Part shown: one piece after another, positions 1 to 64,000 of the stretch | How the letters are laid out: every line of letters begins with the position of its first letter | Position numbering within the stretch: position 1 is the stretch's first letter | The notes under the pieces: generated by a model | The model's database searches: none | What the model was told of the DNA's origin: nothing | The model's input: the letters and a program-made list of their open reading frames with translations, nothing else | Program-made: the position numbers and the translations under genes | Assembly (NCBI GenBank): GCA_018653085.1 | Contig: JABIAY010000053.1 | Coordinates: 190,561-254,560 of the forward strand | DNA: 64,000 bases | DNA from: Nitrospina sp. | Lineage (GTDB): Bacteria; Nitrospinota; Nitrospinia; Nitrospinales; VA-1 | Direction of reading: 5' to 3'

Positions 1-622
1 CCTGGTAAGCCAATAGGACAATATCATCGCCAGGGTTAATTTCATCTATCACGAATTGACCTAGAACAACCTCGAATTTTGTATCGCCCATTTTACGAGA
101 GAACCCTTCGCTGACGCCTTCTACATTGATGTCGCCATCCCAAACCAACTCTGATTTCATAAATGGAACGGCGAACTTGCCTCCGGTAAGTTGAAAAGAG
201 TGCGGGTTCCACTTGAAATAAGCGCGATCCAGGTCGAAAGCTTTATTTCCGAATCCGCCATCAAAAGTAGAATTGGTAGAGGCCTGGCTACCCAAACTGC
301 CTGTTACGATGCGGAATCCAATATCTAGATCCTTATATAAATGCACCTTTCCCTTGAGTCGAAATCTCAGTCGGAACCGACTGCGGTCCAACACGTTTGA
401 CCCTGTCCGGGCCCGGGTGTCAATTTGGTATCGCGTGCGAAGGTCTCCACCCCAGGTGAAGCGTTTCATCACTTCCAAAAGCACGGCATTAGCTTGTTGC
501 TTTTCTTCCAAAGCCAGAAGCCTGAGTTCTTGCTCGGACATTTCAGCCATTACTGTTGAGGGAACGACCCACATTAAAATAAAGAGAACCAATGTGCTTG
601 CTATAAAACGAATTTTTAACAT
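1..622 (-). CDS. putative outer-membrane porin (partial, N-terminal part)
   Basis: About 207 residues are visible; the gene runs off the left edge. It starts at ATG 622 behind a perfect AGGAGGAG Shine-Dalgarno (628-635). Residues 1-27 form a signal peptide ending VMA. A short helical stretch (EQELRLLALEEKQQA) follows, then alternating amphipathic strands (WGGDLRTRYQID, RFRLRFRLKGKV, AYFKWNPHSFQLTGGKFAVPF) typical of putative beta-barrel porins. It lies downstream of and in the same direction as phoR, with its own 120-bp promoter region that holds three 7-mers spaced 11 bp apart. Context suggests an anion or phosphate porin; substrate specificity is inferred only. Confidence 0.7.
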   Translation of the reverse strand, partial: MLKIRFIASTLVLFILMWVVPSTVMAEMSEQELRLLALEEKQQANAVLLEVMKRFTWGGDLRTRYQIDTRARTGSNVLDRSRFRLRFRLKGKVHLYKDLDIGFRIVTGSLGSQASTNSTFDGGFGNKAFDLDRAYFKWNPHSFQLTGGKFAVPFMKSELVWDGDINVEGVSEGFSRKMGDTKFEVVLGQFVIDEINPGDDIVLLAYQ

Positions 623-681
623 TTTTACTCCTCCTAAATTGAATATAAGCTTTATATGTTGTGTTAATTTAGAAATTACAA

Positions 682-710
682 GTTAGAAAATTGTTAGAAC
701 TAAATTAGAG
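682..710 (-). promoter_or_regulatory. candidate Pho box (three 7-mers, 11-bp period)
   Basis: Read on the minus strand, CTCTAAT-TTAG-TTCTAAC-AATT-TTCTAAC places three 7-mers at exactly 11-bp spacing (plus-strand starts 682, 693 and 704). This is the layout of PhoB-type boxes: 7-bp direct repeats with 4-bp A/T-rich spacers. It sits 60-90 bp upstream of the porin start and just after phoR. The 7-mer differs from the enterobacterial CTGTCAT. Confidence 0.45.
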
Positions 711-742
711 TTTGGTGAAATCGATGAAAAAAACTTTCAGAC

Positions 743-2512
743 TTAAGCAATCGGGAGATGGATGGAAAACCGACTTCCTTTTCCAGGGGTACTGTCTACG
801 GAAACTTGACCACGGTGGGCCTGGGCGATATGTTTAACGATGGCAAGCCCCAGACCGGTTCCGCCAAACTTCCTACTGCGGGCCTCATCGACCCGGTAAA
901 ACCTTTCGAACAACCTGGGTAAGTGGTTGGAGTCGATACCGCACCCCCAATCCTGTACTCCGATCACTACTTCCGATGTATTTTTGGAAACCTCAATTTC
1001 GACCCGGTTGTTGGGTTCGCTGTATTTAAGTGCATTGTCCACCAGATTGATTACGGCCTGGCTTAAAAGAGCGGGGTTAACTTGAGCCCATAAATCTTCT
1101 TCGCAATTCAAGTGAAGGGTTGAGTTTTTGTCCGAAGCCTTCAATTCGCAATCCTGTATGACTGATTCCAGAATGTCCTTGACCCTGGTTTTTCCCAGAA
1201 TTATTTCAGAGCCATCGGAGTTTTGTTCAAGACGTGAAAGGCTCAGGAGATCTTCAATAATCGCATCCAACCGATTAATTTGTTTTTCGATGATTTTCAA
1301 AAAGCGTTCTGCTTCATCGCGATTTCCCAGTGCTCCTTGTAGAAGAGTTTCAACAAATCCCTTAACAAGGGTAATAGGAGTTTTCAATTCATGGGAAACA
1401 TTTGCAACAAAGTCACGGCGAATAGTTTCCAACCGGCGAATCCGTGTAATGTCATTCAGCACAATGACTGCACCAACCGCTTGTCCCTGACTGTCTTGCA
1501 GGACCGCTCCATGTGCCTGGAGATACTTTTCATTTCCTATGGCAAGATCTGTTTCCGCATTTTTTCTTCCCTTGAGAGTATGGCTCACGAATTTCAGGAG
1601 CGCCGGATTCCTGATGACCTCCTGGATGGGCCGACCCTCGGCTTGCCCCGGGTCAACACCAATTAATCTGGCGGCCGCGTGATTCATGCTAAGCAACAGT
1701 TCCTGGGCATCCACAGCCAACACACCCTCCACCATACTTGAAAGTACCGCTTCCCTTTCGTTGCGCTGAACGGTGATAGTGCGGATTCGTTTGTCCAGTT
1801 GGGAAACCATCTGGTTGAAAGCATCGGCCAGCGCACAGATTTCAATGGAATCGCTTTGGATAGATAATTCTTCGTTCCGTTCACCTCTTGAAATAGACTC
1901 CGCAACAGATTTCATTTTTTCGAGGGGGCGACTGATTCTACGTGAAACCATCAGGCTGATTCCGGCCGCGAGCAAACCAACTATCAGACCGACACTGGCT
2001 ATTTTAATTTCAACGGACCTCAGCGCATGGTCGATGAAGGTAATGGGAATGGATGTTCGAACAACACCTTTAATTTTACCCTCGTAAATTAATGGAACAG
2101 CGAGATACATCATTCGCTCTTCCAAAGTGTTGCTGAACCGAATTGATGTGCCTATTCCACCCTTGAGCGCAGGTTTAAACTCAGGGCGATCTGAATGATT
2201 GTTCATTCGCGAAGGGTCTTCATGCGAATCCCCGAGTACATGACCGGATGGATCTATAATGGTAATCCGGCTATTGGTCTTGCCTCCTAGTTCCCGGCTT
2301 AGTTTGTTCAGGAGTTTGGAATCAAGGGAAGGTGAAGTTTTTAAAACATCGTGTTCGACCAGCCAGGCCCGGGTTTTTAAGTCCTCCGCAGTTCGGTCGT
2401 AATAGAAGTCTCTGAGCGAATCCAGAGCATACCAGCCTACGGTAAAGATAGCTGTGAAGGTGATGAGTAAATAGGTTGGAAAAAGTTGCCAGAGAATTCT
2501 TTTTTTTGCCAT
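743..2512 (-). CDS. phoR: PhoR-like membrane sensor histidine kinase
   Basis: 589 residues. TM1 (about 9-28) and TM2 (about 170-190) bracket an extracytoplasmic sensor. They are followed by HAMP (190-240), PAS (250-355), HisKA with the phospho-acceptor His374 in NVSHELKTPI, and a HATPase domain with N, G1 (DWGCGID) and G2 (GGTGLGLAI) boxes. The architecture matches PhoR-type kinases. It should autophosphorylate and pass phosphate to the OmpR-family regulator encoded 200 bp upstream on the same strand. A porin with a Pho-like box lies downstream, which supports phosphate sensing, but the signal is not shown by sequence. The phoB-phoR gap is filled by palindromic repeats, so the two may not share one tight transcript. 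Confidence 0.85.
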   Translation of the reverse strand: MAKKRILWQLFPTYLLITFTAIFTVGWYALDSLRDFYYDRTAEDLKTRAWLVEHDVLKTSPSLDSKLLNKLSRELGGKTNSRITIIDPSGHVLGDSHEDPSRMNNHSDRPEFKPALKGGIGTSIRFSNTLEERMMYLAVPLIYEGKIKGVVRTSIPITFIDHALRSVEIKIASVGLIVGLLAAGISLMVSRRISRPLEKMKSVAESISRGERNEELSIQSDSIEICALADAFNQMVSQLDKRIRTITVQRNEREAVLSSMVEGVLAVDAQELLLSMNHAAARLIGVDPGQAEGRPIQEVIRNPALLKFVSHTLKGRKNAETDLAIGNEKYLQAHGAVLQDSQGQAVGAVIVLNDITRIRRLETIRRDFVANVSHELKTPITLVKGFVETLLQGALGNRDEAERFLKIIEKQINRLDAIIEDLLSLSRLEQNSDGSEIILGKTRVKDILESVIQDCELKASDKNSTLHLNCEEDLWAQVNPALLSQAVINLVDNALKYSEPNNRVEIEVSKNTSEVVIGVQDWGCGIDSNHLPRLFERFYRVDEARSRKFGGTGLGLAIVKHIAQAHRGQVSVDSTPGKGSRFSIHLPIA

Positions 2513-2519
2513 AATTTTC

Positions 2520-2712
2520 TCCGCCAGGCGCGAGGCCAGCGTGCCATCGCTTTATTTGGTAGCCGTGATACTCTTCCTTAGCTTTTACCCTTGCAGGGCA
2601 TGAAGACAAATGAAGAGGGTGTCACGCGTGTCCCGCAGGGGTAAAAGAGTTATCTCGGCTTAACGAGTTCTTGCTCAGTTGCATTTCCTCCCACGGGAGT
2701 GGCCCGGTCGGC
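2520..2712. repeat. dispersed palindromic repeat cluster between phoB and phoR
   Basis: Contains modules seen many times in the window: CCAGCGTGCCATCGCTTTA, GTGATACTCTTCCTTA, two variants of a 'gtgcccc-gcaggggtaa' hairpin, GAGTTATCTCGGCTTAACGAG and CCTCCCACGGGAGTGG. No ORF is credible here. It occupies the whole phoB-phoR spacer. Confidence 0.8.
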
Positions 2713-2713
2713 T

Positions 2714-3403
2714 TTAAGTTTCTGTGAACCGGTACCCAACACCACGGACTGTTTCGATATATTTCGAAACGGTGCCTAAATTTTTTCGCAAGCCTACAAT
2801 TTGAAAATCTATAGCCCTGTCGGTAATTGCGTACCCATCCCCTCGAACTGCATCTACAATTTGACCGCGTGTGAAGACCCAGCCAGGCCTTCGAGCAAGA
2901 AACTCGAGAATTTTAAACTCAGTAAGGGTTAACTTTACCAACTGTCCTTTTACATAGACTTCATATTTTCCCAGATGAATTTCCAGATCGGGAAATACAA
3001 TTGTCGTGGACTCAGGTGAATCGTCCCCTTGCTTTCTCCTCAAGACAGCTTTCACCCGACTGAGAAAAACTTTTACGCTGAAAGGTTTGGTGACATAGTC
3101 ATCCGCTCCCAGCTCGATCCCAATCACAATATCTGATTCTTCCCCCTTTGCAGTCAACATTATTATGGGGATATGGTTTGTGTTCGAATCGTTCTTTAAT
3201 TGACGGCATACTTCCAACCCATTCATTCCCGGAAGCATCAAATCGAGAACCAGCAAATCGGGCGATATTTTTCTGGCTTCCTGCAACCCTGATTCTCCAG
3301 ACCCCACGCACTGCACCTGGTGACCTTCTTTGCTTAAGTTATACTTGAGCAGTTCCTGAATATCTTCCTCATCTTCTACAACGAGAATGTGTTTTTGTGC
3401 CAT
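2714..3403 (-). CDS. phoB: PhoB-like OmpR-family response regulator
   Basis: 229 residues. A receiver domain (about 4-120) has the acidic pair in VVEDEED, phospho-acceptor Asp54 in LVLDLMLPGMNG, Thr in MLTAKGE and the switch Lys in VTKPF. A winged-helix DNA-binding domain follows (about 130-229) with TLTEFKILEFLARRPG and a recognition segment near GDGYAITDRAIDFQIVGLRKNLG; it ends with the usual ETVRGVGYRF. Partner of the adjacent PhoR-like kinase. The upstream region (3429-3446) contains TTTAATC and GTTAAGG spaced 11 bp, which could be an autoregulatory box. PhoB is the best name from family and context; another OmpR-family role is possible. Confidence 0.85.
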   Translation of the reverse strand: MAQKHILVVEDEEDIQELLKYNLSKEGHQVQCVGSGESGLQEARKISPDLLVLDLMLPGMNGLEVCRQLKNDSNTNHIPIIMLTAKGEESDIVIGIELGADDYVTKPFSVKVFLSRVKAVLRRKQGDDSPESTTIVFPDLEIHLGKYEVYVKGQLVKLTLTEFKILEFLARRPGWVFTRGQIVDAVRGDGYAITDRAIDFQIVGLRKNLGTVSKYIETVRGVGYRFTET

Positions 3404-3428
3404 ACCTGCTTACCTTATTCATAATAGA

Positions 3429-3446
3429 TTTAATCAATTGTTAAGG
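3429..3446 (-). promoter_or_regulatory. weak candidate Pho box upstream of phoB
   Basis: Minus-strand CCTTAAC-AATT-GATTAAA has 11-bp spacing and shares TAAC-AATT with the porin box at 682-710. It lies 26-43 bp upstream of the phoB start. Only two half-sites are recognisable and the region is AT-rich, so chance is plausible. Confidence 0.25.
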
Positions 3447-3484
3447 AAAGTATAGCCTTTGTTTGGGAATTGGGGTGTTAGGTT

Positions 3485-3811
3485 TTGGTTAGCCACCGGC
3501 GAGCCTCCCCTGCCAAGGGGCTAGCCCACTCCCGCGGGAGGGAACATAGCAATTACTTTTTAAGCCGAGATAACTCTCTACTCGCCAGAAAAATTGCTGG
3601 TCTATGCAAACCCCCTTTATCCCCCTTATCAGGGGGAATTATTAAAGTATTGCGCTTGATGACTTGGTCTGCTTGACGGGCAATGCAGTGCTGGCCCCAC
3701 GCCTAGTGGCCCCTTAGCAGGGGAGGCAGAGAGCAAGGGCTTTTTGAGCCGAGATAACTCTCTGCTCGCCAAATAAAGCGACGGCACATTGGCCCCACGC
3801 CTAGTGGGGCT
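3485..3811. repeat. dispersed palindromic repeat cluster (several modules in tandem)
   Basis: Fills the gap between phoB and the DUF1566 gene. Modules include AGCCGAGATAACTCTCT followed by RCTCGCCA (twice), a CCCCCTTATCAGGGGGAA hairpin (about 3630-3647), CCCCTTAGCAGGGGAGGCAG, and GGCCCCACGCCTAGTGG at 3693-3709 and again at 3791-3807. The two copies are exactly 98 bp apart, indicating tandem elements. The last copy abuts the stop codon of the DUF1566 gene. Confidence 0.85.
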
Positions 3812-4238
3812 AGGGGTCGCGGCGGACAAGGCGTACTGCGTGGGAAATAGTTTTGTCGTCCTTGCCGTACCAATAGGCGCATCCGTTCATATAGAACAGG
3901 ATTTGTGCTTCTTCGCCACGGATGGATGAGGTCCAGGTGCAGTTCGCCGCGCCAGGGGGAAATATGGAGTCGAGATGAATATCGCCACCCTTAAAATCTT
4001 TATTCAACATGTCCTTGTCATAAATGGATGAGGCCTCATGAATGGTCGGGATGCGCCAGTCATCATATCCCCCCACTTTTTCCTTGTTCATTTTTTTCAG
4101 GTATTCTTCCGTTTCTGCGTAAGACACCTCTTTATCCATATCCAACCACGAGTCGTTTGCCATCCAGGTGACGCTGGTCAGCGAATCGTAAATAGTTCCA
4201 TCGTCTCTTTTCAAAAACCGTGATTTTTCGTTACCCAT
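3810..4238 (-). CDS. DUF1566 (Lcl C-terminal-like) domain protein
   Basis: 142 residues. The sequence shows the DUF1566 signature: VTWMANDSW near the N-terminus, a central DDWRIPTIHEASSIYD (DWRLPT-type motif) and a terminal HAVRLVR. Usually this domain is found in secreted or surface proteins of unknown function; here there is no signal peptide. Start ATG 4238 has ACGGAGAA upstream. The stop TAG (3810-3812) is immediately followed by a CCCCACTAGGCGTGGGG repeat, so the 3' end coincides with an element boundary. The molecular function is unknown. Confidence 0.7.
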   Translation of the reverse strand: MGNEKSRFLKRDDGTIYDSLTSVTWMANDSWLDMDKEVSYAETEEYLKKMNKEKVGGYDDWRIPTIHEASSIYDKDMLNKDFKGGDIHLDSIFPPGAANCTWTSSIRGEEAQILFYMNGCAYWYGKDDKTISHAVRLVRRDP

Positions 4239-4625
4239 TCTATTCTCCGTAATGACAGGGTTTCTCTTTCCGCTATCGGAAACCCAATATCTTCAAGTTA
4301 ATCGTAGGGTCCCATTTTAACCGATGCATTGGCGATTTCAAATATCGTTTAGGTGCAAGAGAAAGTGGGCTTTTCGGGTTAGTTTTGATGGGAACTGGAA
4401 TTCGATAAAACAAAAAACCTCATAACGTAGAGCTGTCAGTGTGTGTGAATAAAATGCGATTATTTTTGGTTAGACTATTGGAATTGTGTGGCAATTTGCG
4501 GACCTGGGAAATTTTCGGAAACCCTGCTGTTATATGGGAGGTATTGAGCTTACAATATTTGTGCATTAAATACGCAGTGTTTGGTGTAGTGGATTACAAC
4601 ACGCCTCCTGAGCAACAGGGTCACC
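4239..4625. other. intergenic region between divergent genes
   Basis: AT-rich spacer between the DUF1566 gene and the sensor kinase. It contains a hairpin at 4258-4285 (GGGTTTC/GAAACCC outer arms, TTTCCG-CTAT-CGGAAA inner arms) just upstream of the DUF1566 start. I see no convincing coding sequence or RNA gene in the rest. Confidence 0.5.
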
Positions 4626-7040
4626 ATGTCTCTTTTCTCAACATTCAGGAACATAGTCATCATTATAGTTAGCCTGTTTTGTCTGGTCAGTTTTTCTGTT
4701 TACCGGATGAATATGCTTGAAAAAGCACATGGCCGTGCATTGTCTCAGCAGGCAGAATTGAGGGAGTTGGGAGAGAAGCTGGCGTGGGGTTCTGATTATT
4801 TAACAGATGAAATTCGCCGTCACGTACAGTTTGGAGACATGTCTCATTATTACAATTTCTGGAATGAGGTGAATGTCAACCGGTCGCGGGACAAAGCTGT
4901 TGAAAGACTGAAGGAGCTTAAAGTTTTGCCGAGCGACTTGGCCTACATTGAAGAAGCCAAAGGGTACTCTGACCACTTGATCGAGACAGAAGTAAAGGCC
5001 ATGGAAGCAGTTGAAAGCAATGATTTGGACGAAGCAAGAAGGCTGGTGTTTGGCGAATATTACGGTGAGCAGAAGGGCCTGATCCTGGGAGATATTAAAA
5101 AGTTTCAGGGTACTGTTAATGCCCGAGCGCAAGCCCTTACAGAACATTTCCATAATGAAATGTCATTCTTCATGATGCTCACAAACCTTCTGCTGTTGGT
5201 TTCCGGAGTGCTTGTTTTATTTCTTGTGTACAGTATTGGTATCAGGCGCCTTCTCAATCCGCTTAAATATTTAACCCATATTATGCAGGAACTTGTGCAG
5301 GGTAATCTGGAGATCCCGATTCAGGTATCAGGCAGAAGAGACGAGATGTCGGAGATGGGTCAAGCGCTACAGGTTTTTAAAGAAAATGCCATCGAGAAAC
5401 AAACTGCTGAGCTCGAACTTTTCAGGGTCAACAGGTCCAGAAGTCTTATCCTGGAATCAGTGGGGGAGGGAATTTATGGTCTGGGTCTGGATGGACAGGT
5501 AGCCTTTCTCAATCCCATGGCGGAAAAACTCCTGGGCTATTCTCTGGAAGAATTAAAAGGTAAACCCGCCCATTTATTAATCCACCATTCCAAGTCGGAT
5601 GGAAGACCTTACCCTATTGACGAATGTCCTGTTTATTGAGCATTTTGTGATGGTGAAATATACAACGAGAAGAACGAAATATACTGGAGAAAAGATGGTT
5701 CAAGCTTTCCTGTTGAATACACCAGTACACCTATCTATGAAGAAGGCAAACTGGCAGGTGCCGTTGTGGTCTTCAAGGATATTTCTGAACGCAAATATGC
5801 TGATGATGTGCTCAAGCAGATTGTTGTGGGGACCTCGGCCGCGATCGGGGATGATTTTTTAAAAGCACTTGTCAAAAACCTGGCGACATCTCTCCGTGTT
5901 AAATACGCTTTTATTGGAGAACTGACTGGAGGTAAACCGGAAAAAGTTGTGACCCGCGCAGTTTGGGCAAATGGAGCACTCGCTGAAAACTTTGAGTATG
6001 GTTTGAAGGACACTCCCTGTGAAAACGTGGTGAGTAATAAGGCTTGCTACTACCCAAACGATGTTCAAAATCTTTTTCCGAAAGACCTGTTATTGGTGGA
6101 GATGGGAGTGGAAAGCTATCTGGGTGTGCCATTGTATGACAATGAAAAAAAGGGTCGGGGACTCTTGGTGGTTCTGCATGACGCGGAAATACCAGAAAGC
6201 ATAGACCCTCAAGCCATTATGCAGGTGTTTGCCAACCGAATTGAAGCCGAACTGGAACGCCACGATGCACAGATGAAACTTGATAAGCACCTCAACGATC
6301 TTGAAAGACTGGTCGGGGAACGTACCGCCGCTTTGGAGACAAGTAATCAGAACCTCAGCGAGTTTGCCTTCATAGCTTCCCATGATCTGCAGGAACCACT
6401 CCGTAAAGTGATACTGTTTGGAGATAGGCTGGGGGAGCTAAATCGGGGTTTAGACGAGAAAAGCCGTGACTATATCAATCGAATGCAGGGGGCCACGGTT
6501 CGAATGCAGGATTTAATTGATGACTTGCTACTGTTTTCAAAGTTAACAACCTACAGTTCGCCATTTGTAAAAATTGACTGCAACAAAATTATCGAAGGTA
6601 CTTTGTCAGACCTTGAGGCCAGGGTAAACGAGTCCCGGGGAACAATAAATGTAGATAAATTGCCGGACATAGAGGCCGACTCGTTTCAAATGCGCCAGTT
6701 GTTTCAGAACCTGATCGGCAATGCCCTCAAATACCGTAAAGAAGATGTTGATCCTGTGATCAACATTTCTGCCCAGCCCGATGGAAATGGAAATGTGGTA
6801 ATAAAAATCGAGGATAACGGTATCGGGTTTGATGAAAAATATAAGGATAAAATTTTCCAACTCTTCCAGCGGTTGCATGGGAAAAATGCCTACGGAGGAA
6901 CCGGTATGGGGCTCGCGATCTGCAAAAAAATAGTCGAACACCATAGCGGAAGCATGACTGTCGACAGCACCCCAGGTGTGGGCACAGCCTTTCAAGTCAG
7001 CCTGCCTAAAAAGCATCCTCTATCTGAGAGGACAGGTTAG
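4626..7040 (+). pseudogene. membrane sensor histidine kinase interrupted by an in-frame UGA
   Basis: One 804-codon frame reads from ATG 4626 to TAG 7038-7040, broken only by TGA at 5637-5639 (codon 338). Before it: TM1 (about 8-26), a periplasmic helical region, TM2 (about 180-203), HAMP and the first half of a PAS domain ending DGRPYPIDECPVY. After it, in the same frame, PAS resumes (AFCDGEIYNEKNEIYWRKDGSSFPVEY), then GAF (about 390-550), HisKA with ASHDLQEPL, and HATPase (ED.GIGF, GGTGMGLAI). A downstream GTG at 5766 could begin a 424-residue soluble GAF-kinase, but it has no clear ribosome site. The residue expected at the stop is not conserved enough to guess. Nonsense mutation, sequence error or readthrough are all possible. 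Confidence 0.75.
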
Positions 7041-7065
7041 AAAGTGTAGTTAAAGAGTCAACGGC

Positions 7066-7209
7066 ACCTCAAGGGCTTAACGAGCTTTGCCCTATTGGCC
7101 CTCCGCCGAGCCCCTTAGCAGGGGAGGCAGATAGCAAGGGCTCTTTGCGCCGAGACCACTCTTTGCCTGCCAGAAAAAGCGATGGCATATTGGCCCCACG
7201 CCTAGTGGT
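7066..7209. repeat. dispersed palindromic repeat cluster
   Basis: Contains CCCCTTAGCAGGGGAGGCAG, GCAAGGGCTCTTTGCGCCGAG, the TGCCAGAAAAAGCGATGGCA segment and CCCCACGCCTAGTGG. The last module overlaps the 3' end of the nitrilase gene and provides its TAG stop codon (7202-7204, minus strand). Confidence 0.85.
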
Positions 7210-7984
7210 AGAGATCTTCGCGGCGGTCTTTGAAAATGTGGTTGTGGGGTGTGAGGTATTTGTCGCGGGCTTTTTCCAGATCGATTTCGACGATTTGGAC
7301 TTCCTCTTCGGTTTTGGATGCACGGACTAGAATATTTCCATCCGGGTCTACAACTTGGCTCTGGCCTATAAATTTAAGAGCTCCCATACGTTCTTCACTT
7401 CCTACCCGATCAGCAGTGACGGCAAAGACGCGGTTCTCCAGGCAACGGGTGATCATTGCCTGAGGGCAATGGGCCAGGACGAGGTTGGAGGGGTGGGCGA
7501 TCAGGTCCGCTCCCAACAGGGCCAGCGTCCGGGCTGTTTCAGGAAAGCGCCAGTCGAAACAGATCATAACTCCTACTTTTGCATTGGCGATATCAAAGAC
7601 TTGGAGCGGCAGGTTTCCTGAGTCGAAGCAGAGCTTTTCTGTATCAAAAAGATGGAGCTTGCGGTATTTCCCAATATAGCCGTTGGGACCGATGATGACG
7701 GCGGAATTGTACACATGGTTTTCATCGGCTTCGGCAAGACCGGCGATTATAAAAGCATTGGTTTTTTTTGCGAGAGCGGTCAGCGCATTGGTGGTGAGGC
7801 CTCCGGGAACTTGCTCTGCGAAACTACGTGACTCTTCTTTATCTTTGAACTGATACCCTGAGGCAAAAAGTTCAGGAAGAACAAACAGGTCGGCACTGTG
7901 CCCGTCAAGAAGCTCTTCAACCCGGTCGAGGTTTTTCTGAATGCTACCAAACGCGGGTTTGTTTTGAATAAATCCTACTCTCAT
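7202..7984 (-). CDS. carbon-nitrogen hydrolase (nitrilase superfamily)
   Basis: 260 residues, the usual single-domain length. The catalytic triad is visible: Glu38 in FVLPELFASGY, Lys109 in KYRKLHLF and Cys142 in VMICFDWRFPE. It should hydrolyse an amide or carbamoyl C-N bond; the closest look is to omega-amidase/N-carbamoyl amidohydrolase-type members, but the substrate cannot be read from sequence. It begins 13 bp after aroC and is probably co-transcribed with it. Its stop codon TAG lies inside the CCACTAGGCGTGGGG repeat, so the natural C-terminus was set by insertion or recombination of that element. Confidence 0.85.
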   Translation of the reverse strand: MRVGFIQNKPAFGSIQKNLDRVEELLDGHSADLFVLPELFASGYQFKDKEESRSFAEQVPGGLTTNALTALAKKTNAFIIAGLAEADENHVYNSAVIIGPNGYIGKYRKLHLFDTEKLCFDSGNLPLQVFDIANAKVGVMICFDWRFPETARTLALLGADLIAHPSNLVLAHCPQAMITRCLENRVFAVTADRVGSEERMGALKFIGQSQVVDPDGNILVRASKTEEEVQIVEIDLEKARDKYLTPHNHIFKDRREDLYH

Positions 7985-7997
7985 AGCGATCGGAGGG

Positions 7998-9068
7998 TTA
8001 GGTCAAACGTGCTGTTTTGTTTCTCAGCAGATGGTCCATGAGAGTCAGAGCGACCATGGCCTCGGCAATGGGAACAGCTCTGGGGGCAACGCAGGGATCG
8101 TGTCGGCCTTCAACGCGAATTTCAGACTTTTTTCCTTTTTGGGTGATGGTTTCCTGTGCTTTGTTGATGGATGAAGTGGGTTTCACAACCAACTTAACAA
8201 TAATATCCATGCCATTGGAAATGCCCCCAAGAATCCCCCCGGAATTATTAGTTTGAGTTGTCACCTTTTTATTTTTCATGACGAAAACATCGTTGCACTC
8301 CGACCCGGTCATAGTGGCGGTTTGGAATCCGGCACCAATCTCCATCCCTTTTACTGCGGGGATGCACATGACCGCCTTGGCCAGATCGGCATCGAGTCTG
8401 TCGAATACGGGTTCGCCAAGTCCGGCGGGTACTCCCTTGGCAACGACTTCGACCACGCCACCCAGTGAGTCGCCTTTTTTGCGTGCTTCCATAATGGCGG
8501 TCACCATTTTTTCAGCGGTTTTTGCATCCGGGCAACGTACGATATTTTTTTCTATTTGCTTGAAGTTTACGGTTTCTGCTATGTGGTGCCCAATCTGTCG
8601 GGTGAATCCGGTGACGGTGATTTTATCCCGCGCCAAAAGTTTTTTGGCGATGGCTCCGGCGGCAACCCTGCCGACGGTTTCCCGGGCACTGGACCGCCCA
8701 CCACCCCGGTAATCCCGAAACCCGTATTTTGCATCATAGGTGTAATCTGCATGACCGGGACGGTACAGGTGTTTAATCAGTTCGTATTTTGAGGAGTCGG
8801 CATCTTTGTTGTCGACCCGCATGGAAATAGGCGTGCCGGTGGTCTTGCCTTTAAAAACGCCGGACATAATTTTAATCCGGTCGCCTTCTTTTCGGGTCGT
8901 GGTGACTTTGCTTTGACCGGTTCGGCGTCGGTCCAGGTCTTTCTGGATATCGGATTCTTTCAGCGGCAATCCGGCAGGGCAACCTTCTACCACCACGCCG
9001 ACTCCATCACCATGAGATTCGCCCCAGGTGGTGATTTTAAAAAGTTTTCCGAATGAGCTGCCAGACAT
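7998..9068 (-). CDS. aroC: chorismate synthase
   Basis: 356 residues. Converts 5-enolpyruvylshikimate-3-phosphate to chorismate with reduced FMN, the last step of the shikimate pathway. The N-terminus reads SFGKLFKITTWGESHGDGVGVVVEGCPAGLPL (GESHG signature), with DRRRTGQS, RGGGRSSARETVGRVAAGAIAKK and the C-terminal GRHDPCVAPRAVPIAEAM, all family hallmarks. It sits downstream of ihfB in the same direction as pheA and tyrA, whose products act after chorismate. 190 bp without an evident gene separates it from ihfB. Confidence 0.97.
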   Translation of the reverse strand: MSGSSFGKLFKITTWGESHGDGVGVVVEGCPAGLPLKESDIQKDLDRRRTGQSKVTTTRKEGDRIKIMSGVFKGKTTGTPISMRVDNKDADSSKYELIKHLYRPGHADYTYDAKYGFRDYRGGGRSSARETVGRVAAGAIAKKLLARDKITVTGFTRQIGHHIAETVNFKQIEKNIVRCPDAKTAEKMVTAIMEARKKGDSLGGVVEVVAKGVPAGLGEPVFDRLDADLAKAVMCIPAVKGMEIGAGFQTATMTGSECNDVFVMKNKKVTTQTNNSGGILGGISNGMDIIVKLVVKPTSSINKAQETITQKGKKSEIRVEGRHDPCVAPRAVPIAEAMVALTLMDHLLRNKTARLT

Positions 9069-9259
9069 AAATTTAGGGGTCGAGTTTAACGAAATCTGCC
9101 GGGTTATTCCCGGAAATCAGGATGTTCAATCGCGGGTTAAGGGCGTTAAAGTATTGAAAGGTAAGGCTGACTGTCTCAGGCGGGGGTGCGAGTGCCAAGG
9201 CCTTCAGGCCCCGGTAAGTGGGCCGATGCGAATGGGGTTTTATTTTTAAAAATCCCGTT

Positions 9260-9568
9260 TCAGGATTCCTGTTCTTCTTCTTCAGCTCTCTTGTTATCGT
9301 CCACCAGTTGTCTCAGTTCTTTCCCGGCTTTAAAAAAAGGCACTTTTTTAGAAGGAACATCGACTTTCTGCCCTGATTTCGGATTGCGCCCAACCCTGGC
9401 ATTTCTTTCCCGGATTCGGAAACTTCCAAACCCTCTCAACTCAACTTTTTTTCCTTCTGCCAACGAGTCGGTAATACTTGAAAAAACAGTATTCACCACA
9501 ACCTCGGTCTGCTTTTTCGTCAGATTGATCTGGTTGGCTACTCTTTCAACAAGTTCTGCTTTAGTCAT
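9260..9568 (-). CDS. ihfB: integration host factor / HU-family DNA-bending protein
   Basis: 102 residues from the chosen ATG 9568 (MTKAELVERVANQINLTKKQ), preceded by a GGGGGGAA ribosome site; an upstream in-frame GTG at 9586 overlaps that site and is less likely. The HU/IHF fold is clear, with RGFGSFRIRERNARVGRNPKSGQKV forming the beta arm with its Pro. The C-terminus is acidic (KRAEEEEQES). Position after rpsA matches the cmk-rpsA-ihfB arrangement known in proteobacteria, which is why IHF beta is preferred to HU. It bends DNA as a dimer; the alpha subunit is not in this window. Confidence 0.9.
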   Translation of the reverse strand: MTKAELVERVANQINLTKKQTEVVVNTVFSSITDSLAEGKKVELRGFGSFRIRERNARVGRNPKSGQKVDVPSKKVPFFKAGKELRQLVDDNKRAEEEEQES

Positions 9569-9811
9569 TAAAAAGTTCCCCCCCACCGGTAAACATTTTA
9601 ACTGCCTTTTTGAACAAAGAATTTTCGGAAGTATATCATTCGTTGGAATTAAGTCAAGCCCAATATTTTAATGGGTTTACCCGTTTTTGAGGCTTGGTTT
9701 TGGTGCCCTGAAAAGCTCCTTTCGGGAGGTGGGTGCAACGGAGTTCTGTGGCTTGAATAAGGTGCGCGGGATTTGCTTTGTTTTACCGTGAAAGTCTTGT
9801 AACTAATTGTT

Positions 9812-10714
9812 TTATTGAGGGAACCAGATATATTGCAGGCGGGGAAAGGGTGCTGGCATTAAGGTTTTAGCAAGTCCGCCGGAAAATGAACTCTGGAGAA
9901 GCCAGTCGAAAAAAGGTGTTTTTTCTTTTTCTTCAATAACTTTGGGCCTTCCTGCGATACCGAGTTTTTTTGCCAGCAGGTCGATGGTTTTTTCGAGTCC
10001 GCCCACTTCATCTATCAGTTTTAACTTAAGGGCCTGCTGGCCGGTCATGATCCTTCCATCAGCAATCTCACTGACCTGCGACACGGGCAGTCCTCGACCT
10101 TTAGCAACGGCCTGAACAAATTGCTGGTGTACATCGTCCACGACATTTTGTAACAGCTTTTGTTCTTCCGGCTTCATGGTCCGCATGGGGGAACCCACAT
10201 CTTTGTATTTCCCGCTCTTGATGACGACTGGCTTAACGCCGATTTTATTCGTCAGTTCCTCAACATTGCTGAAAGCCATCACAGCCGCTATGCTCCCCGT
10301 CAGGGTGCCGGGATTTGCCAGAACGTAATCGGCGGCGCAGGCGATATAGTACCCGCCTGAAGCCGCTACCGTTCCCATGGAAGCATAAACCGTTTTATGC
10401 TCGGCTCTCAGTTTCATGATTTCATTATAAATCTCCTGTGCCGGGGCAACCGCTCCCCCTGGAGAGTCAATGCGCAGGATGATGCCTCGTACTCCCGGAT
10501 TGTAGCGATAGTCGGAGAGCTGGCGGACAATGTTTTGGGAGTCCATGAGCATTCCCTGAATGCGGACCAGGGCAATTTCTCCGGAAGGGGATTTCCAGCG
10601 ATCCGGCAACAAAGCAGAGCCAATGGCCAGCAGAATCATCAGGGCGAGGAGTCCGACTGAAAATCGGAAAAAGGATCGCAAGAAAGATTTTTGTGGTTTG
10701 TTTTGGGATTCCAT
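9812..10714 (-). CDS. sppA: signal peptide peptidase SppA, short form
   Basis: 300 residues, the single-domain (about 300 aa) class rather than the 600-residue E. coli form. There is one N-terminal TM segment (about 15-36). The S49 fold shows RIDSPGGAVAPAQEI, catalytic Ser119 in GTVAASGGYYIACAADYV, and the general-base Lys in KSGKYKDVGSPMR (about Lys169). It degrades leftover signal peptides in the cytoplasmic membrane. It is inserted between rpsA and ihfB, separated from rpsA by a very strong hairpin (10723-10748). Confidence 0.93.
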   Translation of the reverse strand: MESQNKPQKSFLRSFFRFSVGLLALMILLAIGSALLPDRWKSPSGEIALVRIQGMLMDSQNIVRQLSDYRYNPGVRGIILRIDSPGGAVAPAQEIYNEIMKLRAEHKTVYASMGTVAASGGYYIACAADYVLANPGTLTGSIAAVMAFSNVEELTNKIGVKPVVIKSGKYKDVGSPMRTMKPEEQKLLQNVVDDVHQQFVQAVAKGRGLPVSQVSEIADGRIMTGQQALKLKLIDEVGGLEKTIDLLAKKLGIAGRPKVIEEKEKTPFFDWLLQSSFSGGLAKTLMPAPFPRLQYIWFPQ

Positions 10715-10722
10715 AAATCAGG

Positions 10723-10748
10723 ACTCTGGACCCTTTCGGGTCCAGAGT
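10723..10748 (-). terminator. 11-bp GAAA-tetraloop hairpin between rpsA and sppA
   Basis: Perfect 11-bp arms ACTCTGGACCC/GGGTCCAGAGT enclose a GAAA loop on the minus strand. The hairpin lies 10 nt after the rpsA stop and 8 nt before the sppA start. There is no U-run behind it, so it is more likely an attenuator, RNA-processing or mRNA-stabilising element than a full intrinsic terminator. Confidence 0.6.
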
Positions 10749-10758
10749 TCATCAGGTT

Positions 10759-12462
10759 TTACTCTTCTTCTTTAAAGTCTTCCAGGCCAACCTGTTCTTT
10801 TTCGATTTGCGAAATGTCGAGGTTTTCCGTATGGGCTTTAATGCTCAAAGCGATTTTTTTATTAGTGGTATCCACTTTAATCACTTTTGCTTTGATATCA
10901 TCGTCCACCTTCACTGCGGACTCAGGGTCGGTAATCTTTTCCGAACTGAGCTGTGAAACATGGATCAGACCTTCCAACCCGTCGCCAAATTCCGCGAACG
11001 CGCCGAATCCGGTCACCTTGATGATCTTGCCTTCGACTTCGGTGCCGATAGGATAGTTGGCCGCGATATCATTCCAGGGATCGGGTTGCAACTGTTTGAC
11101 TCCAAGGGAGATCCGGCAGTTATCCTTGTCGATGCTCAGCACCGCCGAGGTGATTTTGTCCTTTTTCTTCAGGACTTCAGAAGGATGCTTGATTTTTTTC
11201 CAGCTCAAATCGGAAATATGAATCAGGCCATCCACGCCGTCTTCCAGTTCCACGAAGGCACCAAAGTCGGTCAGGTTGCGAACTGTGCCCTCGACTTCAG
11301 AACCGATGGGATACTTGTCTTCAATCTGTTCCCACGGGTTGGGCTCGATTTGTTTCATACCGAGCGAAATCCGTTTCTTATCCTTATCGAGGGTCAACAC
11401 AACTGCTTCCACCTCATCCTCAATCGAAACTATTTTGCTCGGATGTTTGACATGGCGGCTCCAGCTCATTTCGGAAATGTGGACCAGGCCTTCGATGCCT
11501 TTTTCAAGTTCCACAAATACCCCGTAATCAGTGATGCTGACCACTCTTCCCTTGATCTGGGTACTGACCGGATATTTGTTATCAACATCCACCCATGGGT
11601 CGGCACTGGTTTGCTTGAGACCCAACGAGACGCGCTCCTTGTCTTTATCGTATTTGAGAACCATGACGGTGACTTTGTCGCCAATGGAAAACATTTCGGA
11701 AGGATGGTTGACCCGGCCCCAGGACATGTCGGTAATATGAAGCAGGCCGTCAATTCCGCCGAGGTCGATGAACACTCCGTATTCAGTGATGTTTTTGACA
11801 ATACCTTCAATGAGGTTGCCTTCACTCATTTTCTCGAGAGTGCCTTCGCGCAGTTGTTTGCGTTGCTCTTCAAGGAGAATTCTCCGCGACAGAACAATAT
11901 TGCCGCGCTTTTTATTCATCTTGATGATCTTCATGTCGAACTTTTCGCTAATCAGTTTTTCCAGATTGCGAATCGGGCGCAGGTCGATCTGGGAACCTGG
12001 CAAGAAGGCTTTGAGTCCGATATCAACGGTCAATCCGCCTTTGGCTTTAGCGATCACCACACCCTGAATGATTTCATCTGCCTCATAAGTTGTGACCAGA
12101 TCATCCCAGATTTTAATTTTATTGGCCTTCTCCTTGGACAAGACAACATTGCCATGGTTGTCTTCGACCTTTTCAAGATAGACCTCAACTTCTTCATCAA
12201 CTTGCAGGTGCTTACCGTTTTCAGGGAACTCGGAGAGTGAGACCATCCCTTCTGATTTAAAGCCCACATCGACAGTAACCAAGCCGTTGGAAATGGCGAT
12301 TACCTTTCCCATGATGATCTGCGAAGCCTTGAACCGACCGAGGCTCTCGGTGAAATAATGCTCCATTTCTTCATAGGCCGCGATCTGGTTGGGAGTTAAC
12401 TCCTCCATTTCTTCTTTGTCGTCGTTTGCCATTTGTTCTAGCAATTCTTGGGATATTTTCAT
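10759..12462 (-). CDS. rpsA: 30S ribosomal protein S1
   Basis: 567 residues with six S1 RNA-binding repeats, the standard length. Repeats 3-6 show the regular G.V..I.DYGAFVEL..G.EGL.HISE(M/L)SW pattern (for example DYGVFVELEKGIEGLVHISE and DFGAFVELEDGVDGLIHISD), each followed by DKDKKRISLG-type ends. It binds mRNA leaders at the 30S platform. ATG 12462 follows GGAGGT directly. It lies 31 bp after cmk, the conserved cmk-rpsA order. Confidence 0.97.
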   Translation of the reverse strand: MKISQELLEQMANDDKEEMEELTPNQIAAYEEMEHYFTESLGRFKASQIIMGKVIAISNGLVTVDVGFKSEGMVSLSEFPENGKHLQVDEEVEVYLEKVEDNHGNVVLSKEKANKIKIWDDLVTTYEADEIIQGVVIAKAKGGLTVDIGLKAFLPGSQIDLRPIRNLEKLISEKFDMKIIKMNKKRGNIVLSRRILLEEQRKQLREGTLEKMSEGNLIEGIVKNITEYGVFIDLGGIDGLLHITDMSWGRVNHPSEMFSIGDKVTVMVLKYDKDKERVSLGLKQTSADPWVDVDNKYPVSTQIKGRVVSITDYGVFVELEKGIEGLVHISEMSWSRHVKHPSKIVSIEDEVEAVVLTLDKDKKRISLGMKQIEPNPWEQIEDKYPIGSEVEGTVRNLTDFGAFVELEDGVDGLIHISDLSWKKIKHPSEVLKKKDKITSAVLSIDKDNCRISLGVKQLQPDPWNDIAANYPIGTEVEGKIIKVTGFGAFAEFGDGLEGLIHVSQLSSEKITDPESAVKVDDDIKAKVIKVDTTNKKIALSIKAHTENLDISQIEKEQVGLEDFKEEE

Positions 12463-12493
12463 GACCTCCTGATTCTCACTTTCTTTCGGTTGT

Positions 12494-13150
12494 TTAAATG
12501 TTGTTTATATTTTTAAAAACATGATCCGTAACTTCTTCAATATTTAACTGAGTGGTGTCGACTTCCAGAGCATCCTTTGCCCTGACCAGCGGAGAAATCT
12601 TTCGATTTCGGTCCTCATGGTCGCGTTGCCGAATTTCTTCGATAATATTTTGCAAATCCAAACCCGGATTCTTGGATTTCAGCTCCTCGTAACGCCGCCG
12701 ACCCCGCTCATCTGCATCGGCAACGAAAAAAAATTTTTTGTCGGCCTGGGGAAAGACAACCGTTCCAATGTCCCGTCCATCCATAACCACATTACCCGCC
12801 TTGCCGATCTGGCGTTGCTTGGCCACCAGAACTTCGCGAACGGATTTCTGCGCGGCAACGGTGGCGGCCCCTCTGCCCACCGTTTCATTCTTTAAATGAG
12901 CCGTGGCATTTTCCCCATCCACCAGCACCGACTGCCCATCAGCATCGGGAACAAATTCAATTTTCAGACTCACGGCAATTTCTGCCATGGCTGTTTCATC
13001 GGCCAGGCTCAGGTTTTTTTTCTCCGCAGTCCAGGCTACAGCCCGGTACATGGCGCCTGTATCGATGTATCGGTAACTCAGCCGTTTGGCGATCAACTTG
13101 GCGACAGTGCTTTTTCCACTACCTGCTGGTCCGTCTATCGCGATAATCAT
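12494..13150 (-). CDS. cmk: cytidylate kinase
   Basis: 218 residues. Phosphorylates CMP and dCMP with ATP. The P-loop GPAGSGKST (7-15), the RYIDTGAMYRAVAW segment, DGRDIGTVVFPQAD and the LID region RGRRRYEE are all diagnostic. It is 4 bp after tyrA and 31 bp before rpsA, so part of one long transcript. The usual neighbour aroA (EPSP synthase) is not between tyrA and cmk here. Confidence 0.96.
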   Translation of the reverse strand: MIIAIDGPAGSGKSTVAKLIAKRLSYRYIDTGAMYRAVAWTAEKKNLSLADETAMAEIAVSLKIEFVPDADGQSVLVDGENATAHLKNETVGRGAATVAAQKSVREVLVAKQRQIGKAGNVVMDGRDIGTVVFPQADKKFFFVADADERGRRRYEELKSKNPGLDLQNIIEEIRQRDHEDRNRKISPLVRAKDALEVDTTQLNIEEVTDHVFKNINNI

Positions 13151-13154
13151 TCCT

Positions 13155-14018
13155 TTAAATTACGTTCAGCCGGTATTTGTTCGCGGCCATAAATTCTTCT
13201 TTCAATGCCTGCCCGTCTCCCTTTTCGATGGTGCTACGGATTTCATCCAGTTTATTCTGGAACCGGTCGATCAGGTCCAGCGAATGGTTGCGGTTGGAAA
13301 GGCAGATATCCCGCCACATTACCGGGTCGCTGGAGGCGATCCTTGTGATGTCCTTCAGTCCGGCACCTGAAAAGGCGGTGACGGCACGGTTGTCCTGGGT
13401 TTTCAAAGCACCCAGCGTGTTCATCAGGGCGTAAACGATGATGTGGGGCAAATGGCTCACTGCGCCAAAAACGAAATCGTGTTCTTCTGTAGACAAGTTG
13501 ATGATTTGCATTCCCACTGCCTGCCAGAGCGCATTGATTTTTTCCAAAGCCTTTTTATCGGTTTTTTCGGTCGGGGTAACGATACATTTTGCGCCTTCAT
13601 ATAAATTTGCGGTGGAGGCTTCCAGTCCGGAGTTTTCCCCTCCGGCGATCGGATGCGACCCAACGAAAAACATACCTTCCGGAACGACTTTCTCAGCTTC
13701 CTTGACAACGGGCTCTTTTACCGAGCCAACATCAGTGATCAGGGTGCCGGATCGGATTTCTGCAACCATACTTTGAATCAGTGGAACGATGGTGGTGACC
13801 GGCGTACACAACACGATCAGGTCGGCATCTTTCACCGCTTCTGCCAAACTAGCCGGGCAATGATCGATGATCTTCAAAGCCTGGGCTTTTTCCAGGTTCT
13901 CACGGTTTCTGCCATACCCTGTAATCTCTCCCACCAGGCCACGCTCTTTGCAGGCCTTGGCCAAAGAGGCTCCAAGCAGACCAATACCAATAATGGTCAT
14001 TTTCCCAAAAAGTTTCAT
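13155..14018 (-). CDS. tyrA: prephenate dehydrogenase
   Basis: 287 residues. Oxidatively decarboxylates prephenate to 4-hydroxyphenylpyruvate using NAD(P), for tyrosine. The Rossmann motif GIGLLGASLA is near the N-terminus, with VLCTPV, TDVGSVK and GSHPIAGGENSG, and the C-terminal helical dimerisation region with SAGLKDITRIASSDPVMWRDI-type sequence. The start overlaps the pheA stop by 4 bp (ATGA), indicating translational coupling. Confidence 0.94.
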   Translation of the reverse strand: MKLFGKMTIIGIGLLGASLAKACKERGLVGEITGYGRNRENLEKAQALKIIDHCPASLAEAVKDADLIVLCTPVTTIVPLIQSMVAEIRSGTLITDVGSVKEPVVKEAEKVVPEGMFFVGSHPIAGGENSGLEASTANLYEGAKCIVTPTEKTDKKALEKINALWQAVGMQIINLSTEEHDFVFGAVSHLPHIIVYALMNTLGALKTQDNRAVTAFSGAGLKDITRIASSDPVMWRDICLSNRNHSLDLIDRFQNKLDEIRSTIEKGDGQALKEEFMAANKYRLNVI

Positions 14019-15094
14019 GCCTTCACCTTTTCAGGGTAAGAGCCCAGCACACGTAAAAACAGAGCTTGTTTACCTAATGTTTTTAAAACGCGCTCAACGG
14101 TCTTATCTTCCACGTGACCCATAAAATCGACATAGAACAGGTACTCCCAGGGTCGGTTGCGCAGGGGACGCGATTGTATTTTCGACAAGCTGATTTTGTT
14201 TCTGGCGAATAGTTGCAGGGTTTTGAGCAAAGACCCGGATTCATCCGCGATGGAAAACATGATGGATGTTTTATTCTTTTTGGCTCTTTTAGCTTTATCT
14301 TTTGAAATGATCAGAAACCGGGTATGGTTTTCGGCCCGGTCCTGAATATTTTTCGCGATAATTTTTAATCCATAAACCTCGGCGGCCAGTTCTCCGGCGA
14401 TGGCGGCGGTATTTTTATTTTTCTTAGCCAATTGCGCCGCCTCGGCAGTGCTGGAAGCGGGAACCTGCTCCACCCCTGGCAGATTGTGGTTCAGCCAGTT
14501 TCTGCACTGAGCCAAAGGCTGAGGATGCGAATAAATTTTCTGGATTTTTTTCCGGTCGGCAATGTTGGACAAAAGAAAAAGTCCAATGGGCAATCGGGTT
14601 TCATTGCAAATATGGAGCGGTGAATCGACAAAACAGTCCAGAGTCAGGTTGATAACCCCTTCAATGGAATTTTCTACCGGCACGACTCCATAATCGGAAT
14701 TGCCGAGTTCGACTTCCGAAAAAACGGTTTCAATATTTCCGCAAGGATTAAACGTGCAGGAATGACCAAAATGCCGCACTGCCGCTTGATGGCTGAATGT
14801 GGTTTCCGGCCCGAGAAAAGCAATCTTCAACGGCTTTTCTAAAGCCAGTGTGGCGGAGAACAATTCGCGAAAAATGGATTCAATAGAAGGGTCGGGAAAA
14901 GGACCTTTGTTCTGGTCTTTCAGCCGCTCAAGGATAGCCCGCTCACGATGAGGAACGTGATAATGACTCCCTTTCCCTTGACGGGATTTCTCATCGCCGA
15001 TTTTCTGGGCCAACTGGCCACGGCGACCGATCAGCTTCAACAGCTGGTCGTCAATCTTGTCAATCTGCTGGCGCAGATCATCTAACTGGGACAA
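14015..15094 (-). CDS. pheA: bifunctional chorismate mutase / prephenate dehydratase (P-protein)
   Basis: 359 residues from TTG 15094, chosen because AAAGGCGG lies 10 nt upstream and the protein then begins with SQLDDLRQQIDKIDDQLLKLI, the usual AroQ start; an upstream TTG at 15178 would add 28 unrelated residues without a ribosome site. Domains are AroQ chorismate mutase (1-85), prephenate dehydratase (about 90-270) with FLGPETTFSHQAA and the conserved ENSIEG, and a C-terminal ACT domain (about 275-355) with SLLKTLQLFARNKISLSKIQSRP for phenylalanine feedback. First gene of the aromatic-rpsA cluster. Confidence 0.93.
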   Translation of the reverse strand: MSQLDDLRQQIDKIDDQLLKLIGRRGQLAQKIGDEKSRQGKGSHYHVPHRERAILERLKDQNKGPFPDPSIESIFRELFSATLALEKPLKIAFLGPETTFSHQAAVRHFGHSCTFNPCGNIETVFSEVELGNSDYGVVPVENSIEGVINLTLDCFVDSPLHICNETRLPIGLFLLSNIADRKKIQKIYSHPQPLAQCRNWLNHNLPGVEQVPASSTAEAAQLAKKNKNTAAIAGELAAEVYGLKIIAKNIQDRAENHTRFLIISKDKAKRAKKNKTSIMFSIADESGSLLKTLQLFARNKISLSKIQSRPLRNRPWEYLFYVDFMGHVEDKTVERVLKTLGKQALFLRVLGSYPEKVKA

Positions 15095-15256
15095 AAAACA
15101 GGTACCGCCTTTACTAGGATTTCCCGCAATCGCTTGATGGGATGGTTGATAATTCCATAACTCGGCCCTAAAATGCAAGGAGAAATTTGCAAAGAAGCCT
15201 GAATTTTAGGGGACTTCCATGTTTTTATAACATTTTTGATTGTGAGGTTATTCCAA

Positions 15257-15565
15257 ATGATATTGCTTGAGTTCAGTATGAGCCCCATGGATAAGGGGGG
15301 AAGCGTCAGCGCACAGGTCAGCCGCTCCCTGAAAATTATTGACGCAAGCGGCGTGCCCTATCGGCTTAATCCGATGGGAACGGTGCTGGAAGGCGAGTTT
15401 GATGAAGTGATGGGGGTGGTCAAACAATGCTACGAGACGATGAGGGCGGATTGCAAACGCATCACCTGCGGCATCAAGATCGATTACCGGGAAGGCAAGT
15501 CGGGCAGGCTGGAATCCAAAATCGCCTCCATCGAAAACAAACTGGGAAAAGAGATGAAGAAGTGA
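15257..15565 (+). CDS. MTH1187-family thiamine-binding protein
   Basis: 102 residues from ATG 15257, with GAGG 10 nt upstream; an earlier TTG at 15236 is also in frame. The sequence MSPMDKGGSVSAQVSRSLKIIDASGVPYRLNPMGTVLEG matches the small ferredoxin-fold MTH1187/YkoF-like proteins that bind thiamine or its precursors. Expected to be a cytoplasmic oligomer. It is the only plus-strand gene between pheA and the cytochrome and converges with the latter. Physiological role is not established for the family. Confidence 0.8.
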   Translation: MILLEFSMSPMDKGGSVSAQVSRSLKIIDASGVPYRLNPMGTVLEGEFDEVMGVVKQCYETMRADCKRITCGIKIDYREGKSGRLESKIASIENKLGKEMKK

Positions 15566-15578
15566 AAAGGAAAATCTT

Positions 15579-15956
15579 TTATTGTTCCACTTCCATCAGT
15601 TTTTTGCGGATGTAATGCACCACTGCACGAATTTCCTCTGTGGTTAGCCGCGACTCCCAAGGCATCATGGCGGTGCCCTTCCTCCCTTTGGTGACGGATT
15701 GGATCATCCGTTCTTCTGTCAGTTCCTTTTTTGATTTCTTTGCGGTGAAATTTTTCGGGGGTGGATTCAGTACGTTGGACGCGAAGGTTTTTCCATCGCC
15801 TTTATCCCCATGACAGGCTTTGCAATGTTTGTAGAAAATATCTCTTCCTGTTTCCAAATCGGCAGGATTGGCTGATGCGTGGGAGGCCCAGCTGATGAGG
15901 GCTAATAATAGAAAAACCAGGCTTTGTTTTTTTTGTTTGCTTGTAATGTAAATCAC
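15579..15956 (-). CDS. periplasmic mono-haem cytochrome c
   Basis: 125 residues. The signal peptide (1-29) is cleaved after SHASA, followed by a class I cytochrome c fold with CKACH (Cys45, Cys48, His49), a PPPKNF loop and distal Met in GTAMMPW. It resembles small c6/c555-type electron carriers of the periplasm. The only sensible start is GTG 15956, which lies inside the AAATCACCCC end of a palindromic repeat; the GGGGCTGGG Shine-Dalgarno is also repeat sequence. The gene converges with the thiamine-binding protein gene. Redox partner unknown. Confidence 0.85.
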   Translation of the reverse strand: MIYITSKQKKQSLVFLLLALISWASHASANPADLETGRDIFYKHCKACHGDKGDGKTFASNVLNPPPKNFTAKKSKKELTEERMIQSVTKGRKGTAMMPWESRLTTEEIRAVVHYIRKKLMEVEQ

Positions 15957-16137
15957 CCCAGCCCCTCTTTGGTAAAGAGGGGTCCATTAAAACCCCCTCA
16001 GTCCCCCTTATCAGGGGGAAGATATTAGAGTATTACCCCTCCGGGGCACGAGAGCTTAGGAGGAATATCACGTGCGCTTGAGTGCTCAGCCTGCCTTATG
16101 GGCAATGCAGTGCGGGCCCCACGCCCAGTGGTTAGCG
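15950..16137. repeat. dispersed palindromic repeat cluster
   Basis: Begins with the AAATCACCCCAGCCCCTCTT module (compare 24804 and 27494), then a CCCCCTTATCAGGGGGAAGA hairpin, a TTACCCCTCCGGGGCACG hairpin, GGGCAATGCAGTG and GGCCCCACGCCCAGTGG. The left edge supplies the start region of the cytochrome c gene and the right edge meets the glnD stop codon. Confidence 0.85.
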
Positions 16138-18828
16138 GATGTCTTCCAGTTTTTCGATCAACAAGGTTTGGACCATATGTTGTTTGAATCGGCTGATCAT
16201 CTTATTGAAATTGACCTGCGGATTTCTCAGGGACACATAAAAGACATCAATTGCCCGATCCCCCTGGGTGGAAATCTTGGCCCGGTGAATTCGGATACCA
16301 AAATCCACAAATACGGTGGAAACTTTGTAGAGCATGCCGATATGGTCCCGGGCTTCCACCCGGATTACGGTGAATGGATTGTCTGCCGTTTTTTCGACAT
16401 GCACTCTTGGGATCACTGCTATTTTTTTCTGCCTGCCTGCGTACCGGGTGCGAGATTTCAACAGGTCTTGCAAGCTGGTTTCTTTTGAAAATAGTCGACC
16501 TAAAATGTTTTTAATATCTTTCCAGACTTCGAGGTCCTCGGCACCTGCGTGAGTGTCTGCTTCGACCTGCATGGAGACAATCACGATTCCATCTTGTTTG
16601 AGATAGATATGCGCACCAAGAATATTCAGACTTTTGGCGGTGACGGTACCCACCAGTTTTTGGAAAGCTTCACTGCCGATGGGGCAACAAAGGGTCAGGT
16701 TGTGGAAGTTCCCCTCTTCATGGAACTGGTGGTGCAGAATAAACAGCTTATCTTTAAAAGACCGGATGAGGCGGATATGAAGTGCCACCTCTTCAGAAGA
16801 AGCTGTCATCAGATAGTCTTCGGGCATCTGGCGAAGATGTTCTTCAATATCGTTTACAGGCAGTTCCCTCTGCAGGGCTTTGAAAACTCCGACCCGGGTA
16901 GCCTTGGGCTGTTGTTCCAGGGAGTCCGGATTCTCCAGATACTTCAGGGTTCTTTCATATAACTCTGAAAGCAATATCTTTTTCCAGGCGGTCAGGGTTC
17001 CCGGAGCTACCGCCCGCAACTCGGCATAACTGAGGAGGTAGAGTCCTTTCAGCCTTTCCGGGTTTTCAACGGTGGTTCCGAACTGCTGGATTACCCCAGG
17101 CTGGTGAATATCCTGATGCAAGGCTGTGTCGATCAGGGTGTAAGGATTGTCGAGAAAAAATTGCAGGGTTTGGGCATCCGTTTTTTGCAAGCTCAGTCTT
17201 TCCGTAAGGGCTTGCGAAAAATTTTGGTCGTCCAATTCGTCATTGGGCATTTTTCGCGCCGATTGCAGAAGGGCCGATAATTTCAGAACTTCTTTCTCCG
17301 GGTAATCACGATACAAGGCGGACAGGTCAGTGGGATTGGTCATACTGGTACTGGCCAGTTCATCCAAAAATCGGATGACGCGCAGGGAATGTTCATCGGC
17401 GGTGTAATGATGATAGAAGTCATGGTTCACCTTGCAATGCGCAAGCCCGAATTCCGGCAGGACTTGTTCAAGAATATTAGTTTCGTGCATCAGCCGCAGG
17501 ATTTTTTCTGCGGCGCTATCTTCCAGAATGGAAAACAGGAAGTCCCTGACCTCCTTGCCCTTCATGAATTGCGCGTTAACGAGGTTTTTGTTCAATCGCA
17601 TTTGCCGGCGGAGTTTGTAGTCCGGCATGACCTGATGTTTTCTGCAAAGTTCCAACGCTGTCAATAAAAGGGATTTATCTTTTTTAAAATCCTCTTTCAC
17701 GTCACCGTCGTAAATCAGGGCGGAGTCTGAAATATGGAATCCATGCCCCACAGATTTTTTGATCAATGAGGAAATTACTTTTTTGAGAGACCTCTTGGGT
17801 TGCCGGCAATGCTCGAAAAGGTTTTGTGAAAAATTATGGATATTTGTGGCGTGCAGATAGTAGTCGCGCATGAACTCTTCAATGGGTTGGCCGTCGGTGG
17901 AAGACCGGTAACCCAGGTTGGCCGCCAGTTCTTTCTGCAGGTCGAAAGTCAGGACATCGGTTTTTTTTCCGGTCAGATAATGCAGTTCGTTGCGGACTCG
18001 AAGTGCAAAATCAACCGAATGGTAGAGCGACTCGATTTCCGGCTGGGACAAGACATGGGTTTCATTGATTTCGCGAAGCGAGTGGCATCCATAGCGCACG
18101 GCGGTAGCCCAAAGGGCATTGTGGTAGTCCCTCAACCCTCCCGGCCCGTTTTTAATATCCGGTTCCGGGTGACAAACCACCCCATCCTCCTGACCGTGTC
18201 GGGTGTATTTTTCTTTCAACTTGGAATTCAAGAACTGTTTCACACCTTTTTGCAAAACATTTTTATGAATGGAGCTGTAGAACTTTTCGTAAGTGCTTCG
18301 GTTGCCAATGAGAAACCGGGTTTCGATCATCGAGGTTTTGATGGTCAAATCCTCTTTGGCCAGTTTTACGCAGTCTTTGATCGTGCGGGAGCTGTGGCCG
18401 ATTTCCATGCCGAATCCCCAAATAACCGACAGCGCGTCCTTGATAAAGCTCTCAGTGAGGGGCCGGGGTTTTTCGGGAAGAAGAAACAGCAGGTCGATAT
18501 CTGAAAGCGGATTGAGTTCCCCCCGGCCATAGCCCCCCACCGCAATGAGAGAAAAATCTTCCAGAACATTGGCTTCGGCATAGGCATCAAGCTGTGTCAT
18601 GGAAAGAAGAACATGCCGGATGACCTCATCGATCAGGCTGGTATGGGCCTGGATGATTTCGCGTCCGCCGGTTCCTGAGCGATGCCAGCCCTTGATCTTT
18701 TCCTTCTCCGTGCTCAATAACTTTTTAAAGGCCTGGAAATAGGGCAATCGTTCCCGGGGGTCCGGCGGAATATTCTTCACCTGACTGAAATCAATTGTCA
18801 GTCGATATATGCTTTCAGAAATGTCCAT
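16132..18828 (-). CDS. glnD: bifunctional PII uridylyltransferase / uridylyl-removing enzyme
   Basis: 898 residues, full family length. The nucleotidyltransferase domain has GGYGRGELNPLSDIDLLFL (the GG...D.D signature), then a GlnD helical domain, an HD domain with HYTADEHSLRVIRFLDEL, and two C-terminal ACT domains (VIRVEARDHIGMLYKVSTVF is the second). It senses glutamine and modifies PII. No glnB or amtB is in the window. The TAA stop is adjacent to a palindromic repeat. It diverges from icd; a perfect 8-bp-arm palindrome lies in the shared 376-bp promoter region. Confidence 0.95.
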   Translation of the reverse strand: MDISESIYRLTIDFSQVKNIPPDPRERLPYFQAFKKLLSTEKEKIKGWHRSGTGGREIIQAHTSLIDEVIRHVLLSMTQLDAYAEANVLEDFSLIAVGGYGRGELNPLSDIDLLFLLPEKPRPLTESFIKDALSVIWGFGMEIGHSSRTIKDCVKLAKEDLTIKTSMIETRFLIGNRSTYEKFYSSIHKNVLQKGVKQFLNSKLKEKYTRHGQEDGVVCHPEPDIKNGPGGLRDYHNALWATAVRYGCHSLREINETHVLSQPEIESLYHSVDFALRVRNELHYLTGKKTDVLTFDLQKELAANLGYRSSTDGQPIEEFMRDYYLHATNIHNFSQNLFEHCRQPKRSLKKVISSLIKKSVGHGFHISDSALIYDGDVKEDFKKDKSLLLTALELCRKHQVMPDYKLRRQMRLNKNLVNAQFMKGKEVRDFLFSILEDSAAEKILRLMHETNILEQVLPEFGLAHCKVNHDFYHHYTADEHSLRVIRFLDELASTSMTNPTDLSALYRDYPEKEVLKLSALLQSARKMPNDELDDQNFSQALTERLSLQKTDAQTLQFFLDNPYTLIDTALHQDIHQPGVIQQFGTTVENPERLKGLYLLSYAELRAVAPGTLTAWKKILLSELYERTLKYLENPDSLEQQPKATRVGVFKALQRELPVNDIEEHLRQMPEDYLMTASSEEVALHIRLIRSFKDKLFILHHQFHEEGNFHNLTLCCPIGSEAFQKLVGTVTAKSLNILGAHIYLKQDGIVIVSMQVEADTHAGAEDLEVWKDIKNILGRLFSKETSLQDLLKSRTRYAGRQKKIAVIPRVHVEKTADNPFTVIRVEARDHIGMLYKVSTVFVDFGIRIHRAKISTQGDRAIDVFYVSLRNPQVNFNKMISRFKQHMVQTLLIEKLEDIR

Positions 18829-21439
<2,611 letters not shown>

Positions 21440-21513
21440 TAGCGGAAGGTTTTCACGTCCACCGGGCGAGGCCCAGGGCTAATAACAGGTAGCTAACTTA
21501 TAGAGGAACTTCT

Positions 21514-22467
21514 ATGTCAAGCTCGAGAAAAAAGATCACGGTAGTTGGCGCAGGCCAGGTTGGGTCCACCGTCGCTCAGTTGACAGCTTATAAAAACCTC
21601 GGCGATGTAGTGATCATTGATATTGTCGAGGGGGTTCCACAGGGAAAAGCACTGGACTTGCAGGAGTCGAGTTGTCTGCAGGTTTTCGATAGCCGGGTGA
21701 CGGGAACCAACGATTATAAAGATACCGCCAACTCCGATATCGTGGTGATCACCGCGGGCCTGCCCCGAAAACCGGGCATGAGCCGCGAAGACCTTCTCGC
21801 TACCAACGCTAAAATTGTGCAATCGGTGACAGAGCAGGTCATGGAGCATTCCCGTGACCCGATCATCATCGTGGTGTCGAATCCGCTTGATGCCATGGTT
21901 TACATGGCCAAGAAAACCGGCAACCTGCCCAAGAACAAAATCATCGGCATGGCAGGGGTGCTCGACTCGGCGCGTTTGCGCACTTTTGTTTCGCTGGAGC
22001 TTGGGTGTTCACTGGTAGATGTGGACGCGATGGTTCTTGGCGGGCATGGCGACTCCATGGTTCCGCTACCCCGTTACACTTCGGTGTCGGGCATCTCGAT
22101 CACAGAGTTGATGACCCCGGAGCAGATCGAACGGGTGGTGGAGCGCACACGAAAAGGCGGAGCCGAAATCGTCGCGTTGCTTAAAACCGGTAGCGCCTTC
22201 TATGCGCCGGGTGCTTCAGTCGTGAAAATGATCGAAGCGATTTTGCAGGACAAACGCCGCATCCTCCCCTGTACTGCTTACCTGGAAGGTGAGTATGGCT
22301 GGAGTGGAATTTTCTTCGGTGTTCCCGTCATGATGGGCATCCACGGAATCGAGAAAGTCATCGAACTGAACATGACCGATGAAGAACAAGCCGCCCTCAA
22401 TGCATCCGCAGAAGAAGTGAAAAAAACCTGCGACGAAATCGACGCCATCCTGAAAAACGGCTCCTAA
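21514..22467 (+). CDS. mdh: malate dehydrogenase (LDH-like type)
   Basis: 317 residues. Interconverts malate and oxaloacetate with NAD. The N-terminal Rossmann motif is [13 protein letters not shown], the substrate arginine loop [14 protein letters not shown], then [10 protein letters not shown], the catalytic Asp region [11 protein letters not shown], and proton-relay His in [13 protein letters not shown]. This is the LDH-like (MDH type 3) group. Start ATG 21514 follows AGAGGAAC. It is co-oriented with icd and probably co-transcribed. A CCAACGT-G-ACGTTGG palindrome begins 7 bp after its stop. Confidence 0.96.
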
Positions 22468-22612
22468 CCGGCGCCAACGTGACGTTGGATACAGTAAGCC
22501 GTCATTGCGAACCGTTGAAAACGGTGCGGCAATCCAGTATGCTTTTCCGTGTCCCCGTCCTACTCCCACCACTTGTCATTCTGAACGAAGTGAAGAATCT
22601 CGGTTTTTTTAT
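22468..22612. repeat. palindromic repeats behind mdh
   Basis: CCAACGT-G-ACGTTGG (22474-22488) is the same class as CCAGCGT-C-ACGCTGG near 42630. It is followed by TCATTGCGAACCGTTG and GTGCGGCAATCC and by TCATTCTGAACGAAGTGAAG. The last two belong to a repeat type found in intergenic regions of many unrelated bacteria. Confidence 0.7.
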
Positions 22613-23049
22613 TGCTGCGATAAGCTGAACTCCTCATAAACCGTCACTCCAAATTTGTGGGCCTTTTCGTGTGGCTATTTTGAGGGTAGGGGGGTGAAGG
22701 AAAACCCGCCCCGTTTGGTGTCATTCACCTTCACAGGTAAATTCCAGGAGGTGAGGCGAGTCTTCCCCGACCTTACGGTCTTTCATTAGAGATATTTATT
22801 GGAATAATATTCCTGAAACGATCGGGATTTTTCTCAGAGCCTTACATCGTGGGTACACGGTGGGTGGGGTTTGGCTGGACTTTTTAGCTATGACTTCAAC
22901 TGCTTAGCTAAAAAAATATTTTCCCGATAGCGGGGAAAACAGCTCATTCACAATCGCCAAAGAATTTGGTGGGGGGATAAGATGGTCGGACCCTTACTGG
23001 GCCCCAGCTGTAGTAAAATATTAATAGCTAATAACTAAGGAGAAAAATT
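22613..23049. other. gene-free region rich in perfect palindromes
   Basis: No ORF is credible. Three inverted repeats occur: GGAATA-A-TATTCC (22801-22813), TTTTTAGCTA...TAGCTAAAAA with 14-nt loop (22881-22914) and TTTTCCC-gatagcg-GGGAAAA (22919-22939). It precedes the YCII gene, so it could be a leader, a small RNA or consecutive terminators. I could not assign it to a known riboswitch class. Confidence 0.4.
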
Positions 23050-23364
23050 GTGGCAGATTTTATGATCGCCTATTACGGAGGAAACCAGCCGAGTTCAAAA
23101 GAAGAGGGTATGGCCCAAATGAATAAATGGAAAGCCTGGGTAGAAGGTCTTGGTGACAAGGTAGTCAATCCGGGAACACCTTTCATGGAAACTAAAATTG
23201 TCACTGCAAGCGATGTTCAGGACGAAAGTGATCCCAATGCGATGAAAGGATTTGCCGTGGTTAAAGCGGAAAGCATGGAAGCCGCTGTTGAAATTGCAAA
23301 GTCCGATCCGTTTCTGCAAAATGCGGGAACCATACGTGTCTCCGAGATGATGGAAATGCCGTAA
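23050..23364 (+). CDS. YCII-related domain protein
   Basis: 104 residues from GTG 23050 behind AAGGAG. The sequence MADFMIAYYGGNQPSSKEEGMAQMNKWKAWVEGLGDKVVNPGTPF and the C-terminal GFAVVKAESMEAAVEIAKSDPFL is typical of the dimeric ferredoxin-fold YCII/DGPF family. These are small cytoplasmic proteins, some linked to sigma-70 ECF regulators or peroxide chemistry, but none of those partners is here. Function unknown. It is preceded by a 430-bp palindrome-rich region and followed by repeats. Confidence 0.8.
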   Translation: MADFMIAYYGGNQPSSKEEGMAQMNKWKAWVEGLGDKVVNPGTPFMETKIVTASDVQDESDPNAMKGFAVVKAESMEAAVEIAKSDPFLQNAGTIRVSEMMEMP

Positions 23365-23392
23365 TCAGTATGACAGGTAAAAATCTTCTTGA

Positions 23393-23600
23393 GGTCAATC
23401 ACCCCAACCCTCTTTGAAAAAGAGGGGGCAAAAGCCAACCCCCTCAGTTCCCCTTATTACCCCTTCGGGGCACGTGTGATATCTCTCTTCACTTGCCTTC
23501 ATGCCCTGAAAGGGTAAAGTCCTTGGAAGAATATAACGGAAGTTTTTTTATTGCCACTGGCGGCTCGCCGGTCACATGGGCTCCGCGCCGAGTGGGGGGG
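23393..23600. repeat. dispersed palindromic repeat cluster
   Basis: Starts with the TCAATCACCCCAACCCTCTT module, followed by CCCCTTCGGGGCACGTG, TGATATCTCTCTTCACTTGC and GCCGAGTGGGGGG. The final 29 bp encode the last residues of the phosphoesterase on the minus strand (LTPPLGAEPM). Confidence 0.75.
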
Positions 23601-24762
23601 TCAGTGAATAGGGTTTGCGGGTCTTGTCTTGAATTTCAAATTCCTCATAAACCGTCACGCCTTCCGGTTTGCCATCGCATTCCAGAGTGATGGTGTTCCA
23701 GAATTCTTGTCTCGATTTCCACCTGGGATTCCATTTGTCATGCGGTTCATCCCGCACGCATACCCGCCACACGGTTCCTTTTAAAATGTCCGGCGAAATA
23801 TCCAGAGTAATGAAGTGATTCATCAACGCTCTTTTGGCCAATGCGTCAAACACATCTTTTGGCGCGGTATGCTCTTCGTTCTCCTGCATGTCGGCAAAAG
23901 GTTTGAACGTGGCCCCGCCTCCGCCTGAAACAATGTGGATCGCCCCGTCCCCGCTTTGATATTTTCCGGACTCTGATTTGACGGTCTTCAACGTGCCGTC
24001 TTCGATTGAGCCTATGGGATGAAACCGTTCGTAGGAGTGCTGGTTGCCTGCGAGTACCAGGTCGGGATTCAGAGCGTTCAATTGTTTGAGAACTGTGTCG
24101 CGTTTGTCTCGATACCAGGCGGTGGTGAGTGCCGGTTCGTGGACGGCGAGAATGACCCAGAGTCCTTTTTTCCGGGCTTCTTGAATACGCGGCTGTAGCC
24201 ACGGGGTCGGGTCCTGCCAGGGATAGTTATGGATGATCCCTATCAATGCGTTGCCCACTACCCGGGTGCCTTCAAAGTTCCGAGGCTGTGGAATATTTTT
24301 GTCTGAAAGATCGAAACCGGAATCGAGCGGATCAATTTTATCCCAGCAACCCGAAGCTTTTGGTTTGTTCTTTTTGGGAGGAAGATCATTATCGCCTGCG
24401 ACAAAAAGGCGCAGGGGATAAGGCGCGACCAGAGTTTTTTTGATTTCTTCTATGTATCGGTCCGGACAGGAGTTGGGAAACGGTTCAGGTTGGTAAACGA
24501 AATCGCCAAGATGCAGTAACGCGTCTGGCACGGTATCGCGCATGGCTTTTTGCACGGCGGAGAATCCCGGTGCGTAAGCCCTCTCGCCGGTTCCGGTATC
24601 GCCGATGATGGCAATGCGCGTGGTGGTGCTCTGGGGAAACGGGGCCATGACTTTTTGGACGCTCCAGTCCGCTGTCGAACGCGGCGCGCCTTCCCCAATG
24701 GAATAGTCCACAAATATTGCGAGGGTAAAAAGAAAGATAATTTTCAAAGTGAACCATTTCAT
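23572..24762 (-). CDS. secreted calcineurin-like metallophosphoesterase
   Basis: 396 residues. The signal peptide is about 1-24. Metal-binding blocks are in order: GDTGTGE (D-x-G), LLHLGDFVY (GDxxY), GDNDLPP in place of the usual GNHD, HEPALTT and GNQHSYERF. This resembles purple-acid-phosphatase-like enzymes acting on phosphoesters in the periplasm. The Asn-His pair of the third block is changed (GDND), a common variant. The final LTPPLGAEPM and the stop are encoded by a palindromic repeat, so the C-terminus is probably extended by about ten residues. Substrate unknown; the distant PhoBR pair does not prove Pho control. Confidence 0.8.
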   Translation of the reverse strand: MKWFTLKIIFLFTLAIFVDYSIGEGAPRSTADWSVQKVMAPFPQSTTTRIAIIGDTGTGERAYAPGFSAVQKAMRDTVPDALLHLGDFVYQPEPFPNSCPDRYIEEIKKTLVAPYPLRLFVAGDNDLPPKKNKPKASGCWDKIDPLDSGFDLSDKNIPQPRNFEGTRVVGNALIGIIHNYPWQDPTPWLQPRIQEARKKGLWVILAVHEPALTTAWYRDKRDTVLKQLNALNPDLVLAGNQHSYERFHPIGSIEDGTLKTVKSESGKYQSGDGAIHIVSGGGGATFKPFADMQENEEHTAPKDVFDALAKRALMNHFITLDISPDILKGTVWRVCVRDEPHDKWNPRWKSRQEFWNTITLECDGKPEGVTVYEEFEIQDKTRKPYSLTPPLGAEPM

Positions 24763-24803
24763 AATAGATTCTCAGGTTTGTTTAGCGTGCGTATTGTAGT
24801 TCT

Positions 24804-24879
24804 AAATCACCCCAGCCCCTCTTTGTAAAAGAGGGGTCCATTGAAGCTCCCCCTTCCACGAAGGGGGTTGGGGGGATTT
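24804..24879. repeat. 76-bp element with terminal inverted repeats
   Basis: Begins AAATCACCCCAGCCCC and ends GGGGTTGGGGGGATTT, imperfect terminal inverted repeats of about 16 bp. Inside are the hairpins CCCCTCTT..AAGAGGGG and CTCCCCCTT..AAGGGGG. Nearly identical in length and sequence to 27494-27569. It lies between arsC and the phosphoesterase gene. Confidence 0.85.
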
Positions 24880-24894
24880 GTTTTTTTTGCATAG

Positions 24895-25326
24895 TTACCA
24901 TAAGATTTCCGGCAGGGTTTCAACGAAGGTACGAATCTCATCGCGTACCCGGCGATAATGATCCAGAGCTTCCTCTTCTGTTTTAGCATTTTGGGCCAGC
25001 TTTGGTGGATCGTCAAATCCAAAATGCACGACTCGGGTGGCGCAGGTGAAAACCGGGCAATTCTCATCGGCGTGCCCGCATACGGTGATCACGAAATCGA
25101 AAGGAACGGTTTCTACTTCTTCCACTGTCTGCGACTTCTGACTGGTGATGTCGACCCCGGCTTCCTGCATCACCTGCACTGCGTTGGTGTTGAGTCCATG
25201 CGCTTCGAGTCCGGCTGAAAATGGCTGGATGGAGTCGCTCTTCAAATGCCGGGCCCAGCCTTCTGCCATCTGACTTCTGCACGAGTTGCCAGTACACAAA
25301 AACAGGATTTTCAGTTTCTCTACCAT
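24895..25326 (-). CDS. arsC: arsenate reductase (LMW phosphatase type)
   Basis: 143 residues from ATG 25326; a GTG at 25344 would add six residues. The P-loop is LFLCTGNSCRSQMAEG (Cys11, Cys16, Arg17), and the redox cysteines lie in TVCGHADENCPVF. This is the thioredoxin-coupled ArsC class, which reduces arsenate to arsenite in the cytoplasm, though some members act as tyrosine phosphatases. Here no arsR or arsB is adjacent, so the detoxification role is inferred from family. The GAGGGTGG ahead of the start falls in a CCCTCTAACATCAGGGGG segment that looks like a decayed repeat. Confidence 0.85.
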   Translation of the reverse strand: MVEKLKILFLCTGNSCRSQMAEGWARHLKSDSIQPFSAGLEAHGLNTNAVQVMQEAGVDITSQKSQTVEEVETVPFDFVITVCGHADENCPVFTCATRVVHFGFDDPPKLAQNAKTEEEALDHYRRVRDEIRTFVETLPEILW

Positions 25327-25375
25327 ACAGTTTAAATATACCACCCTCTAACATCAGGGGGAAATACCACGGGGA

Positions 25376-25562
25376 TTGGGGGGATGAGGCAAGGGTTCGT
25401 CAAGCCGAGATAACACTTTGTCAGCTAGGTAAAGTCATTGCCAGTTGCCCCTGCGGCTAGCCCCTTAGCAGGGGAGGCAACTGGGCAAGGGCTTGATTGC
25501 GCCGAGAAAACTCTTTGTTCGCCAAATAAAGCGACGGCACGCGGGCCCCACGCCTAGTGGTT
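25376..25562. repeat. dispersed palindromic repeat cluster upstream of lexA
   Basis: Two tandem units: CAAGCCGAGATAACACTTTG plus CCCCTTAGCAGGGGAGGCAA, then TTGCGCCGAGAAAACTCTTT, GTTCGCCAAATAAAGCGACGG and CCCCACGCCTAGTGG. It ends about 60 bp before the lexA start. Apart from the lexA promoter I see nothing else in the arsC-lexA gap. Confidence 0.85.
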
Positions 25563-25574
25563 GATTTTCGTGTT

Positions 25575-25612
25575 TTTTTCGCCTAGTATATGGAGTACCA
25601 CTAAACTCAAAG
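25575..25612 (+). promoter_or_regulatory. possible lexA promoter/operator
   Basis: The 60 bp before lexA contain TAGTATATGGAGTACCACTA, with only a 4-bp inverted match (TAGT/ACTA) and a direct AGTA repeat. It overlaps the expected promoter position, but it matches no LexA box I know, so the assignment is speculative. Confidence 0.2.
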
Positions 25613-25625
25613 GGGAGATTACGTC

Positions 25626-26213
25626 ATGCATCTCACCAAACGTCAGCGGGAGATTTACGACTATCTCAAGGAGCATATCCGTTCCAGAGGTTATGCGCCG
25701 AGTATTGCGGAAATTGGCAAACAGTTCCAGCTCAGTTCCCCGGCAACGGTGCACAAGCACCTGGTCCATTTGGAGCAGAAGGGATTGATCCGCAAGCAAC
25801 ATAATTTGAGCCGGGCGATTGAAGTGGTGGAAGAACCGGGATATTCGGTGCTGGGTTATATCGCGGCAGGCAAACCGATCGAGGTGCTGGATCACCGTGA
25901 AGTGATGGCTCTGTTACCCGATGCCGGAGACAAGGACATCTTTGTGCTTCAGGTCAAAGGCAATTCGATGATTGAGGACCATATTCAGGACGGCGATTAC
26001 GTGATTGTGGAACGGCGGGATGTGGCTGAGAACGGAGAAACGGTGGTGGCACTGATCGATAATGACCGGGCCACCTTGAAACGGTTTTATCGGGAGAAGG
26101 GCCGGGTGCGCTTGCAACCCGCCCATCCGGATATGAAACCGATCATTGTCCGCGAAGGCGACTTCGCTATCCAGGGCGTGGTCGTTGGTGTACTGCGCAA
26201 GTTTGGTAAATAA
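25626..26213 (+). CDS. lexA: SOS repressor LexA
   Basis: 195 residues. The N-terminal winged helix has RGYAPSIAEIGKQFQLSSPATVHKHLVHLEQKGLIRK. The C-terminal peptidase domain shows the Ala81-Gly82 self-cleavage site in GYIAAGKPIE, catalytic Ser114 in VKGNSMIEDHI and Lys152 in DRATLKRFY. It represses DNA-damage genes until RecA-stimulated self-cleavage. dinB begins 18 bp downstream, so repressor and polymerase IV form one SOS transcript. ATG 25626 follows AAAGGGGAGA. Confidence 0.96.
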   Translation: MHLTKRQREIYDYLKEHIRSRGYAPSIAEIGKQFQLSSPATVHKHLVHLEQKGLIRKQHNLSRAIEVVEEPGYSVLGYIAAGKPIEVLDHREVMALLPDAGDKDIFVLQVKGNSMIEDHIQDGDYVIVERRDVAENGETVVALIDNDRATLKRFYREKGRVRLQPAHPDMKPIIVREGDFAIQGVVVGVLRKFGK

Positions 26214-26231
26214 TTAAAAATTGAATCACCG

Positions 26232-27485
26232 ATGAACTCTCGCAAAATTTTACATGTGGATATGGATGCGTTTTTCGTGTCGGTGGAAGAGGTGCTCGAC
26301 CCCTCCCTGAAAGGCAAGCCGGTAATAGTTGGCGGCCGGGCCATGCCCGGTGAGCGCGAGGCAATAGCTCCTCAAGCCGAGAGCACGCTTGCTCGCCAGA
26401 AAAAATTATTGCCCTCTGCCTCCCCCGTTAGGGGGGTGGTTGCCGCTGCGTCTTACGCAGTAAGGCGGTATGGCGTTCATTCCGCCATGCCGATAGCGCA
26501 AGCGAAACGGCTTTGTCCGCACGCTATTTTTCTTAGTGGTTCGCAAAGGCGGTACAGCGAATACTCGGTGAGAGTGTTTGAAATTTTAAAACGCTATTCT
26601 CCTTTGGTGGAACCGATGTCACTCGATGAGGCGTTTGTCGATTTGACCGGATGCGAACGACTGCACGGTCCGGTTCTGAAGGCAGGGGAAAAAATCCGTA
26701 ACGAGATTCGTGAGGAACTGGGACTGAACGCTTCTGTTGGTATCGCTTCCAACAAACTGCTGGCAAAGATCGCCTCGGCTTATTGCAAACCTAACGGAAT
26801 GCTGTGGATCGCTCCGGGAATGGAGCAAAGATTTCTGGCGCCGCTTCCTATTCGACGTATTCCGGGAATCGGGCCGAAGGGCGAGGCCGAACTAAGGCGC
26901 ATGGGTATCAAGTCTGTAGGCGACCTTGCCCGCCTGCCGCTTGAATCGCTGGCTTGTGGCAAATGGGGCGCATCGCTTTATCGCAAGGCCCGGGGAATCA
27001 GCGAGAGTCCGGTCATCGGCGAAACCGTAGACCCGCGTTCCATCAGCCGCGAGACGACATTGGAGACGGACTCGGCAGACCCGTTATTTCTCGAGTCCAC
27101 ACTCAGTTACCTGACCGAAAAAGTGGCGGGTCAGCTAAGAGAAAATAAATTGTTTGCTCGTACGGTAACGTTGAAACTGCGGTACTCTGATTTTAAGACG
27201 GTGACCCGATCGAAAACACTGGAGATGCCAACGGCGGAAGATCATACACTATTGAAAACCGGCGCGGGATTGTTCCGCAAGTTGTTCACACATCGGACGC
27301 GGGTGCGTCTCATCGGTATCACGTTCACTTCGCTGACAGCAACCTCTGACAGGCAGGAAGATTTGTTTGATCATAAAGGCGGGCAATGTTGGGACAACCT
27401 GTACCAGGGCATCGACCGCATCCGTCATAAATATGGGTTCCGTTCCATTTTGCGTGCACGCAGTAGCCAGCGTGATGCTAACTGA
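26232..27485 (+). CDS. dinB: DNA polymerase IV with a repeat-encoded internal insertion
   Basis: 417 residues. Y-family polymerase: HVDMDAFFVSVEE (Asp10, Asp12), SLDEAFVDLTGCERL, the helix-hairpin-helix RIPGIGPKGEAELRRMG, and a little-finger domain to the end. It performs error-prone lesion bypass in the SOS response. Residues 43-67 have no counterpart in ordinary DinB, where the GG loop runs directly into RGVV..A.Y..R..GV. They are encoded by 75 nt (26358-26432) closely matching the intergenic palindromic repeats, and the frame is kept. The insertion lies in the fingers/palm loop after the second strand, so activity may survive. It follows lexA closely. Confidence 0.93.
   Translation: MNSRKILHVDMDAFFVSVEEVLDPSLKGKPVIVGGRAMPGEREAIAPQAESTLARQKKLLPSASPVRGVVAAASYAVRRYGVHSAMPIAQAKRLCPHAIFLSGSQRRYSEYSVRVFEILKRYSPLVEPMSLDEAFVDLTGCERLHGPVLKAGEKIRNEIREELGLNASVGIASNKLLAKIASAYCKPNGMLWIAPGMEQRFLAPLPIRRIPGIGPKGEAELRRMGIKSVGDLARLPLESLACGKWGASLYRKARGISESPVIGETVDPRSISRETTLETDSADPLFLESTLSYLTEKVAGQLRENKLFARTVTLKLRYSDFKTVTRSKTLEMPTAEDHTLLKTGAGLFRKLFTHRTRVRLIGITFTSLTATSDRQEDLFDHKGGQCWDNLYQGIDRIRHKYGFRSILRARSSQRDAN
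26358..26432 (+). repeat. palindromic repeat inserted in frame within dinB
   Basis: 75 nt (25 codons) containing GCAATAGCTCCTCAAGCCGAG, GCTCGCCAGAAAAA and CTCTGCCTCCCCCGTTAGGG. These modules recur in gaps at 3541-3600, 7123-7176 and 39733-39800. GGCAATA/TATTGCC close an internal hairpin. Removing the 75 nt restores an uninterrupted GERGVVAAASY segment. Confidence 0.85.
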
Positions 27486-27493
27486 GGGGTTGT

Positions 27494-27569
27494 AAATCAC
27501 CCCAGCCCCTCTTTGAAAAAGAGGGGTCCATTGAAGCTCCCCCTTCTACGAAGGGGGTCGGGGGGATTT
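27494..27569. repeat. 76-bp element with terminal inverted repeats
   Basis: Same 76-bp length and almost the same sequence as 24804-24879: AAATCACCCCAGCCCC at the left end, GGGGTCGGGGGGATTT at the right end and two internal hairpins. Its right end overlaps the start codon and provides the purine-rich Shine-Dalgarno of the class V aminotransferase gene. Confidence 0.85.
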
Positions 27570-28707
27570 GACTTTGAATCTTGAAAAAATAAGACAAGAG
27601 TTTCCGGTGACCCGGGAGTTGACCTTTTTCGATCATGCCCGGGTGGCTCCTTTGCCCGAGCGGGTGCGCAAGGTCGTGACGGGATTTGTTGATGAGGCCA
27701 CCCGTTTTGGTACGGCCCATTACGAAACCTGGATGGCTGGGATCGAGCGGTCCCGGAAAAGTTTCGCCCGTCTCATCAACGCCGGAACGGATGAGGTGGC
27801 TTTCGTCAAAAATACTTCTGAAGGACTTTCCATTGTTGCTAACGGACTGGATTGGAAGTCTGGCGACAATGTGGTTATCCCTGACATCGAATTTCCTGCC
27901 AATGTTTACCCGTGGTGGAACTTAAAACGTCTGGGAGTGGAAACCCGCATGGTTCACGCCATCGAAGGGCGGGTGTTGTTTGACGACCTGGTCAAACAGG
28001 TGGACGCACGGACGCGACTCATTTCTGTCAGTTCTGTGGAATGCAATAGCGGCTTTCGCTTCGACCTCAATCGCATCGGTACGTTCTGCAAGGAAAAGGG
28101 CATCCTGTTTTGCGTCGATGCCATTCAAAGCCTGGGCCTCCTGCCGATGGATGTGAAACGCGACCATATCGATTTTCTCTCAGCCGATGGGCATAAGTGG
28201 ATGCTCAGTGTCGAAGGACTTGGCGGATTCTATATTTCCAAGGATGTCCTGGAAAAGGTGTATCCGGTAACGGTGGGATGGGGGAATATGGTCAACGCCG
28301 AAAATTTTATGGACTACGAATTTGCTTTCAGGCCGGGGGCGCGACGTTTCGAAGAAGGTTCGCCCAATACGATGAGCATCCACGCGTTTGGTTCTGCGCT
28401 GGATTTACTGATGGAAACAGGCATTGAAAATATCGAGCGGCGGGTGATGACTCTTGGTGACACGATTCTCGAACAACTCAACCGGCGCGGACTGAAAGTA
28501 TACAGCTCCACCCGAGAGGGAGAACGCTCCGGCAATATTGCTTTCATCATGAATCAGGATATCAGTCGTCTTGATAAATGGATGCTGGAGAACAAGGTTA
28601 AGCTCACCGTCCGCGATGGTCTTGTCCGCCTCTCCCCGCATTTTTATAATAGCGAGGACGAAATCCTTAAATTCTTCGACCTGTTAGATGGATATTCGAA
28701 AAAGTAG
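27568..28707 (+). CDS. class V aminotransferase (cysteine desulfurase / epimerase-like)
   Basis: 379 residues. Fold type I PLP enzyme: FFDHARVAPLP at the N-terminus, NTSEGLSIVANGL, the PLP-contacting DAIQSLGLLP and the Schiff-base Lys in SADGHKWMLSVEGLGGFY, with a GSPNTMSIHAFGSAL segment. It resembles the NifS/isopenicillin-N-epimerase-like group without a clear substrate; the loop expected to carry the active-site Cys of true desulfurases is not evident. The start is TTG 27568 or TTG 27574; either uses GGGGGGA from the adjoining palindromic element as ribosome site. No ATG is possible before residue 53. Confidence 0.82.
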   Translation: MTLNLEKIRQEFPVTRELTFFDHARVAPLPERVRKVVTGFVDEATRFGTAHYETWMAGIERSRKSFARLINAGTDEVAFVKNTSEGLSIVANGLDWKSGDNVVIPDIEFPANVYPWWNLKRLGVETRMVHAIEGRVLFDDLVKQVDARTRLISVSSVECNSGFRFDLNRIGTFCKEKGILFCVDAIQSLGLLPMDVKRDHIDFLSADGHKWMLSVEGLGGFYISKDVLEKVYPVTVGWGNMVNAENFMDYEFAFRPGARRFEEGSPNTMSIHAFGSALDLLMETGIENIERRVMTLGDTILEQLNRRGLKVYSSTREGERSGNIAFIMNQDISRLDKWMLENKVKLTVRDGLVRLSPHFYNSEDEILKFFDLLDGYSKK

Positions 28708-28708
28708 G

Positions 28709-28757
28709 TTGACACGGCCCACAAGGGGTTTTATTATTAAGTTAGTTGGTTAACTAA
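28709..28757 (+). promoter_or_regulatory. tetR promoter with overlapping palindromic operator
   Basis: TTGACA (28709-28714), a 17-bp spacer and TATTAT (28732-28737) make a near-consensus sigma-70 promoter. The palindrome TTAGTT-ggtt-AACTAA (28742-28757) lies at about the transcription start, 13 bp before the tetR ATG. This placement fits autorepression. Confidence 0.65.
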
Positions 28758-28770
28758 ATTTTAGGGGATT

Positions 28771-29328
28771 ATGCCAAGAGTGAGTGATAAACGAGAAAAG
28801 TTGGTGCAGTCCGCAGGAAAACTGTTCCATCAGGTGGGGTTCAACCAGACTTCCATCGCGGATATTGCTGAGGACTCAGGAGTTCCATTAGGGAATGTTC
28901 ATTATTACTTCAAGACCAAAGCGGATTTAATTTCTGCGGTTCTGGATCATCGGAGGGAGTCCCTTAAATCCTGGTATGAAGAATTGGAGAAACTCCCGAA
29001 CCCAAAAGCACGCTTGGTGCAAATGCTAACTGATATGGAAGCGATGAAGCACAAGTTAGCCAAATATGGGTGCCCTGTCGGCAGTCTCTGTCAGGAATTG
29101 GATAAGGAGAGGATGCCGGTTGCCAAGCAGGCGGATGGCTTGATCAAAATGCAGTTGAAATGGATCACCGACCAGTTTCGCGAGCTGGGCAAAAAAGACG
29201 CTGAGGAATTGGGTCTTCGGTTGACGACCGCGATTCATGGGACCGGGGTGGTGGCCAATGCTATGAAAGATGCCAGGATTATTGAATGTGAAATTGAGCG
29301 GCTGAAATCATGGGTCAGAAAACTCTAA
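28771..29328 (+). CDS. TetR/AcrR-family transcriptional repressor
   Basis: 185 residues. An N-terminal TetR helix-turn-helix (about 10-55) reads KLFHQVGFNQTSIADIAEDSGVPLGNVHYYFKTKADLISAVL. A C-terminal ligand domain carries YGCPVGSLCQELDKE, as in YxaF/LmrA-like members. It begins an operon with an SDR and a peroxiredoxin-like gene, so it probably senses an electrophile or oxidant and controls both. A TTAACTAA-type motif occurs in front of itself (28742-28757) and of the SDR gene (29343-29360). The ligand is unknown. Confidence 0.88.
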   Translation: MPRVSDKREKLVQSAGKLFHQVGFNQTSIADIAEDSGVPLGNVHYYFKTKADLISAVLDHRRESLKSWYEELEKLPNPKARLVQMLTDMEAMKHKLAKYGCPVGSLCQELDKERMPVAKQADGLIKMQLKWITDQFRELGKKDAEELGLRLTTAIHGTGVVANAMKDARIIECEIERLKSWVRKL

Positions 29329-29342
29329 AAATTTCGACTTAA

Positions 29343-29360
29343 TTAAGTTATTTAACTAAC
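29343..29360 (+). promoter_or_regulatory. candidate second TetR operator
   Basis: AGTTA-tt-TAACT followed by AAC lies 36-53 bp upstream of the SDR start. It shares TTAACTAA with the palindrome at 28742-28757. The half-site spacing differs (2 instead of 4-6 bp), so the match is partial. Confidence 0.35.
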
Positions 29361-29395
29361 AAAATTAAAATCATAAAACTTGAAGAGGTAAGAAA

Positions 29396-30154
29396 ATGAA
29401 AATTAAAAATTCAACAGCATTGGTGACAGGTGCGAATCGGGGAATTGGCAAGGCTTATGTGGAGGCCCTGATTAAGCGGGGGGCTAAAAAAGTCTATGCC
29501 GCCATGCGCGATGTGGAGGCTTTTAAAAAATCTGCTCCGGAGAGTTTAGAGAAATATAAAGATGTTTTGGAGCTTATACCTCTGGATATTACCAATGAAG
29601 AGCAGATCGCTTCTGCGGTGGGAAAAGCGGGGGGTATCGATTTGCTCATTAATAATGCGGGAATTGCCAATTATACCGGTTTGATTGCCGCCAAAAACCT
29701 GGGCCCTGTGCGTCAGGAAATGGACGTGAATTATTTTGGAACGCTTTCCATGATCCGCGCGTTTGCTCCCGTTCTGGAAAAAAATGGAGGTGGCACGATT
29801 GTCAATGTTCTTTCGGTTGCCAGTCTGGCTAATTTCCCAATTCTGGGATCTTATTCCGCATCGAAAGCGGCTCTTTACTCGTTAACCCAGGGGGTCCGGG
29901 CAGAGTTGGATCAACAGGGGACGCATGTATTGGGGGTGTATCCGGGTCCCATAGACACCGATATGGCAAAAGATGTTCCCATGGATAAAAGTTCGCCTGA
30001 AGAAACTGCGAACGGGACTTTGCAGGCTATCGAAGAAGGGCAGGAGGATGTTTTTATCGATGTCTTTGCAATACAGTTTCAAAAAGATTTCCAGAGCAGT
30101 CCGATAGGTATCGCCAAGCAGTTTGTGGAAATGTTGCCGGAGGCGGTTGCTTAA
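29396..30154 (+). CDS. short-chain dehydrogenase/reductase
   Basis: 252 residues. Classical SDR: TGANRGIG (11-18) for NAD(P), NNAGI, catalytic Ser in VLSVASLANF, and Tyr153/Lys157 in YSASKAAL; PGPIDTDMAKD follows. It reduces or oxidises an unknown carbonyl/alcohol. The good ribosome site GAAGAGG is 9 nt before ATG. It sits 67 bp behind tetR and 28 bp before the peroxiredoxin-like gene, suggesting a redox-stress operon. Confidence 0.87.
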   Translation: MKIKNSTALVTGANRGIGKAYVEALIKRGAKKVYAAMRDVEAFKKSAPESLEKYKDVLELIPLDITNEEQIASAVGKAGGIDLLINNAGIANYTGLIAAKNLGPVRQEMDVNYFGTLSMIRAFAPVLEKNGGGTIVNVLSVASLANFPILGSYSASKAALYSLTQGVRAELDQQGTHVLGVYPGPIDTDMAKDVPMDKSSPEETANGTLQAIEEGQEDVFIDVFAIQFQKDFQSSPIGIAKQFVEMLPEAVA

Positions 30155-30181
30155 TTTGTTCAGAACCAAGGAGAAAAAAGT

Positions 30182-30835
30182 ATGACTTTGAAGCAGAAAA
30201 TTCGAGATTTTCAAAAAGAAATAATTCCTAAGATTCCAGAGGAGGTTCTGAGTACTATCATGAGGACCTCTGAAGAGTTGGCTGAGCGAAACCTTGAGGC
30301 CGGGGCTTTAAAAAATGGGGATACCATCCCCTCCTTCGAATTGACCGATGCGCTGGGGGAGGCCAGGTCTTCCGACCAGTTTCTAAAAAATGGACCTTTG
30401 GTCATCAGTTTTTATCGGGGTGGCTGGTGTCCCTATTGCCATCTGGAGTTGCGGGCCCTGCAAAAAGTTCTGCCGGAAATAAAAGCCAGTAATGCGACCC
30501 TATTAGCAATTTCTCCGGAACTTCCAAACCACTCACTCACTACCCGGGAAAAATATGAATTGGAGTTTCCGGTTTTAAGCGATCCGGATAACCGGGTCGC
30601 CAAAAAATTTGGTCTGGTTTTTGAGCCAGCTAAAGAGCTGATACCTCTGTTTAAAGAAAATTTTAATTGGGATCTGGTCGCCATAAACGGGGCGGAAAAA
30701 GTGGAGCTACCCATTCCCGCGACTTATGTGGTGGGCCGGGAAGGAGTCATTCAGTTTGCTTTTGTGCAGTCGGATTATACCCAAAGGGCTGAACCTGAAA
30801 AAATTCTTGAGGTATTAAGAGGATGTGGTAATTAG
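30182..30835 (+). CDS. peroxiredoxin-like (AhpC/TSA, thioredoxin-fold) protein
   Basis: 217 residues. An N-terminal helical extension of about 45 residues precedes a thioredoxin fold with SFYRGGWCPYCHLEL (Cys83, Cys86) and the AISPELPNHS, PVLSDPDNRVAKKFGLVF and IPATYVVGREGVIQFAF blocks of the AhpC/TSA superfamily. The CxxC pair is unlike classical 2-Cys peroxiredoxins, so it may act as a peroxidase with an internal disulfide. It follows AAGGAGAA. The stop overlaps that of the convergent lipoprotein gene by 4 bp. Confidence 0.85.
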   Translation: MTLKQKIRDFQKEIIPKIPEEVLSTIMRTSEELAERNLEAGALKNGDTIPSFELTDALGEARSSDQFLKNGPLVISFYRGGWCPYCHLELRALQKVLPEIKASNATLLAISPELPNHSLTTREKYELEFPVLSDPDNRVAKKFGLVFEPAKELIPLFKENFNWDLVAINGAEKVELPIPATYVVGREGVIQFAFVQSDYTQRAEPEKILEVLRGCGN

Positions 30836-32145
30836 CCGGGTTGGACGGTGGTGATAAAATTTTTCAGTTTTTCTTTTTTCTGGATGAGTTGGGCGAGTTT
30901 AACTGCGTCTTCTTTGTTTTTAAATTTAGCCACTTGCACACGGTAAATCTTTTTGTTGTTCCGGCTCACGAAAGCGTTATAGCCTTTTTTTGCCAGTTTG
31001 CTCAAAAGGCTTTGAGCGTAGGCTTTGGTTTTATAGGCTCCCACCTGCACGGTATAAAAAGTCGCTGAGCGCGCCGGGTTATTTTTAATATTTTTGTCTG
31101 CTTTAACTATTTTGCGCGGTTGCTTCCCAGAGTTTTCGACAGGGGTTGGAGAGACCAGAGTTGCCTTCAACGCGTTCAGGGATATGAGGGTCTCGGCTTT
31201 TTGCGCTTTAGGCTCTGGGACGGGTGCCATTTCCGTTTCCACGGCCAGGACTTTGCGCACCAGCGGTTGTACCTTGTTTTGAGTTTTTCCCATCGTTTCG
31301 GGTGCGAGGGGAGCAGGATCATTTTTCAGAGGCAGAGTTTTCTTCTCGGCCTCCTGATGGGTTTCATCTGGCAAAACTTCCTCATCCAGGGTCAGTGCCT
31401 GGGCCCATTCGGCCTTGAGTTGCTGGAGTTCTTCAATTTTTTGTAAATCGAGCGTGGCTTTTTTCGCGATCACCGGATTTTCAAATTTGGAGTTTACTTC
31501 CGCACTTTCCGGTTTCTTTACCAGGGCGGTCAGCTTGTTGATCATTTTTGCAGTCATCTTGCGCAGATTGAATTTATTGGTCACAAACTGAATGGGAGCG
31601 AACAGGGCGGTGAAAATTCCAGTTGGAATTTTCCCGATGCCGGAAAAATCATGCTCCGTTTGTTCGGCTCGCCAGAGGATTTCTCCGGTCCGGGTGTCCA
31701 CCATTTGCACGGAGACGCTAAGCTCTATGGAAGAATGTACAATGAAGTAAGTGCGCTCCACTTTATTAATTCGACTGAATAAAACGGCATCCGCACCCAG
31801 GATTTCACCAAACTGCATGGGGTTGATAGTGAGAAAATTTGCGGGGTTGGTCAGGTTGTTCTGCTTTAGCAGGCCGTCCACAATATATTTTTCCAGCAAA
31901 TTGAATTGGGATTGTCTGAGGTTGGCATACAGGCCTTGCCGGAACATATCCGCCATTTCCTTTTGTCCCGGATGGCTCATTTCAATGGGCAGGATGGCCA
32001 CAGTCTGATTTTTGGACAGGCTGTTCAGGTTACCGGCCACTTTCGTCTGCAAGTCTGAAGCGCAACCGGAAACCAGGATTGCCAAAAGGAAGATCCACCG
32101 GTACTGCGCAAGAGCTGAAATATTTTTGCCAGTCAAAGAGATCAT
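30832..32145 (-). CDS. GNA1162-like (DUF799) lipoprotein with C-terminal SPOR domain
   Basis: 437 residues from ATG 32145, 4 nt after the stop of the preceding gene, giving translational coupling. A lipobox LAILVSGC lies at about residue 27. Residues 45-190 match the GNA1162/CsgG-like fold also seen in the partner gene (TVAILPIEMSHPG, ILGADAVLFSRI, VDTRTGEILWRAEQTEHDFSG). A Pro/Lys/Glu-rich linker follows (about 230-360), then a SPOR domain (YTVQVGAYKTKAYAQSLLSKLAKKGYNAFVSR...YRVQVAKFKNKEDA) that binds denuded peptidoglycan. The fusion would tether an outer-membrane lipoprotein to the cell-division wall; that role is inferred. Confidence 0.78.
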   Translation of the reverse strand: MISLTGKNISALAQYRWIFLLAILVSGCASDLQTKVAGNLNSLSKNQTVAILPIEMSHPGQKEMADMFRQGLYANLRQSQFNLLEKYIVDGLLKQNNLTNPANFLTINPMQFGEILGADAVLFSRINKVERTYFIVHSSIELSVSVQMVDTRTGEILWRAEQTEHDFSGIGKIPTGIFTALFAPIQFVTNKFNLRKMTAKMINKLTALVKKPESAEVNSKFENPVIAKKATLDLQKIEELQQLKAEWAQALTLDEEVLPDETHQEAEKKTLPLKNDPAPLAPETMGKTQNKVQPLVRKVLAVETEMAPVPEPKAQKAETLISLNALKATLVSPTPVENSGKQPRKIVKADKNIKNNPARSATFYTVQVGAYKTKAYAQSLLSKLAKKGYNAFVSRNNKKIYRVQVAKFKNKEDAVKLAQLIQKKEKLKNFITTVQPG

Positions 32146-32149
32146 AGGG

Positions 32150-33109
32150 TCAGTGGGTGGATGAAGGCCCAAATTGGGCCATGCTGGTTTTATAGAACTT
32201 TTTCCCGGTGAGGCCATTTTTATTTTTCAGGCTACCGATTATCAAAGAGCTGGTCACTTTATCGGAAGTCTTTATGGTGTAGCTTCCGGTGTAGAGTCCG
32301 GGCACGATTTCTTTTAAGGGTATGTTTGATTTCCAACTACCAATATCGAAATATCCGGTCAGCCCCGGGTCGCCTTTCAGGCTCACATAAATCCGATCAC
32401 GGGGTTTCAATTTCAGGTTCGGTTTTAAGTTGGTTTCGATGTCGGTGATCTCAGGCAAGCGAATGTTCTCTTTCCAGCTATCCGCAGGGTCCGGGATTTC
32501 TTTCATCATGTTGACCGAAAATGTCTCTGCTACTTTGAAATAGGCTTGGTGTACGTTTGCGTTATCCATTTGATCCTGGATGATATCGACAATTGTTGGC
32601 GAAAGGATTCCTGAATAAGCCATTTCTTTGTGTTCGGTTTCCCACAGAGTGTCTCCCGTTCTCAGGTCAAGCATGTCAATTTTTGCTTTGATGGAAGTTT
32701 CCGCGTGAATACCGCCAGTGAAGTTACTGGCCGACAGAACACGACCACGAATCACCGCGTCAACGCCCAGGATTTTCCGAAGCTCCTCGCGACTCAATTC
32801 CAAAATTTTACTGGAGTCCGTAAGACCCGCCTGGCTCAATTTTTGGTCAACGGTCTTCAGAGGCAGATCGACATAGCCGAGATAACTGAAATAATTGTAA
32901 AAACAGTCTCGGAACAGCTCGTGGGGAGAAACTTTTTCGGGATCCGGTGCCTCAAGGGTAAAGGGTAGGATGGCCACGGAGTGGGGTTGCATGTTTGAAC
33001 TTGTGTGTCCCTGACGAATTTCCAAGTCAACGGTGCCACACCCGGCAAGCAAGATGCCAGAATATGCGATGCACAATGCCAGGAATGGAAAGACACGGGA
33101 ATGGCCCAC
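32150..33109 (-). CDS. GNA1162-like (DUF799) outer-membrane lipoprotein
   Basis: 319 residues. Lipobox LLAGC (Cys24) after a hydrophobic signal. The body has SVAILPFTLEAPDPEKVSPHELFRDCFYNYFSYLGY, ILGVDAVIRGRVLSASNF and MLDLRTGDTLWETEHKEMAYSG, the same pattern as the downstream gene; a C-terminal beta-rich domain (about 225-319) reads PRDRIYVSLKGDPGLTGYFDIG. The two genes form a coupled pair and may encode subunits of one envelope complex. Function unknown. Confidence 0.75.
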   Translation of the reverse strand: MGHSRVFPFLALCIAYSGILLAGCGTVDLEIRQGHTSSNMQPHSVAILPFTLEAPDPEKVSPHELFRDCFYNYFSYLGYVDLPLKTVDQKLSQAGLTDSSKILELSREELRKILGVDAVIRGRVLSASNFTGGIHAETSIKAKIDMLDLRTGDTLWETEHKEMAYSGILSPTIVDIIQDQMDNANVHQAYFKVAETFSVNMMKEIPDPADSWKENIRLPEITDIETNLKPNLKLKPRDRIYVSLKGDPGLTGYFDIGSWKSNIPLKEIVPGLYTGSYTIKTSDKVTSSLIIGSLKNKNGLTGKKFYKTSMAQFGPSSTH

Positions 33110-33258
33110 GACTCAATACCTCTTATAAATTATTGATTAATTTGGTCTTCCTGCGCAATAAGGGTTAGTCAACTATATGAAATAACAGTGATTTTGTCAA
33201 TATTTTATGAAATTTGTTTAAATTTAACTAAGTTACTGGCTGGGGAATTTGGCCCCTT

Positions 33259-33287
33259 TTGTAATTTATCGGCATTTTTCTTATACT
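33259..33287 (+). promoter_or_regulatory. probable promoter of mlaC operon
   Basis: TTGTAA (33259-33264), 17-bp spacer and TATACT (33282-33287) lie 120 bp before the mlaC ATG. The rest of the 297-bp divergent gap is AT-rich with no recognisable gene. Confidence 0.45.
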
Positions 33288-33406
33288 GGATAAGGCCGGA
33301 TTGCCTCTGGCGAGAAGGAGAATTGGTGGGGTGCTTGATTAGGAAAACCATATTTGTTAAAGTTGCTGAAAATGGCTGATTTGGAACTAACCGTGAGGAT
33401 CTTTCG

Positions 33407-34036
33407 ATGAACAGGAAAAATATCTGGGTTTATGTATTGTTTGCGGTTTCGTTGTTTTGGGCTTCTGGACAGGTGTTTGCGCAATCGCAAATCACTGAGG
33501 ATCTAAAGGGGACCATCGATCAGGTTCTGGAAATTGTTTCCGACAAAGGCCTTAAGGACAACCCGACTTTAAGAAGGGAAAAACTACGCCAGGTGATCGG
33601 CCTGCGTTTCAACTATAAGCAGATGGTGATGCGCTCTCTGGCCAAGAACTATAAGGTCCGGAGCGATAAAGAGCGCGAAGAGTTCACTATGCTTTTTAAA
33701 AAACTGCTTGAAAACTCCTACGCCAGTAAAATTGAGAACTATCGGGATGAGACCATCAACTATGTCAGTGAACAGGTTAAGGGGAAATATGCCCTGGTCA
33801 AAACCGAGATTGTCCGCAAGGATGGTACGATCGATGTTGATTACAAAATGATTAAGGATAATGGTCAATGGCTGGTTTATGACTTTGTGATAGAAGGGGT
33901 CAGCCTGATCCGTAATTATAAGTCCCAGTTCACCAAAATAATCAGTACCGAATCTTATGCGGCCCTGGTCGGTAAGCTGAATAAGAAGATTCATGATCTT
34001 GAAGCCAGCAAAGAGGCGGATGCGGAAAACCTCTGA
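33407..34036 (+). CDS. mlaC: MlaC-like phospholipid-binding periplasmic protein
   Basis: 209 residues with signal peptide (1-25, SGQVFA). The Tgt2/MlaC fold shows DQVLEIVSDKGLKD, LRQVIGLRFNYKQMVMRSLAKNYK, EEFTMLFKKLLENSYASKIENY and the C-terminal VIEGVSLIRNYKSQFTKII. MlaC shuttles phospholipids or hopanoid-like lipids between outer-membrane and inner-membrane components. No mlaDEF genes are beside it; an MMPL/RND transporter gene lies 1.2 kb further on the opposite strand, a combination also seen in hopanoid-transport (HpnM/HpnN) contexts. Start ATG 33407 follows GAGGA. Confidence 0.85.
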   Translation: MNRKNIWVYVLFAVSLFWASGQVFAQSQITEDLKGTIDQVLEIVSDKGLKDNPTLRREKLRQVIGLRFNYKQMVMRSLAKNYKVRSDKEREEFTMLFKKLLENSYASKIENYRDETINYVSEQVKGKYALVKTEIVRKDGTIDVDYKMIKDNGQWLVYDFVIEGVSLIRNYKSQFTKIISTESYAALVGKLNKKIHDLEASKEADAENL

Positions 34037-34041
34037 GAGAC

Positions 34042-35064
34042 TTGAATCAGGTGTCCCGCATTAAAAGTTCTGCCCCCACCCGGATTGATTTAGCCGGGGG
34101 GACGCTGGACATCTGGCCTTTACATCTGTTTTTTGATAGCCCCCCCACCCTCAATGCGGCTATCGACCTTTATGCCACGGTAGAAATCCTTCCCCGAAAA
34201 GACAAGCGGATATTCTTAACCTCAGGCGATTTAGGTTTGAGCGACAACTTTCCCTCGCTGAGCGCGGTTCCAGACAATCATCCTTTGGAACTCATTGTGC
34301 GCACCTTGAAGTTCTATGCGCCAAAATCGGGACTGGAAATATCTACAGACTGCCAGGCTCCGCAAGGGTCGGGCATTGGTGGTTCCTCGGCTTTGAATAT
34401 TGCCTTGCACGGGGCACTCAACCGTTTTACCGGCCGGGGTTACCGCAAGGCTGAGATGATTGAAATCGCCAAAAATATTGAGACTCAGGTTATTAAGGTT
34501 CCCGCAGGATGTCAGGATTATTATCCGGCGATGTATGGAGGGGTGAGAAAAGTTTTGCCCGGAGTGCGAGGCACCGAAACTGAAAAGTTTGATATCAGCC
34601 CTGCCGAGCTGACCCGGCATTTTGTCCTGTGTTATACCGGCAAACCGAGAAACTCGGGGATCAATAACTGGGATGTGACGAAAAAGGCTGTGGATGGCAA
34701 CAAGACAGTGATCCGTCACCTGAAATCCATTCGGGATTGTGCCGTGGAAATGGAGCGGGCATTGAGCCGGGGACATCTTAAAAGTATAGCCCCGATTTTT
34801 GCCCGGGAATGGAAAGCCCGAAAACAGTTGGCTCCCAATATCAGTACTCCCCAGATGGATCGGTTGATGCGTGCCGCCCAGAAAAAGGGTGCATTGGCTG
34901 GCAAGGTCTGCGGTGCAGGTGGCGGCGGGTGCGTGGCCTTCATTGTGCCACCAGCCAAAAAACAATCCGTCATGGAAGAACTCACCTCAAAGGGCGGGCA
35001 AGTGCTCCCCTTCCGTTTCGTCTCCCGCCCACTGGCCGTGAAGGCAACTAGCAATAGCGATTAG
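34042..35064 (+). CDS. GHMP-family sugar kinase
   Basis: 340 residues from TTG 34042 (GTG 34051 also possible), 5 bp after mlaC. The GHMP motifs are present: APTRIDLAGGTLDIWPL, the ATP loop QGSGIGGSSALNIALHGAL, and C-terminal GALAGKVCGAGGGGCVAF. It resembles D-glycero-D-manno-heptose 7-phosphate kinase or L-fucose-type kinases, which feed surface-sugar nucleotide synthesis. The last residues (about ATSNSD) are encoded by ACTAGCAATAGCGATTAG, which belongs to the palindromic repeat that follows, so the stop codon is repeat-derived. Confidence 0.82.
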   Translation: MNQVSRIKSSAPTRIDLAGGTLDIWPLHLFFDSPPTLNAAIDLYATVEILPRKDKRIFLTSGDLGLSDNFPSLSAVPDNHPLELIVRTLKFYAPKSGLEISTDCQAPQGSGIGGSSALNIALHGALNRFTGRGYRKAEMIEIAKNIETQVIKVPAGCQDYYPAMYGGVRKVLPGVRGTETEKFDISPAELTRHFVLCYTGKPRNSGINNWDVTKKAVDGNKTVIRHLKSIRDCAVEMERALSRGHLKSIAPIFAREWKARKQLAPNISTPQMDRLMRAAQKKGALAGKVCGAGGGGCVAFIVPPAKKQSVMEELTSKGGQVLPFRFVSRPLAVKATSNSD

Positions 35065-35215
35065 AGCCGAGAAAACGTTTGCCGGCCTCATAAAGACATT
35101 GCAATTTACTAGCGGAGGTTCTCCGCCCACTCCGCGTGGGGCGAATTAGCAATAACTCTTCTGGCAAGCGATAGGTTAACTCGGCGCAATCAAGCTTTTG
35201 CTCGTTATCTTTCTT
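35045..35215. repeat. dispersed palindromic repeat cluster
   Basis: Modules ACTAGCAATAGCGATTAG, GCCGAGAAAACGTTTGCC, TACTAGCGGAGG, CCACTCCGCGTGGGG, TAGCAATAACTCTTCTGGC and TTAACTCGGCGC. It separates the convergent GHMP kinase and MMPL genes and overlaps the 3' end of the former. Confidence 0.75.
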
Positions 35216-35236
35216 TTGTGGATTGCCAATTTGTGG

Positions 35237-37732
35237 CTAATTCTCACCAGGCGCGGCCTGGCCCAAGGGACGGAAGACAACGATCAAAAGTGGGAGAAGG
35301 GTGAGAGCACCGATCAGGGCCACCACCATTGCCGCGCCGGTTAACAGGCCGAAATAAATGGTGGGCATGAACTCCGAAAGTGCCAGAATCGAAAACCCGA
35401 GGGTGATGGTGACCGATGTGTAGTACATGGCTTTGCCGATGCTCCCGTGGCACCGCTCCATAGCCGCCAGATAATTTCGGTCTACATTAAACTCTGTTTC
35501 AAAACGGTGGATGTAATGGATGGTATCGTCTACCGCGATTCCCACCGTGATGGCGGCGATGGTGATGGTCATCATATCCAGCGGAATCCCAATCCACCCC
35601 ATGAGGCTCAATACCGTTCCTGCCGCTAGCAGGTTGGGGATGATGCCAATCAACGCCAGGGCCACACTCCTGAACAAAATCATGAACATGAACATGATGG
35701 CAATAAAAACCGTGCCGATAGTGAGAATCTGCGATCGGTACAGGCTCTGTAGCATATTGTTATAAAGCACCACCATCCCTGTGAAGTGGATGGTTTCCGG
35801 ATCGAACTTTAATTCTTCAACGAGATGGTTGCGGATTTTTTCTATGAGTTCGGAGCGTCTTAGCGTGGGGTCGGACTCGATCAATCTCATGTTGATATGA
35901 ATCTGGTTGGCGTCTTGCGACAGGTAGGGGTTGACCAGGGAATCTTTAACATTATTGGGCATGAGTTTGCGGATGAGTGCCAGATCGTAATCGTCCGGTT
36001 TTCTGCCCCTGTCCAGTTGGGTGAAGACCTTAACCAAGGTGGATATTGATTGGACTTTGCCCACCTCCGGCAGGCTTTCCAGGTAGTCATGAATTTTTTC
36101 TACCCGGTCGAGCATATTGGAGTTGAACCAATAATTCGCTTCCACTTCTTCTGATTCCTCAGCGAAGGGATCATCAAAATCTTCTTCCTCTTTGGAAGTT
36201 TCCAGGTAATCAAAATATTTCTGATCCGGGCTCATGACAATATCAAGAGGCGTAGTGCCTCCCAACTGTCGGTCGATCACTTCCATTCCCCGGTAGATTT
36301 CGGTGTTACTTTTAAAATGGTCGATGAAACGGTTTTCCACCTCCAGTTTGGAAATCCCGATAGCACTCACTACTGCCAGGATGAGCGAGCCGATCAAGAT
36401 GGCATTGCGGTTCCGGTTGGTGAACCCGGCAATGGCGAGGGTGACCCGACGGGTGCCGTCTTTGGCGAAACCGGGAGGCTCGGGTTTTAATAAAACCAGA
36501 GCCGCCGGAAAAAAGATGAAGTTCAGTACGAAGGCCAGGGCGATTCCTATAGTCATGATCCAGCCGAAATCGATCACCGGGCGAATGCCGCTGATAATGA
36601 GGGAGATGAATGCGACAATCGTGGTGATGGCGGTATAAAAACAGGGCTGGGCCATGAGCCGAGCCGTCTGCCATACCAGTTCTTTCTGGCTTTGGCCCGG
36701 ATTGCTGTCGTTGATATCCCGGTAACGCACAATCAAATGGATGGTCAGGGACATGGTGATGATAAGCAGAATCGAAACGAAATTGGATGAGATCACCGTC
36801 ACCCTCCAATCCATCAATCCTAAAAAGCCCACCATCACCAGCACGGTGATGATGCAACAACCTACGGGCAGGGCTACCCAGCGGAATTTTTTAAAGAACA
36901 GGCTGAGTACCAGAATCAGGAAAGCCAGCACTCCCAACCCGAATGTTTCCAGGTCGTGTTCAATGAAACCGATCATGTCTGAAGTGATCATGGGAACCCC
37001 ACCGAGAAACATTTCTGCATGATCGCGGTGCCGGTCAATGATATCTCGAACGGTTTTTATCATCTGGTCATCATAGTCCAGTGCCTGGGCGTGATAATCG
37101 CGAAATTCCTGGCGGGCTTTGACAAACAAGACCTCTTCCTCTTTGCTGAGTCCGGGTCCGTTTTTCTTGTCACGCATGTCATTGCGCTGATACAGCAGAG
37201 AAAAATATTTTTCGTCACGCTTGAAATTGATGCGGATAATTGTGATTTTCCCATCCGGACTCAATAACAGGTTTTTGTAAATGGGGCTTTCCAGAAACTC
37301 CCTGCGGGCCATTTCCCGGTCTACGCCAGCAGTTTCCAGAGTGCGGATGTCGGTATCCAGTTTGGATATTTCAACGCGCGGACTGTTCAGCAGAGGAACA
37401 TTGAGGATGCTGTCTATAGAGTGCACCCGATCCAGGCGGGCAAGTTCATCGCTCATTGATTTTAAATCTGCCAGCACCCCATCAGACATTAAATCCTTGA
37501 AAGGAGCGTAAGTGATGATCAGGAAATCATCGGAGCCATAAGCTTTGCTGATCTTCCGGTAATATTGCAGGGAGTCATCATTTTCCAGCACCAAAGATTC
37601 AGCAGAGGCATCGAGCTTGAAGCTGGGGATATGATAGGAGAAATAACCGACAATCAGGAAAACCGCCACCAGGCTGGCAAGGGGTTTTTCGATTACCCAT
37701 TTCCGATAGGTGTTGGCTAATAAATTCAACAA
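35237..37732 (-). CDS. MMPL/RND-superfamily lipid exporter
   Basis: 831 residues. Two six-TM halves, each preceded by a large periplasmic loop: TM1 about 17-32, TMs about 260-410 and a second set about 670-820. Charged TM residues and the repeated GIAVDDTIHYIHRF and FIEHDLETFGLGVLAF segments fit RND sterol-sensing-like transporters related to HpnN, which move hopanoids or other lipids to the outer membrane. MlaC on the other strand nearby fits a lipid-transport theme. It starts at TTG 37732 behind AGGATTCTC; the start is uncertain by a few codons. Not an AcrB-type drug pump by length. Confidence 0.85.
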   Translation of the reverse strand: MLNLLANTYRKWVIEKPLASLVAVFLIVGYFSYHIPSFKLDASAESLVLENDDSLQYYRKISKAYGSDDFLIITYAPFKDLMSDGVLADLKSMSDELARLDRVHSIDSILNVPLLNSPRVEISKLDTDIRTLETAGVDREMARREFLESPIYKNLLLSPDGKITIIRINFKRDEKYFSLLYQRNDMRDKKNGPGLSKEEEVLFVKARQEFRDYHAQALDYDDQMIKTVRDIIDRHRDHAEMFLGGVPMITSDMIGFIEHDLETFGLGVLAFLILVLSLFFKKFRWVALPVGCCIITVLVMVGFLGLMDWRVTVISSNFVSILLIITMSLTIHLIVRYRDINDSNPGQSQKELVWQTARLMAQPCFYTAITTIVAFISLIISGIRPVIDFGWIMTIGIALAFVLNFIFFPAALVLLKPEPPGFAKDGTRRVTLAIAGFTNRNRNAILIGSLILAVVSAIGISKLEVENRFIDHFKSNTEIYRGMEVIDRQLGGTTPLDIVMSPDQKYFDYLETSKEEEDFDDPFAEESEEVEANYWFNSNMLDRVEKIHDYLESLPEVGKVQSISTLVKVFTQLDRGRKPDDYDLALIRKLMPNNVKDSLVNPYLSQDANQIHINMRLIESDPTLRRSELIEKIRNHLVEELKFDPETIHFTGMVVLYNNMLQSLYRSQILTIGTVFIAIMFMFMILFRSVALALIGIIPNLLAAGTVLSLMGWIGIPLDMMTITIAAITVGIAVDDTIHYIHRFETEFNVDRNYLAAMERCHGSIGKAMYYTSVTITLGFSILALSEFMPTIYFGLLTGAAMVVALIGALTLLPLLIVVFRPLGQAAPGEN

Positions 37733-38007
37733 GAAGAGAATCCTATTCTGATGAAGTTTGTTTTAGGGCAGGGCATCTTTCAGGAAAGCAGGTCGATTGT
37801 TTTGGGTTTCGAAGACCCCAACCGGGAATAAAAAAGCCCTTCAAATAACGCAGATAAAAAGCGGGTGTATTTTATACTTATCCGGCGCAATCTCCAATAG
37901 TCAAAATGGGTCGATATAAGAGGAAAAAAGACTATTCTTAAAGCTGCCTGAAAAATGCTGACAAACCGCCGATTATTTAGCTTAAATATCGTGTTCACTA
38001 TATTTTC

Positions 38008-38036
38008 TTTGCATTTCCAAGTGTTTATGGTAGAAT
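38008..38036 (+). promoter_or_regulatory. probable promoter of receiver protein
   Basis: TTTGCA (38008-38013), 17-bp spacer and TAGAAT (38031-38036), leaving a leader of about 50 nt to ATG 38093. The remaining spacer back to 37733 is AT-rich, with no gene seen. Confidence 0.45.
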
Positions 38037-38092
38037 TCCTTCAATCTTTTCAACTAAATATGCGCGTACCACTTTTGCGGGGAGGACGCACT

Positions 38093-38494
38093 ATGCTTTC
38101 CAGATGTAGTACTTTAATTGTGGATGATGACCTGTTTGCCAGGGGAATCATCAGGCATCATTTGACTCGTTTAGGGATCAAAAATATTTTCGAGGCCAGT
38201 GATGGTGAGGAAGCCCTTGAAATATTGCGACAAGCCAAGATGGATCTGATCATTGCCGACCGTTACATGCCCAAATTGAATGGGCTGGAGTTATTCTGCA
38301 ATCTCCAGATGGAGCCGTTACTAAAAGACACGCCTTTCGTCATGATCACTATGGAAGATGATGAAACTAAAATTGCTGATGCGCGGAAGCAGGGCATCCG
38401 GCATTATCTGGTCAAGCCGTTCAACGCCGAAATATTCGACGATAAAATTCAGGAGGTTCTGCAACAACCTATCGCAGAGACTCTGAGCGAATAA
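38093..38494 (+). CDS. stand-alone CheY-like receiver protein
   Basis: 133 residues from ATG 38093, chosen because GGGGAGGA lies 6 nt upstream; the frame is open further back but without a ribosome site. Receiver fold: LIVDDDLFARGI (acidic pair), phospho-acceptor Asp in LIIADRYMPKLNG, a Thr in VMITMEDDE and Lys in YLVKPFNAEIFDDKI. There is no output domain, so it probably signals by protein contact. No kinase or chemotaxis gene is adjacent. Partner unknown. Confidence 0.85.
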   Translation: MLSRCSTLIVDDDLFARGIIRHHLTRLGIKNIFEASDGEEALEILRQAKMDLIIADRYMPKLNGLELFCNLQMEPLLKDTPFVMITMEDDETKIADARKQGIRHYLVKPFNAEIFDDKIQEVLQQPIAETLSE

Positions 38495-38598
38495 CCCATC
38501 CTCCCCCGCCCCCGCCAGGGGCCTTGTTGTCATTTCCCATTCCTTTCATGTTAATCTGATAAAGACCACACGTTTTCAACCATCAGGTTAATCATTTA

Positions 38599-39279
38599 AT
38601 GGGTTTTTCCCCGGCACTGAAATATTTAGTCATCGTTATCGTAACCCTGGGAATGGGTTTTTCGGTCTGGCTCCTGCCGCATGGCAAAAAGATAAAAGAA
38701 GAGTCCATCACCACTCCTATTGATGCCAAAGACGAAGCCGGTCGCTACCTGCAACAGGCATCGGAAGATTTTTTCTATCACGAGTTTGATCGGGCCATTG
38801 AGAATTATGGCAAGGCCATCACGGCTTTCGAAAAAGAAAACCAGTTGAAAAAGGCCGCGAAGGTTTACGAGTCCATCGGCGACCTGTATAAATTTCGTAG
38901 AAACCTTGAGGCCGCCAAGGCGCAATACATCCTGGCCATGAAATACCACCACAAAATCAATAATCCGCTAGGTGAAGCCCGGGCCATGAACCATGCTGGC
39001 GATTTGTTTATGGAACGGGGTGATAACGTTTCGGCGGGAGCCTGGTATAAAAAAGGGGTGGAACTGATTAAAGATATTCCCCCTCATCAGAATCAGGCAC
39101 TTTTGTTCGAGAATATGGGGCGTTTTTACTGGAAAACAGAAGAAAATATTCCCGAGGCCATCGTCTGGTATACCCGCACCCGCGATGTTTTTTCCGCCCT
39201 GGAAAACCAGATGGGCTACGACCATATGACCGCAGTGCTCAATAAACTCAGGGGCGGTCAGAACCTGAATACCCACTAG
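38599..39279 (+). CDS. membrane-anchored TPR protein
   Basis: 226 residues. An N-terminal TM segment (about 8-26) is followed by three to four tetratricopeptide repeats: FDRAIENYGKAITAFEKENQ, KVYESIGDLYKFRRNLEAAKAQYILAMKYH, EARAMNHAGDLFMERGDNVSAGAWYKKGVEL, and a fourth near PEAIVWYTRTRDVF. It probably scaffolds an inner-membrane complex, but no partner can be named. The stop TAG is part of CCACTAG at the edge of a repeat cluster. Confidence 0.75.
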   Translation: MGFSPALKYLVIVIVTLGMGFSVWLLPHGKKIKEESITTPIDAKDEAGRYLQQASEDFFYHEFDRAIENYGKAITAFEKENQLKKAAKVYESIGDLYKFRRNLEAAKAQYILAMKYHHKINNPLGEARAMNHAGDLFMERGDNVSAGAWYKKGVELIKDIPPHQNQALLFENMGRFYWKTEENIPEAIVWYTRTRDVFSALENQMGYDHMTAVLNKLRGGQNLNTH

Positions 39280-39500
39280 CCCTCCTAGGCGGAGGGCCAA
39301 TGTGCAATTGCCCTCTCTGGCGAGCAAAGAGTTATCTCGGCTGAAAGAGATCTTGCCAGTTCCCTCCCACGGGAGTGGGCTCGGCGGAGTGCCAGTGTGC
39401 CATCGCTTTATTTGGCGAGCAGAGAGTTATCTCGGCTTAACAAGTCATTGCTATACTCCCTCCCACGGGAGTGGGCTCGGCTTAACAGGTCATTTGTCTG
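39275..39500. repeat. dispersed palindromic repeat cluster
   Basis: Two full units in the same direction: GGCGAGCAAAGAGTTATCTC then CTCCCACGGGAGTGGGCTCG, and again CATCGCTTTATTTGGCGAGC, AGAGTTATCTCGGCTTAACA and CTCCCACGGGAGTGGGCTCG. A CCCTCCTAGGCGGAGGG hairpin marks the left edge at the TPR-protein stop codon. Confidence 0.85.
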
Positions 39501-39508
39501 GAGGAGGT

Positions 39509-39673
39509 ATGGTCGAAGATAAAAGAACGGTAGATAGAAGGAAAACGAACCGGAGAACTCAGGAAAGAAGAGATGTCGAGAGAAGGTTTGTTTTTTTCGA
39601 TCGATTATTTAAATTCCTGTTTGCCAGCATTGTTATTCTGATAGCTGTTTGGGTTTATATTTTTACCGAATAG
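39509..39673 (+). CDS. small single-TM protein with Arg-rich N-terminus
   Basis: 54 residues from ATG 39509, directly behind GAGGAGG. The N-terminus is strongly charged (VEDKRTVDRRKTNRRTQERRDVERR) and a single TM helix (about 30-51, LFKFLFASIVILIAVWVYIF) ends two residues before the stop. A longer reading is open upstream, but that part is translated repeat sequence and lacks a start signal. No family recognised. The topology is cytoplasmic N-tail, by the positive-inside rule. Confidence 0.6.
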   Translation: MVEDKRTVDRRKTNRRTQERRDVERRFVFFDRLFKFLFASIVILIAVWVYIFTE

Positions 39674-39723
39674 AAATTAATGATTTTTAAAAATAAAATT
39701 CCGGTATTTTTTTGCATCTTTTT

Positions 39724-39880
39724 GCAATGTGCAATAGCTCTGTTTGGCGAGCAAAGAGTTGTCTCGGCTGAAAAAGCTATTGCTCTCTTCCTCCCCTACG
39801 GGATATCTCTCTTCACTTGCCTTCATGCCTCGAAGGGGTACTAAGGGGCCACCAGGCGTGGGGATCAATGCCGGGGATTT
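39724..39880. repeat. dispersed palindromic repeat cluster
   Basis: Modules GCAATAGCTCTGTTTGGCGA, AGAGTTGTCTCGGCTG, GCTATTGCTCTC, a GATATCTCTCTTCACTTGCC stretch, CCTCGAAGGGGTACT and CCACCAGGCGTGGGG. Its first half is the closest intergenic relative of the segment inserted in dinB. Confidence 0.8.
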
Positions 39881-39888
39881 AAGGAGGG

Positions 39889-40158
39889 CTAGATTTTGCC
39901 AGCCTTATCGCGCTGATCTCTTTTCCTGTCCAGGAGAAGCATTTTTTTTACTTGTTGTCTGGTGTATTCTAATTCTTTGGCCAGTTTCCAGGTTTGCCAG
40001 ACACAATCTGCGTAAGGTTGTGTTCCCTCTATATTCCCGGATCCGGCACAGTTGGGGCCATACAGTTGATTTGCTTCGGGACCATTTTGAGCAACCTGTA
40101 GCCCGGAGCACCCGGATAACAGAACCAAAAACCCGAAAATGATACACCCTTTTTTCAT
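39889..40158 (-). CDS. small lipoprotein
   Basis: 89 residues. Signal peptide with lipobox LLSGC (Cys17). The mature part has two more Cys (GPNCAGSGN and ADCVWQTW) and a basic C-terminal helix LAKELEYTRQQVKKMLLLDRKRDQRDK. It probably sits in the outer membrane. No known family recognised. The Cys pair could form a disulfide in the periplasm. It is flanked by repeats downstream and a 388-bp gap upstream. Confidence 0.65.
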   Translation of the reverse strand: MKKGCIIFGFLVLLSGCSGLQVAQNGPEANQLYGPNCAGSGNIEGTQPYADCVWQTWKLAKELEYTRQQVKKMLLLDRKRDQRDKAGKI

Positions 40159-40546
40159 AACTAAAACTCTCCACTTCTCAAAGGTAGGGTCTGTCCCGAA
40201 CGCACATTACGTTCACACGAATATGTACCGAATAGCCCAAGCAGTCAATCACCCCATTGGGGGGGGGTAAGGGTGACAACTGGGGAAATTTCATACAGTT
40301 TGTGCACATTTTTGTAAATCAAACCCCATCCTCGCCCAACCTTATTCCCTTCTTTTTTCTCAGGTCTAAAAATATACGATTTGTTTTCAATAGTTTAAAT
40401 GTTCCTCCCTTGCAGGGTGTCCTCCGTTGGTATGCAAATTGCTATTTAACAGTTCTATGGAGGCCCGCAAACTTTTCGAAGAGGGCACTTCAAGCGGATG
40501 ACCCGCCCCAGGTTTGGAAGTTTAAAATCGTTACGCAGGTGAAGGT
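40159..40546. other. gene-free spacer
   Basis: 388 bp between divergent genes. It includes a decayed palindromic element (TCAATCACCCCATTGGGG...AAGGGTGAC, about 40244-40279). The rest is AT-rich; I see no gene or structured RNA. Confidence 0.45.
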
Positions 40547-41005
40547 ATGAAAGTAAATATGAAGATGTTGCTTGAAGAAGATTTAGATTGGTTTGTAGAG
40601 CAAATGCAGAAAGTCCGGGCCTTTTCGGTCCTTTCCCATAAGGAGCTGAAGCACGTTGTTTCACAAATGAGGAGTTTCCATTTCAGGGCCGGGACTACGA
40701 TTGTGAGTCAGGGTGAACAGGCGAATTTATTTTTTATAGTTCATGAGGGCGAAGTCGAAGTATCCGTGAAGAAATTTTTTTTCGGGGAAAGACAGGTTGC
40801 AATCCTAAACCCTGGAGACTTTTTTGGTGAAAGTGCCCTGGTCTCGGATTCCAAGCGAAACGCTACCGTCACAGCAAAGACAGACACGTCCTGTTTTGTT
40901 CTGCTCAAACCCAGTTTTAACTTCATGCTGAAACAAAACCCGCTTTTCAAGCAAAACATGAAGGTCGTCTTCTCCAGACGAAAACTACAACTAAAAAACG
41001 CCTAA
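40547..41005 (+). CDS. cyclic-nucleotide-binding domain protein
   Basis: 152 residues, essentially one cNMP-binding domain: FRAGTTIVSQGEQANLFFIVHEGEVEVS and the phosphate-binding cassette PGDFFGESALVSDSKRNATVTAKTD with the key Glu and Arg. There is no helix-turn-helix or enzymatic domain. It may be a regulatory subunit acting by protein contact. A short N-terminal helix (WFVEQMQKVRAFSVLSHKELKHVV) precedes the domain. ATG 40547 lies behind GGTGAAGG. Ligand (cAMP, cGMP or none) unknown. Confidence 0.82.
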   Translation: MKVNMKMLLEEDLDWFVEQMQKVRAFSVLSHKELKHVVSQMRSFHFRAGTTIVSQGEQANLFFIVHEGEVEVSVKKFFFGERQVAILNPGDFFGESALVSDSKRNATVTAKTDTSCFVLLKPSFNFMLKQNPLFKQNMKVVFSRRKLQLKNA

Positions 41006-41007
41006 CC

Positions 41008-41330
41008 GGCTAGCCGCCGGGGGCAACTAGCAATAACCCGTTTGGCTAACAAGAAACTATCTCGGCTTAACAAGTCATTGCTATACTCCCTCCCACGGGA
41101 GTGGGCTGGGCGTGGGGCCAGCGTGCACGTGATATTCTTCCTTAAACTTCGTGCCCCGAAGGGGTAATTGCCCGTCAAACAAGCTACGTCATCAAGCGCA
41201 CGTGATACTCTTCCTCAACTTTCGTGCCCCGCAGGGGTAATACTTTAATATCTTCCCCCTGACAAGGGGGCTAGGGGGTTGCCTTGGTCGTCATTGCGGC
41301 ACAGCAATGACAAATACAAAAAACTCCCCC
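41008..41330. repeat. dispersed palindromic repeat cluster (largest, about 320 bp)
   Basis: Carries CAACTAGCAATAACCCGTTT, ACTATCTCGGCTTAACAAGT, CCCTCCCACGGGAGTGGG, two GTGATAYTCTTCCT...CGTGCCCCG(A/C)(A/G)GGGGTAAT units, a CCCCCTGACAAGGGGG hairpin and GTCATTGC-ggcaca-GCAATGAC. No coding capacity. Confidence 0.85.
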
Positions 41331-41373
41331 CGCGCCTATTTTAACCGTGAAAATGATCATCCAATCCAACAGG

Positions 41374-41514
41374 TCAAAACATCCAAAATGTCATCAACAG
41401 CACAACCACAAATAAAGTGACCGCAATTCCTACCCAAACAATTGGGGTCAGATAAGTATTGTCGCTGGTGTCGATACCTCCTTCAAATGTTCCTCTAAAT
41501 TTCTCTAAAAACAT
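41374..41514 (-). CDS. very small single-TM protein (46 aa)
   Basis: ATG 41514 is preceded by GGAAGGAGAGG at ideal spacing. The 46-residue product starts MFLEKFRGTFEGGIDTSD, has one clear TM helix (about 24-44, PIVWVGIAVTLFVVVLLMTF) and ends WMF. The ribosome site, amphipathic N-terminus and hydrophobic helix support a real gene. Small one-helix proteins of this shape are often accessory subunits of respiratory or transporter complexes. No family can be named. Confidence 0.6.
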   Translation of the reverse strand: MFLEKFRGTFEGGIDTSDNTYLTPIVWVGIAVTLFVVVLLMTFWMF

Positions 41515-41673
41515 GATCCTCTCCTTCCTATCGTTAAAATAGTCCCTCTGTCTTTAAATATCTATGGGCAATGGATCAATTGTTTGCCTGTTCGGGGGAT
41601 GAAGGTAGTGGAAGAGAGGGTAGCTCAGCAGTGGAGGGGATGTTTAAAGACATTCGCCTTACCCCAGTTATTG

Positions 41674-41679
41674 TATAAT
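41674..41679 (+). promoter_or_regulatory. TATAAT -10 box giving a near-leaderless transcript
   Basis: Consensus TATAAT ends 9 nt before the ATG at 41689, so transcription would begin within a few bases of the start codon. No good -35 is seen 17 bp upstream. Confidence 0.35.
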
Positions 41680-41688
41680 TTGGGGTTT

Positions 41689-42060
41689 ATGGAAGAGCTG
41701 ATCCTTATAATCCATTTTCTCGTGGTTTTGTTTTTCATTCTCGGGTTCCCGATCGGACTTTTTTATAATTCCCGCCTGTTCCGTATCATTCACTTTTCTG
41801 CGTTAGCGGGGGTGTCTCTGCTGATGGTTCTGGGTATACCCTGCCCCTTAACAATTCTGGAAGAAACTTTAAGACAGGATCCGGTTTATGAGGGTTCTTT
41901 TATAGCTAGTTGGCTGAGCCGGGTTCTCTATATGGAGGGGTTCGATCCCAAACACGTACTGTTCATGGATCTTGGTTTTCTTACGCTGGTGGGGTCATCT
42001 TTCTTCTGGCGGCCCACTAGGCGCCAGCGTGATACCCCTTCGGGGCACGAAGGCAAATGA
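41689..42060 (+). CDS. DUF2784-like small membrane protein
   Basis: 123 residues from ATG 41689. Three to four TM helices: about 2-22 (LILIIHFLVVLFFILGF), about 30-49 (IHFSALAGVSLLMVLGI) and about 85-100, with a conserved-looking PCPLTILEETLR motif typical of DUF2784. The last about 15 residues (PTRRQRDTPSGHEGK) are encoded by CCCACTAGGCGCCAGCGTG and the CCCCTTCGGGGCACGAAGG hairpin of the repeat family, so the C-terminus is repeat-derived. Function unknown. Confidence 0.72.
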   Translation: MEELILIIHFLVVLFFILGFPIGLFYNSRLFRIIHFSALAGVSLLMVLGIPCPLTILEETLRQDPVYEGSFIASWLSRVLYMEGFDPKHVLFMDLGFLTLVGSSFFWRPTRRQRDTPSGHEGK

Positions 42061-42166
42061 TGAGCATAACGCGCGACCCAATTTGCAATAGCTTGTCAAG
42101 TTAGCGAACAGTTATCGCGGCTTGATGGGGGTTGGTTTTTCTCCCTCTTCTAGAAAGAGGGGTTAG
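42013..42166. repeat. dispersed palindromic repeat cluster
   Basis: CCCACTAGGCGCCAGCGTGA, CCCCTTCGGGGCACGAAGG, CAATAGCTTGTCAAGTTAGCG, AACAGTTATCGCGGCTTGAT and CCCTCTTCTAGAAAGAGGG. The left part is translated as the tail of the DUF2784 protein and the right edge meets the stop codon of the next, convergent gene. Confidence 0.8.
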
Positions 42167-42516
42167 TCGCCACCCTCGCCAGAGGGTTCTTCAGTGGCTG
42201 CGGGGCTGTCCTCGCTGGTGGGGTTGCTCCCGCCTTCAGCGTCTGCCAGTTCATTGCCACCCCAATCCTCATCGGTGAAGCGGTCGGTCATGGTGTGCAG
42301 GTCTTTTTTGTTGCGCTGGACTTTTTTTAGCAGGGTGCGGGTTTCTTCATCCGGAAACAGGTCGTTGAGATCGTTTTCTTCTTCCGGAAAAATTTCGTTG
42401 AGATTAATTTCCTGCTCCGGGAACGGAAGTTGGCTCTGTGGCGGGACGGGCATCTGTTCATCTTCATTGATGATAGATTTCGATTCCGGTGGGGTTTGTT
42501 CGGTCGTTTCGTTCAT
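42163..42516 (-). CDS. acidic, probably disordered hypothetical protein
   Basis: 117 residues, very rich in Glu, Asp, Pro and Gln, with no TM or signal peptide. A short internal repeat, NLNEIFPEEE / DLNDLFPDEE, lies near the middle, followed by a basic helix TLLKKVQRNKKDL and an acidic Ser/Pro/Gly tail (GGSNPTSEDSPAATEEPSGEGGD). No family recognised. Composition and codon use look coding rather than chance, but evidence is only moderate. Confidence 0.55.
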   Translation of the reverse strand: MNETTEQTPPESKSIINEDEQMPVPPQSQLPFPEQEINLNEIFPEEENDLNDLFPDEETRTLLKKVQRNKKDLHTMTDRFTDEDWGGNELADAEGGSNPTSEDSPAATEEPSGEGGD

Positions 42517-42571
42517 GCTCAGGTCTCCAGAAGAGTTTTCATCTGCATAGTACTTAAAAAGTTTGACTAAA

Positions 42572-42644
42572 TCAAACCCCCCTGGCCCCCCTTGTCAGGG
42601 GGGATCTTGAAGTGTTGCACCGGGGCCAGCGTCACGCTGGTGTT
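42572..42644. repeat. palindromic repeats downstream of membrane protein gene
   Basis: CCCCCCTTGTCAGGGGGG hairpin followed by CCAGCGT-C-ACGCTGG, which ends next to the TGA stop codon at 42645-42647. It corresponds to modules at 3630, 16000 and 22474. Confidence 0.75.
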
Positions 42645-43121
42645 TCAGTACCTTGCCAGCCAGATGCCGAGGAACAGGGTGATGACCAACATCCACAAGG
42701 TCATTCGGCTCAAGCCGATCATTTTTTTAAGGGTTTTGGCTACTAGCTTTTTGTTGCCCGGATTCAGGTCGAGGTCTGCGATCTGGATTCTTAACGAGAA
42801 GGTCACATACATGCTTGGGAAAAACGCCAATGCCACGAACAACATTTTGATACCGAACAGATTGTAGTAACCGGGTTTGAGTCCGACCTGCGCCGAATAG
42901 TTTTCCAACAAAAAATAAACTCCCGATCCAATGAGGATGAGGATGCTGGCGAACGTTGCAGGTGCTAAAAGGTCGAGGATTTTATAGGACGGGGAGTTTT
43001 CATCGCGTTCACTTATATTTTTCTCAACCACCGGCAGGTAGACCAGCAGGCAATAGATGAGACTGCCCAGCGCCACCCCTGCCGCCAGCAGGTGTATGAA
43101 AATGATGATGACATTTGTCAT
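42645..43121 (-). CDS. four-TM integral membrane protein
   Basis: 158 residues with four TM helices: about 3-27, 55-72, 87-108 and 136-156. It resembles DUF2269/CopD-like small membrane proteins (HLLAAGVALGSLIYCLLVYLPVV). A His in the first helix (IFIHLLAAG) could bind haem or metal, as in related families, but this is inference. It starts 2 bp after the pepA stop on the same strand, so the two genes are probably co-transcribed. Confidence 0.65.
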   Translation of the reverse strand: MTNVIIIFIHLLAAGVALGSLIYCLLVYLPVVEKNISERDENSPSYKILDLLAPATFASILILIGSGVYFLLENYSAQVGLKPGYYNLFGIKMLFVALAFFPSMYVTFSLRIQIADLDLNPGNKKLVAKTLKKMIGLSRMTLWMLVITLFLGIWLARY

Positions 43122-43123
43122 GC

Positions 43124-44650
43124 TTATTTTGGGTGTTCCAGATAATGGATGAGTAGTCGTACCCCGTAGCCGGATGCGCCTTTTGTTGTGTAGGGTTTGT
43201 CATATCCCCATGCGGTGCCGGCAATGTCGATATGGGTCCAGGGCTGGTCGCCCGCGAAAGGTTTGAGGAACGCGGCGGCGGTGATGGTACCTGCTCCGAC
43301 TCCGGGGGAGGCGATGTTTTTAAGATCGGCGATATCACTTTTAACGGCTTTTTCAAATTCTTCCCACAGCGGCAGTTCCCACACTCGTTCTCCGGTTGCG
43401 TCCCCGGATTTTTTCAGGCGGGCGATCATATTTTCGTTATTGCCGACCACAGCGGCACCCTGATGTCCCAGCGCCATGAGCACAGCTCCTGTCAAGGTGG
43501 CAAGATCGATCACTTCTTTTGGTTTATAGCGTTGGGCATAGGTCAGCGCATCGGCGAGAACCAGTCTGCCTTCGGCATCGGTGTTGAGCACCTCTATTGT
43601 TTTTCCGGACAGGCTTTTTAAAATGTCGCCGGGTTTGATGGCAGACCCGCCGGGCATATTTTCTGCCGCCGCCACAATGCCGATGACGTTGATGGGCAGT
43701 TTCAGGCTGGAGATGGCCTGCAGTGCGGCCAATGTGGTGGCGGCGCCGGACATATCCATCTTCATCTCATCCATCTTGGCACCGGGTTTAAGCGAAATGC
43801 CGCCGGTGTCAAAGGTGATACCCTTGCCAACGATTACTGTAGGGGCTTTCTTTTTAGCGGCACCATAATATTCCAGCACGATCAGGGCCGGCGGTTCGTG
43901 ACTACCACGGGATACACCGAGCAGGGCACCCATGCCGAGTTTTTCCATTTCCTTTTTACCCAGCACCTTGCAGGTGATTTTGTTTTTACGCGCCATTTTT
44001 TTTGCATGCTCGGCCAGGAAGGTGGGTGTTGCGGTGTTGCCGGGATGCGATACCAAGTCTCTTGCCGAATGCACGGCGTTGACAATTTTTTCTGCGCGGG
44101 CGATGGATTTCTCCACAGTTGCCTGCCGCACTTTTGATGCAGGGATGAGGGTCAGTTGCCCGACCCTGCTTGGCGGATCGTCTTTTTCATCGGTAGATTT
44201 ATAGTTGTCAAAATGATAAAGCGCGAGACCTGCGCCTTCGGCAACGGCTCCTGAGAGTTCGCCATAGAGTTTCCCTTTGCCTTTGGCTATTTGGTCGAAA
44301 CAGCTATCGTTTAGAAAAATCGAAACGGATTTAAAATTGGATCTTTCCGCCACTTTTGCCGCGGCTCCCGAAGCCTGGCAGATTTTTTCTGCTGTTACCT
44401 CTTTGGCTTTGCCCACTCCAACCAGAAGCAGGTTGTCGGCTTTCAGACAGCCGGCGCTGTTGAGCAAAAGGGTTTGGTTGGGTTTCCCTGTGAAGCGTTT
44501 GTTTTCAAATGCCGCAGTTATTGCGCCGTTGAGGACGGCATCGACAGCTTTGAGTGTTTGGCCAGGTTTTTTTTCTTCCGTGCAGGGGAGAATCAGGCAT
44601 TCTGTTTTATGGTCAAGCAGATTATCGGATTTCTGTTTTATTTTTATCAT
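43124..44650 (-). CDS. pepA: leucyl aminopeptidase (M17)
   Basis: 508 residues. Two-domain M17 enzyme. The catalytic domain carries the metal and active-site motifs VGKGITFDTGGISLKPGAKMDEMKMDMSGA and the signature NTDAEGRLVLADAL, with the terminal ANMPGG.A.KPGDI loop present. It removes N-terminal residues from peptides in the cytoplasm and, in some bacteria, binds DNA as a regulator. An AAAAAGGC/GCCTTTTT inverted repeat lies just upstream (44664-44681). Confidence 0.95.
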   Translation of the reverse strand: MIKIKQKSDNLLDHKTECLILPCTEEKKPGQTLKAVDAVLNGAITAAFENKRFTGKPNQTLLLNSAGCLKADNLLLVGVGKAKEVTAEKICQASGAAAKVAERSNFKSVSIFLNDSCFDQIAKGKGKLYGELSGAVAEGAGLALYHFDNYKSTDEKDDPPSRVGQLTLIPASKVRQATVEKSIARAEKIVNAVHSARDLVSHPGNTATPTFLAEHAKKMARKNKITCKVLGKKEMEKLGMGALLGVSRGSHEPPALIVLEYYGAAKKKAPTVIVGKGITFDTGGISLKPGAKMDEMKMDMSGAATTLAALQAISSLKLPINVIGIVAAAENMPGGSAIKPGDILKSLSGKTIEVLNTDAEGRLVLADALTYAQRYKPKEVIDLATLTGAVLMALGHQGAAVVGNNENMIARLKKSGDATGERVWELPLWEEFEKAVKSDIADLKNIASPGVGAGTITAAAFLKPFAGDQPWTHIDIAGTAWGYDKPYTTKGASGYGVRLLIHYLEHPK

Positions 44651-45017
44651 AATGTCTTTATAAAAAAAGGCTCGCCTTTTTACTGGAAGAGGTTGATATC
44701 GATGGGCAGTCTATATTCATGCCCCGGCGCAATCAACCTCAAATTTTCAAATCGGGTGCAAGGTTTGTGAGACAAATATGTGGGTGAGTCGGGGCGATGG
44801 GCCATCACCAGAAATAGGGAGGAACCCATTATGGGTTCTACGCAAAGAGCCCGATCACGATGATTGCACAGAAAAACAGGGGTAACTCTTTTATTATAAG
44901 AGTCTTGCAGACTTGGAACGGGGTATTTGGCCCCGGCGTTCCCCTCGCCATGGGAAGTTGAAATCAAGGGTCTTGTTTAAGGTTAAAAACCTTTTAAAAT
45001 CAGGCTCTAGGGAAAGT
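44651..45017. other. gene-free region with four consecutive inverted repeats
   Basis: Holds AAAAAGGC-tc-GCCTTTTT (44664-44681), GAACCCAT-t-ATGGGTTC (44822-44838), ACTCTT...AAGAGT (44885-44903) and GGAACG...CGTTCC (44915-44942). On the minus strand the first would act as an intrinsic terminator with a U-run. A small RNA or a decayed gene may lie here; the 95-codon open frame at 44680-44967 is not convincing. Confidence 0.4.
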
Positions 45018-45046
45018 TTGACAATCCGCGTTCGGGTTACTAGAAT
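45018..45046 (+). promoter_or_regulatory. strong sigma-70 promoter of NuoF-like gene
   Basis: TTGACA (45018-45023), exactly 17 bp, TAGAAT (45041-45046). It leaves a leader of about 130 nt before ATG 45181. Confidence 0.7.
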
Positions 45047-45180
45047 GGCTGGAATTTTCCTGAGTTATATGACATATTGTCGAGTCTGGTGGATGTTATT
45101 TTTTCCCGCCGGATACTGGGACTATCAAATTCATTATCGATAAAATTTTCGAATAACGACGGGTATCAAGGAGATTGTTC

Positions 45181-47010
45181 ATGGAAGCCGTTGAAGAACA
45201 GGGCCAGGCCGTTGCTCAGAAACAAGGCCAGATAAAAATCACCGTATGCTTGAGCCTGAGTGGAGTTGCTGAAGGCGGTCAGGAAGTTTACGACGAATTT
45301 CAGAAGCAGATTTCTGAAATGGAAGCCAATGCCACGCTCGGTGAGCGAAAATGTGAAATGGGCCAGGTCGGGTGCCGGGGCTATTGCAGTCGTGATGTGC
45401 TGGTAGATGTTTATATTCCCGGTGAAGCGCGGGTGACCTACGAGAAGGTTAAGCCTGCGATGGTCAAAAACATTTTGAATGACCATATTGTGGGCGGCAA
45501 GGTGTTTAAAAAGGCCGCGTCCAAAGACGACTATTACGAGACGTTGGGAAAACAGACCCGTGTCGCGTTGGAACACAGCGGTGCTATCGACCCGGAAAAT
45601 ATTGATGAGTACATCCGGGTGGGTGGTTATGAATCCTTGAAAAAGGTTTTGACTTCCATGAAGCCGGATGCGGTGACCGCCGAGGTCAAAAAATCCGGAC
45701 TGCGCGGCAAAGGCGGCGGCGGATTTGTCACCGCGACCAAATGGGAGAAGGCGGCCAAGGCTCCGACTGACGAAAAAGGGACCCGTTACATTATGGTCAA
45801 TGGAGACGAGGGCAACCCCGCTTCCTATATGGATCGCAGTGTCATGGAAGGCAACCCGCATCAGGTGATCGAAGGTCTGCTGATCGGAGCTTATGCTATT
45901 GGCGCAACGGAAGGGATCATCTACACGCGTTCGGATTATACGATTGCGGTCAGGCGGCTGAATAAGGCTCTGGAACAGGCCAGGGAACGAGGTTTCCTGG
46001 GTGACAAGATTATGGGCACGGAATTCAGTATTAACTTTCGGGTGCATGAGGGACTGGAAGCGTTTATCGGCGGAGAGTCCACGGCATTGATGCAATCGGT
46101 TGAGGGCAAGCGTCCTTTCCCGAAAGCACAACCGCCACATTCCTGCGATGCCGGGTTGTGGGGCAAACCGACACTTTTGAATAACGCAGAAACCTGGGCC
46201 ACCGTTCCCAAGATCATCAAGAATGGCGCGGACTGGTATGCGGCAATGGGCAACGAAAATGCCCAAGGCTGCAAGGTATGGGCAATTTCCGGCAACATCA
46301 AATACAACGGATTGATGGAGCTGGACATGAAAACAACTTTCAAGGAAGCCATTGATGATTATTGCGGTGGTATTCAAAAGAAAAAACCACTCAAGGTGGT
46401 TCATGTAGGCGGTGTGACGGGGGGATTCCTTCCGCCGGAAAAAGCTGACACTGCAACGGATTACGAAAGCCTTTTGGATGCGGGTGTGCTGATGGGCCAG
46501 GCCAGTTTTGCGGCCTATGATGAATCGGCTTGTGTGATTGATCTCGCGCTTTTTGCTATCGGATTTAACGAAGGCGAAACCTGCGGCAAATGTACTCCCT
46601 GCCGGATCGGTCTGACACTCATAAAAAATAAATTAACTGATATCGCCGAGGGCCGGGGCAAAATGGAAGACTTGGACAAGCTTCAGGCATTGTGCGAGGA
46701 AATCAGCCAGTCTTCTTTATGCGGGTTGGGGGAAACGGCACCGAAGGCGGTTCTTACCGGACTGAAATATTTCCGTAAAGAATATGAACGGCATATCGTG
46801 GACCAGATTTGTGACGCGGCACGGTGTACGGGGCTTTACCGCTATGTAGTTAAGGAAGAAGACTGTGTAGCCTGTGGCGCATGCATCAAGCCCTGTCCTA
46901 CTGGGGCGATCACCGGGGGAACCCGTAAAGTTGCGGCGCATATTGATATGGACTTGTGCATCAACTGCAATGCCTGTTACCAGGCCTGTGGGTTTCTGGC
47001 GATTGTATAG
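45181..47010 (+). CDS. NuoF/HoxF-like flavo-iron-sulfur oxidoreductase subunit
   Basis: 609 residues from ATG 45181, behind AAGGAG. Domains: thioredoxin-like 2Fe-2S domain (about 15-100), Complex-I 51-kDa FMN/NAD domain (about 140-350) with RGKGGGGFVTATKWEK and VNGDEGNPASYMDRS, SLBB (about 370-440), a 4Fe-4S helical domain with CGKCTPCRIG, and two C-terminal [4Fe-4S] motifs (CVACGACIKPC, CINCNACYQAC). It would pass electrons between NAD(P)H and ferredoxin or a partner. No NuoE, hydrogenase or formate dehydrogenase subunit is adjacent. The first domain has CLSLSG where C-x4-C is usual, so it may lack a normal 2Fe-2S cluster. GGEST replaces the common CGEET. Confidence 0.85.
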   Translation: MEAVEEQGQAVAQKQGQIKITVCLSLSGVAEGGQEVYDEFQKQISEMEANATLGERKCEMGQVGCRGYCSRDVLVDVYIPGEARVTYEKVKPAMVKNILNDHIVGGKVFKKAASKDDYYETLGKQTRVALEHSGAIDPENIDEYIRVGGYESLKKVLTSMKPDAVTAEVKKSGLRGKGGGGFVTATKWEKAAKAPTDEKGTRYIMVNGDEGNPASYMDRSVMEGNPHQVIEGLLIGAYAIGATEGIIYTRSDYTIAVRRLNKALEQARERGFLGDKIMGTEFSINFRVHEGLEAFIGGESTALMQSVEGKRPFPKAQPPHSCDAGLWGKPTLLNNAETWATVPKIIKNGADWYAAMGNENAQGCKVWAISGNIKYNGLMELDMKTTFKEAIDDYCGGIQKKKPLKVVHVGGVTGGFLPPEKADTATDYESLLDAGVLMGQASFAAYDESACVIDLALFAIGFNEGETCGKCTPCRIGLTLIKNKLTDIAEGRGKMEDLDKLQALCEEISQSSLCGLGETAPKAVLTGLKYFRKEYERHIVDQICDAARCTGLYRYVVKEEDCVACGACIKPCPTGAITGGTRKVAAHIDMDLCINCNACYQACGFLAIV

Positions 47011-47027
47011 GATTGATTTTTATAAAA

Positions 47028-47147
47028 GCCTGCTGCCACTAGGCGTGGGGCCAACTAGCAATAGCTCGTTGGGCTGAGTAAATGCTTGCCCACAAAATAA
47101 AGACATCATAGCTTGCCTCACGCCCAGTGATCGGCAGGCTTTTTTTA
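47028..47147. terminator. repeat-built bidirectional terminator
   Basis: GCCTGC (47028-47033) and GCAGGC (47135-47140) close a long stem that contains CCACTAGGCGTGGGGC on one side and GCCTCACGCCCAGTG on the other, followed by T7. The interior carries CAACTAGCAATAGCTCGTT as in other repeats. It sits between the convergent NuoF-like and peptide-binding protein genes and is the rightmost palindromic repeat of the window. Confidence 0.7.
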
Positions 47148-47152
47148 TGCCT

Positions 47153-48739
47153 TTAATTAGCGGGACTCGTTTTTTGCAAATGAATGCGTTTTAAATATAA
47201 AAGTTCCATAGCGTTGACCTTTAATCCCTGAACATGAGGCTTGACCAAAAGGTTCTGGGCGGCAACAAAAAGGGGAATCATCGGGACTTCCTTTTCGGTG
47301 AGCAGGATTTGAGCTTCATCATAGACCGCTTTTCGTTCTTCCGGATTTTTCAGCGTAGACCCCAGGGCAACCAATTCATCGTAGCGCGGATGAGACCATC
47401 TCAGCCGGTTATTGCCACTGGTCTTAATGAACAGGTTCATGAAGTTATCGGGGTCCGGGAAGTCGGCCCCCCATCCCAGCTTAAAAATCTGTGGCGGGTC
47501 CAGATCCAACCGGCTAAGCAAAACCTTCCATTCCTGACTTTCTAAATCAATATGTACATTCAGGTGCTTTTTCCATTGTCCCTGTAGGAATTCCCCGATG
47601 AGCTGGTTGGTGTACCTTGTGTTGAAGACGGCGGTAACTTTTGGGAACCCTTTCCCATCCGGGTAGCCCGCTTTAGCTAAGAGGGACCGGGCTTTTTCCG
47701 GATCAAATTTTGATCCAATGTTTTCATCGTAACCGAACATGCCTTTGGGAATCCATGATGAGGAGGGCAGTTCTCCCCCCTTCATGATTCCGGGAATGCG
47801 GGACCGGTCAATCGCATGGGCAAATGCCTGCCGGACCCGTACATCCTTAAAGGGAGGCTTTTGTACATTAAAACCGTAATAACTTCCCCGTAGCTGAGGT
47901 TGGTTCCTATACTCGGGGCTGGATTTATAATGGGGAATAGCGACAGAGGGCAGTTCGATATAGTCCAGCTCTCCGGTTTCGTAAAGCGTTAACGAAGTGG
48001 TGGGCTCCTGCACCACAAACATTCGAACAGTATCTACCGATGGTTTGCCTTCGTAGTGGCGAGGGTTGGCTTTCAGTACCAGTTTGTATTCGTGTTGCCA
48101 CTCTTTCAGTGTGTAGGGACCGTTGGTGACAATATTTTCAGGCTCTGTCCATGAGTTACCATGTTGATGGATAATATCTTCCCGGGCGGGGTAGGTGACC
48201 ATGAAAGTGGTGATACTGGGAAAATAGACCACGGGTTTTTTTAATCGGACCTGTAGAACATCCGGGGCCAATGCCTTTACCCCAACCTGGTCGGGGTCGG
48301 TTATTTCTCCTGAATTATATTGGCTGGCATTTTCAATGTCGAAGAGGAAGTACGCGTATTGGGCGGCTGTCTCAGGGGCCAGTAACCGTTTCCAGGAATA
48401 CTCAAAGTCTCCCGCTGTGACCGGTTTCCCATCGGTCCAATAAACATCGTTGCGCAGGAAAAAAGTGATGGTTTTGCCGTCTTCAGAATATTTCCATTTT
48501 TTTGCGATGGCGGGCTGAGGGTTTAATTCGGCATCGTATTGGGTGAGTCCTTCCATGAGGTTGGTGAGAATGGTGAAAGAAACACTGTCGGTAGCCAGAG
48601 TCCAGTCCAGGGTAGGGGGCTCATTTTTTATGGACATCCGGAAAACAGAATGGTCTGTTGAGGCAGTCGGACTGCAACCGATAAGGAGCAACAATGCAAC
48701 GGCCAAGCAAAAAGAAAAAACGGCGGTTTGCAATTTCAT
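47153..48739 (-). CDS. peptide ABC transporter substrate-binding lipoprotein (OppA/DppA family)
   Basis: 528 residues from ATG 48739, chosen so that the protein begins KLQTAVFSFCLAVALLLLIGC, a signal peptide with lipobox Cys22; a longer open frame upstream would overlap the next gene and bury the signal. The SBP_bac_5 fold is clear: NEPPTLDWTLATDSVSFTILTNLMEGLTQYD, AKKWKYSEDGKTITFFLRNDVYWTDGKPVTAGDFEYSWKR and a C-terminal EAQILLTEKEVPMIPLFV. It binds oligopeptides in the periplasm. No permease or ATPase genes are adjacent, so it may serve a distant transporter. It lies 43 bp behind the ligase gene. Confidence 0.88.
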   Translation of the reverse strand: MKLQTAVFSFCLAVALLLLIGCSPTASTDHSVFRMSIKNEPPTLDWTLATDSVSFTILTNLMEGLTQYDAELNPQPAIAKKWKYSEDGKTITFFLRNDVYWTDGKPVTAGDFEYSWKRLLAPETAAQYAYFLFDIENASQYNSGEITDPDQVGVKALAPDVLQVRLKKPVVYFPSITTFMVTYPAREDIIHQHGNSWTEPENIVTNGPYTLKEWQHEYKLVLKANPRHYEGKPSVDTVRMFVVQEPTTSLTLYETGELDYIELPSVAIPHYKSSPEYRNQPQLRGSYYGFNVQKPPFKDVRVRQAFAHAIDRSRIPGIMKGGELPSSSWIPKGMFGYDENIGSKFDPEKARSLLAKAGYPDGKGFPKVTAVFNTRYTNQLIGEFLQGQWKKHLNVHIDLESQEWKVLLSRLDLDPPQIFKLGWGADFPDPDNFMNLFIKTSGNNRLRWSHPRYDELVALGSTLKNPEERKAVYDEAQILLTEKEVPMIPLFVAAQNLLVKPHVQGLKVNAMELLYLKRIHLQKTSPAN

Positions 48740-48782
48740 GAGAATGCCGTGGCGTTTACAGATTTTTGTATAGAGATTGTTT

Positions 48783-51203
48783 TTATTGCGAAACTTTTTT
48801 ATGTGTCTGGGCCAGGGAAATACCCATAATGAAATAAAGCAACATGACAACCTCTGAGTCGTAGAAATTTGTCTCAAACAATCCCCCTGCCAGAAAACCC
48901 ATCACCGCCGCTACGGAACCCATGATCAAGGCTCTGGAATTATCATTGACGAGTTGTTGCGACCATTTTTTATACATAGTCAGGAGATAGGCTACCCAGA
49001 TTGAGAGCCAGGCCCCCAATCCCAGGATTCCCATGTCGACCAGCAATTGAAATATATTACTGTGCAACCCTCGGTATCGTGCAACATATCCTGAAGGATC
49101 TGGATATTGAGAATGAACCAAATCTACGCATTTAAAACCACAACCTGTAATGGGGTAGTCCTTAAAAATTTCCCAGCCTCCTTGCCAGAGATAGAGTCTG
49201 GCCTGCAGGGTCCAGTCTTTTAAATCTATCAGTGAGAACAAACGGTCTTTGACGCTTTCTGGAGAAAATAGTAGAAGCCCTACCATTATTGCAGGGATGG
49301 CTAGAAGGTATTTTTTGTTCCAGAAAATAGTCAATACTACTATTCCAACGAGAAAACCCAACCAGGCCTGTCGGGTTAAAGTCAGCAATAAACAAAACGC
49401 AATAAGCCCCACGGCACCGACCACCCAAACCTCTTTAGCTTTGTTAAAAAGGACTCTGCCGAGGGCAAAGAGTCCGACCAGCATCAGTAATCCCGCAAAG
49501 GTCATATAAACACTCATTGTCCCGGAGACCCTGGTTTCCAGGCCCACTGCAGTGGTCCATGCCTGAGAGAAACCAAACAGGGAGGCCACGACTCCTGCGG
49601 CGATCAGGAGTTTTATAAGCAAGTCCTTCTGTCTTTCATCTTCCACGGTATTTGCAACCCAGAAGAACACTGCAAACTGAAGAATTTTTTTGAGAGGCTT
49701 GAGACTGGTGGCAAAGTCTACAGATGTGATAACCGCTAAAACACTGGCAAGGCAAAAACATAAAATAGGCAGACCTATAGCTGTGCCACGGATTTCTTTC
49801 CAGGATTTTGTCAGGTGGACCTTGAGTAACCAGGCAACCGTCCCAATGGAAAACGCAATCTGGGTGACGCTGATGGAAAACATGGAGAACGCGACAAACA
49901 TAAACAGAGAAAACTGAATCGCTTTATCCAGCCACAGAATACGATTTGTGTTTAAAAAACGCCCCAGGTCGAAGGGCGTCTCTGTGAACCTGTCTGCTTT
50001 TTTTATTTTGGCCAGAGAGAGTCCCATGACGAAATAAAGCAACATGACTATCTCTGAGTCGTAGAAATTTGTCTCGAAAAAACCTCCAACTAAAAAGCCA
50101 ACAACCACTGCCGAGGATCCCATCAGTATGCCCTTGGCACTATCTGAAGACGCTTCCTCAGCTAAAGCCTTCCAACGTTTAAAGATTTCCATGAAAAATG
50201 CCACCCAAATGGAAACCCATAGTCCCAGCCCTACAATTCCTGTGTCGATCAGTAGTTGAATTATATTACTGTGCATTCCCCGGAAAAACCCTACCCACCC
50301 TGAGGGATCCGGGTATTGGGTATGGATTGCATCCACACATTTAAAGCCACAACCTGTAATGGGGTAGTCCTTGAAAATTTCCCATCCCCCTTTCCAAAGG
50401 GACACCCTTGACTGGAAGGAATTTTCCTCTATATTTCCAAAGCTATGGATACGGTTTTTAACAGAGTCGGGAGCAAAAAATAAAAGACCTGTTAGCAACA
50501 ATGGCAGGAGCAAAAGATATTTTTTATTCCAGAAAAACAACAGAAATGCAGTTCCTACAAAAAAACCAAGCCAGGCTTGTCTCGTCAATGTCGCCAGCAG
50601 GCATAGGCCCATAATGCCTAAACTCCCCAGCACCCAATATTCTTTGGGTTTATGAAATAGACACCAACCCAAGGCCACCAAACTTGTAAGCATTAAAACC
50701 CCTGCAAAAGTCGCGCGATTGCTTCTTGTTCCAAGGATCCTGTGATTTTCAAGGAAATCCGCCTCCCAATAAGGGGAGAGCCCATACAATGCCGCAAGAA
50801 CTCCGGCAACAATTATCGTTCCAATTAATAAATCCCTTTGCTTTTCATCCGTGACCGTATTGACCGCCCAAAAGAACACGATAAATTGGAGCAGTTTTTT
50901 CAGGTGTGTAAAGCTGCTTTCAAAATCAACCGATGTCCCCACCGCCAAAAAACAGGCCAGGCAGAAGCACAGGATTGCAATGCCAACCCGTGTGCCCCGC
51001 ACTTCTTTCCAGCTTTGGGTCAGGTGAACTTTCCACAGCCAGGATATAGAGCCTATGGAAAATGCGATCTGGGTGACGCTGATGGAAAACATGGAGAAGG
51101 CAACGAACGTGAACAAAGAAAACTGAATCAGTTTGTCCAAGGCTGGAATTGCCGGGTGCGTTATGGATGAATTAGTTTCAGGCAAGAATTTCTCCGTTTG
51201 CAT
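48783..51203 (-). CDS. tandemly duplicated O-antigen ligase (Wzy_C) fusion
   Basis: 806 residues made of two homologous 403-residue halves. Both contain the segments FVAFSMFSISVTQIAFSIG, LTRQAWLGF, GGWEIFKDYPITGCGFKCVD, HSN(I)QLL(I/V)D.GI.GLG and ETNFYDSE.VMLLYF.MG. Each half alone looks like a complete O-antigen ligase/polymerase-type protein with about ten TM helices and the Wzy_C loop. Such enzymes transfer undecaprenyl-linked polysaccharide to lipid A core or polymerise it on the periplasmic face. DNA matches between the halves have a constant 1209-bp offset. A frame-preserving tandem duplication fused the copies without a stop between them. Neighbouring gmd, colD and wzx genes fit O-antigen assembly. 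Confidence 0.85.
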   Translation of the reverse strand: MQTEKFLPETNSSITHPAIPALDKLIQFSLFTFVAFSMFSISVTQIAFSIGSISWLWKVHLTQSWKEVRGTRVGIAILCFCLACFLAVGTSVDFESSFTHLKKLLQFIVFFWAVNTVTDEKQRDLLIGTIIVAGVLAALYGLSPYWEADFLENHRILGTRSNRATFAGVLMLTSLVALGWCLFHKPKEYWVLGSLGIMGLCLLATLTRQAWLGFFVGTAFLLFFWNKKYLLLLPLLLTGLLFFAPDSVKNRIHSFGNIEENSFQSRVSLWKGGWEIFKDYPITGCGFKCVDAIHTQYPDPSGWVGFFRGMHSNIIQLLIDTGIVGLGLWVSIWVAFFMEIFKRWKALAEEASSDSAKGILMGSSAVVVGFLVGGFFETNFYDSEIVMLLYFVMGLSLAKIKKADRFTETPFDLGRFLNTNRILWLDKAIQFSLFMFVAFSMFSISVTQIAFSIGTVAWLLKVHLTKSWKEIRGTAIGLPILCFCLASVLAVITSVDFATSLKPLKKILQFAVFFWVANTVEDERQKDLLIKLLIAAGVVASLFGFSQAWTTAVGLETRVSGTMSVYMTFAGLLMLVGLFALGRVLFNKAKEVWVVGAVGLIAFCLLLTLTRQAWLGFLVGIVVLTIFWNKKYLLAIPAIMVGLLLFSPESVKDRLFSLIDLKDWTLQARLYLWQGGWEIFKDYPITGCGFKCVDLVHSQYPDPSGYVARYRGLHSNIFQLLVDMGILGLGAWLSIWVAYLLTMYKKWSQQLVNDNSRALIMGSVAAVMGFLAGGLFETNFYDSEVVMLLYFIMGISLAQTHKKVSQ

Positions 51204-51427
51204 AAAATGAGGGTTCTACGGCCATTGTAGATTTGCCAACTGTTTTAAAAGAGGTCTTCACGCTACCGGCAAGGGTCTTTTCTTCAATCCGTTGATATTA
51301 TGAACTAAAATCAGCTTTGATCCCAAAAATATTTTTTCTGTAATATCAACCCATATCAGAATCAGAATTCGAGGACCATGGGTCACCTGATAGAGTTATT
51401 TGCCCAGGTAACTTGAATTGTTTTCCA

Positions 51428-51447
51428 TGCAGTGGTCTTGCACTGCA
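51428..51447 (-). terminator. hairpin behind DUF2939 gene
   Basis: TGCAGTG-gtcttg-CACTGCA starts 2 nt past the stop codon on the minus strand. There is no strong U-run, so termination would be weak. The rest of the gap to 51203 shows no gene. Confidence 0.4.
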
Positions 51448-51449
51448 GG

Positions 51450-52016
51450 TCATGTTAATGGGAAATTCAGGAGCACTACTTTCCAATCAAACCCCTGCCG
51501 TTCCCATATGATAGTAAAAGGTTTTCCTTTTACATTAAAGCTTGCTTGGAAATGAGAAAAATCTGTGAAGAAAATATAATCAATCTGTTCCCAGAGGCTG
51601 GGGATATTGGGGCCTTCAAGTTTTAGTGGTTTTTCTTTTATATCGGGGCTTAATTGTTTTGGTTCAGTAGCTTTCTCAAATGTTTTTCTGATTTGGTCGG
51701 CATACTTGTTTGGATTGTGGTAAAGATAAATTATTCCCTCTGGTGTAGCTATTTCATCTGCGATTTTCCGGGTTAGTGAGACGGCGCTAAAGCTTATCTG
51801 CAAATTTTGCTGTTTTAGATTTTTGTTTAAAATTTCTTTGACAAAATGGTTAAGGCTCTTCTCAATTCCTTTCTTGATGGGAGGCCAATGGATTTCCTCC
51901 ATCACTATTTTCTTGTTGGCAGATTCCAGGCCCACATATAACTTAATTAACGCTATATAAGGCCAAATTAGATAGGTCAATACAGGAATGCAAAGAGTGA
52001 TGGAAAGCTTTCGCAT
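51450..52016 (-). CDS. DUF2939 family protein
   Basis: 188 residues. An N-terminal TM/signal segment (about 5-24) is followed by YIALIKLYVGLESANKKIVMEEIHWPPIKKGIEKSLNHFV, the DUF2939 pattern (position where VDWPALR is usual). The rest is periplasmic or extracytoplasmic, ending FNVKGKPFTIIWERQGFDWKVVLLNFP, a typical beta-rich end. It is noticeably more A/T-rich than the core genes of this window. Function unknown. Confidence 0.7.
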   Translation of the reverse strand: MRKLSITLCIPVLTYLIWPYIALIKLYVGLESANKKIVMEEIHWPPIKKGIEKSLNHFVKEILNKNLKQQNLQISFSAVSLTRKIADEIATPEGIIYLYHNPNKYADQIRKTFEKATEPKQLSPDIKEKPLKLEGPNIPSLWEQIDYIFFTDFSHFQASFNVKGKPFTIIWERQGFDWKVVLLNFPLT

Positions 52017-52254
52017 ATTTTTAGTCCACGCGTTGAACCGATGGATCGACTCGGAACGGTTTTGAATATTTTGCGTAAAAACCTTTTGCTACCAAACAAT
52101 TGAGGTTAGCATGCTTTCTAACCCCCTGCCCAGTCATGACCCTTTTTTTGACGGGAAATGAGGGTTTAGTGTCTCGCAAAGTCTGAACCAGGCCTTGATC
52201 ACAAGCCCGATATAACCCGAAAACACGAAATTTCCCGGATAAATCATTTATTTC

Positions 52255-52282
52255 TTTACTTTTTCCCTCACCTTTATAGAAT
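52255..52282 (+). promoter_or_regulatory. possible promoter of LRR gene pair
   Basis: TTTACT (52255-52260), 16-bp spacer and TAGAAT (52277-52282), about 30 bp before the first LRR start. The remaining 240 bp of the divergent gap to 52016 contain nothing recognisable. Confidence 0.35.
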
Positions 52283-52312
52283 GGAGTTTTTTCTCAGTGT
52301 TGGGGTGTGAGT

Positions 52313-52978
52313 ATGGCAGAAGATATTTCTTATATCAGAAAATGGGTCAAGCGCGGCTTGAGCAAGGACAAGAAAACTCTGGACTTTTCCAACAGAGGTA
52401 TCGATAACCAGACGGCTATGGATCTGGCTGAAAACGTGGCGCTTCCCGATATTGAAATCCTGTACATTCATACCAATAAAATCAAAGATTTGGGTGTGGA
52501 GGAACTGGCGCAGTCGGAATTTTTCGAACCGCTTAAAGAGCTCTGGATATACGAAAACCTGATTGGGGATGAAGGAGCAAGGGCTCTGGCCGAATCGGAG
52601 CAATTGACCCAATTACGTTACCTCAGTTTATATACCAATAAAATCGGCGATGAAGGGGCCGTGGCTTTGGCAAACTCTAAAAACCTTTCCAGGCTTGAAA
52701 CCCTGGACCTCTCGTTTAACCGCATTGGCGATCGTGGAGCGGAGGCCCTGGCAAATTCCAGCCACCTTAAAAAATTGAAGGAATTGCATCTTGATGCCAA
52801 TCGAATTGGTCTCAGAGGAATGCAGGCTTTGGCCAAACTTTCCGGATTGCAAAACCTCCAAACCTTAAACTTGTCGTATAACCGAGTTGATCTTCAGGGA
52901 CTGGAGCTATTGAATAATTCAAAACGTTTACAGGAAATGGGCGCGGTGAAAACGGACTACCCCCATATTGGCGGTTGA
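52313..52978 (+). CDS. leucine-rich-repeat protein (RNase-inhibitor-like repeats)
   Basis: 221 residues from ATG 52313 (GTG 52307 also possible). At least six 24-27-residue repeats follow the pattern L..L..L.L..N.IGDEGA.ALA.S, such as RLETLDLSFNRIGDRGAEALANSSHL and KLKELHLDANRIGLRGMQALAKL. This is the RI-type LRR that makes a curved binding surface. No signal peptide or enzymatic domain, so probably cytoplasmic protein-protein binding. It is 3 bp ahead of a second LRR gene. Partner unknown. Confidence 0.83.
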   Translation: MAEDISYIRKWVKRGLSKDKKTLDFSNRGIDNQTAMDLAENVALPDIEILYIHTNKIKDLGVEELAQSEFFEPLKELWIYENLIGDEGARALAESEQLTQLRYLSLYTNKIGDEGAVALANSKNLSRLETLDLSFNRIGDRGAEALANSSHLKKLKELHLDANRIGLRGMQALAKLSGLQNLQTLNLSYNRVDLQGLELLNNSKRLQEMGAVKTDYPHIGG

Positions 52979-52981
52979 TTC

Positions 52982-54460
52982 ATGCGGCCTGAAAATAAAG
53001 ATTTAAATTTTATCCAGACCCTTAATAAAAAACTGACCCGCAAGGATCCGGTTTTGGATCTCGCCTATGATCGAATGGGAGATGCGGGAATCGTTTTTTT
53101 GTGCCGCAATAAAGACTTATCCCATGTTCAAAAACTGGATTTGAGCTGGAATGAGATCACTGATGAAGGCTTGGGTGTTCTTGCCGGGTCGGGTTCGCTG
53201 GCCGGGTTGAAACATCTTATTCTCAATGCTAACCAAATTGGGGATGAGGGAGCCAAAAGCCTGGCAGTTTCTAAAAATCTTCCAAACCTTGAATCGATAG
53301 AATTGGCCCATAATCAGGTCTCCGATTTTGGAGCCTTGAGCCTTGTAAAGTCTCAGTCCCTGCTGAACCTCGGGTTCGTGGACCTGGAGATGAATAAGGT
53401 GGGGCAACAGAAATTAACCCGGTTCCCAGATGGTGCGGTGGTTTCCAAGCTTCGCATCCTCAACCTTCGTCGCAATCTTTTGGCAGATGAAAATATTGCA
53501 GACTGGGCGCAGACGGGAGCTTTTGAAAAACTGGTTCACCTGAACCTGGGTTGGAATCAACTCACCAATCAAGGTGCCCGCATTCTTGCGCATTCTCCAA
53601 CTTTAAACCGGCTGGAAACTCTGGTTCTTGATTCCAATCACATTGGTGATCCGGGAGCCTTGGATATTGCGGGATCCAAGCATTTAAATAATCTTGTTCA
53701 ACTTTATATGCAGGATAACAATATAGGCCGGGCAGGGGAAACCGCTTTATTGGCCATGCGTTCCAGGAATTTGGTTGAGAAGAAAAGAGTCGATGATAAA
53801 CTCAACCTCAATGAACAGAGGTTGGGCAATAAAGACCTTGTCTCTTTGGCACAATATGAAAAACTCGATGGGATTGTTTCTCTTACACTGCGGAACAACC
53901 ATTTTGATTATCACGGGGTTCAGGAGCTTGCCAATTCCCCATACCTCAAAAACCTGAAGTCCCTGAACTTGATGAGTAATGCAGTGGGAGACAAAGGTCT
54001 TGTGTTACTGGCGGAATCCCCGAACCTGTCCCAATTGGAAAGTTTGAACCTGGAAAATACCGGAGTTACTGCACTGGGAATCCTGGCCCTTTCCCAGTCC
54101 CCGCATCTTAATAAACTCAAAGAGCTTAATTTGAACAGTAACGACCTGGGAGAAAAAGGTTTTCGTATTTTAGCGGATTCCGGGAATTTCAAAAACCTGA
54201 CTAAACTAAGAACCTCCGGGGTTTCTGTGGGAGATACCGAATTTCAGGCTATTGTCCAGTCTGATACTTTAAGCCAGCTTGAAGAGCTGGAGGCCATGGG
54301 TAATGTCATCACCCGGGAAAGTTTGGATTCTTTGGCCGATTCCGCAATATTGCCCCAGTTGAAAAAGCTGGACCTTCGCCGCAATAAACTAAAGGATGTG
54401 GACCTGATATTCCTGGCAGATTCTCCAAAGTTTCACAATTTAGAGGCTCTGAGGTTTTAA
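52982..54460 (+). CDS. long leucine-rich-repeat protein
   Basis: 492 residues with about 16 RI-type repeats (for example HVQKLDLSWNEITDEGLGVLAGSGSL, GLKHLILNANQIGDEGAKSLAVSKNL and KLKELNLNSNDLGEKGFRILADSGNF). The repeat units are of the same type as in the preceding protein, so the pair arose by duplication or splitting. There is no signal peptide, TM or catalytic domain. Spacing of 3 bp indicates one transcript. A nucleotide-sugar gene follows after 51 bp, but no functional link is evident. Confidence 0.83.
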   Translation: MRPENKDLNFIQTLNKKLTRKDPVLDLAYDRMGDAGIVFLCRNKDLSHVQKLDLSWNEITDEGLGVLAGSGSLAGLKHLILNANQIGDEGAKSLAVSKNLPNLESIELAHNQVSDFGALSLVKSQSLLNLGFVDLEMNKVGQQKLTRFPDGAVVSKLRILNLRRNLLADENIADWAQTGAFEKLVHLNLGWNQLTNQGARILAHSPTLNRLETLVLDSNHIGDPGALDIAGSKHLNNLVQLYMQDNNIGRAGETALLAMRSRNLVEKKRVDDKLNLNEQRLGNKDLVSLAQYEKLDGIVSLTLRNNHFDYHGVQELANSPYLKNLKSLNLMSNAVGDKGLVLLAESPNLSQLESLNLENTGVTALGILALSQSPHLNKLKELNLNSNDLGEKGFRILADSGNFKNLTKLRTSGVSVGDTEFQAIVQSDTLSQLEELEAMGNVITRESLDSLADSAILPQLKKLDLRRNKLKDVDLIFLADSPKFHNLEALRF

Positions 54461-54511
54461 AGTCAGAGTTCGGTCCATTGATTAAATGGGGTAGCAAAAA
54501 GAGAGGGGCTC

Positions 54512-55588
54512 TTGAAAAAAGCTTTGATTACAGGGATTACGGGACAGGATGGGTCTTATCTGGCTGAGTTCCTCATGGAAAAAGGATATGAGGTTCACGG
54601 TCTGGTGCGGCGTTCCAGTAGTTTTAACCGAGGCCGTATTGAACACCTCCTGTTAAACCCACAAAACCCGCTGGGGAAAATCCGTTTGCATTATGGGGAT
54701 ATGACCGATACCCCAAGCCTGAGTCGGTTGTTGTCGGAAGTCCACCCTGACGAAGTGTACAACCTTGCGGCACAAAGCCATGTGGGAATTAGTTTTAATA
54801 CGCCTGAGTATACTGGGCAGGCGGATGCCATGGGCCCTCTCCGAATTCTGGACTCTATCAAGTCTACGGATTTACTGGATACCTGTCGGTTTTACCAGGC
54901 TTCGACCAGCGAACTATACGGTAAGGTGAAGGAGGCCTCCCAAAACGAGACCACGCCCTTTCATCCCCGCAGTCCATATGCAGTGGCAAAACTTTATGCT
55001 CACTGGATCACTATCAATTACCGGGAATCCTTCGGGTTGTATGCCCTCAACGGAATCATGTTCAACCATGAATCGCCACGGCGAGGTGAAAATTTTGTCA
55101 CCCGAAAGATCACCTTGTCACTGGCAAATATCCTTGCAGGCGAGCAGGAAAAGCTGAGTTTGGGAAACCTCAACTCAAAGCGCGACTGGGGTCACGCCAA
55201 GGACTATGTCGAAGGAATGTGGCTGGCTTTGCAGCAGGAGGAAGCGGAAGATTATGTGTTCGCAACGGGGATTCAGAAAAGCATCCGCGATTTTGTAATA
55301 GACGCGTTTGGCAGTTGTGGTTTCGATATTGAATGGCAGGGTGAAGGTCTTGAGGAAAAGGGAATTGATCGAAAATCAGGACGGGTTTTGATCGAAGTGG
55401 ACCCAAAATTTTTCCGTCCGGCGGAAGTGGATGTGCTTACTGGCGATGCCAGTAAGGCTCGTGAAAAGTTGGGATGGGAACCCCGAATTTCTTATAAGGA
55501 GCTTGTGCGCATCATGGTGAAAAGTGATCTTCTCTACAAAGGTCTGGACCCTGCCGAATTAATGACCCCCCAGGATGCCCAAGCCTGA
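54512..55588 (+). CDS. gmd: GDP-mannose 4,6-dehydratase
   Basis: 358 residues from TTG 54512 behind AGAGGGG. Extended [21 protein letters not shown], the arginine-rich [25 protein letters not shown], the [12 protein letters not shown] active site with Tyr/Lys, [16 protein letters not shown] and [15 protein letters not shown]. It makes GDP-4-keto-6-deoxy-D-mannose, the precursor of fucose, rhamnose, perosamine and colitose. A second gmd paralogue is convergent next to it (gap 43 bp). Confidence 0.95.
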
Positions 55589-55631
55589 CTCCTCCCATAA
55601 ACCGCTCTTCGATTATATAGCCTGACCCTTC

Positions 55632-56639
55632 TCAAGGTCTGGGATATCTTCTTAAATCTGCCTCAACCATATCGGCCATTAAACTGTCCACATCATACTT
55701 GTGATTCCACCCAAGCTCTGTTTTTGCTTTGGTGGAATCACCAGCCAGCAGACCAACTTCTGCTGGTCTCAGGTTGGACTTGTCGGTGGTCACGATAAGT
55801 TTGTCGTTTCTTTTGTCAAAGCATTCATCGTTTTTCCAATACCCGGGTATTGATAGGTACGCCAATGTCTTGTCAATAAACTGCCTAACGGTATGGACTT
55901 TTCCTGTTGCCAATACGTATTCTTGTGGTTGGTCCGCATTTAACATTAACTGCATTCCTTCAACAAAATCTTCGGCATGTCCCCAGTCCCTTTTGGCCTC
56001 TAAATTACCTAATACAATAGGCTGGCCTTCTCTCAACCATAACGCAATGCCTTTTGAAATTTTTCTGGTTACAAAGTTTTCCCCCCTCATCGGAGATTCA
56101 TGATTGAACAGAATGCCGCAACAGGCAAACATATCATATGCTTCTCGATAATTGATAGTGATCCAGTGAGCGTATAATTTTGCAACGGCATAGGGAGAAC
56201 ATGGGTGGAAGCTGGTTTGTTCTGATTGAGGTGCTTCTTGTGTCTTGCCGTATAGTTCGCTGCTAGAGGCCTGGTAAAATTTGATCCGTGGATTAACCTG
56301 CCTGATGCTTTCCAGTACTTTTAATGTGCCAAAGCCATCAACCAGCGTGGCAAGTTCGGGTTGCTCGAATGATAATGCGACAAATGATTGGGCCGCCAGG
56401 TTATAGACTTCATCCGGTTTTGTTTTTTCTATAGCTCTTCTGATATTTGCCTGGTCTACAACATCCAGCTCTACGTATTCAATGTCCCCTGTGATGCCCA
56501 TCTCATCCAGACGCCAATGTTTTGAGGATGTGCTCCTGCGTTGACCCCCGTAAACTTTATACCCTTTCTCCAGTAGCGATTTCGCCAGATAGCAACCATC
56601 CTGGCCGGTAATGCCTGTAACCAATGCTGTTTTGCTCAT
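55632..56639 (-). CDS. gmd: second GDP-mannose 4,6-dehydratase
   Basis: 335 residues. Same fold and motifs as the neighbour ([76 protein letters not shown]), but clearly a separate branch. It lies 7 bp behind colD on the same strand, so this copy probably feeds the 3-dehydratase, while the plus-strand copy could feed another sugar. Activity could extend to related 6-deoxy-keto sugars. Confidence 0.92.
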   Translation of the reverse strand: MSKTALVTGITGQDGCYLAKSLLEKGYKVYGGQRRSTSSKHWRLDEMGITGDIEYVELDVVDQANIRRAIEKTKPDEVYNLAAQSFVALSFEQPELATLVDGFGTLKVLESIRQVNPRIKFYQASSSELYGKTQEAPQSEQTSFHPCSPYAVAKLYAHWITINYREAYDMFACCGILFNHESPMRGENFVTRKISKGIALWLREGQPIVLGNLEAKRDWGHAEDFVEGMQLMLNADQPQEYVLATGKVHTVRQFIDKTLAYLSIPGYWKNDECFDKRNDKLIVTTDKSNLRPAEVGLLAGDSTKAKTELGWNHKYDVDSLMADMVEADLRRYPRP

Positions 56640-56646
56640 ACTGCTT

Positions 56647-57816
56647 TCAACTCCTCAGGCGGTCATGCGTATTTTTTATAATTCCATACACAAGGTCGAT
56701 GTTCTCTTTCAAATCTCGAACATCATTGCCAACAAATAAACCATTTTCATGTATGTAATCGGCGTTCTTGTAATCACCATTGCTTAAAAAACTCAAATAC
56801 TCAATTACAGGGTTTTTCATGAAATTACCCGCAACAATAGGTCTGCATTCTACACCCTTTGACTCTAAATCTTTCACAACAACGTCTCTGTGGCCTGCCA
56901 GCTTGTCTTCTAATACGATTGAGAAACCGAACCAGCTGGAACTGCCAATTTCTTTCTGTGTGGTTACGGGAAGGTCTTTGAATTTTTCTTTAAAGTATTC
57001 GGCGTTTTTGACTCTTTTTTTCCTCATCTCCGGCCACTTTTCAAGTTGTACGCTACCAATTGCACCACTCATCTCCAGAGGCCTTACGCTATAACCTGGA
57101 GCTATGAATGTGAAACTATCTTTGAATTTATCTCCGCTCTTTTTATAAATTTTATTGTCATCGGGTAAATCTCTGCACCATCCGTGGGCTCTCATGGATC
57201 TGATAAAATCAGCATCATCATTGTTTTTGCATGCAATCATGCCGCCTTCCATTGTTTGCAAGTGATGTGAAAAGAAAAATGAATAGCTGCCGAGCTGACC
57301 CACTGTGCCTGCATGCTCTTGTGTGTCGGTTATCGAACCTAAGCTCTCGCAATTATCCTCAATCAACATCAGACCTCTTCTCTTTGCGATTTCTTTTAGT
57401 TTCTTATATTCACAACAATTGCCTAAAAGGTTTACGGCGAATATCGCGCATGTCTCTGGGTTGATTGCCGCCTCTACTTTTTCTGGATCAATATTTAATG
57501 TGTGCTTGTCGATGTCGACAAAGTTTATTGTGAAATTATATTGGTGCAGTGGGAAATAAGTTGTGGACCAGGAAACGGCAGGCGCAATAATATTTCCGCG
57601 CAGCTTATACTTTTCTGCCAGGGTGGCGAGCATTAAAAGGTTCGCTGTTGAACCGCTATTAACCATCACGGCGTCTTTGCACATGAAGTGACGGGCAAAC
57701 TCTTTTTCAAATTGTTTGACATGCGGTCCCATTGTGTATCGACCGCTCTTGATGACTTTTTGGATTGCCTCGATTTCCCTGTCGTCCCATGTGTCACACG
57801 CTAATGGGTATTTCAT
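56647..57816 (-). CDS. colD: GDP-4-keto-6-deoxy-D-mannose 3-dehydratase (ColD-like)
   Basis: 389 residues from ATG 57816, with TGAGGAGAG directly upstream. DegT/DnrJ/EryC1-type PLP fold, but the Schiff-base Lys is replaced by His: SFFFSHHLQTMEGG (His184-His185), as in ColD, which has SHHIATMEGG at the same place. Other shared stretches with E. coli ColD are YPLA..TWDD, SGSTANLLM, APAVSWSTTYFPL, NLLGN, EDNCES, RAHGW.R.LP and PGY.VRPLEMSGAIG. It removes the C3 hydroxyl of GDP-4-keto-6-deoxymannose on the way to GDP-colitose or another 3,6-dideoxy sugar. The epimerase/reductase ColC is not in this window. Together with gmd it forms one unit. Confidence 0.88.
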   Translation of the reverse strand: MKYPLACDTWDDREIEAIQKVIKSGRYTMGPHVKQFEKEFARHFMCKDAVMVNSGSTANLLMLATLAEKYKLRGNIIAPAVSWSTTYFPLHQYNFTINFVDIDKHTLNIDPEKVEAAINPETCAIFAVNLLGNCCEYKKLKEIAKRRGLMLIEDNCESLGSITDTQEHAGTVGQLGSYSFFFSHHLQTMEGGMIACKNNDDADFIRSMRAHGWCRDLPDDNKIYKKSGDKFKDSFTFIAPGYSVRPLEMSGAIGSVQLEKWPEMRKKRVKNAEYFKEKFKDLPVTTQKEIGSSSWFGFSIVLEDKLAGHRDVVVKDLESKGVECRPIVAGNFMKNPVIEYLSFLSNGDYKNADYIHENGLFVGNDVRDLKENIDLVYGIIKNTHDRLRS

Positions 57817-58121
57817 CGCTCTCCTCACATGTTCGTATATCGCCGAGTTAGTATATTTTTGGTCTCATCCTGGCTGTTCCTCGACAAGTTGTACCACTTT
57901 TTAGGTTAAAACTTCCATGAGAGATGTATAATGTGCCTCGTCTGCACAGTCCCCTGGGTGATTTGCCACCCGTTTTCCCGGAATAATCTGTAGATGAAGC
58001 CAATATGAAAAACCGGGAAGGCTCAAAAAACGGGAGTGCTAATTTATAAAGCGGCACCTTAATTGAAACAGGTTGGTCAATATTGGAGTTTTATCTTGTT
58101 TGGGGGGTGTGATCAAGGTCT
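57817..58121. other. divergent promoter region of polysaccharide genes
   Basis: 305 bp with no gene. TATAAT lies at 57927-57932 on the plus strand with only a weak -35, implying a leader of about 190 nt before the glycosyltransferase. No JUMPStart/ops element was recognised. Confidence 0.35.
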
Positions 58122-59261
58122 ATGCGTATAGCAATTATTCACGAATGGCTTGTGACCTATGCGGGTTCCGAGAGAGTGCTTGAGCAGATGCTTGCTGTTT
58201 ATCCTGATGCCGACTTATTCTGCGTTATTGACTTCCTGGACGATCAAAGCCGCGACTTTATTTTAGGAAAAAAACCAACCACCACCTTTATTCAGCATTT
58301 GCCAAAGGCGCGTTCAAAATATCGATCCTACCTTCCATTAATGCCGTTGGCTATCGAGCAACTCGACCTATCTGGTTATGATTTGGTAATCTCCAGCAGT
58401 CATGCAGTGGCAAAGGGTGTGCTCACAGGACCAGACCAGTTGCATGTCAGTTGTATTTACTCGCCGATACGATACGCCTGGGATTTGCAGAATCAGTATC
58501 TCAAAGAGGCTGGTCTTGACAGGGGGATAAAGGGTTGGTTGGCCAAGTGGATTCTGCATAAGATTCGTCTTTGGGATGCGCGCACGGCCAATGGCGTAGA
58601 TTCTTTTATTGCGATTTCTCATTTTATTGCCAGACGTATTAAAAAATCTTATCGACGCGAATCAACGGTCATCTACCCGCCTGTTGATATTCATGCATTT
58701 ACGCAAGTAGATAATAAAGAGTCTTTTTATCTTGCGGCCTCACGCATGGTGCCTTACAAGCGCATAGATTTGATTGTAGAGGCTTTTAGCAAGATGCCGG
58801 ATCGTCGCCTTGTGGTAATTGGTGATGGTCCAGAATTTAATAAGGTGAAAGCCAAGGCGGGGAAAAACATAGAGATACTTGGATATCAGGAGTTTGGAGT
58901 GTTGAAAGATCATATGCAACGCGCTCGGGCGTTTGTCTATGCCGCAGAAGAAGACTTTGGCATCATTCCATTAGAGGCGCAGGCCTGCGGTACTCCTGTC
59001 ATTGCATATGGAAAGGGAGCACTTTTAGAGACAATACGTGATCTGGCTAGCCATGAAGAACCCACTGGTGTGTTTTTCAAATCTCAAACGGTTGAAAGCA
59101 TAAAAGAGACCGTCGAATATTTTGAGAAGAACATGGAAGGTATCACCCCAGAAGCCTGTCGCAAGAATGCAGAACGTTTCGCTCCGGAAGTATTTCGGGA
59201 AAATTTTTCTCGGTTCGTAGAGAACGAATACGAACGATTTCATAAAGCAATGAACATATAG
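58122..59261 (+). CDS. GT-B (family 4) glycosyltransferase
   Basis: 379 residues. The N-terminal half reads IIHEWLVTYAGSERVLEQML and SGYDLVISSSHAVAKGVL. The C-terminal GT4 donor site shows LAASRMVPYKRIDLIVEAFSKMPDRRLVVIGDGPE and FVYAAEEDFGIIPLEAQACGTPVIAYGKGALLETI, with the E-x7-E-like pair. Acts in the cytoplasm adding a sugar (often mannose-type) to a lipid-linked polysaccharide; exact donor unknown. The location beside gmd, colD and wzx supports O-antigen synthesis. It ends 223 bp before wzx; that gap holds no gene. Confidence 0.9.
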   Translation: MRIAIIHEWLVTYAGSERVLEQMLAVYPDADLFCVIDFLDDQSRDFILGKKPTTTFIQHLPKARSKYRSYLPLMPLAIEQLDLSGYDLVISSSHAVAKGVLTGPDQLHVSCIYSPIRYAWDLQNQYLKEAGLDRGIKGWLAKWILHKIRLWDARTANGVDSFIAISHFIARRIKKSYRRESTVIYPPVDIHAFTQVDNKESFYLAASRMVPYKRIDLIVEAFSKMPDRRLVVIGDGPEFNKVKAKAGKNIEILGYQEFGVLKDHMQRARAFVYAAEEDFGIIPLEAQACGTPVIAYGKGALLETIRDLASHEEPTGVFFKSQTVESIKETVEYFEKNMEGITPEACRKNAERFAPEVFRENFSRFVENEYERFHKAMNI

Positions 59262-59484
59262 TGTTGATGCTGAGGGCTCTGCGTTGCCCTAATTTTAATA
59301 GTCCCTGTATAGATTTGGTAAACCGGTAGCCCGGCGAATCACAAAAGTTTCCAAAGTAAGGCAATATTAATACCTGCCCCTTGTTGCCCCTTGCGCAGGG
59401 AACCCCTCTGTTGAAAAACCAGGCCAAGGTTGTTTTAGCGAGGTGTGTTGATCTCCCTGAAACCCACAGGGAAAGTATATAGCG

Positions 59485-60933
59485 ATGACCCTAGAAAAAA
59501 ATAAAACAGCTACGCGATTAGTAAAAAATTCAGCTTGGTTGTTTAGTGCTGAAGTTTTTTCAAAGCTTGTTGCGTTGGGAATTCAGATAATAGCCGCAAG
59601 GTATTTGGGTAGTAAAGGGTATGGCATATTTTCCTTCTCATTCGTGGCCGCGGCAATCATTTTGGACTTTGTCGATTATGGGTTGCGAACTTACCTGACA
59701 CGGGAGTTATCAAGAAGGCCTGACGATACTAAAAGTCTGTTGGTCAATATTTTTGCTGTTAAATGGTGTCTGACGCTAATAACGGTGTTTGTTCTTTTCG
59801 GGATTTATAGTTGGCTTCCCCTGGACCGAGAGACTTTGTGTGTGATGGCTATAATGGCAGCGGCAATGATTCTGAATGGGTATTCTGAAATTTATCTCGG
59901 GGTTTTTCGGGCCTTTGAGAGGATGAAGCTGGTTGCTTCATTGATGGTAATTCAGCGGGCTGTGTTTTTTGTTATTGGTTTTCTGGTATTGGTTTTGGGT
60001 GGTGGGATTATTGAATTTTCAGCAATATTTCTGCTGGCGTCAATTTTAAACTTTTTATTGGCGCGAAACTTTCTGAAAGATCAAAGGGGAGAATTTTTCG
60101 CAAATATCGATAGGTCCCTGGCTAAAACAATTTTCAATGAATCGAAATACTTGTGCCTGGCTATTCTATTTGTCTGGTTATATTTTCGAATTGATTCGGT
60201 CCTGATCTTTCTTTTCCTTGGGAAAGAAGAAACCGGTTTGTATGTTGCCGCTTTTAAGCTCATCGAGTCTCTGGCACTCATATTGGCCAGTATCAGGGGG
60301 GCGCTGTTTCCTGCATTGTCCCGGGCCTTTTTGGGGGACCCTAAAGAACTCCACCAAATCTGGGAAAGAGCAGTTCGTTTTTTGTTTTTAATAGCTATTC
60401 CGATTTCGGTGATTGCAGTAACGCTGGCTCCTCAACTTATAGCAATTATTTTTGGGGCTGATTTTGTAGCGTCAGCTCTGGTTCTTCAAATATTGGCGGC
60501 ACCATTCTTATTTCTGGTTCTCAATGAGTTTATAACTTATCTGCTATTGGCGGTTAATAAAACCAGGAGTGTTATAAAAATAGCGATTGTCGGAGCGATA
60601 TTTAGTGTCGTTGCAAATATTCTAATAATACCTCGCATGGGAATAACGGGGGCCGCGATAGTCGCAGGGTTGACGGAATTCCTACTGCTTTTTTTGTTTT
60701 TCCGCTCTATCAGGAGTGTCTGTGGCTCCACGCCGGTTTTTTCTCTGATATGGAAGCCGGCGTTATCAGCCACAGGAATGGCTTATTTTTTAACCGAAGT
60801 GTCATGGCCCCTTTTCCCTTTAATTTTTGCAGGCGCGGGAGTTTATTTTGCGTTGTTACTCCTGCTTCGGGCGTTCAACGAGCATGATTTTCAAGTGATG
60901 AGAAATATCTTAAACCGAGAAGGAAGGGTGTGA
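59485..60933 (+). CDS. wzx: Wzx-type polysaccharide flippase
   Basis: 482 residues with 12-14 predicted TM helices and the MATE/MVF-type fold of polysaccharide exporters. The N-terminus reads LVKNSAWLFSAEVFSKLVALGIQIIAARYLGSKGYGIFSF and a central charged loop GTG/EETGLYVAAFKLIESLALI follows. It flips undecaprenyl-linked O-units to the periplasm, where the duplicated ligase could act. The gene stands alone after the glycosyltransferase. Assignment to Wzx rather than another MOP exporter is by context. Confidence 0.85.
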   Translation: MTLEKNKTATRLVKNSAWLFSAEVFSKLVALGIQIIAARYLGSKGYGIFSFSFVAAAIILDFVDYGLRTYLTRELSRRPDDTKSLLVNIFAVKWCLTLITVFVLFGIYSWLPLDRETLCVMAIMAAAMILNGYSEIYLGVFRAFERMKLVASLMVIQRAVFFVIGFLVLVLGGGIIEFSAIFLLASILNFLLARNFLKDQRGEFFANIDRSLAKTIFNESKYLCLAILFVWLYFRIDSVLIFLFLGKEETGLYVAAFKLIESLALILASIRGALFPALSRAFLGDPKELHQIWERAVRFLFLIAIPISVIAVTLAPQLIAIIFGADFVASALVLQILAAPFLFLVLNEFITYLLLAVNKTRSVIKIAIVGAIFSVVANILIIPRMGITGAAIVAGLTEFLLLFLFFRSIRSVCGSTPVFSLIWKPALSATGMAYFLTEVSWPLFPLIFAGAGVYFALLLLLRAFNEHDFQVMRNILNREGRV

Positions 60934-60976
60934 GCAAGGAATGGGGGTTGTTAGGGGAGCAATTTGCGGTGTTCAG

Positions 60977-62194
60977 TCAATTGCCGCCCGACTCAATAGA
61001 GGCGTTAAAAAAATCAAAGATATTTTCCAGCCGGGCCAGGAGTTCTTTTTCCTCAAGCAGATGAACTCGGAAGGACACCGCACCAGCGTGGCCGCCTCCT
61101 CCCATATAAAGATCGCCAAATAATTCCTTGATCTTGTCTTCGCCAGTGCGCAAGTCAACGCCGGAAAAATCTACAGCTCTTCGAACTTTGATAAAGATGC
61201 AATCTTCCCCCCCGGCATTTTTCCCTTCAAAAATAACGACTCCGGCATGTCCGGATTTTTCCGGCACAGCGTTTACAAGAAAACTCATGATATCCACAAA
61301 CCAATCCGAACCAAACTCCTGACAGCTTCCTTTCGTTTCCTGATAAGTCGAAGGCAGGAGGTTTAAAAATCCCATCTTTCCTTTTATCTCAATACGGGAG
61401 CTCAATAAATTGAAGCAGACTTCCTGGTCTTCTGTCAGCCTGTTCAAATAATCCAGAATTTGTTTGGGGTCACCAAATTTTTCAGTTCGGCAATCCTCTC
61501 CTCGTTTATCGTCAGAACCTCGCCAGCGCGTGATTTCTTTCAACTGCTCTCCAAGTTTATCCATCCATCGGTCGTAGTCTTCCCTGAAATGGATCACCTT
61601 GCCCCCCACCGTATCACCGAGCATTCCTGTTATCAGCCCCAGAATGATATTGCGCTGGCTGAACGGATTGGGCCCTTCCGGGTGCTCATTATAAAGTGTT
61701 TCCAGAATGGTCCCAATAATCTCTGTGTTGGCATTAGCATTTCGGAACAGCTTGATACCATAATCGGTCAACTCTTCGCTATCCGCCCCGAAGTGATGGT
61801 CAATTTCTATGACCTTGGGTTTTTTCGATAATATGCATTCTGAAATGAAAGGGTAAAAAGGAACCAGTTTGGTATTAGCGGTATCACAAAAAATGACCGT
61901 TTCAATTTCATCCTTAATCGCCTCAACCTCTTCCTGGTTTCTGAGAATGTGGATAGAATTGTACAGGATGATTTTTTCAAAAAAATCCAGATTTTCTCCA
62001 AGCGTGTCGGGAATGATCAAGAAGACTTTTTTATCCAACTGGTTCAGGTAAAGGGAAAGAGATAACATAGAGCCTACCGAGTCCGGGTCGATATCCCCAC
62101 TGAACAAAAAACTGTTGCTGGAATTGATTACGCTAACGGCCTGACTCAGGTTTGTTTCCCAAGTTGATCCGTTGATAGGTTTCTTTTCTTTCAT
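60977..62194 (-). CDS. DHH-family phosphoesterase (NrnA-like)
   Basis: 405 residues. DHH domain: FSGDIDPDSVGSMLSLSLYL (D-x-D...S), VIFCDTANTKL and the signature EIDHHFGADSEELTDYG; a DHHA1 domain closes the C-terminus with GGGGHAGAVSFRV. Homologues degrade nanoRNA or dephosphorylate pAp. An unusually long middle part (about 200-290) separates the domains. First gene of no clear operon; 170 bp of AT-rich DNA separates it from the next minus-strand gene. Substrate inferred from family only. Confidence 0.82.
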   Translation of the reverse strand: MKEKKPINGSTWETNLSQAVSVINSSNSFLFSGDIDPDSVGSMLSLSLYLNQLDKKVFLIIPDTLGENLDFFEKIILYNSIHILRNQEEVEAIKDEIETVIFCDTANTKLVPFYPFISECILSKKPKVIEIDHHFGADSEELTDYGIKLFRNANANTEIIGTILETLYNEHPEGPNPFSQRNIILGLITGMLGDTVGGKVIHFREDYDRWMDKLGEQLKEITRWRGSDDKRGEDCRTEKFGDPKQILDYLNRLTEDQEVCFNLLSSRIEIKGKMGFLNLLPSTYQETKGSCQEFGSDWFVDIMSFLVNAVPEKSGHAGVVIFEGKNAGGEDCIFIKVRRAVDFSGVDLRTGEDKIKELFGDLYMGGGGHAGAVSFRVHLLEEKELLARLENIFDFFNASIESGGN

Positions 62195-62364
62195 ATATAC
62201 ATATACATTGACGAGGGTTAAATTTTTTGGCTGAATTAATATTATAAAAGGTTTTTCAACGACTTAGCAAATAATTTAATGATTTCAATGATAAAGGGCA
62301 GGCTAGATGGGGGGGATATCCGATAATTGATGGGATTTAACAGCAATCTGACAGGGCTGGTTTA

Positions 62365-62772
62365 CTAAATCCCCGGGTTGTCATCAAATATTTCGTTATA
62401 ATCTTCCGTAGCCGAATTATCCGATGCAGGGCGGCACCAGTCGAAATCGGGATTATCATCGGCATCCTTCGATTCCGCTGTCTGGGGTGTTTGGCCAGCG
62501 AAATTTTTCAAGTCCAATCCCGTGAAATCCCTCCCCCCGCATTGGCATTCTGATTCGCCATCTACGAATTCTGTCTCGGTCTTGAGCAGATAAGCCCTGC
62601 CACAGGAATCGCAGGTGTGGCCTTGATGGGTTTGGGACAAATCGTAAGCCAGCATGTTTTCCCGGCATTGATTACATATGGCCGGGACTTCGGAAGTGAA
62701 TGCGGGAATCAAATTTTCAAGCCCACAACCGCCGCATTCTATCAGTAGCTCGACAGGTGTCTGCAAGGTCAT
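62365..62772 (-). CDS. zinc-ribbon hypothetical protein
   Basis: 135 residues. Three Cys clusters suggest rubredoxin-like or zinc-ribbon knuckles: IECGGCGLEN and ICNQCREN (C-x2-C pairs) then TCDSCGRAYLL and SECQCGGRDFTG. The C-terminal third is acidic and disordered (SKDADDNPDFDW...NEIFDDNPGI). No known family recognised. It begins 7 bp after the ferritin-like gene, so the two are co-transcribed; a metal or redox role is plausible but not shown. Confidence 0.6.
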   Translation of the reverse strand: MTLQTPVELLIECGGCGLENLIPAFTSEVPAICNQCRENMLAYDLSQTHQGHTCDSCGRAYLLKTETEFVDGESECQCGGRDFTGLDLKNFAGQTPQTAESKDADDNPDFDWCRPASDNSATEDYNEIFDDNPGI

Positions 62773-62778
62773 GGCGGT

Positions 62779-63147
62779 TTATGAGTCCGAGCTTTCCGGA
62801 AAGATTTTTGACATATCCCCCATTTTCTCCATTGCTTCTTCCTTGGACATTTTAGTGATATCAATGCCCATTTCAGCTAATGCGCCAGAGAAAGGACATT
62901 TGCTGGCGCTACTTGCGGGAGCCTCACCTTCGGCGGCAGGTGCAGGTTTTTCGGTTTCGATTTCTCCCGCTTCCGCCATGATGACCCAGTGCATGGATTC
63001 AATGGTCTGTTTTTTTTCGGAAGTTATTTTTTCAATGCTTTCTTTGGTTTCAGGATGCGTCACTAAAGCGGCGGCCTCTATATATTTTTCCAAAGCTTTT
63101 TTCTCAAACTCAACAGCTTCTTTTAACACTGCGGCGGAACTGGACAT
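62779..63147 (-). CDS. helical ferritin-like / rubrerythrin-like hypothetical protein
   Basis: 122 residues from ATG 63147, behind CAGGAG; the frame continues upstream to a TTG without better support. Residues 1-60 form two amphipathic helices (VLKEAVEFEKKALEKYIEAAALV, KESIEKITSEKKQTIESMHWVIM), as in the ferritin-like superfamily, with EFE..A and a second H/E pair. A Pro/Ala-rich linker and a short helix (SKEEAMEKMGDMSKIF) follow. One Cys (SKCPFSG) could bind a cofactor. No specific family can be named. Coupled with the zinc-ribbon gene. Confidence 0.6.
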   Translation of the reverse strand: MSSSAAVLKEAVEFEKKALEKYIEAAALVTHPETKESIEKITSEKKQTIESMHWVIMAEAGEIETEKPAPAAEGEAPASSASKCPFSGALAEMGIDITKMSKEEAMEKMGDMSKIFPESSDS

Positions 63148-63266
63148 TGTCGAATCTCCTGACAAAATTAATTGTTTTGTATAAATAGTATTTTAGTGGG
63201 ACTTTAAAAATATAGCAAATCCTTTGCCCAAATAGCAATAATGTTATCCATGCGAATCCAGGCGTG

Positions 63267-63295
63267 TTGCGGGAGTATGGGAAACCTGACATAAT
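63267..63295 (+). promoter_or_regulatory. promoter placing the transcript start at the hemY ATG
   Basis: TTGCGG (63267-63272), 17-bp spacer and CATAAT (63290-63295). The expected start site (about 7 nt past the -10) is at 63302, the A of the ATG, so hemY mRNA may be leaderless. No Shine-Dalgarno is present. Confidence 0.45.
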
Positions 63296-63301
63296 GCGCC
63301 C

Positions 63302-64000
63302 ATGAAAAAAGTCATTGTCATAGGAGGCGGCATTGCCGGGCTGGCGGCGGCATACCGTATCCAGAGGGAAATATCAGCAGGAGCTCCGCTGGAATGCTCC
63401 CTGCTTGAAGGTGGAGACCAATTTGGCGGAAAAATCGCCACAGAAAGGTCTGATGGGTTCGTCATCGAACGGGGCCCCGATTCATTTATTTCGCAAAAAC
63501 CTGCGGCCATCCGATTATGTGAACAACTGGGCATTGCAGACCATCTGGTCGGAACCAATCCGGAAACCCCCAGCACCTATGTCTACACCGGAGGCAGGCT
63601 GGTGACCATGCCGGATGGGTTGAGTTTGATGATTCCCACTAAATTCCTGCCTTTCGCCCTGACACCCCTGTTCAGTCTGTCCGGGAAAATCCGTATGGCG
63701 TTCGATCTTCTGATTCCCAAAAAAGTGGATGAAAACGATGAAAGCCTGGCTTCATTTGTGCGCAGGCGGATGGGCGAGGAAGCGTTGAGAAAAATGGCCG
63801 AGCCCATGCTGGCCGGCATTTATGCCAGTGATCCCGAAACTATGAGTATTGGCAGTACCTTTCCCATGTTTGTCGAGACCGAACGCAAATACCGATCCCT
63901 CATTCTTGGAATGCTGGCAAGAAAAAAAGCCATGCTTTTAAATGCCAATAAGCGCCCTGCAAATAACTACAGCCTGTTTATGACCTTGAAAGACGGTTTA
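63302..64000 (+). CDS. hemY: protoporphyrinogen oxidase (FAD type), N-terminal part
   Basis: 233 residues visible; the gene continues past the right edge. The N-terminus KKVIVIGGGIAGLAAAYRI is the FAD dinucleotide-binding fold, followed by GGKIATERSDGFVIERGPDSFISQKPAA and the family-typical SFVRRRMGEEALRKMAEPMLAGIYASDPETMSIGSTFPM. The enzyme oxidises protoporphyrinogen IX to protoporphyrin IX before iron insertion (or the coproporphyrin analogue). A near-consensus promoter lies directly at the start codon. No other haem gene is adjacent. Confidence 0.93.
   Translation, partial: MKKVIVIGGGIAGLAAAYRIQREISAGAPLECSLLEGGDQFGGKIATERSDGFVIERGPDSFISQKPAAIRLCEQLGIADHLVGTNPETPSTYVYTGGRLVTMPDGLSLMIPTKFLPFALTPLFSLSGKIRMAFDLLIPKKVDENDESLASFVRRRMGEEALRKMAEPMLAGIYASDPETMSIGSTFPMFVETERKYRSLILGMLARKKAMLLNANKRPANNYSLFMTLKDGL

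Follow-up and report, generated by a model that had tools for sequence, protein, structure and literature searches.

The window, a 64,000-nucleotide stretch of genome G000 from a member of the Nitrospinaceae (Nitrospinota), carries short repeats in and around its genes, dinB, glnD, lexA and nuoF among them. The initial annotation had described these repeats as a palindromic family in a lineage far from Rickettsia, which is borne out, and the modules it named are real: by comparison with shuffled expectation all lie far above chance in the window (GCCGAGATAACTCTCT at 9 sites against 0.33 expected, CCCCACGCCTAGTGG at 8 against 0.06, and CTCCCACGGGAGTGGGCTCG at 5 against 0.00). Listing them as separate items did not stand, since GCCGAG..GCTCGCCA is the core of a single element, which we call A, with CCCCACGCCTAGTGG and CTCCCACGGGAGTGG as cap hairpins that can replace one another at the ends; element B, of exactly 39 bp (TACCCCTTCGGGGCACGAAGGCTAAGGAAGAATATCACG), is a second element separate from A, and the third member of the group is a 76-bp AAATC..GATTT element. 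G000 holds genome-wide at least 106 copies of A, 95 of B and at least 40 of the 76-bp element. The Rfam 15 covariance models gave no match in the window, and a literature search, which was not exhaustive, returned no earlier description of Nitrospina palindromic repeats, nor one in a comparative-genomics paper on the Nitrospinota.

Element A consists of a dyad of about 53 nt, GCAATAGCTTTTTAAGCCGAGAAAACTCTTTGCTCGCCAGAAAAAGCTATTGC, flanked by two small GC-rich cap hairpins, for a total of about 97 bp. Its copies were located with a profile search (R1), which finds 15 distinct cores in the window; an 855-kb sample of G000, on which the statistics are based, contains 116 copies. Stems of at least 5 bp occur in 124 of 232 A flanks, compared to 17 in shuffles, and fall into about ten different stem types, such that the caps are conserved as structures and not as sequences. 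The consensus folds strongly as DNA (z of -5.3), but a strongly conserved central stem was rejected, the long arms pairing imperfectly in many copies (alignment A1, by eye); wholesale stem replacement is seen in the caps only (alignment A1, flank stems). There is no excess of open reading frames in A, with 1.32 open frames against 1.45 in shuffles. A search for half-elements in the 855-kb sample found only three stray half-sites outside known copies, giving little sign, within this sample, of an autonomous partner bounded by A half-ends.

Several copies of A in the window lie directly against gene ends. The full-length copy at 3709..3807 (+) has both caps (R1, 76.1 bits; 63 BLAST matches in its own genome), and lies downstream of an Lcl-domain gene (3810-4238, -) whose stop starts 3 nt past the element. 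At 7110..7208 (+; R1), the right cap provides the TAG stop (7202-7204) of a carbon-nitrogen hydrolase gene (7202-7984, -), the C-terminus of which was compared with those in G003, G005, G012 and G021. The copy at 35029..35120 (+) takes the place of the stop of a GHMP kinase gene, the product of which gains C-terminal residues (..SRPLAVKATSNSD*), according to R1 and sister comparison, and a second one, at 35126..35236 (-; R1 and sequence), abuts the stop of an MMPL gene (35237-37732, -). A further copy follows the gene at 40547-41005, where the TAA stop is directly followed by a cap hairpin (41008..41110, -; R1). Tandem pairs are found upstream of lexA (25374..25560, +; R1 matches 25380-25451 and 25477-25550) and, with 95-bp spacing, from the stop codon of the gene at 38599-39279 (39280..39483, -; R1 and repeat comparison). 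The remaining sites are composite: A with its right part joined to an AACCCCC..GGGGG module (3526..3640, +; R1 match 3540-3593), A followed by B (39802-39840) and then a cap hairpin (39719..39863, -; R1 and B model), and B (42033-42071, +) beside a degenerate A core (42076-42133, -; R1 and B search), together spanning 42033..42133. Another one, at 2524..2711 (-) between two two-component genes, is an A split by a nested B that is itself split by a reversed B (R1 matches 2532-2559 and 2644-2682; B model positions 1-17 and 18-39 flank the reversed B); at this locus the sister G003 has an 82-bp spacer containing neither A nor B.

Copies of B occur at seven loci of the window, several of them nested in A or in other repeats. 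A repeat at 3651..3709 (+), TGCGCTTGA..GGGCAATGCAGTGCTGGCCCCACGCCTAGTGG, is 81% identical to 16073-16131, and has at its left border an empty B site, AAAGTAT^TGCGC; at 16034..16072 (+) a B occupies TAT^TGCGC, for which further copies of the same repeat provide the empty site (score 42). Two further copies (41128-41166 and 41201-41239) sit in a repeat TGCGCTTGATGACGTAGCTTG..GGGCAAT at 41128..41239 (-), with empty sites for both, and at 23458..23538 (+) a reversed B interrupts another B at model position 17/18 (B model). Overall, 12 of 27 B copies leave a known ungapped sequence when exactly 39 bp are taken out, at a score of at least 28, against 0-2 for length-changing controls, a threshold chosen after the first result, in which the count without a cut-off did not separate from the controls. 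What excises is a unit of exactly 39 bp, the host repeat being recovered without a target-site duplication, and the nucleotides to the left of B vary (GAT, TAT, ATT, CTT, TTG). A cap hairpin (16117..16131, +; from the sequence) directly follows the glnD stop (TAA, 16132-16134 on the minus strand); in G003, glnD and its neighbour gene are about 6 bp apart, with no repeat between them.

The 76-bp element, AAATCACCCC..GGGGGGATTT, has two full copies in the window in addition to partial ones, such as the truncated AAATCACCCC-type element at 15949..16011 (+; repeat family D4). Both full copies were assigned by repeat comparison and from the sisters. The one at 24804..24879 (+) is present in G021 in reversed orientation, and the other, at 27494..27569 (+) between dinB and an aminotransferase gene, has a counterpart in G012 in which a B-like element lies between the same two ends.

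The genomes searched, mostly multi-contig drafts and, for the named relatives, metagenome-assembled, show A in all 16 genomes of the genus, with only 10-12 copies in G005, G007 and G011. Members of two other genera carry 2-18 copies, and six more genera of the family, as sampled, yielded none. Within this set of genomes, A is abundant only in this genus and was found in three genera of the family. Its presence differs site by site between sister species: at conserved gene junctions, summed over sister comparisons, A is found in G000 only at 26, in the sister only at 7 and in both at 9. Counts of B also differ: G021 has 146 where G003 has 18, G012 has 134 where G022 has 10, and G021 contains two sets of eight identical B copies. 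The exact A or B pattern was not found in an IMG/VR search, on which basis carriage by phages was rejected.

The proposal that most repeats sit at gene boundaries is supported by the sample. Only 10 of 116 A cores lie inside predicted ORFs, where 81% would be expected, whereas 56 of 116 lie within -12..+30 nt of a stop codon, compared to 2.4% of random positions, and in 61 of 616 genes the stop falls within the span of A and its caps. The stops concerned are unusual in that TGA accounts for 5 of 73 near A, against 200 of 543 (37%) elsewhere (Fisher, 2e-8); the bias towards stop codons could stem partly from TAG stops supplied by the element itself. A is also over-represented in convergent spacers (32 of 105; baseline, 46 of 307), and many spacer copies do not adjoin a stop. 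The suggestion that several repeats are translated survives in part: the overlap inside dinB and many overlaps with stop codons remain, while some others vanish once gene starts are corrected, as for the ORF at 39302-39673, for which ATG 39509, preceded by a ribosome-binding site, GGAGGAGG, is the most likely start.

The copy inside dinB, in frame and the one secure gene-interior insertion among the 116 sampled, occupies codons 36-67 of the gene (26337..26432, +; core 26359-26423), with 96 bp in place of the 15 bp found in the sisters (net +81). In-frame inserts of at least two sequence types occur at the same codon in five of about 30 family genomes, and the gene tree requires five insert changes, at least four of them forced; a public Nitrospinaceae record (L114) also has an insert there. 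Structure prediction renders the insert as a low-confidence loop (pLDDT <50) in an otherwise well-modelled polymerase, suggesting a loop that tolerates in-frame inserts. The inserts of G027, G028 and G045 gave no R1 match, and are therefore other or decayed sequences, for which an A-type origin was rejected. The G050 insert is closer to the dinB insert of G000 than to any other sampled G000 copy, so that for this pair one old insertion followed by several losses is possible. The second insertion with a clear empty site is in the nuoF terminator, which carries A in its loop (47036..47129, +) between stem arms at 47028-47033 and 47134-47139, followed by a T-run at 47140-47146; the hairpin is uninterrupted in nine of ten sisters, and G009 has a degraded insert. 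No exact empty site of A with precise ends was obtained. Some of the target bases have been replaced in dinB as well as in the terminator, so that recombination or template switching, in place of transposition, may account for the spread of A.

That the repeats are mobile is clear, and we consider it highly probable that A, B and the 76-bp element together make up a community of mobile DNA elements in the Nitrospinaceae that are short, form hairpins, are non-autonomous and have biased insertion sites. Such elements would copy themselves to new sites, with TAG and TAA stops (directly behind or on them), existing repeats and small hairpins as preferred targets, B doing so without duplicating its target; purifying selection would then remove most gene-interior copies, with the dinB loop tolerating in-frame ones. 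Behind the spread we infer an intermediate in hairpin (single-strand) form and an enzyme acting in trans. One candidate for the latter would be a Y1 (HUH) transposase, as in REP/RAYT or IS200/IS605-type systems, possibly lost from G000 after a burst, and the hairpins and the insertion of B without target duplication do fit single-strand transposition. The initial annotation saw no RAYT in the window, and this extends to the whole of G000, where Y1_Tnp (PF01797) was not found. The gene is present in 4 of 16 genus genomes and 12 of 46 family genomes, including the two with the highest B counts, G021 and G027, and in G005 the gene has an A/B remnant at a distance of about 640 bp (in G027, an A is distant). 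Element counts are nevertheless uncorrelated with it: it was not found in 11 of 15 congeners of G000, including the A-rich or B-rich G003, G008, G010, G012 and G022, while G005 has it with elements nearly absent, and G032 and G033 have it with no A or B. Neither A nor B was found near the Y1_Tnp genes of G021 (a 6-kb stretch), G023 and G004, and the variable left flanks of B are a further difficulty. We therefore rejected RAYT as the driver and regard movement of A and B by a Y1 transposase as unlikely. Reverse transcriptase (PF00078) was rejected on the same grounds, being present in 4 of 16 genus genomes, G000 included, and absent from G003, G010, G012 and G021; the driving enzyme is probably neither of the two. 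A parent IS for A or B was not found.

One could also speculate that no dedicated enzyme is involved, and that during replication the hairpins give rise to template switching, unequal crossing-over and gene conversion, by which modules would be duplicated and exchanged. The mosaic architecture, the tandem 95-97-bp arrays, the swapped caps, the in-place inversion of the 76-bp element in G021 and the replaced target bases all agree with this, but exact 39-bp insertions of B at many unrelated sites, large bursts between close relatives, and sequence-biased sites beside stop codons suggest a specific process, leaving the idea somewhat unlikely. Less likely still is a function as structured RNAs or 3'-end elements, such as terminators or mRNA stabilisers, that selection maintains at gene ends. 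While the peak at stop codons, the excess in convergent spacers and the strong hairpins could be read in this manner, there is no Rfam match and no T-run typical of intrinsic terminators, A comes and goes at orthologous gene ends, it has entered an existing terminator and dinB, and many spacer copies lie away from stops. The draft and metagenome-assembled state of the genomes raises the issue of chance similarity or assembly artefact, which is extremely improbable given counts far above shuffles, hundreds of copies in independent genomes and the dinB insert in L114; for the family as a whole, chance similarity was rejected.

Considered as mobile hairpin elements, these repeats can be compared with several known systems. 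The initial annotation equated their behaviour with that of Rickettsia palindromic elements, and here we disagree: nearly half of those of Rickettsia conorii lie inside ORFs (PMC10969869), against one secure interior copy in the 116 sampled. The two share short, lineage-specific palindromic repeats, an in-frame insertion at a tolerant loop of a conserved gene, and no known autonomous partner, and A, at about 97 bp with caps, agrees with a description as many-copy palindromes of about 100-150 bp; they differ in phylum and in that interior copies are rare here, the main site being the stop codon, a separation made by behaviour and host and not by sequence. REP/BIME repeats with RAYT are likewise extragenic hairpins that number in the hundreds, located immediately 3' of genes and arranged in tandem or as mosaics, but in our case RAYT is missing from G000 and most congeners, the Y1_Tnp genes are not flanked by A/B, the cap stems are interchangeable and a 39-bp element is nested within. 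MITEs (Correia, RUP, ERIC, BOX) are also small non-autonomous spacer repeats, occasionally fused to ORFs; they differ in that we found no parent IS, no target-site duplication for B, and ends that vary where MITEs have fixed terminal inverted repeats. Finally, mitochondrial double-hairpin elements, GC clusters and repetitive hairpin-forming elements (PMC4478555, PMC2800124) are small repetitive hairpins that proliferate between genes and differ greatly between close species, although they belong to eukaryote organelle genomes and are likened to ours by description, not by sequence or mode of spread. The dominant behaviour here, abutting or supplying stops and nesting in hairpins, is closer to REP/BIME and the mitochondrial double-hairpin elements than to the Rickettsia elements. 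Whether A and B constitute a new class of bacterial mobile hairpin DNA, inserting without target-site duplication beside TAG/TAA stops and into hairpin loops by a route other than RAYT/IS200, reverse transcriptase or a DDE MITE, and having lengthened the same loop of DNA polymerase IV by recurrent hits, is a more doubtful matter, which we put forward only tentatively.

The best-known palindromic elements that proteins can accommodate are those of Rickettsia and its relatives. The repeats described here add a second such system, in relatives of marine nitrite oxidisers, for which both filled and empty sites are available, in which about 10% of the sampled genes end inside a mobile repeat, the same dinB codon is hit repeatedly, and an element of exactly 39 bp inserts without target duplication. 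Since copy numbers differ several-fold between sister species, both the identity of the mover and the siting at stop codons become testable by comparing gene content and insertion sites across these genomes.

The repeat modules that the initial annotation had named as separate units occur in the window far more often than expected by chance, but iterated profile searches reveal that most of them are parts of a single element, A, built from a dyad of about 53 nt with a conserved centre (AGCCGAG..CTCGCC) and a short GC hairpin, or cap, on either side, its ends being approximate. We analysed the window (contig C46, 190561-254560), 790 kb more of its 3.16-Mb draft genome (G000, 78 contigs) and orthologous stretches from sister species, and drew the copy and position statistics for A from an 855-kb G000 sample in which the window is counted. 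This sample holds 116 non-redundant copies of A, 15 of them within the window, and tandem units are spaced 95-97 bp apart. Cap stems of at least 5 bp are found in 124 of 232 flanks, compared with 17 in shuffled flanks, and are of some ten types (e.g. CCAC/GTGG, CCAGCG/CGCTGG, CCGGCG/CGCCGG and GCGGAG/CTCCGC); the stem is conserved, its sequence is not. Module identities in the alignment and the imperfect central arms of A were judged by inspection.

Only 10 of the 116 A cores lie within predicted ORFs (longest-ORF calls), compared with 1630 of 2000 random positions, and most of these ten ORFs are apparently spurious or called from a wrong start, leaving dinB as the sole secure case of the gene-interior insertion claimed earlier. 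Stop codons, on the other hand, are found from -12 to +30 nt of 56/116 cores, compared with 47/2000 random positions, and of the 616 genes that encode 150 aa or more, 61 have a stop falling within A plus its caps, typically as CAC-TAG-GCGTGG or with a cap directly 3' of TAG or TAA. Stops near A are TAG 42, TAA 26 and TGA 5, against 119, 224 and 200 elsewhere, TGA thus being scarcer near the element (Fisher P = 2e-8). Since several orthologues of glnD and of a carbon-nitrogen hydrolase gene stop at the same codon without any element, the stop position is native there, with the element adjoining or overlapping it, while in a GHMP kinase gene A has supplanted the stop and added a short tail.

Comparison between species reveals sites both with and without the element. 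The terminator hairpin downstream of nuoF is unbroken in nine of ten sister species (e.g. GCCTGCTGGCAACTGCCAGCAGGC-T7); in the window a 94-bp A takes the place of its loop, with outer stem and T-run kept, and in G009 the insert at this position is degraded. Across conserved gene junctions, counted per comparison, A is found in G000 only at 26, in the sister only at 7 and in both at 9. A third repeat, the 76-bp AAATC..GATTT element, lies at 24804-24879 in the window and at the same place, in opposite orientation, in a G021 spacer (L235), which suggests in-place inversion or independent insertion. At 27494-27569, the window and a G012 stretch (L244) have common ends, AAATCACC and GGGGGGATTT, enclosing two hairpins in G000 and a B-like element in G012; inner modules seem to swap inside a fixed outer frame.

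In dinB, whose product has its closest relatives among Nitrospinaceae records, codons 36-67 are an in-frame A, 96 bp standing in place of 15 bp. The catalytic Y-family motifs DMDAFF and SLDEA are unbroken in the sequence, and a structure model (mean pLDDT 83) gives the insert, residues 39-65, values below 50. This A is missing from every other congener whose N-terminus could be read, and in-frame inserts occupy the same codon in the family genomes G050, G045, G027 and G028. The insert of G050, a genome whose sequence here is also that of the public record L114, is an A element (20.7 bits); those of G045, G027 and G028 have no A match. A tree of insert-free dinB requires five changes; well-supported branches make four of these unavoidable. 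Because the G050 insert finds its best match among sampled G000 copies in the G000 dinB insert, these two could possibly descend from one shared old insertion followed by losses. Two congeners have a dinB with an internal stop (G010:C29:5734-6733 and G007:C119:1470-2522), so the genus may be able to do without it; no dinB match was found in G005 or G008.

Element B is a separate repeat of 39 bp, TACCCCTNCGGGGCAYGA..GGAAGAATATCACG, which inserts into A (at TAT^TGC, ATT^GC and CTTT^GCT), into other repeats and into itself, being interrupted by a reversed B at model position 17/18 at both 2564-2643 and 23458-23538 of the window. When exactly 39 bp are removed, the joined flanks match existing sequence ungapped for 12 of 27 copies (score at least 28), compared with 0-2 matches for controls with altered net length. 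B insertions carry no target-site duplication. In G021, which has two sets of eight identical B copies, the element sits at GAGAT^TCTTCG in a dispersed repeat of another kind; the dispersed repeat CGAGATTCTTCGTCACGTTGTTCCTCAGAATGACA of this genome often hosts B (L301, L309, L310 and others).

Among the sister and family genomes, mostly drafts for which several counts are lower bounds, A is present in 16/16 of the genus, with at least about 105 copies in six and only 10-12 in G005, G007 and G011. Elsewhere in the family sample it is confined, at low copy, to members of two other genera, and BLAST finds it in none of eight same-order genomes outside the family. The distribution of B is broader and burst-like (146 copies in G021 versus 18 in G003, 134 in G012 versus 10 in G022, and 148 in G027).

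The lack of a RAYT reported for the window extends to the whole of G000, where Y1_Tnp was not found, as in 11 of its 15 congeners. Neither Y1_Tnp nor reverse transcriptase (RT) genes follow A or B in their presence, and no A or B flanks a Y1_Tnp gene save for a remnant in G005. There, at 1649-1712 of L341, one of the few A remnants and possibly the sole B of a genome nearly free of both elements are found some 640 bp away from the Y1_Tnp gene. By eye, one G000 RT (L345, contig C5, 686-1747; PIGNLTSQFFANIYLN, YVDDF), beside large repeat-containing proteins, is of the diversity-generating type, and another (L346, contig C70, near 2320-3309), adjoining a nucleotide-hydrolase-like gene, is retron-cassette-like. 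Exact A and B patterns are absent from the phage contigs of IMG/VR.

The likeness to Rickettsia palindromic elements proposed in the initial annotation holds for in-frame tolerance, which A shares, but not for one defining feature that was tested. REPs have 3'-end location and arrays in common with A, but again A and B lack one tested defining feature; B also lacks the target duplication that defines a classical MITE. Mitochondrial double-hairpin elements and GC clusters share small hairpins and bursts with both. As neither Y1_Tnp nor RT tracks A or B, and phage contigs contain neither exact pattern, the mechanism is one we can only infer: both elements would spread via a hairpin intermediate and a putative enzyme, with biased sites.

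Follow-up and report, generated by a model that had tools for sequence, protein, structure and literature searches.

A MITE-like repeat at the dinB-aat junction of a Nitrospina genome probably provides the Shine-Dalgarno-like sequence, but not the start position, of an aminotransferase gene

REP elements are linked to RAYT (Y1) transposases. Prokaryotic MITEs are described as short, non-coding, multicopy sequences with terminal inverted repeats, lying mostly between genes (PMC10969869; MITEAba12, PMC6382973), and for MITEAba12 it has been pointed out that start codons close to the element ends could permit fusions (PMC6382973). The review of prokaryotic MITEs, which treats sRNAs and in-frame fusions, has 0 matches to 'start codon' or 'Shine-Dalgarno'; it also describes the Rickettsia palindromic elements, whose insertion alters gene ends and which often lie in frame inside genes (PMC10969869). 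In the open-access papers searched we found nothing on the element reported here, or on repeats supplying Shine-Dalgarno (SD) sequences.

We analysed a 64-kb stretch of a Nitrospina MAG (C46:190561-254560), hereafter the window. An earlier note had drawn a 76-bp repeat directly before an aminotransferase gene. This repeat is real: BLAST against the window's own genome gives 42 matches, of which 15 span all 76 bases at an identity of at least 93%, and matches are present in 14 of the 16 genomes of the genus, the window's own counted. The features of the locus are as follows.

24804-24879, + strand: second full-length copy of the repeat within the window, flanked by genes for a metallophosphatase and a low-molecular-weight phosphatase.
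26232-27485, + strand: dinB / DNA polymerase IV gene (Pfam IMS, IMS_C), whose TGA stop at 27483-27485 abuts the element.
27486-27493, + strand: left arm beyond the 76-bp core, GGGGTTGT; consensus GGTTNT.
27494-27569, + strand: 76-bp repeat core, AAATCACCCC...GGGGGGATTT, with imperfect terminal inverted repeats and two internal hairpins.
27560-27566, + strand: GGGGGGA, Shine-Dalgarno-like by sequence, 7 nt before TTG 27574; predicted anti-SD pairing of the upstream stretch -10.1 kcal/mol.
27568-27570, + strand: TTG proposed as start in the earlier note and rejected here, one base after GGGGGGA and outside the orthologue start column.
27570-27575, + strand: right arm beyond the 76-bp core, GACTTT; consensus GNTTTT.
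27574-27576, + strand: TTG, the supported start codon; of the 12 congeneric orthologues, all start here, 8 with ATG and 4 with TTG.
27574-28707, + strand: class-V aminotransferase gene (aat), 377 aa (Pfam PF00266, E 7e-55).

The two ends of the core, AAATCACCCC and GGGGGGATTT, are complementary at 9 of 10 positions. Beyond the core, the left-flank columns -6 to -1 are conserved among the 15 full-length copies, while the 29 right ends with GGGGGGATTT continue with G at +1 (22/29), any base at +2 and T at +3 to +6 (22, 23, 24 and 24 of 29, respectively); in the window copy, +3 is C instead of the consensus T. As left ends thus run on as GGTTNT and right ends as GNTTTT, the aligned copies make the repeat unit ~90 bp or more, longer than drawn previously. 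The RNA of 27486-27576 is predicted to fold at -41.6 kcal/mol (z -2.65), and 88 nt with this stable structure separate the dinB stop from the aat start.

Judged from its sequence, the element is a non-autonomous, palindromic, MITE-like repeat. Like MITEs, it is short, non-coding and flanked by terminal inverted repeats, with many dispersed copies lying mostly between genes; unlike them, it has a mosaic, variable interior, and no cognate transposase was found in a search limited to Y1_Tnp. The flanks of the 15 full copies consist of the fixed arms, with no evident target-site duplication. The palindromic structure, the intergenic position and the many copies are shared with REP elements, but the unit is longer and the window's own genome (94.9% complete) gave no match to Y1_Tnp (PF01797), controls being positive in 5/14; a RAYT-type REP identity was rejected on this missing match. 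As with the Rickettsia palindromic elements, insertion changes gene ends, but the present element is intergenic and adds no confirmed codon, perhaps only the TT of a start. Across the window Rfam gave 0 matches at the gathering score. The sole terminator-like match in 27300-27800 falls inside a gene (shuffles average 0.8), and a terminator at the element was rejected. So was an element-derived dinB stop, although some left arms read TGAGAGGTT: TGA stands at the equivalent place in the element-free genome G002, and also in G010.

A search of 15 congeners for aat gave 12 with the gene and 3 without a match. In each of these 12 the column of TTG 27574 holds a start codon, namely ATG in G001, G003, G004, G007, G009, G013, G014 and G015 and TTG in G002, G010, G011 and G012; the gene of G014 is broken further in, with its start still readable. 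In G001, G004 and G014 an in-frame stop immediately precedes the orthologous ATG, and in the window an in-frame TGA at 27532-27534 excludes any start farther upstream in the aat frame. Because the column is constant in 12/12 congeners, element-free genomes among them, the comparison of orthologues indicates that the start position of aat is ancestral, older than the insertion of the repeat. That orthologues keep this start without the repeat, an outcome which the earlier note itself had named as a refutation, contradicts the start at the element edge that the note proposed. As for the codon itself, T27574 and T27575 fall on the terminal T-run of the element and G27576 outside it; the TT (+5, +6) may thus be element sequence, with G27576 the sole base contributed by the gene.

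The other half of the earlier claim, that GGGGGGA is the ribosome site, fares better, as it is the strongest Shine-Dalgarno-like stretch near the aat start, and its spacing and predicted pairing make it plausible. Using a 16S tail, GGATCACCTCCTTT, read from the congener G002, we predicted an anti-SD pairing of -9.3 kcal/mol in the sister genome G012, which has the same right end as the window's genome (G000, -10.1 kcal/mol), against -3.0, -2.9, -3.6 and -2.7 kcal/mol in G013, G009, G003 and G015, where this element end is not beside aat. The gene baseline covers 33 window genes (median -4.4 kcal/mol); 2000 random stretches have a median of -2.9 kcal/mol, with 2.7% reaching -9. Predicted pairing is intermediate in G004, G002 and G011 (-5.9 to -6.4 kcal/mol) and strong in G010, G007, G014 and G001 (-8.9 to -11.5 kcal/mol). 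These last four have G-rich leaders not proven to derive from the element, so that a native G-rich leader instead of an element-derived one is possible. A search with the repeat-end pattern for leaders of the G014/G001/G007/G004 type gave extra matches in G014, and none in G001, G007 or G004. Against use of the site, GGGGGGA is mostly paired in predicted RNA folds, with unpaired probabilities all at or below 0.45, although the predicted cost of opening the aat start region is 8.6 kcal/mol, within a range of 3.3 to 12.7 across 12 genomes. The element probably provides the SD-like sequence of aat. The element, its junction, the start column, the spacing and the predicted pairing energies are direct results, whereas we infer that ribosomes use the G-run and that this SD is useful rather than incidental.

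At the same dinB-aat junction G012 also carries a repeat, the order there being TGA, GGCGTTGT, AAATCACC ... GGGGGGATTT, AGTT, TTG. Both ends of the element are kept, and between them lies another repeat (TACCCC...GGGGCA kind) that occurs in the window as well and is nested inside an element copy of the window's own genome (L128). A tree of dinB plus aat, in which several dinB pieces are partial and from which G011 is omitted, places G000 and G012 together at a weak node (40.5/70); the single-protein tree was unresolved. Both trees omit G014 on account of its broken gene. We infer that the insertion is common to G000 and G012 by descent.

The cytochrome c gene had been proposed, together with aat, as a pair of genes whose translation begins at an element edge.

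15579-15956, - strand: cytochrome c gene; GTG 15956 is its sole in-frame ATG/GTG/TTG start.
15950-15997, + strand: partial element copy, whose left end contains GTG 15956 (- strand).

An AGAGGGG lies five bases upstream of this GTG, likewise within the element, and the orthologues start at varying nearby places; a start at the element edge is here possible from the sequence and is not contradicted. As a pattern, the proposal did not hold. We surveyed 86 distinct GGGG[GT]GATTT ends in the loci examined (the genome holds 129 GGGGNGATTT matches), with genes called by a custom codon-usage script, not a standard gene finder, and with four distances set manually: those of L001, L011 and L022 follow the orthologues, and for L020 its ATG was taken. 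Thirty-three ends point towards a predicted start at -80 to +200, and one, at the aat locus, has a start 1-9 nt beyond the core, i.e. in SD range; an even spread of the 22 starts that lie within 60 nt would put 3.3 there. Two candidates with a GTG inside the left end of the element were disproved, as the orthologues of RibD (L022) start at residue 19 and those of an ADP-ribosylglycohydrolase (L011) at residue 13. By this survey the element has no general role, and aat is one isolated case, at roughly the frequency that chance predicts.

The explanation that we favour, with a probability of about 0.65, is that of a MITE-like insertion after the dinB stop, the ancestral aat start being kept and the G-run now serving as SD-like sequence. 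The repeat would have inserted right after the dinB stop in the common ancestor of G000 and G012, moving the aat start codon away from dinB; aat would still start in the ancestral column, at what is now TTG 27574, and the G-run of the right end, by chance 7 nt upstream, would replace the weak or coupled initiation of the element-free relatives. The view of the earlier note, with the element supplying both the SD and a start codon at TTG 27568, appears very improbable. This TTG does share its first two bases with the end of the 76-bp core, and no in-frame start lies between it and TGA 27532, but a single nucleotide separates it from GGGGGGA, 12/12 congeneric orthologues start 6 nt downstream, and three of them have a stop in the codon just before.

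Two other readings compete with the favoured one. The insertion may have rewritten the start, the TTTT of the element replacing the AT of an ancestral ATG, so that element DNA would make up the SD and two of the three bases of the start codon. The TT of TTG 27574 at +5 and +6 of the consensus (24/29 ends with T at each), followed by a gene-derived G, agrees with this, as do the AGTTTT then G of G012 and the ATG in 8/12 congeners. We nevertheless think it possible, if rather unlikely: TTG is also found in G002 and G011, which have no clear element end, and in G010, with a possible remnant, so that TTG could predate the insertion; in addition, the window copy departs from the consensus at +3, and there is no clean empty site to fix the element edge. 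It is unlikely, too, that the G-run is irrelevant, with translation of aat either re-initiating after dinB or proceeding independently of an SD, and the hairpin element doing no more than separate the cistrons. Many genes here lack a strong SD, as the window median indicates, therefore the SD may not matter; the element-free congeners manage at about -3 kcal/mol, and the G-run is mostly paired in silico. Against this, 88 nt with stable structure now lie between the dinB stop and the aat start, and the G-run is intact in G012 although the interior has changed. One might further speculate that the entire initiation region of aat was exchanged in a single insertion, the element giving the SD and the TT of the start (ATG to TT|G) and uncoupling the gene from dinB, with the right end then selected in the sister lineage while another repeat replaced the interior; this we regard as doubtful.

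If the G-run is used, the locus is a worked case in which a repeat equips a gene with a ribosome site that its relatives lack, and in the sister genome a useful element end would persist while the rest changes. Because the start position of aat is older than the repeat, the case is a modest accident of insertion, not a new start mechanism, and according to the survey such coincidences of element and start occur at about the chance rate. The survey further shows that annotation goes astray when an ORF is called from its first start inside these repeats, as in RibD and the ADP-ribosylglycohydrolase.

Several other arrangements of repeats were seen. At L004:1501-1576 the core is inverted relative to the outer arms, as are single ends in L016, L026 and L115, with a GNTTTT-type arm after a GGGGTGATTT end or an AGAACC arm after GGGGGGATTT; their sequences suggest inversion of the core at the terminal inverted repeats. 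A second palindromic repeat, of the TACCCC..GGGGCAYGAAGG type, is nested in or replaces element interiors (L128:1440-1605; L062 near 2938; window 16034, 41166 on the - strand, and 42033), and such mosaic copies share their ends, the L128 example being ~156 bp. Another family, of the GCCGAGATAACTCTCTGCTCGCCA type, occurs as several copies in the window at 3525-7208, 25462-25560, 35029-35201 and 39273-41270, and sometimes adjoins the 76-bp element elsewhere in the genome. Finally, window positions 48798-50419 and 54890-56279 hold repeats 147-242 nt long, with 71-73% similarity and a spacing of ~1.2 kb, together with an inverted pair of 221 nt; these probably sit within related genes.

Follow-up and report, generated by a model that had tools for sequence, protein, structure and literature searches.

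The double ligase gene and its locus

The locus lies in Nitrospina sp. (assembly GCA_018653085.1, contig JABIAY010000053.1), and the whole stretch of DNA analyzed here, referred to as the window, spans 64,000 nucleotides corresponding to forward-strand positions 190,561 to 254,560 of that contig. The genome of the window is labeled G000, whereas other G numbers designate the genomes of relatives and L numbers their loci. Its central feature is a double-length ligase gene on the minus strand, inserted between an OppA-like lipoprotein gene and a leucine-rich-repeat (LRR) protein gene:

47153 to 48739, minus strand: OppA-like solute-binding lipoprotein (PF00496), the downstream flank of the conserved slot
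48783 to 51203, minus strand: double-length WaaL/Wzy_C-type ligase frame, 806 amino acids counted from the ATG and about 800 from the likely TTG
51183 to 51195, minus strand: GGAG Shine-Dalgarno-like sequence (51195-51192) and TTG codon (51185-51183), the likely true start
49995 to 51203, minus strand: N-terminal ligase module ("N-type", residues 1-403; PF04932, 76.5 bits), in trees kin of rml-locus single-copy ligases elsewhere
49932 to 50009, minus strand: inter-module linker, approximately residues 399-424, with positive charge at its beginning and predicted to be cytoplasmic from AlphaFold helices and the positive-inside rule
48786 to 49994, minus strand: C-terminal ligase module ("C-type", residues 404-806; PF04932, 81.5 bits), whose AlphaFold model matches WaaL 7TPG
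52307 to 52978, plus strand: LRR protein, the upstream flank of the conserved slot
54512 to 60933, unstranded region: nearby surface-polysaccharide genes (two GDP-mannose dehydratase-like, a DegT aminotransferase, a GT4 glycosyltransferase and a Wzx-type flippase)

A preliminary description of this DNA had proposed that two complete ligase-like halves reside in one open reading frame, and this is borne out both by the frame itself, which in the ORF reading of the window runs over 806 residues without an internal stop, and by the separate matches of each half to the Pfam Wzy_C family, at the scores given above and against a gathering cut-off of 31.7 bits. The two halves share 62% identity and 79% positives over 381 aligned residues (E = 1e-179) and are about 71% identical in DNA. 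The two further Wzy_C proteins of the same genome are single-module proteins of about 580 residues and could be polymerases.

The likelier start is the TTG rather than the first ATG, as judged from sequence comparison: the ATG at 51203 is missing in G009 and in G015 directly precedes an in-frame TAA, and the GGAG-preceded TTG, six codons past the first ATG, is kept in G000, G009 and G007. In the window gene the linker lacks any in-frame ATG, GTG or TTG, which makes it unlikely that the C half is translated on its own. The reading frame is continuous between the halves, with no stop, and the absence of both a stop and a linker start codon speaks against a frameshift or independent C-half translation for the window gene.

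The interval between the OppA-like and LRR genes (48739-52307) behaves as an insertion slot in the genus. It carries the double ligase in three species, a single ligase in G007, and no ligase in G005, G010, G013, G001, G002, G003, G014 and G011; two of these eight ligase-free cases hold only a gene for a 188-residue DUF2939-like protein. On its upstream side, two adjoining LRR-repeat proteins (52307-54460) keep their synteny across the genus. Beyond them, the two GDP-mannose dehydratase-like genes (54512-55588 and 55632-56639) face each other beside the DegT aminotransferase gene, in a layout that resembles GDP-amino/deoxy-sugar pathways; the dehydratase-like pair is missing between the second LRR gene and the DHH gene in most of the relatives examined.

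Conservation of the double frame among relatives

The double-length form recurs in three of 46 family-level genomes, namely that of the window, G009 and G015. In G009 the same double frame aligns over 802 residues at 73% identity, and in G015 the junction between the modules is intact, with a 95-N scaffold gap in the N half that covers its histidine stretch; in both species the gene is flanked by the same OppA-like and LRR genes as in the window. In searches that were not exhaustive, no double form was found outside the genus among 100 relatives, none of the best matches listed from 291 genomes revealed a double Wzy_C frame elsewhere, and the literature yielded no papers on fused or duplicated O-antigen ligases.

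The G009 and G015 genes, which answer the preliminary description's call for double-length homologues, also bear on its concern that the gene could be an assembly artefact, whether through collapse or duplication of a repeat or through erroneous joining of two genes. We consider such an artefact extremely improbable. The assembly is indeed a draft of 78 contigs, but the window gene is located far from the ends of its 259-kb contig, the double frame recurs at the same syntenic site in separate assemblies of two further species with ortholog-level divergence, and mismatches between the halves affect 38% of aligned residues and roughly 29% of bases, the former excluding one copy assembled twice. 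The double ligase is thus a conserved, genuine gene that adds a new architecture to an established enzyme family, each of its modules being mechanistically ordinary.

The preliminary description had reported an offset of 1209 bp at both ends; this value stands for the central block (48969-49210 / 50178-50419, 71% identity) but not for the 3' block (48798-48944 / 49998-50144, 73% identity), where the spacing is 1200 bp because the C half lacks three residues. The two sites at which the offset had been measured coincide with two short patches that, in the window's genome, are at least as similar between the halves as between orthologues and in this respect are unlike the frame as a whole. One covers the first transmembrane region and contains a 32-bp exact match, and the other corresponds to the DYPITGCGFKCVD motif; they extend over approximately 51070-51120 / 49861-49911 and 50350-50410 / 49141-49200. 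The longest exact match between halves is 32 bp in G000, 15 bp in G009 and 21 bp in G015. Such a pattern in the sequence suggests limited intragenic gene conversion between the halves.

Fold, active-site residues and selective constraint

A search of the PDB with the family profile retrieved WaaL of Cupriavidus metallidurans (7TPG, E = 7e-8), and a direct phmmer comparison of the whole protein with the PDB gave no match. The AlphaFold model of the C half (pLDDT 81, pTM 0.84) has the same WaaL structure as its sole significant Foldseek match in the PDB (TM 0.72, E = 3.1e-7), and by its 62% identity to the C half the N half would share the WaaL fold. The full-length model (pLDDT 64, pTM 0.45) is too weak for reading how the halves pack against each other. 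The modeling suggests 12 membrane spans per module, and in the C-half model the Lys/Arg-rich loops lie on the side of the termini, with the catalytic loops opposite; both ends of a module should therefore be cytoplasmic, which would permit head-to-tail fusion through a short linker.

In WaaL the catalytic residue is a histidine and the arginines act as pyrophosphate ligands (PMC10449877, PMC12800693). Their counterparts in the two halves map to the following codons:

50580 to 50582, minus strand: R208 (TRQAW), aligned to Arg191 of the 7TPG chain
50406 to 50408, minus strand: R266, aligned to Arg265 of the 7TPG chain
50271 to 50273, minus strand: H311 (HSN motif), aligned to the conserved histidine (HND) of the 7TPG chain
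49371 to 49373, minus strand: R611, the R208 equivalent in the C half
49197 to 49199, minus strand: R669, the R266 equivalent in the C half
49062 to 49064, minus strand: H714, the H311 equivalent in the C half

Two putative active sites, one per half, as the preliminary description had envisaged, are therefore intact in sequence, with the Arg/Arg/His set aligned to 7TPG in each. The conserved periplasmic arginine pair and catalytic histidine expected of a WaaL member are thus found by alignment in both halves, and each module, at about 400 residues, matches the size of the C. metallidurans enzyme (PDB 7TPG/7TPJ); in contrast to the one module of WaaL, however, the chain holds two diverged modules, and sequence identity over the structural alignment is low (16%).

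Both modules are well preserved. Relative to 49 residues that are invariant in 26 single-copy relatives, the three C halves keep 49, 49 and 48 and the three N halves 48, 47 and 43, the last count belonging to the G015 half, in which three further positions fall inside the scaffold gap; at near-invariant positions, too, the N halves show slightly more changes than the C halves. Between species, NG86 estimates of dN/dS, which are approximate at a dS near 1, amount to about 0.22 for the N half (0.211/0.949) and 0.14-0.18 for the C half. On these substitution patterns purifying selection acts on both halves and neither is decaying, and the somewhat faster evolution of the N half would fit a relaxed or changed function.

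These differences bear on whether only one module, most likely the C-type, works as a ligase, while the other serves a structural or regulatory role, for example as half of a pseudo-dimer or as a docking module for Wzz or Wzy. The stronger constraint on the C half (0.14 versus about 0.22 in the same species pair) and the few extra changes of the N halves at near-invariant positions speak for this arrangement, but the two complete N halves keep the catalytic Arg/Arg/His set and nearly all invariant residues, and the N-type module by itself is the sole close relative found in other species, where it is presumably active on its own. We accordingly regard a single working module as possible, though not very probable.

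The assignment as an O-antigen ligase made in the preliminary description holds at the family level, but no dedicated equivalog model reaches its cut-off. NF012031 (RfaL) does not match the halves of the window gene and scores 39 bits, against a cut-off of 277, with the relative G013; this model may not be broad enough to cover the phylum. The nearest NCBIfam models are instead the IctB-like TIGR00947 and the PEP O-glycosylation ligase model TIGR03097 (PEP_O_lig), and since the WaaL, IctB and PEP-ligase equivalog models all fall below cut-off, the donor and acceptor proposed for the protein are putative. This ranking, together with the breadth of the Wzy_C superfamily, could be read as indicating another of its enzymes, such as a Wzy polymerase, a PEP/exosortase-type O-ligase, a protein O-oligosaccharyltransferase or an IctB-like protein. 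The similarity to IctB, itself a single module, is full-length but weak, with scores of 58.9 and 73.5 bits for the two halves far under the cut-off of 366.4, and the PEP_O_lig score is 65.9 bits against 188.1. The protein O-oligosaccharyltransferases PglS and PglL share the superfamily and the GT-C mechanism, and in PglS a catalytic His324, arginines and Glu379 have been modeled on WaaL (PMC12800693); however, PglS uses protein as its acceptor and ends in a periplasmic domain at its C terminus, and neither of the roughly 400-residue halves has such a domain. As the top structural match is WaaL and the single-copy relatives adjoin RmlD/RmlC dTDP-sugar genes, a different superfamily activity seems unlikely.

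Origin of the two modules and a proposed role

The single-copy Wzy_C ligases of Nitrospina relatives (e.g., L031 of G013, Nitrospina sp. LS_NOB, which belongs to the same genus as the window's genome, and L043 of G007) are 61-69% identical to the nearer half but consist of one module each, and those of the N-type are located in the rml cluster, as in G013, G014 and G001, where the gene sits between rmlD and a DnaJ-MORN gene. The ligase tree separates the N halves of the three species, as one clade, from a second clade made up of their C halves, and the N clade groups with the single-copy ligases of G013, G011, G014 and G001 at 100/100 support, so that the N half stands nearer to ligases that other species carry as single copies than to the C half of the same chain. 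The preliminary description's "two copies" thus stands insofar as there are two complete modules, but these are not straightforward duplicates: trees that unite all N and C halves from the trio in one clade are rejected (AU p = 0.00037), which eliminates a tandem duplication confined to the double-gene species and indicates that the halves split before those species diverged; a sister pairing of the two halves of the window gene is likewise rejected (p = 3e-30).

An in-place tandem duplication in the double-gene ancestor, with N and C as sister paralogues, could still draw on the shared slot and head-to-tail order, on the single copy that G007 carries in the slot, and on the short high-similarity patches between the halves. 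Against the two rejected topologies and the grouping of the N halves with rml-locus singles, we consider it improbable. A duplication that dates back to the root of the genus and was followed by loss of the C-type in other species is a possible alternative. In the species tree, built from six markers of which three or more lie near the locus, the trio groups with G007, G005 and G012, and a grouping of the G007 single copy with the C halves is not rejected (p = 0.19); this ambiguous placement leaves the order of events uncertain. Diagnostic sites had hinted that the G007 gene is a head/body chimera derived from collapse of a double gene, but split trees gave no support to this candidate (head, p = 0.08 against G007 with C; body, p = 0.41).

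The rml site also varies among genomes. The rmlD/DnaJ-MORN junction of the window's genome (L125/L126, contig C50, approximately 40-49 kb) is interrupted by other genes, which span about 9 kb and include no close ligase; the corresponding junction of G008 likewise holds no ligase. G011 has two differing N-type ligase 5' ends (L050 on contig C56 and L040 on contig C45), one of them cut by a contig edge, which likely reflect a strain mixture or a second gene copy.

These trees place the halves in two diverged ligase lineages, and the most likely and simplest history is a joining of an rml-lineage N-type ligase to the C-type gene of the slot. An N-type ligase from the rml (dTDP-sugar) cluster would have been placed in frame and upstream of a C-type ligase residing between the OppA-like and LRR genes.

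We therefore favor, with some reserve, a two-module WaaL-type glycan ligase of GT-C fold and Wzy_C family, in which N-type and C-type modules form a tethered pair with two active sites. Two 12-helix modules with cytoplasmic termini would be joined by a cytoplasmic linker of about 25 residues that leaves their topology unchanged; on the periplasmic face, the arginines of each module would bind an undecaprenyl-pyrophosphate-linked glycan, and the histidine of each would transfer the glycan onto lipid A-core. Glycan ligation to lipid A-core by the tethered pair is the most likely role in view of the family, the fold, the active-site residues and the nearby polysaccharide genes. Each chain probably has two active sites, and we infer that both modules may be active or may differ in their substrates. 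A more specific form of the tethered-pair reading, to which we give only a low probability, is a two-headed ligase whose modules use different donors (rml/dTDP-sugar versus GDP-sugar), so that one chain would attach two types of glycan to lipid A-core, or an obligate pseudo-heterodimer, with the tether setting the ratio.

The WaaL of known structure consists of one module, and a requirement for a partner in vivo is difficult to probe for ligases of this kind. The double ligase, a naturally occurring fusion of diverged modules that is under selection, offers a direct tool for this question, in that its halves can be inactivated separately within one protein. More broadly, the double ligase shows surface-glycan ligases moving between loci in marine nitrite oxidizers.
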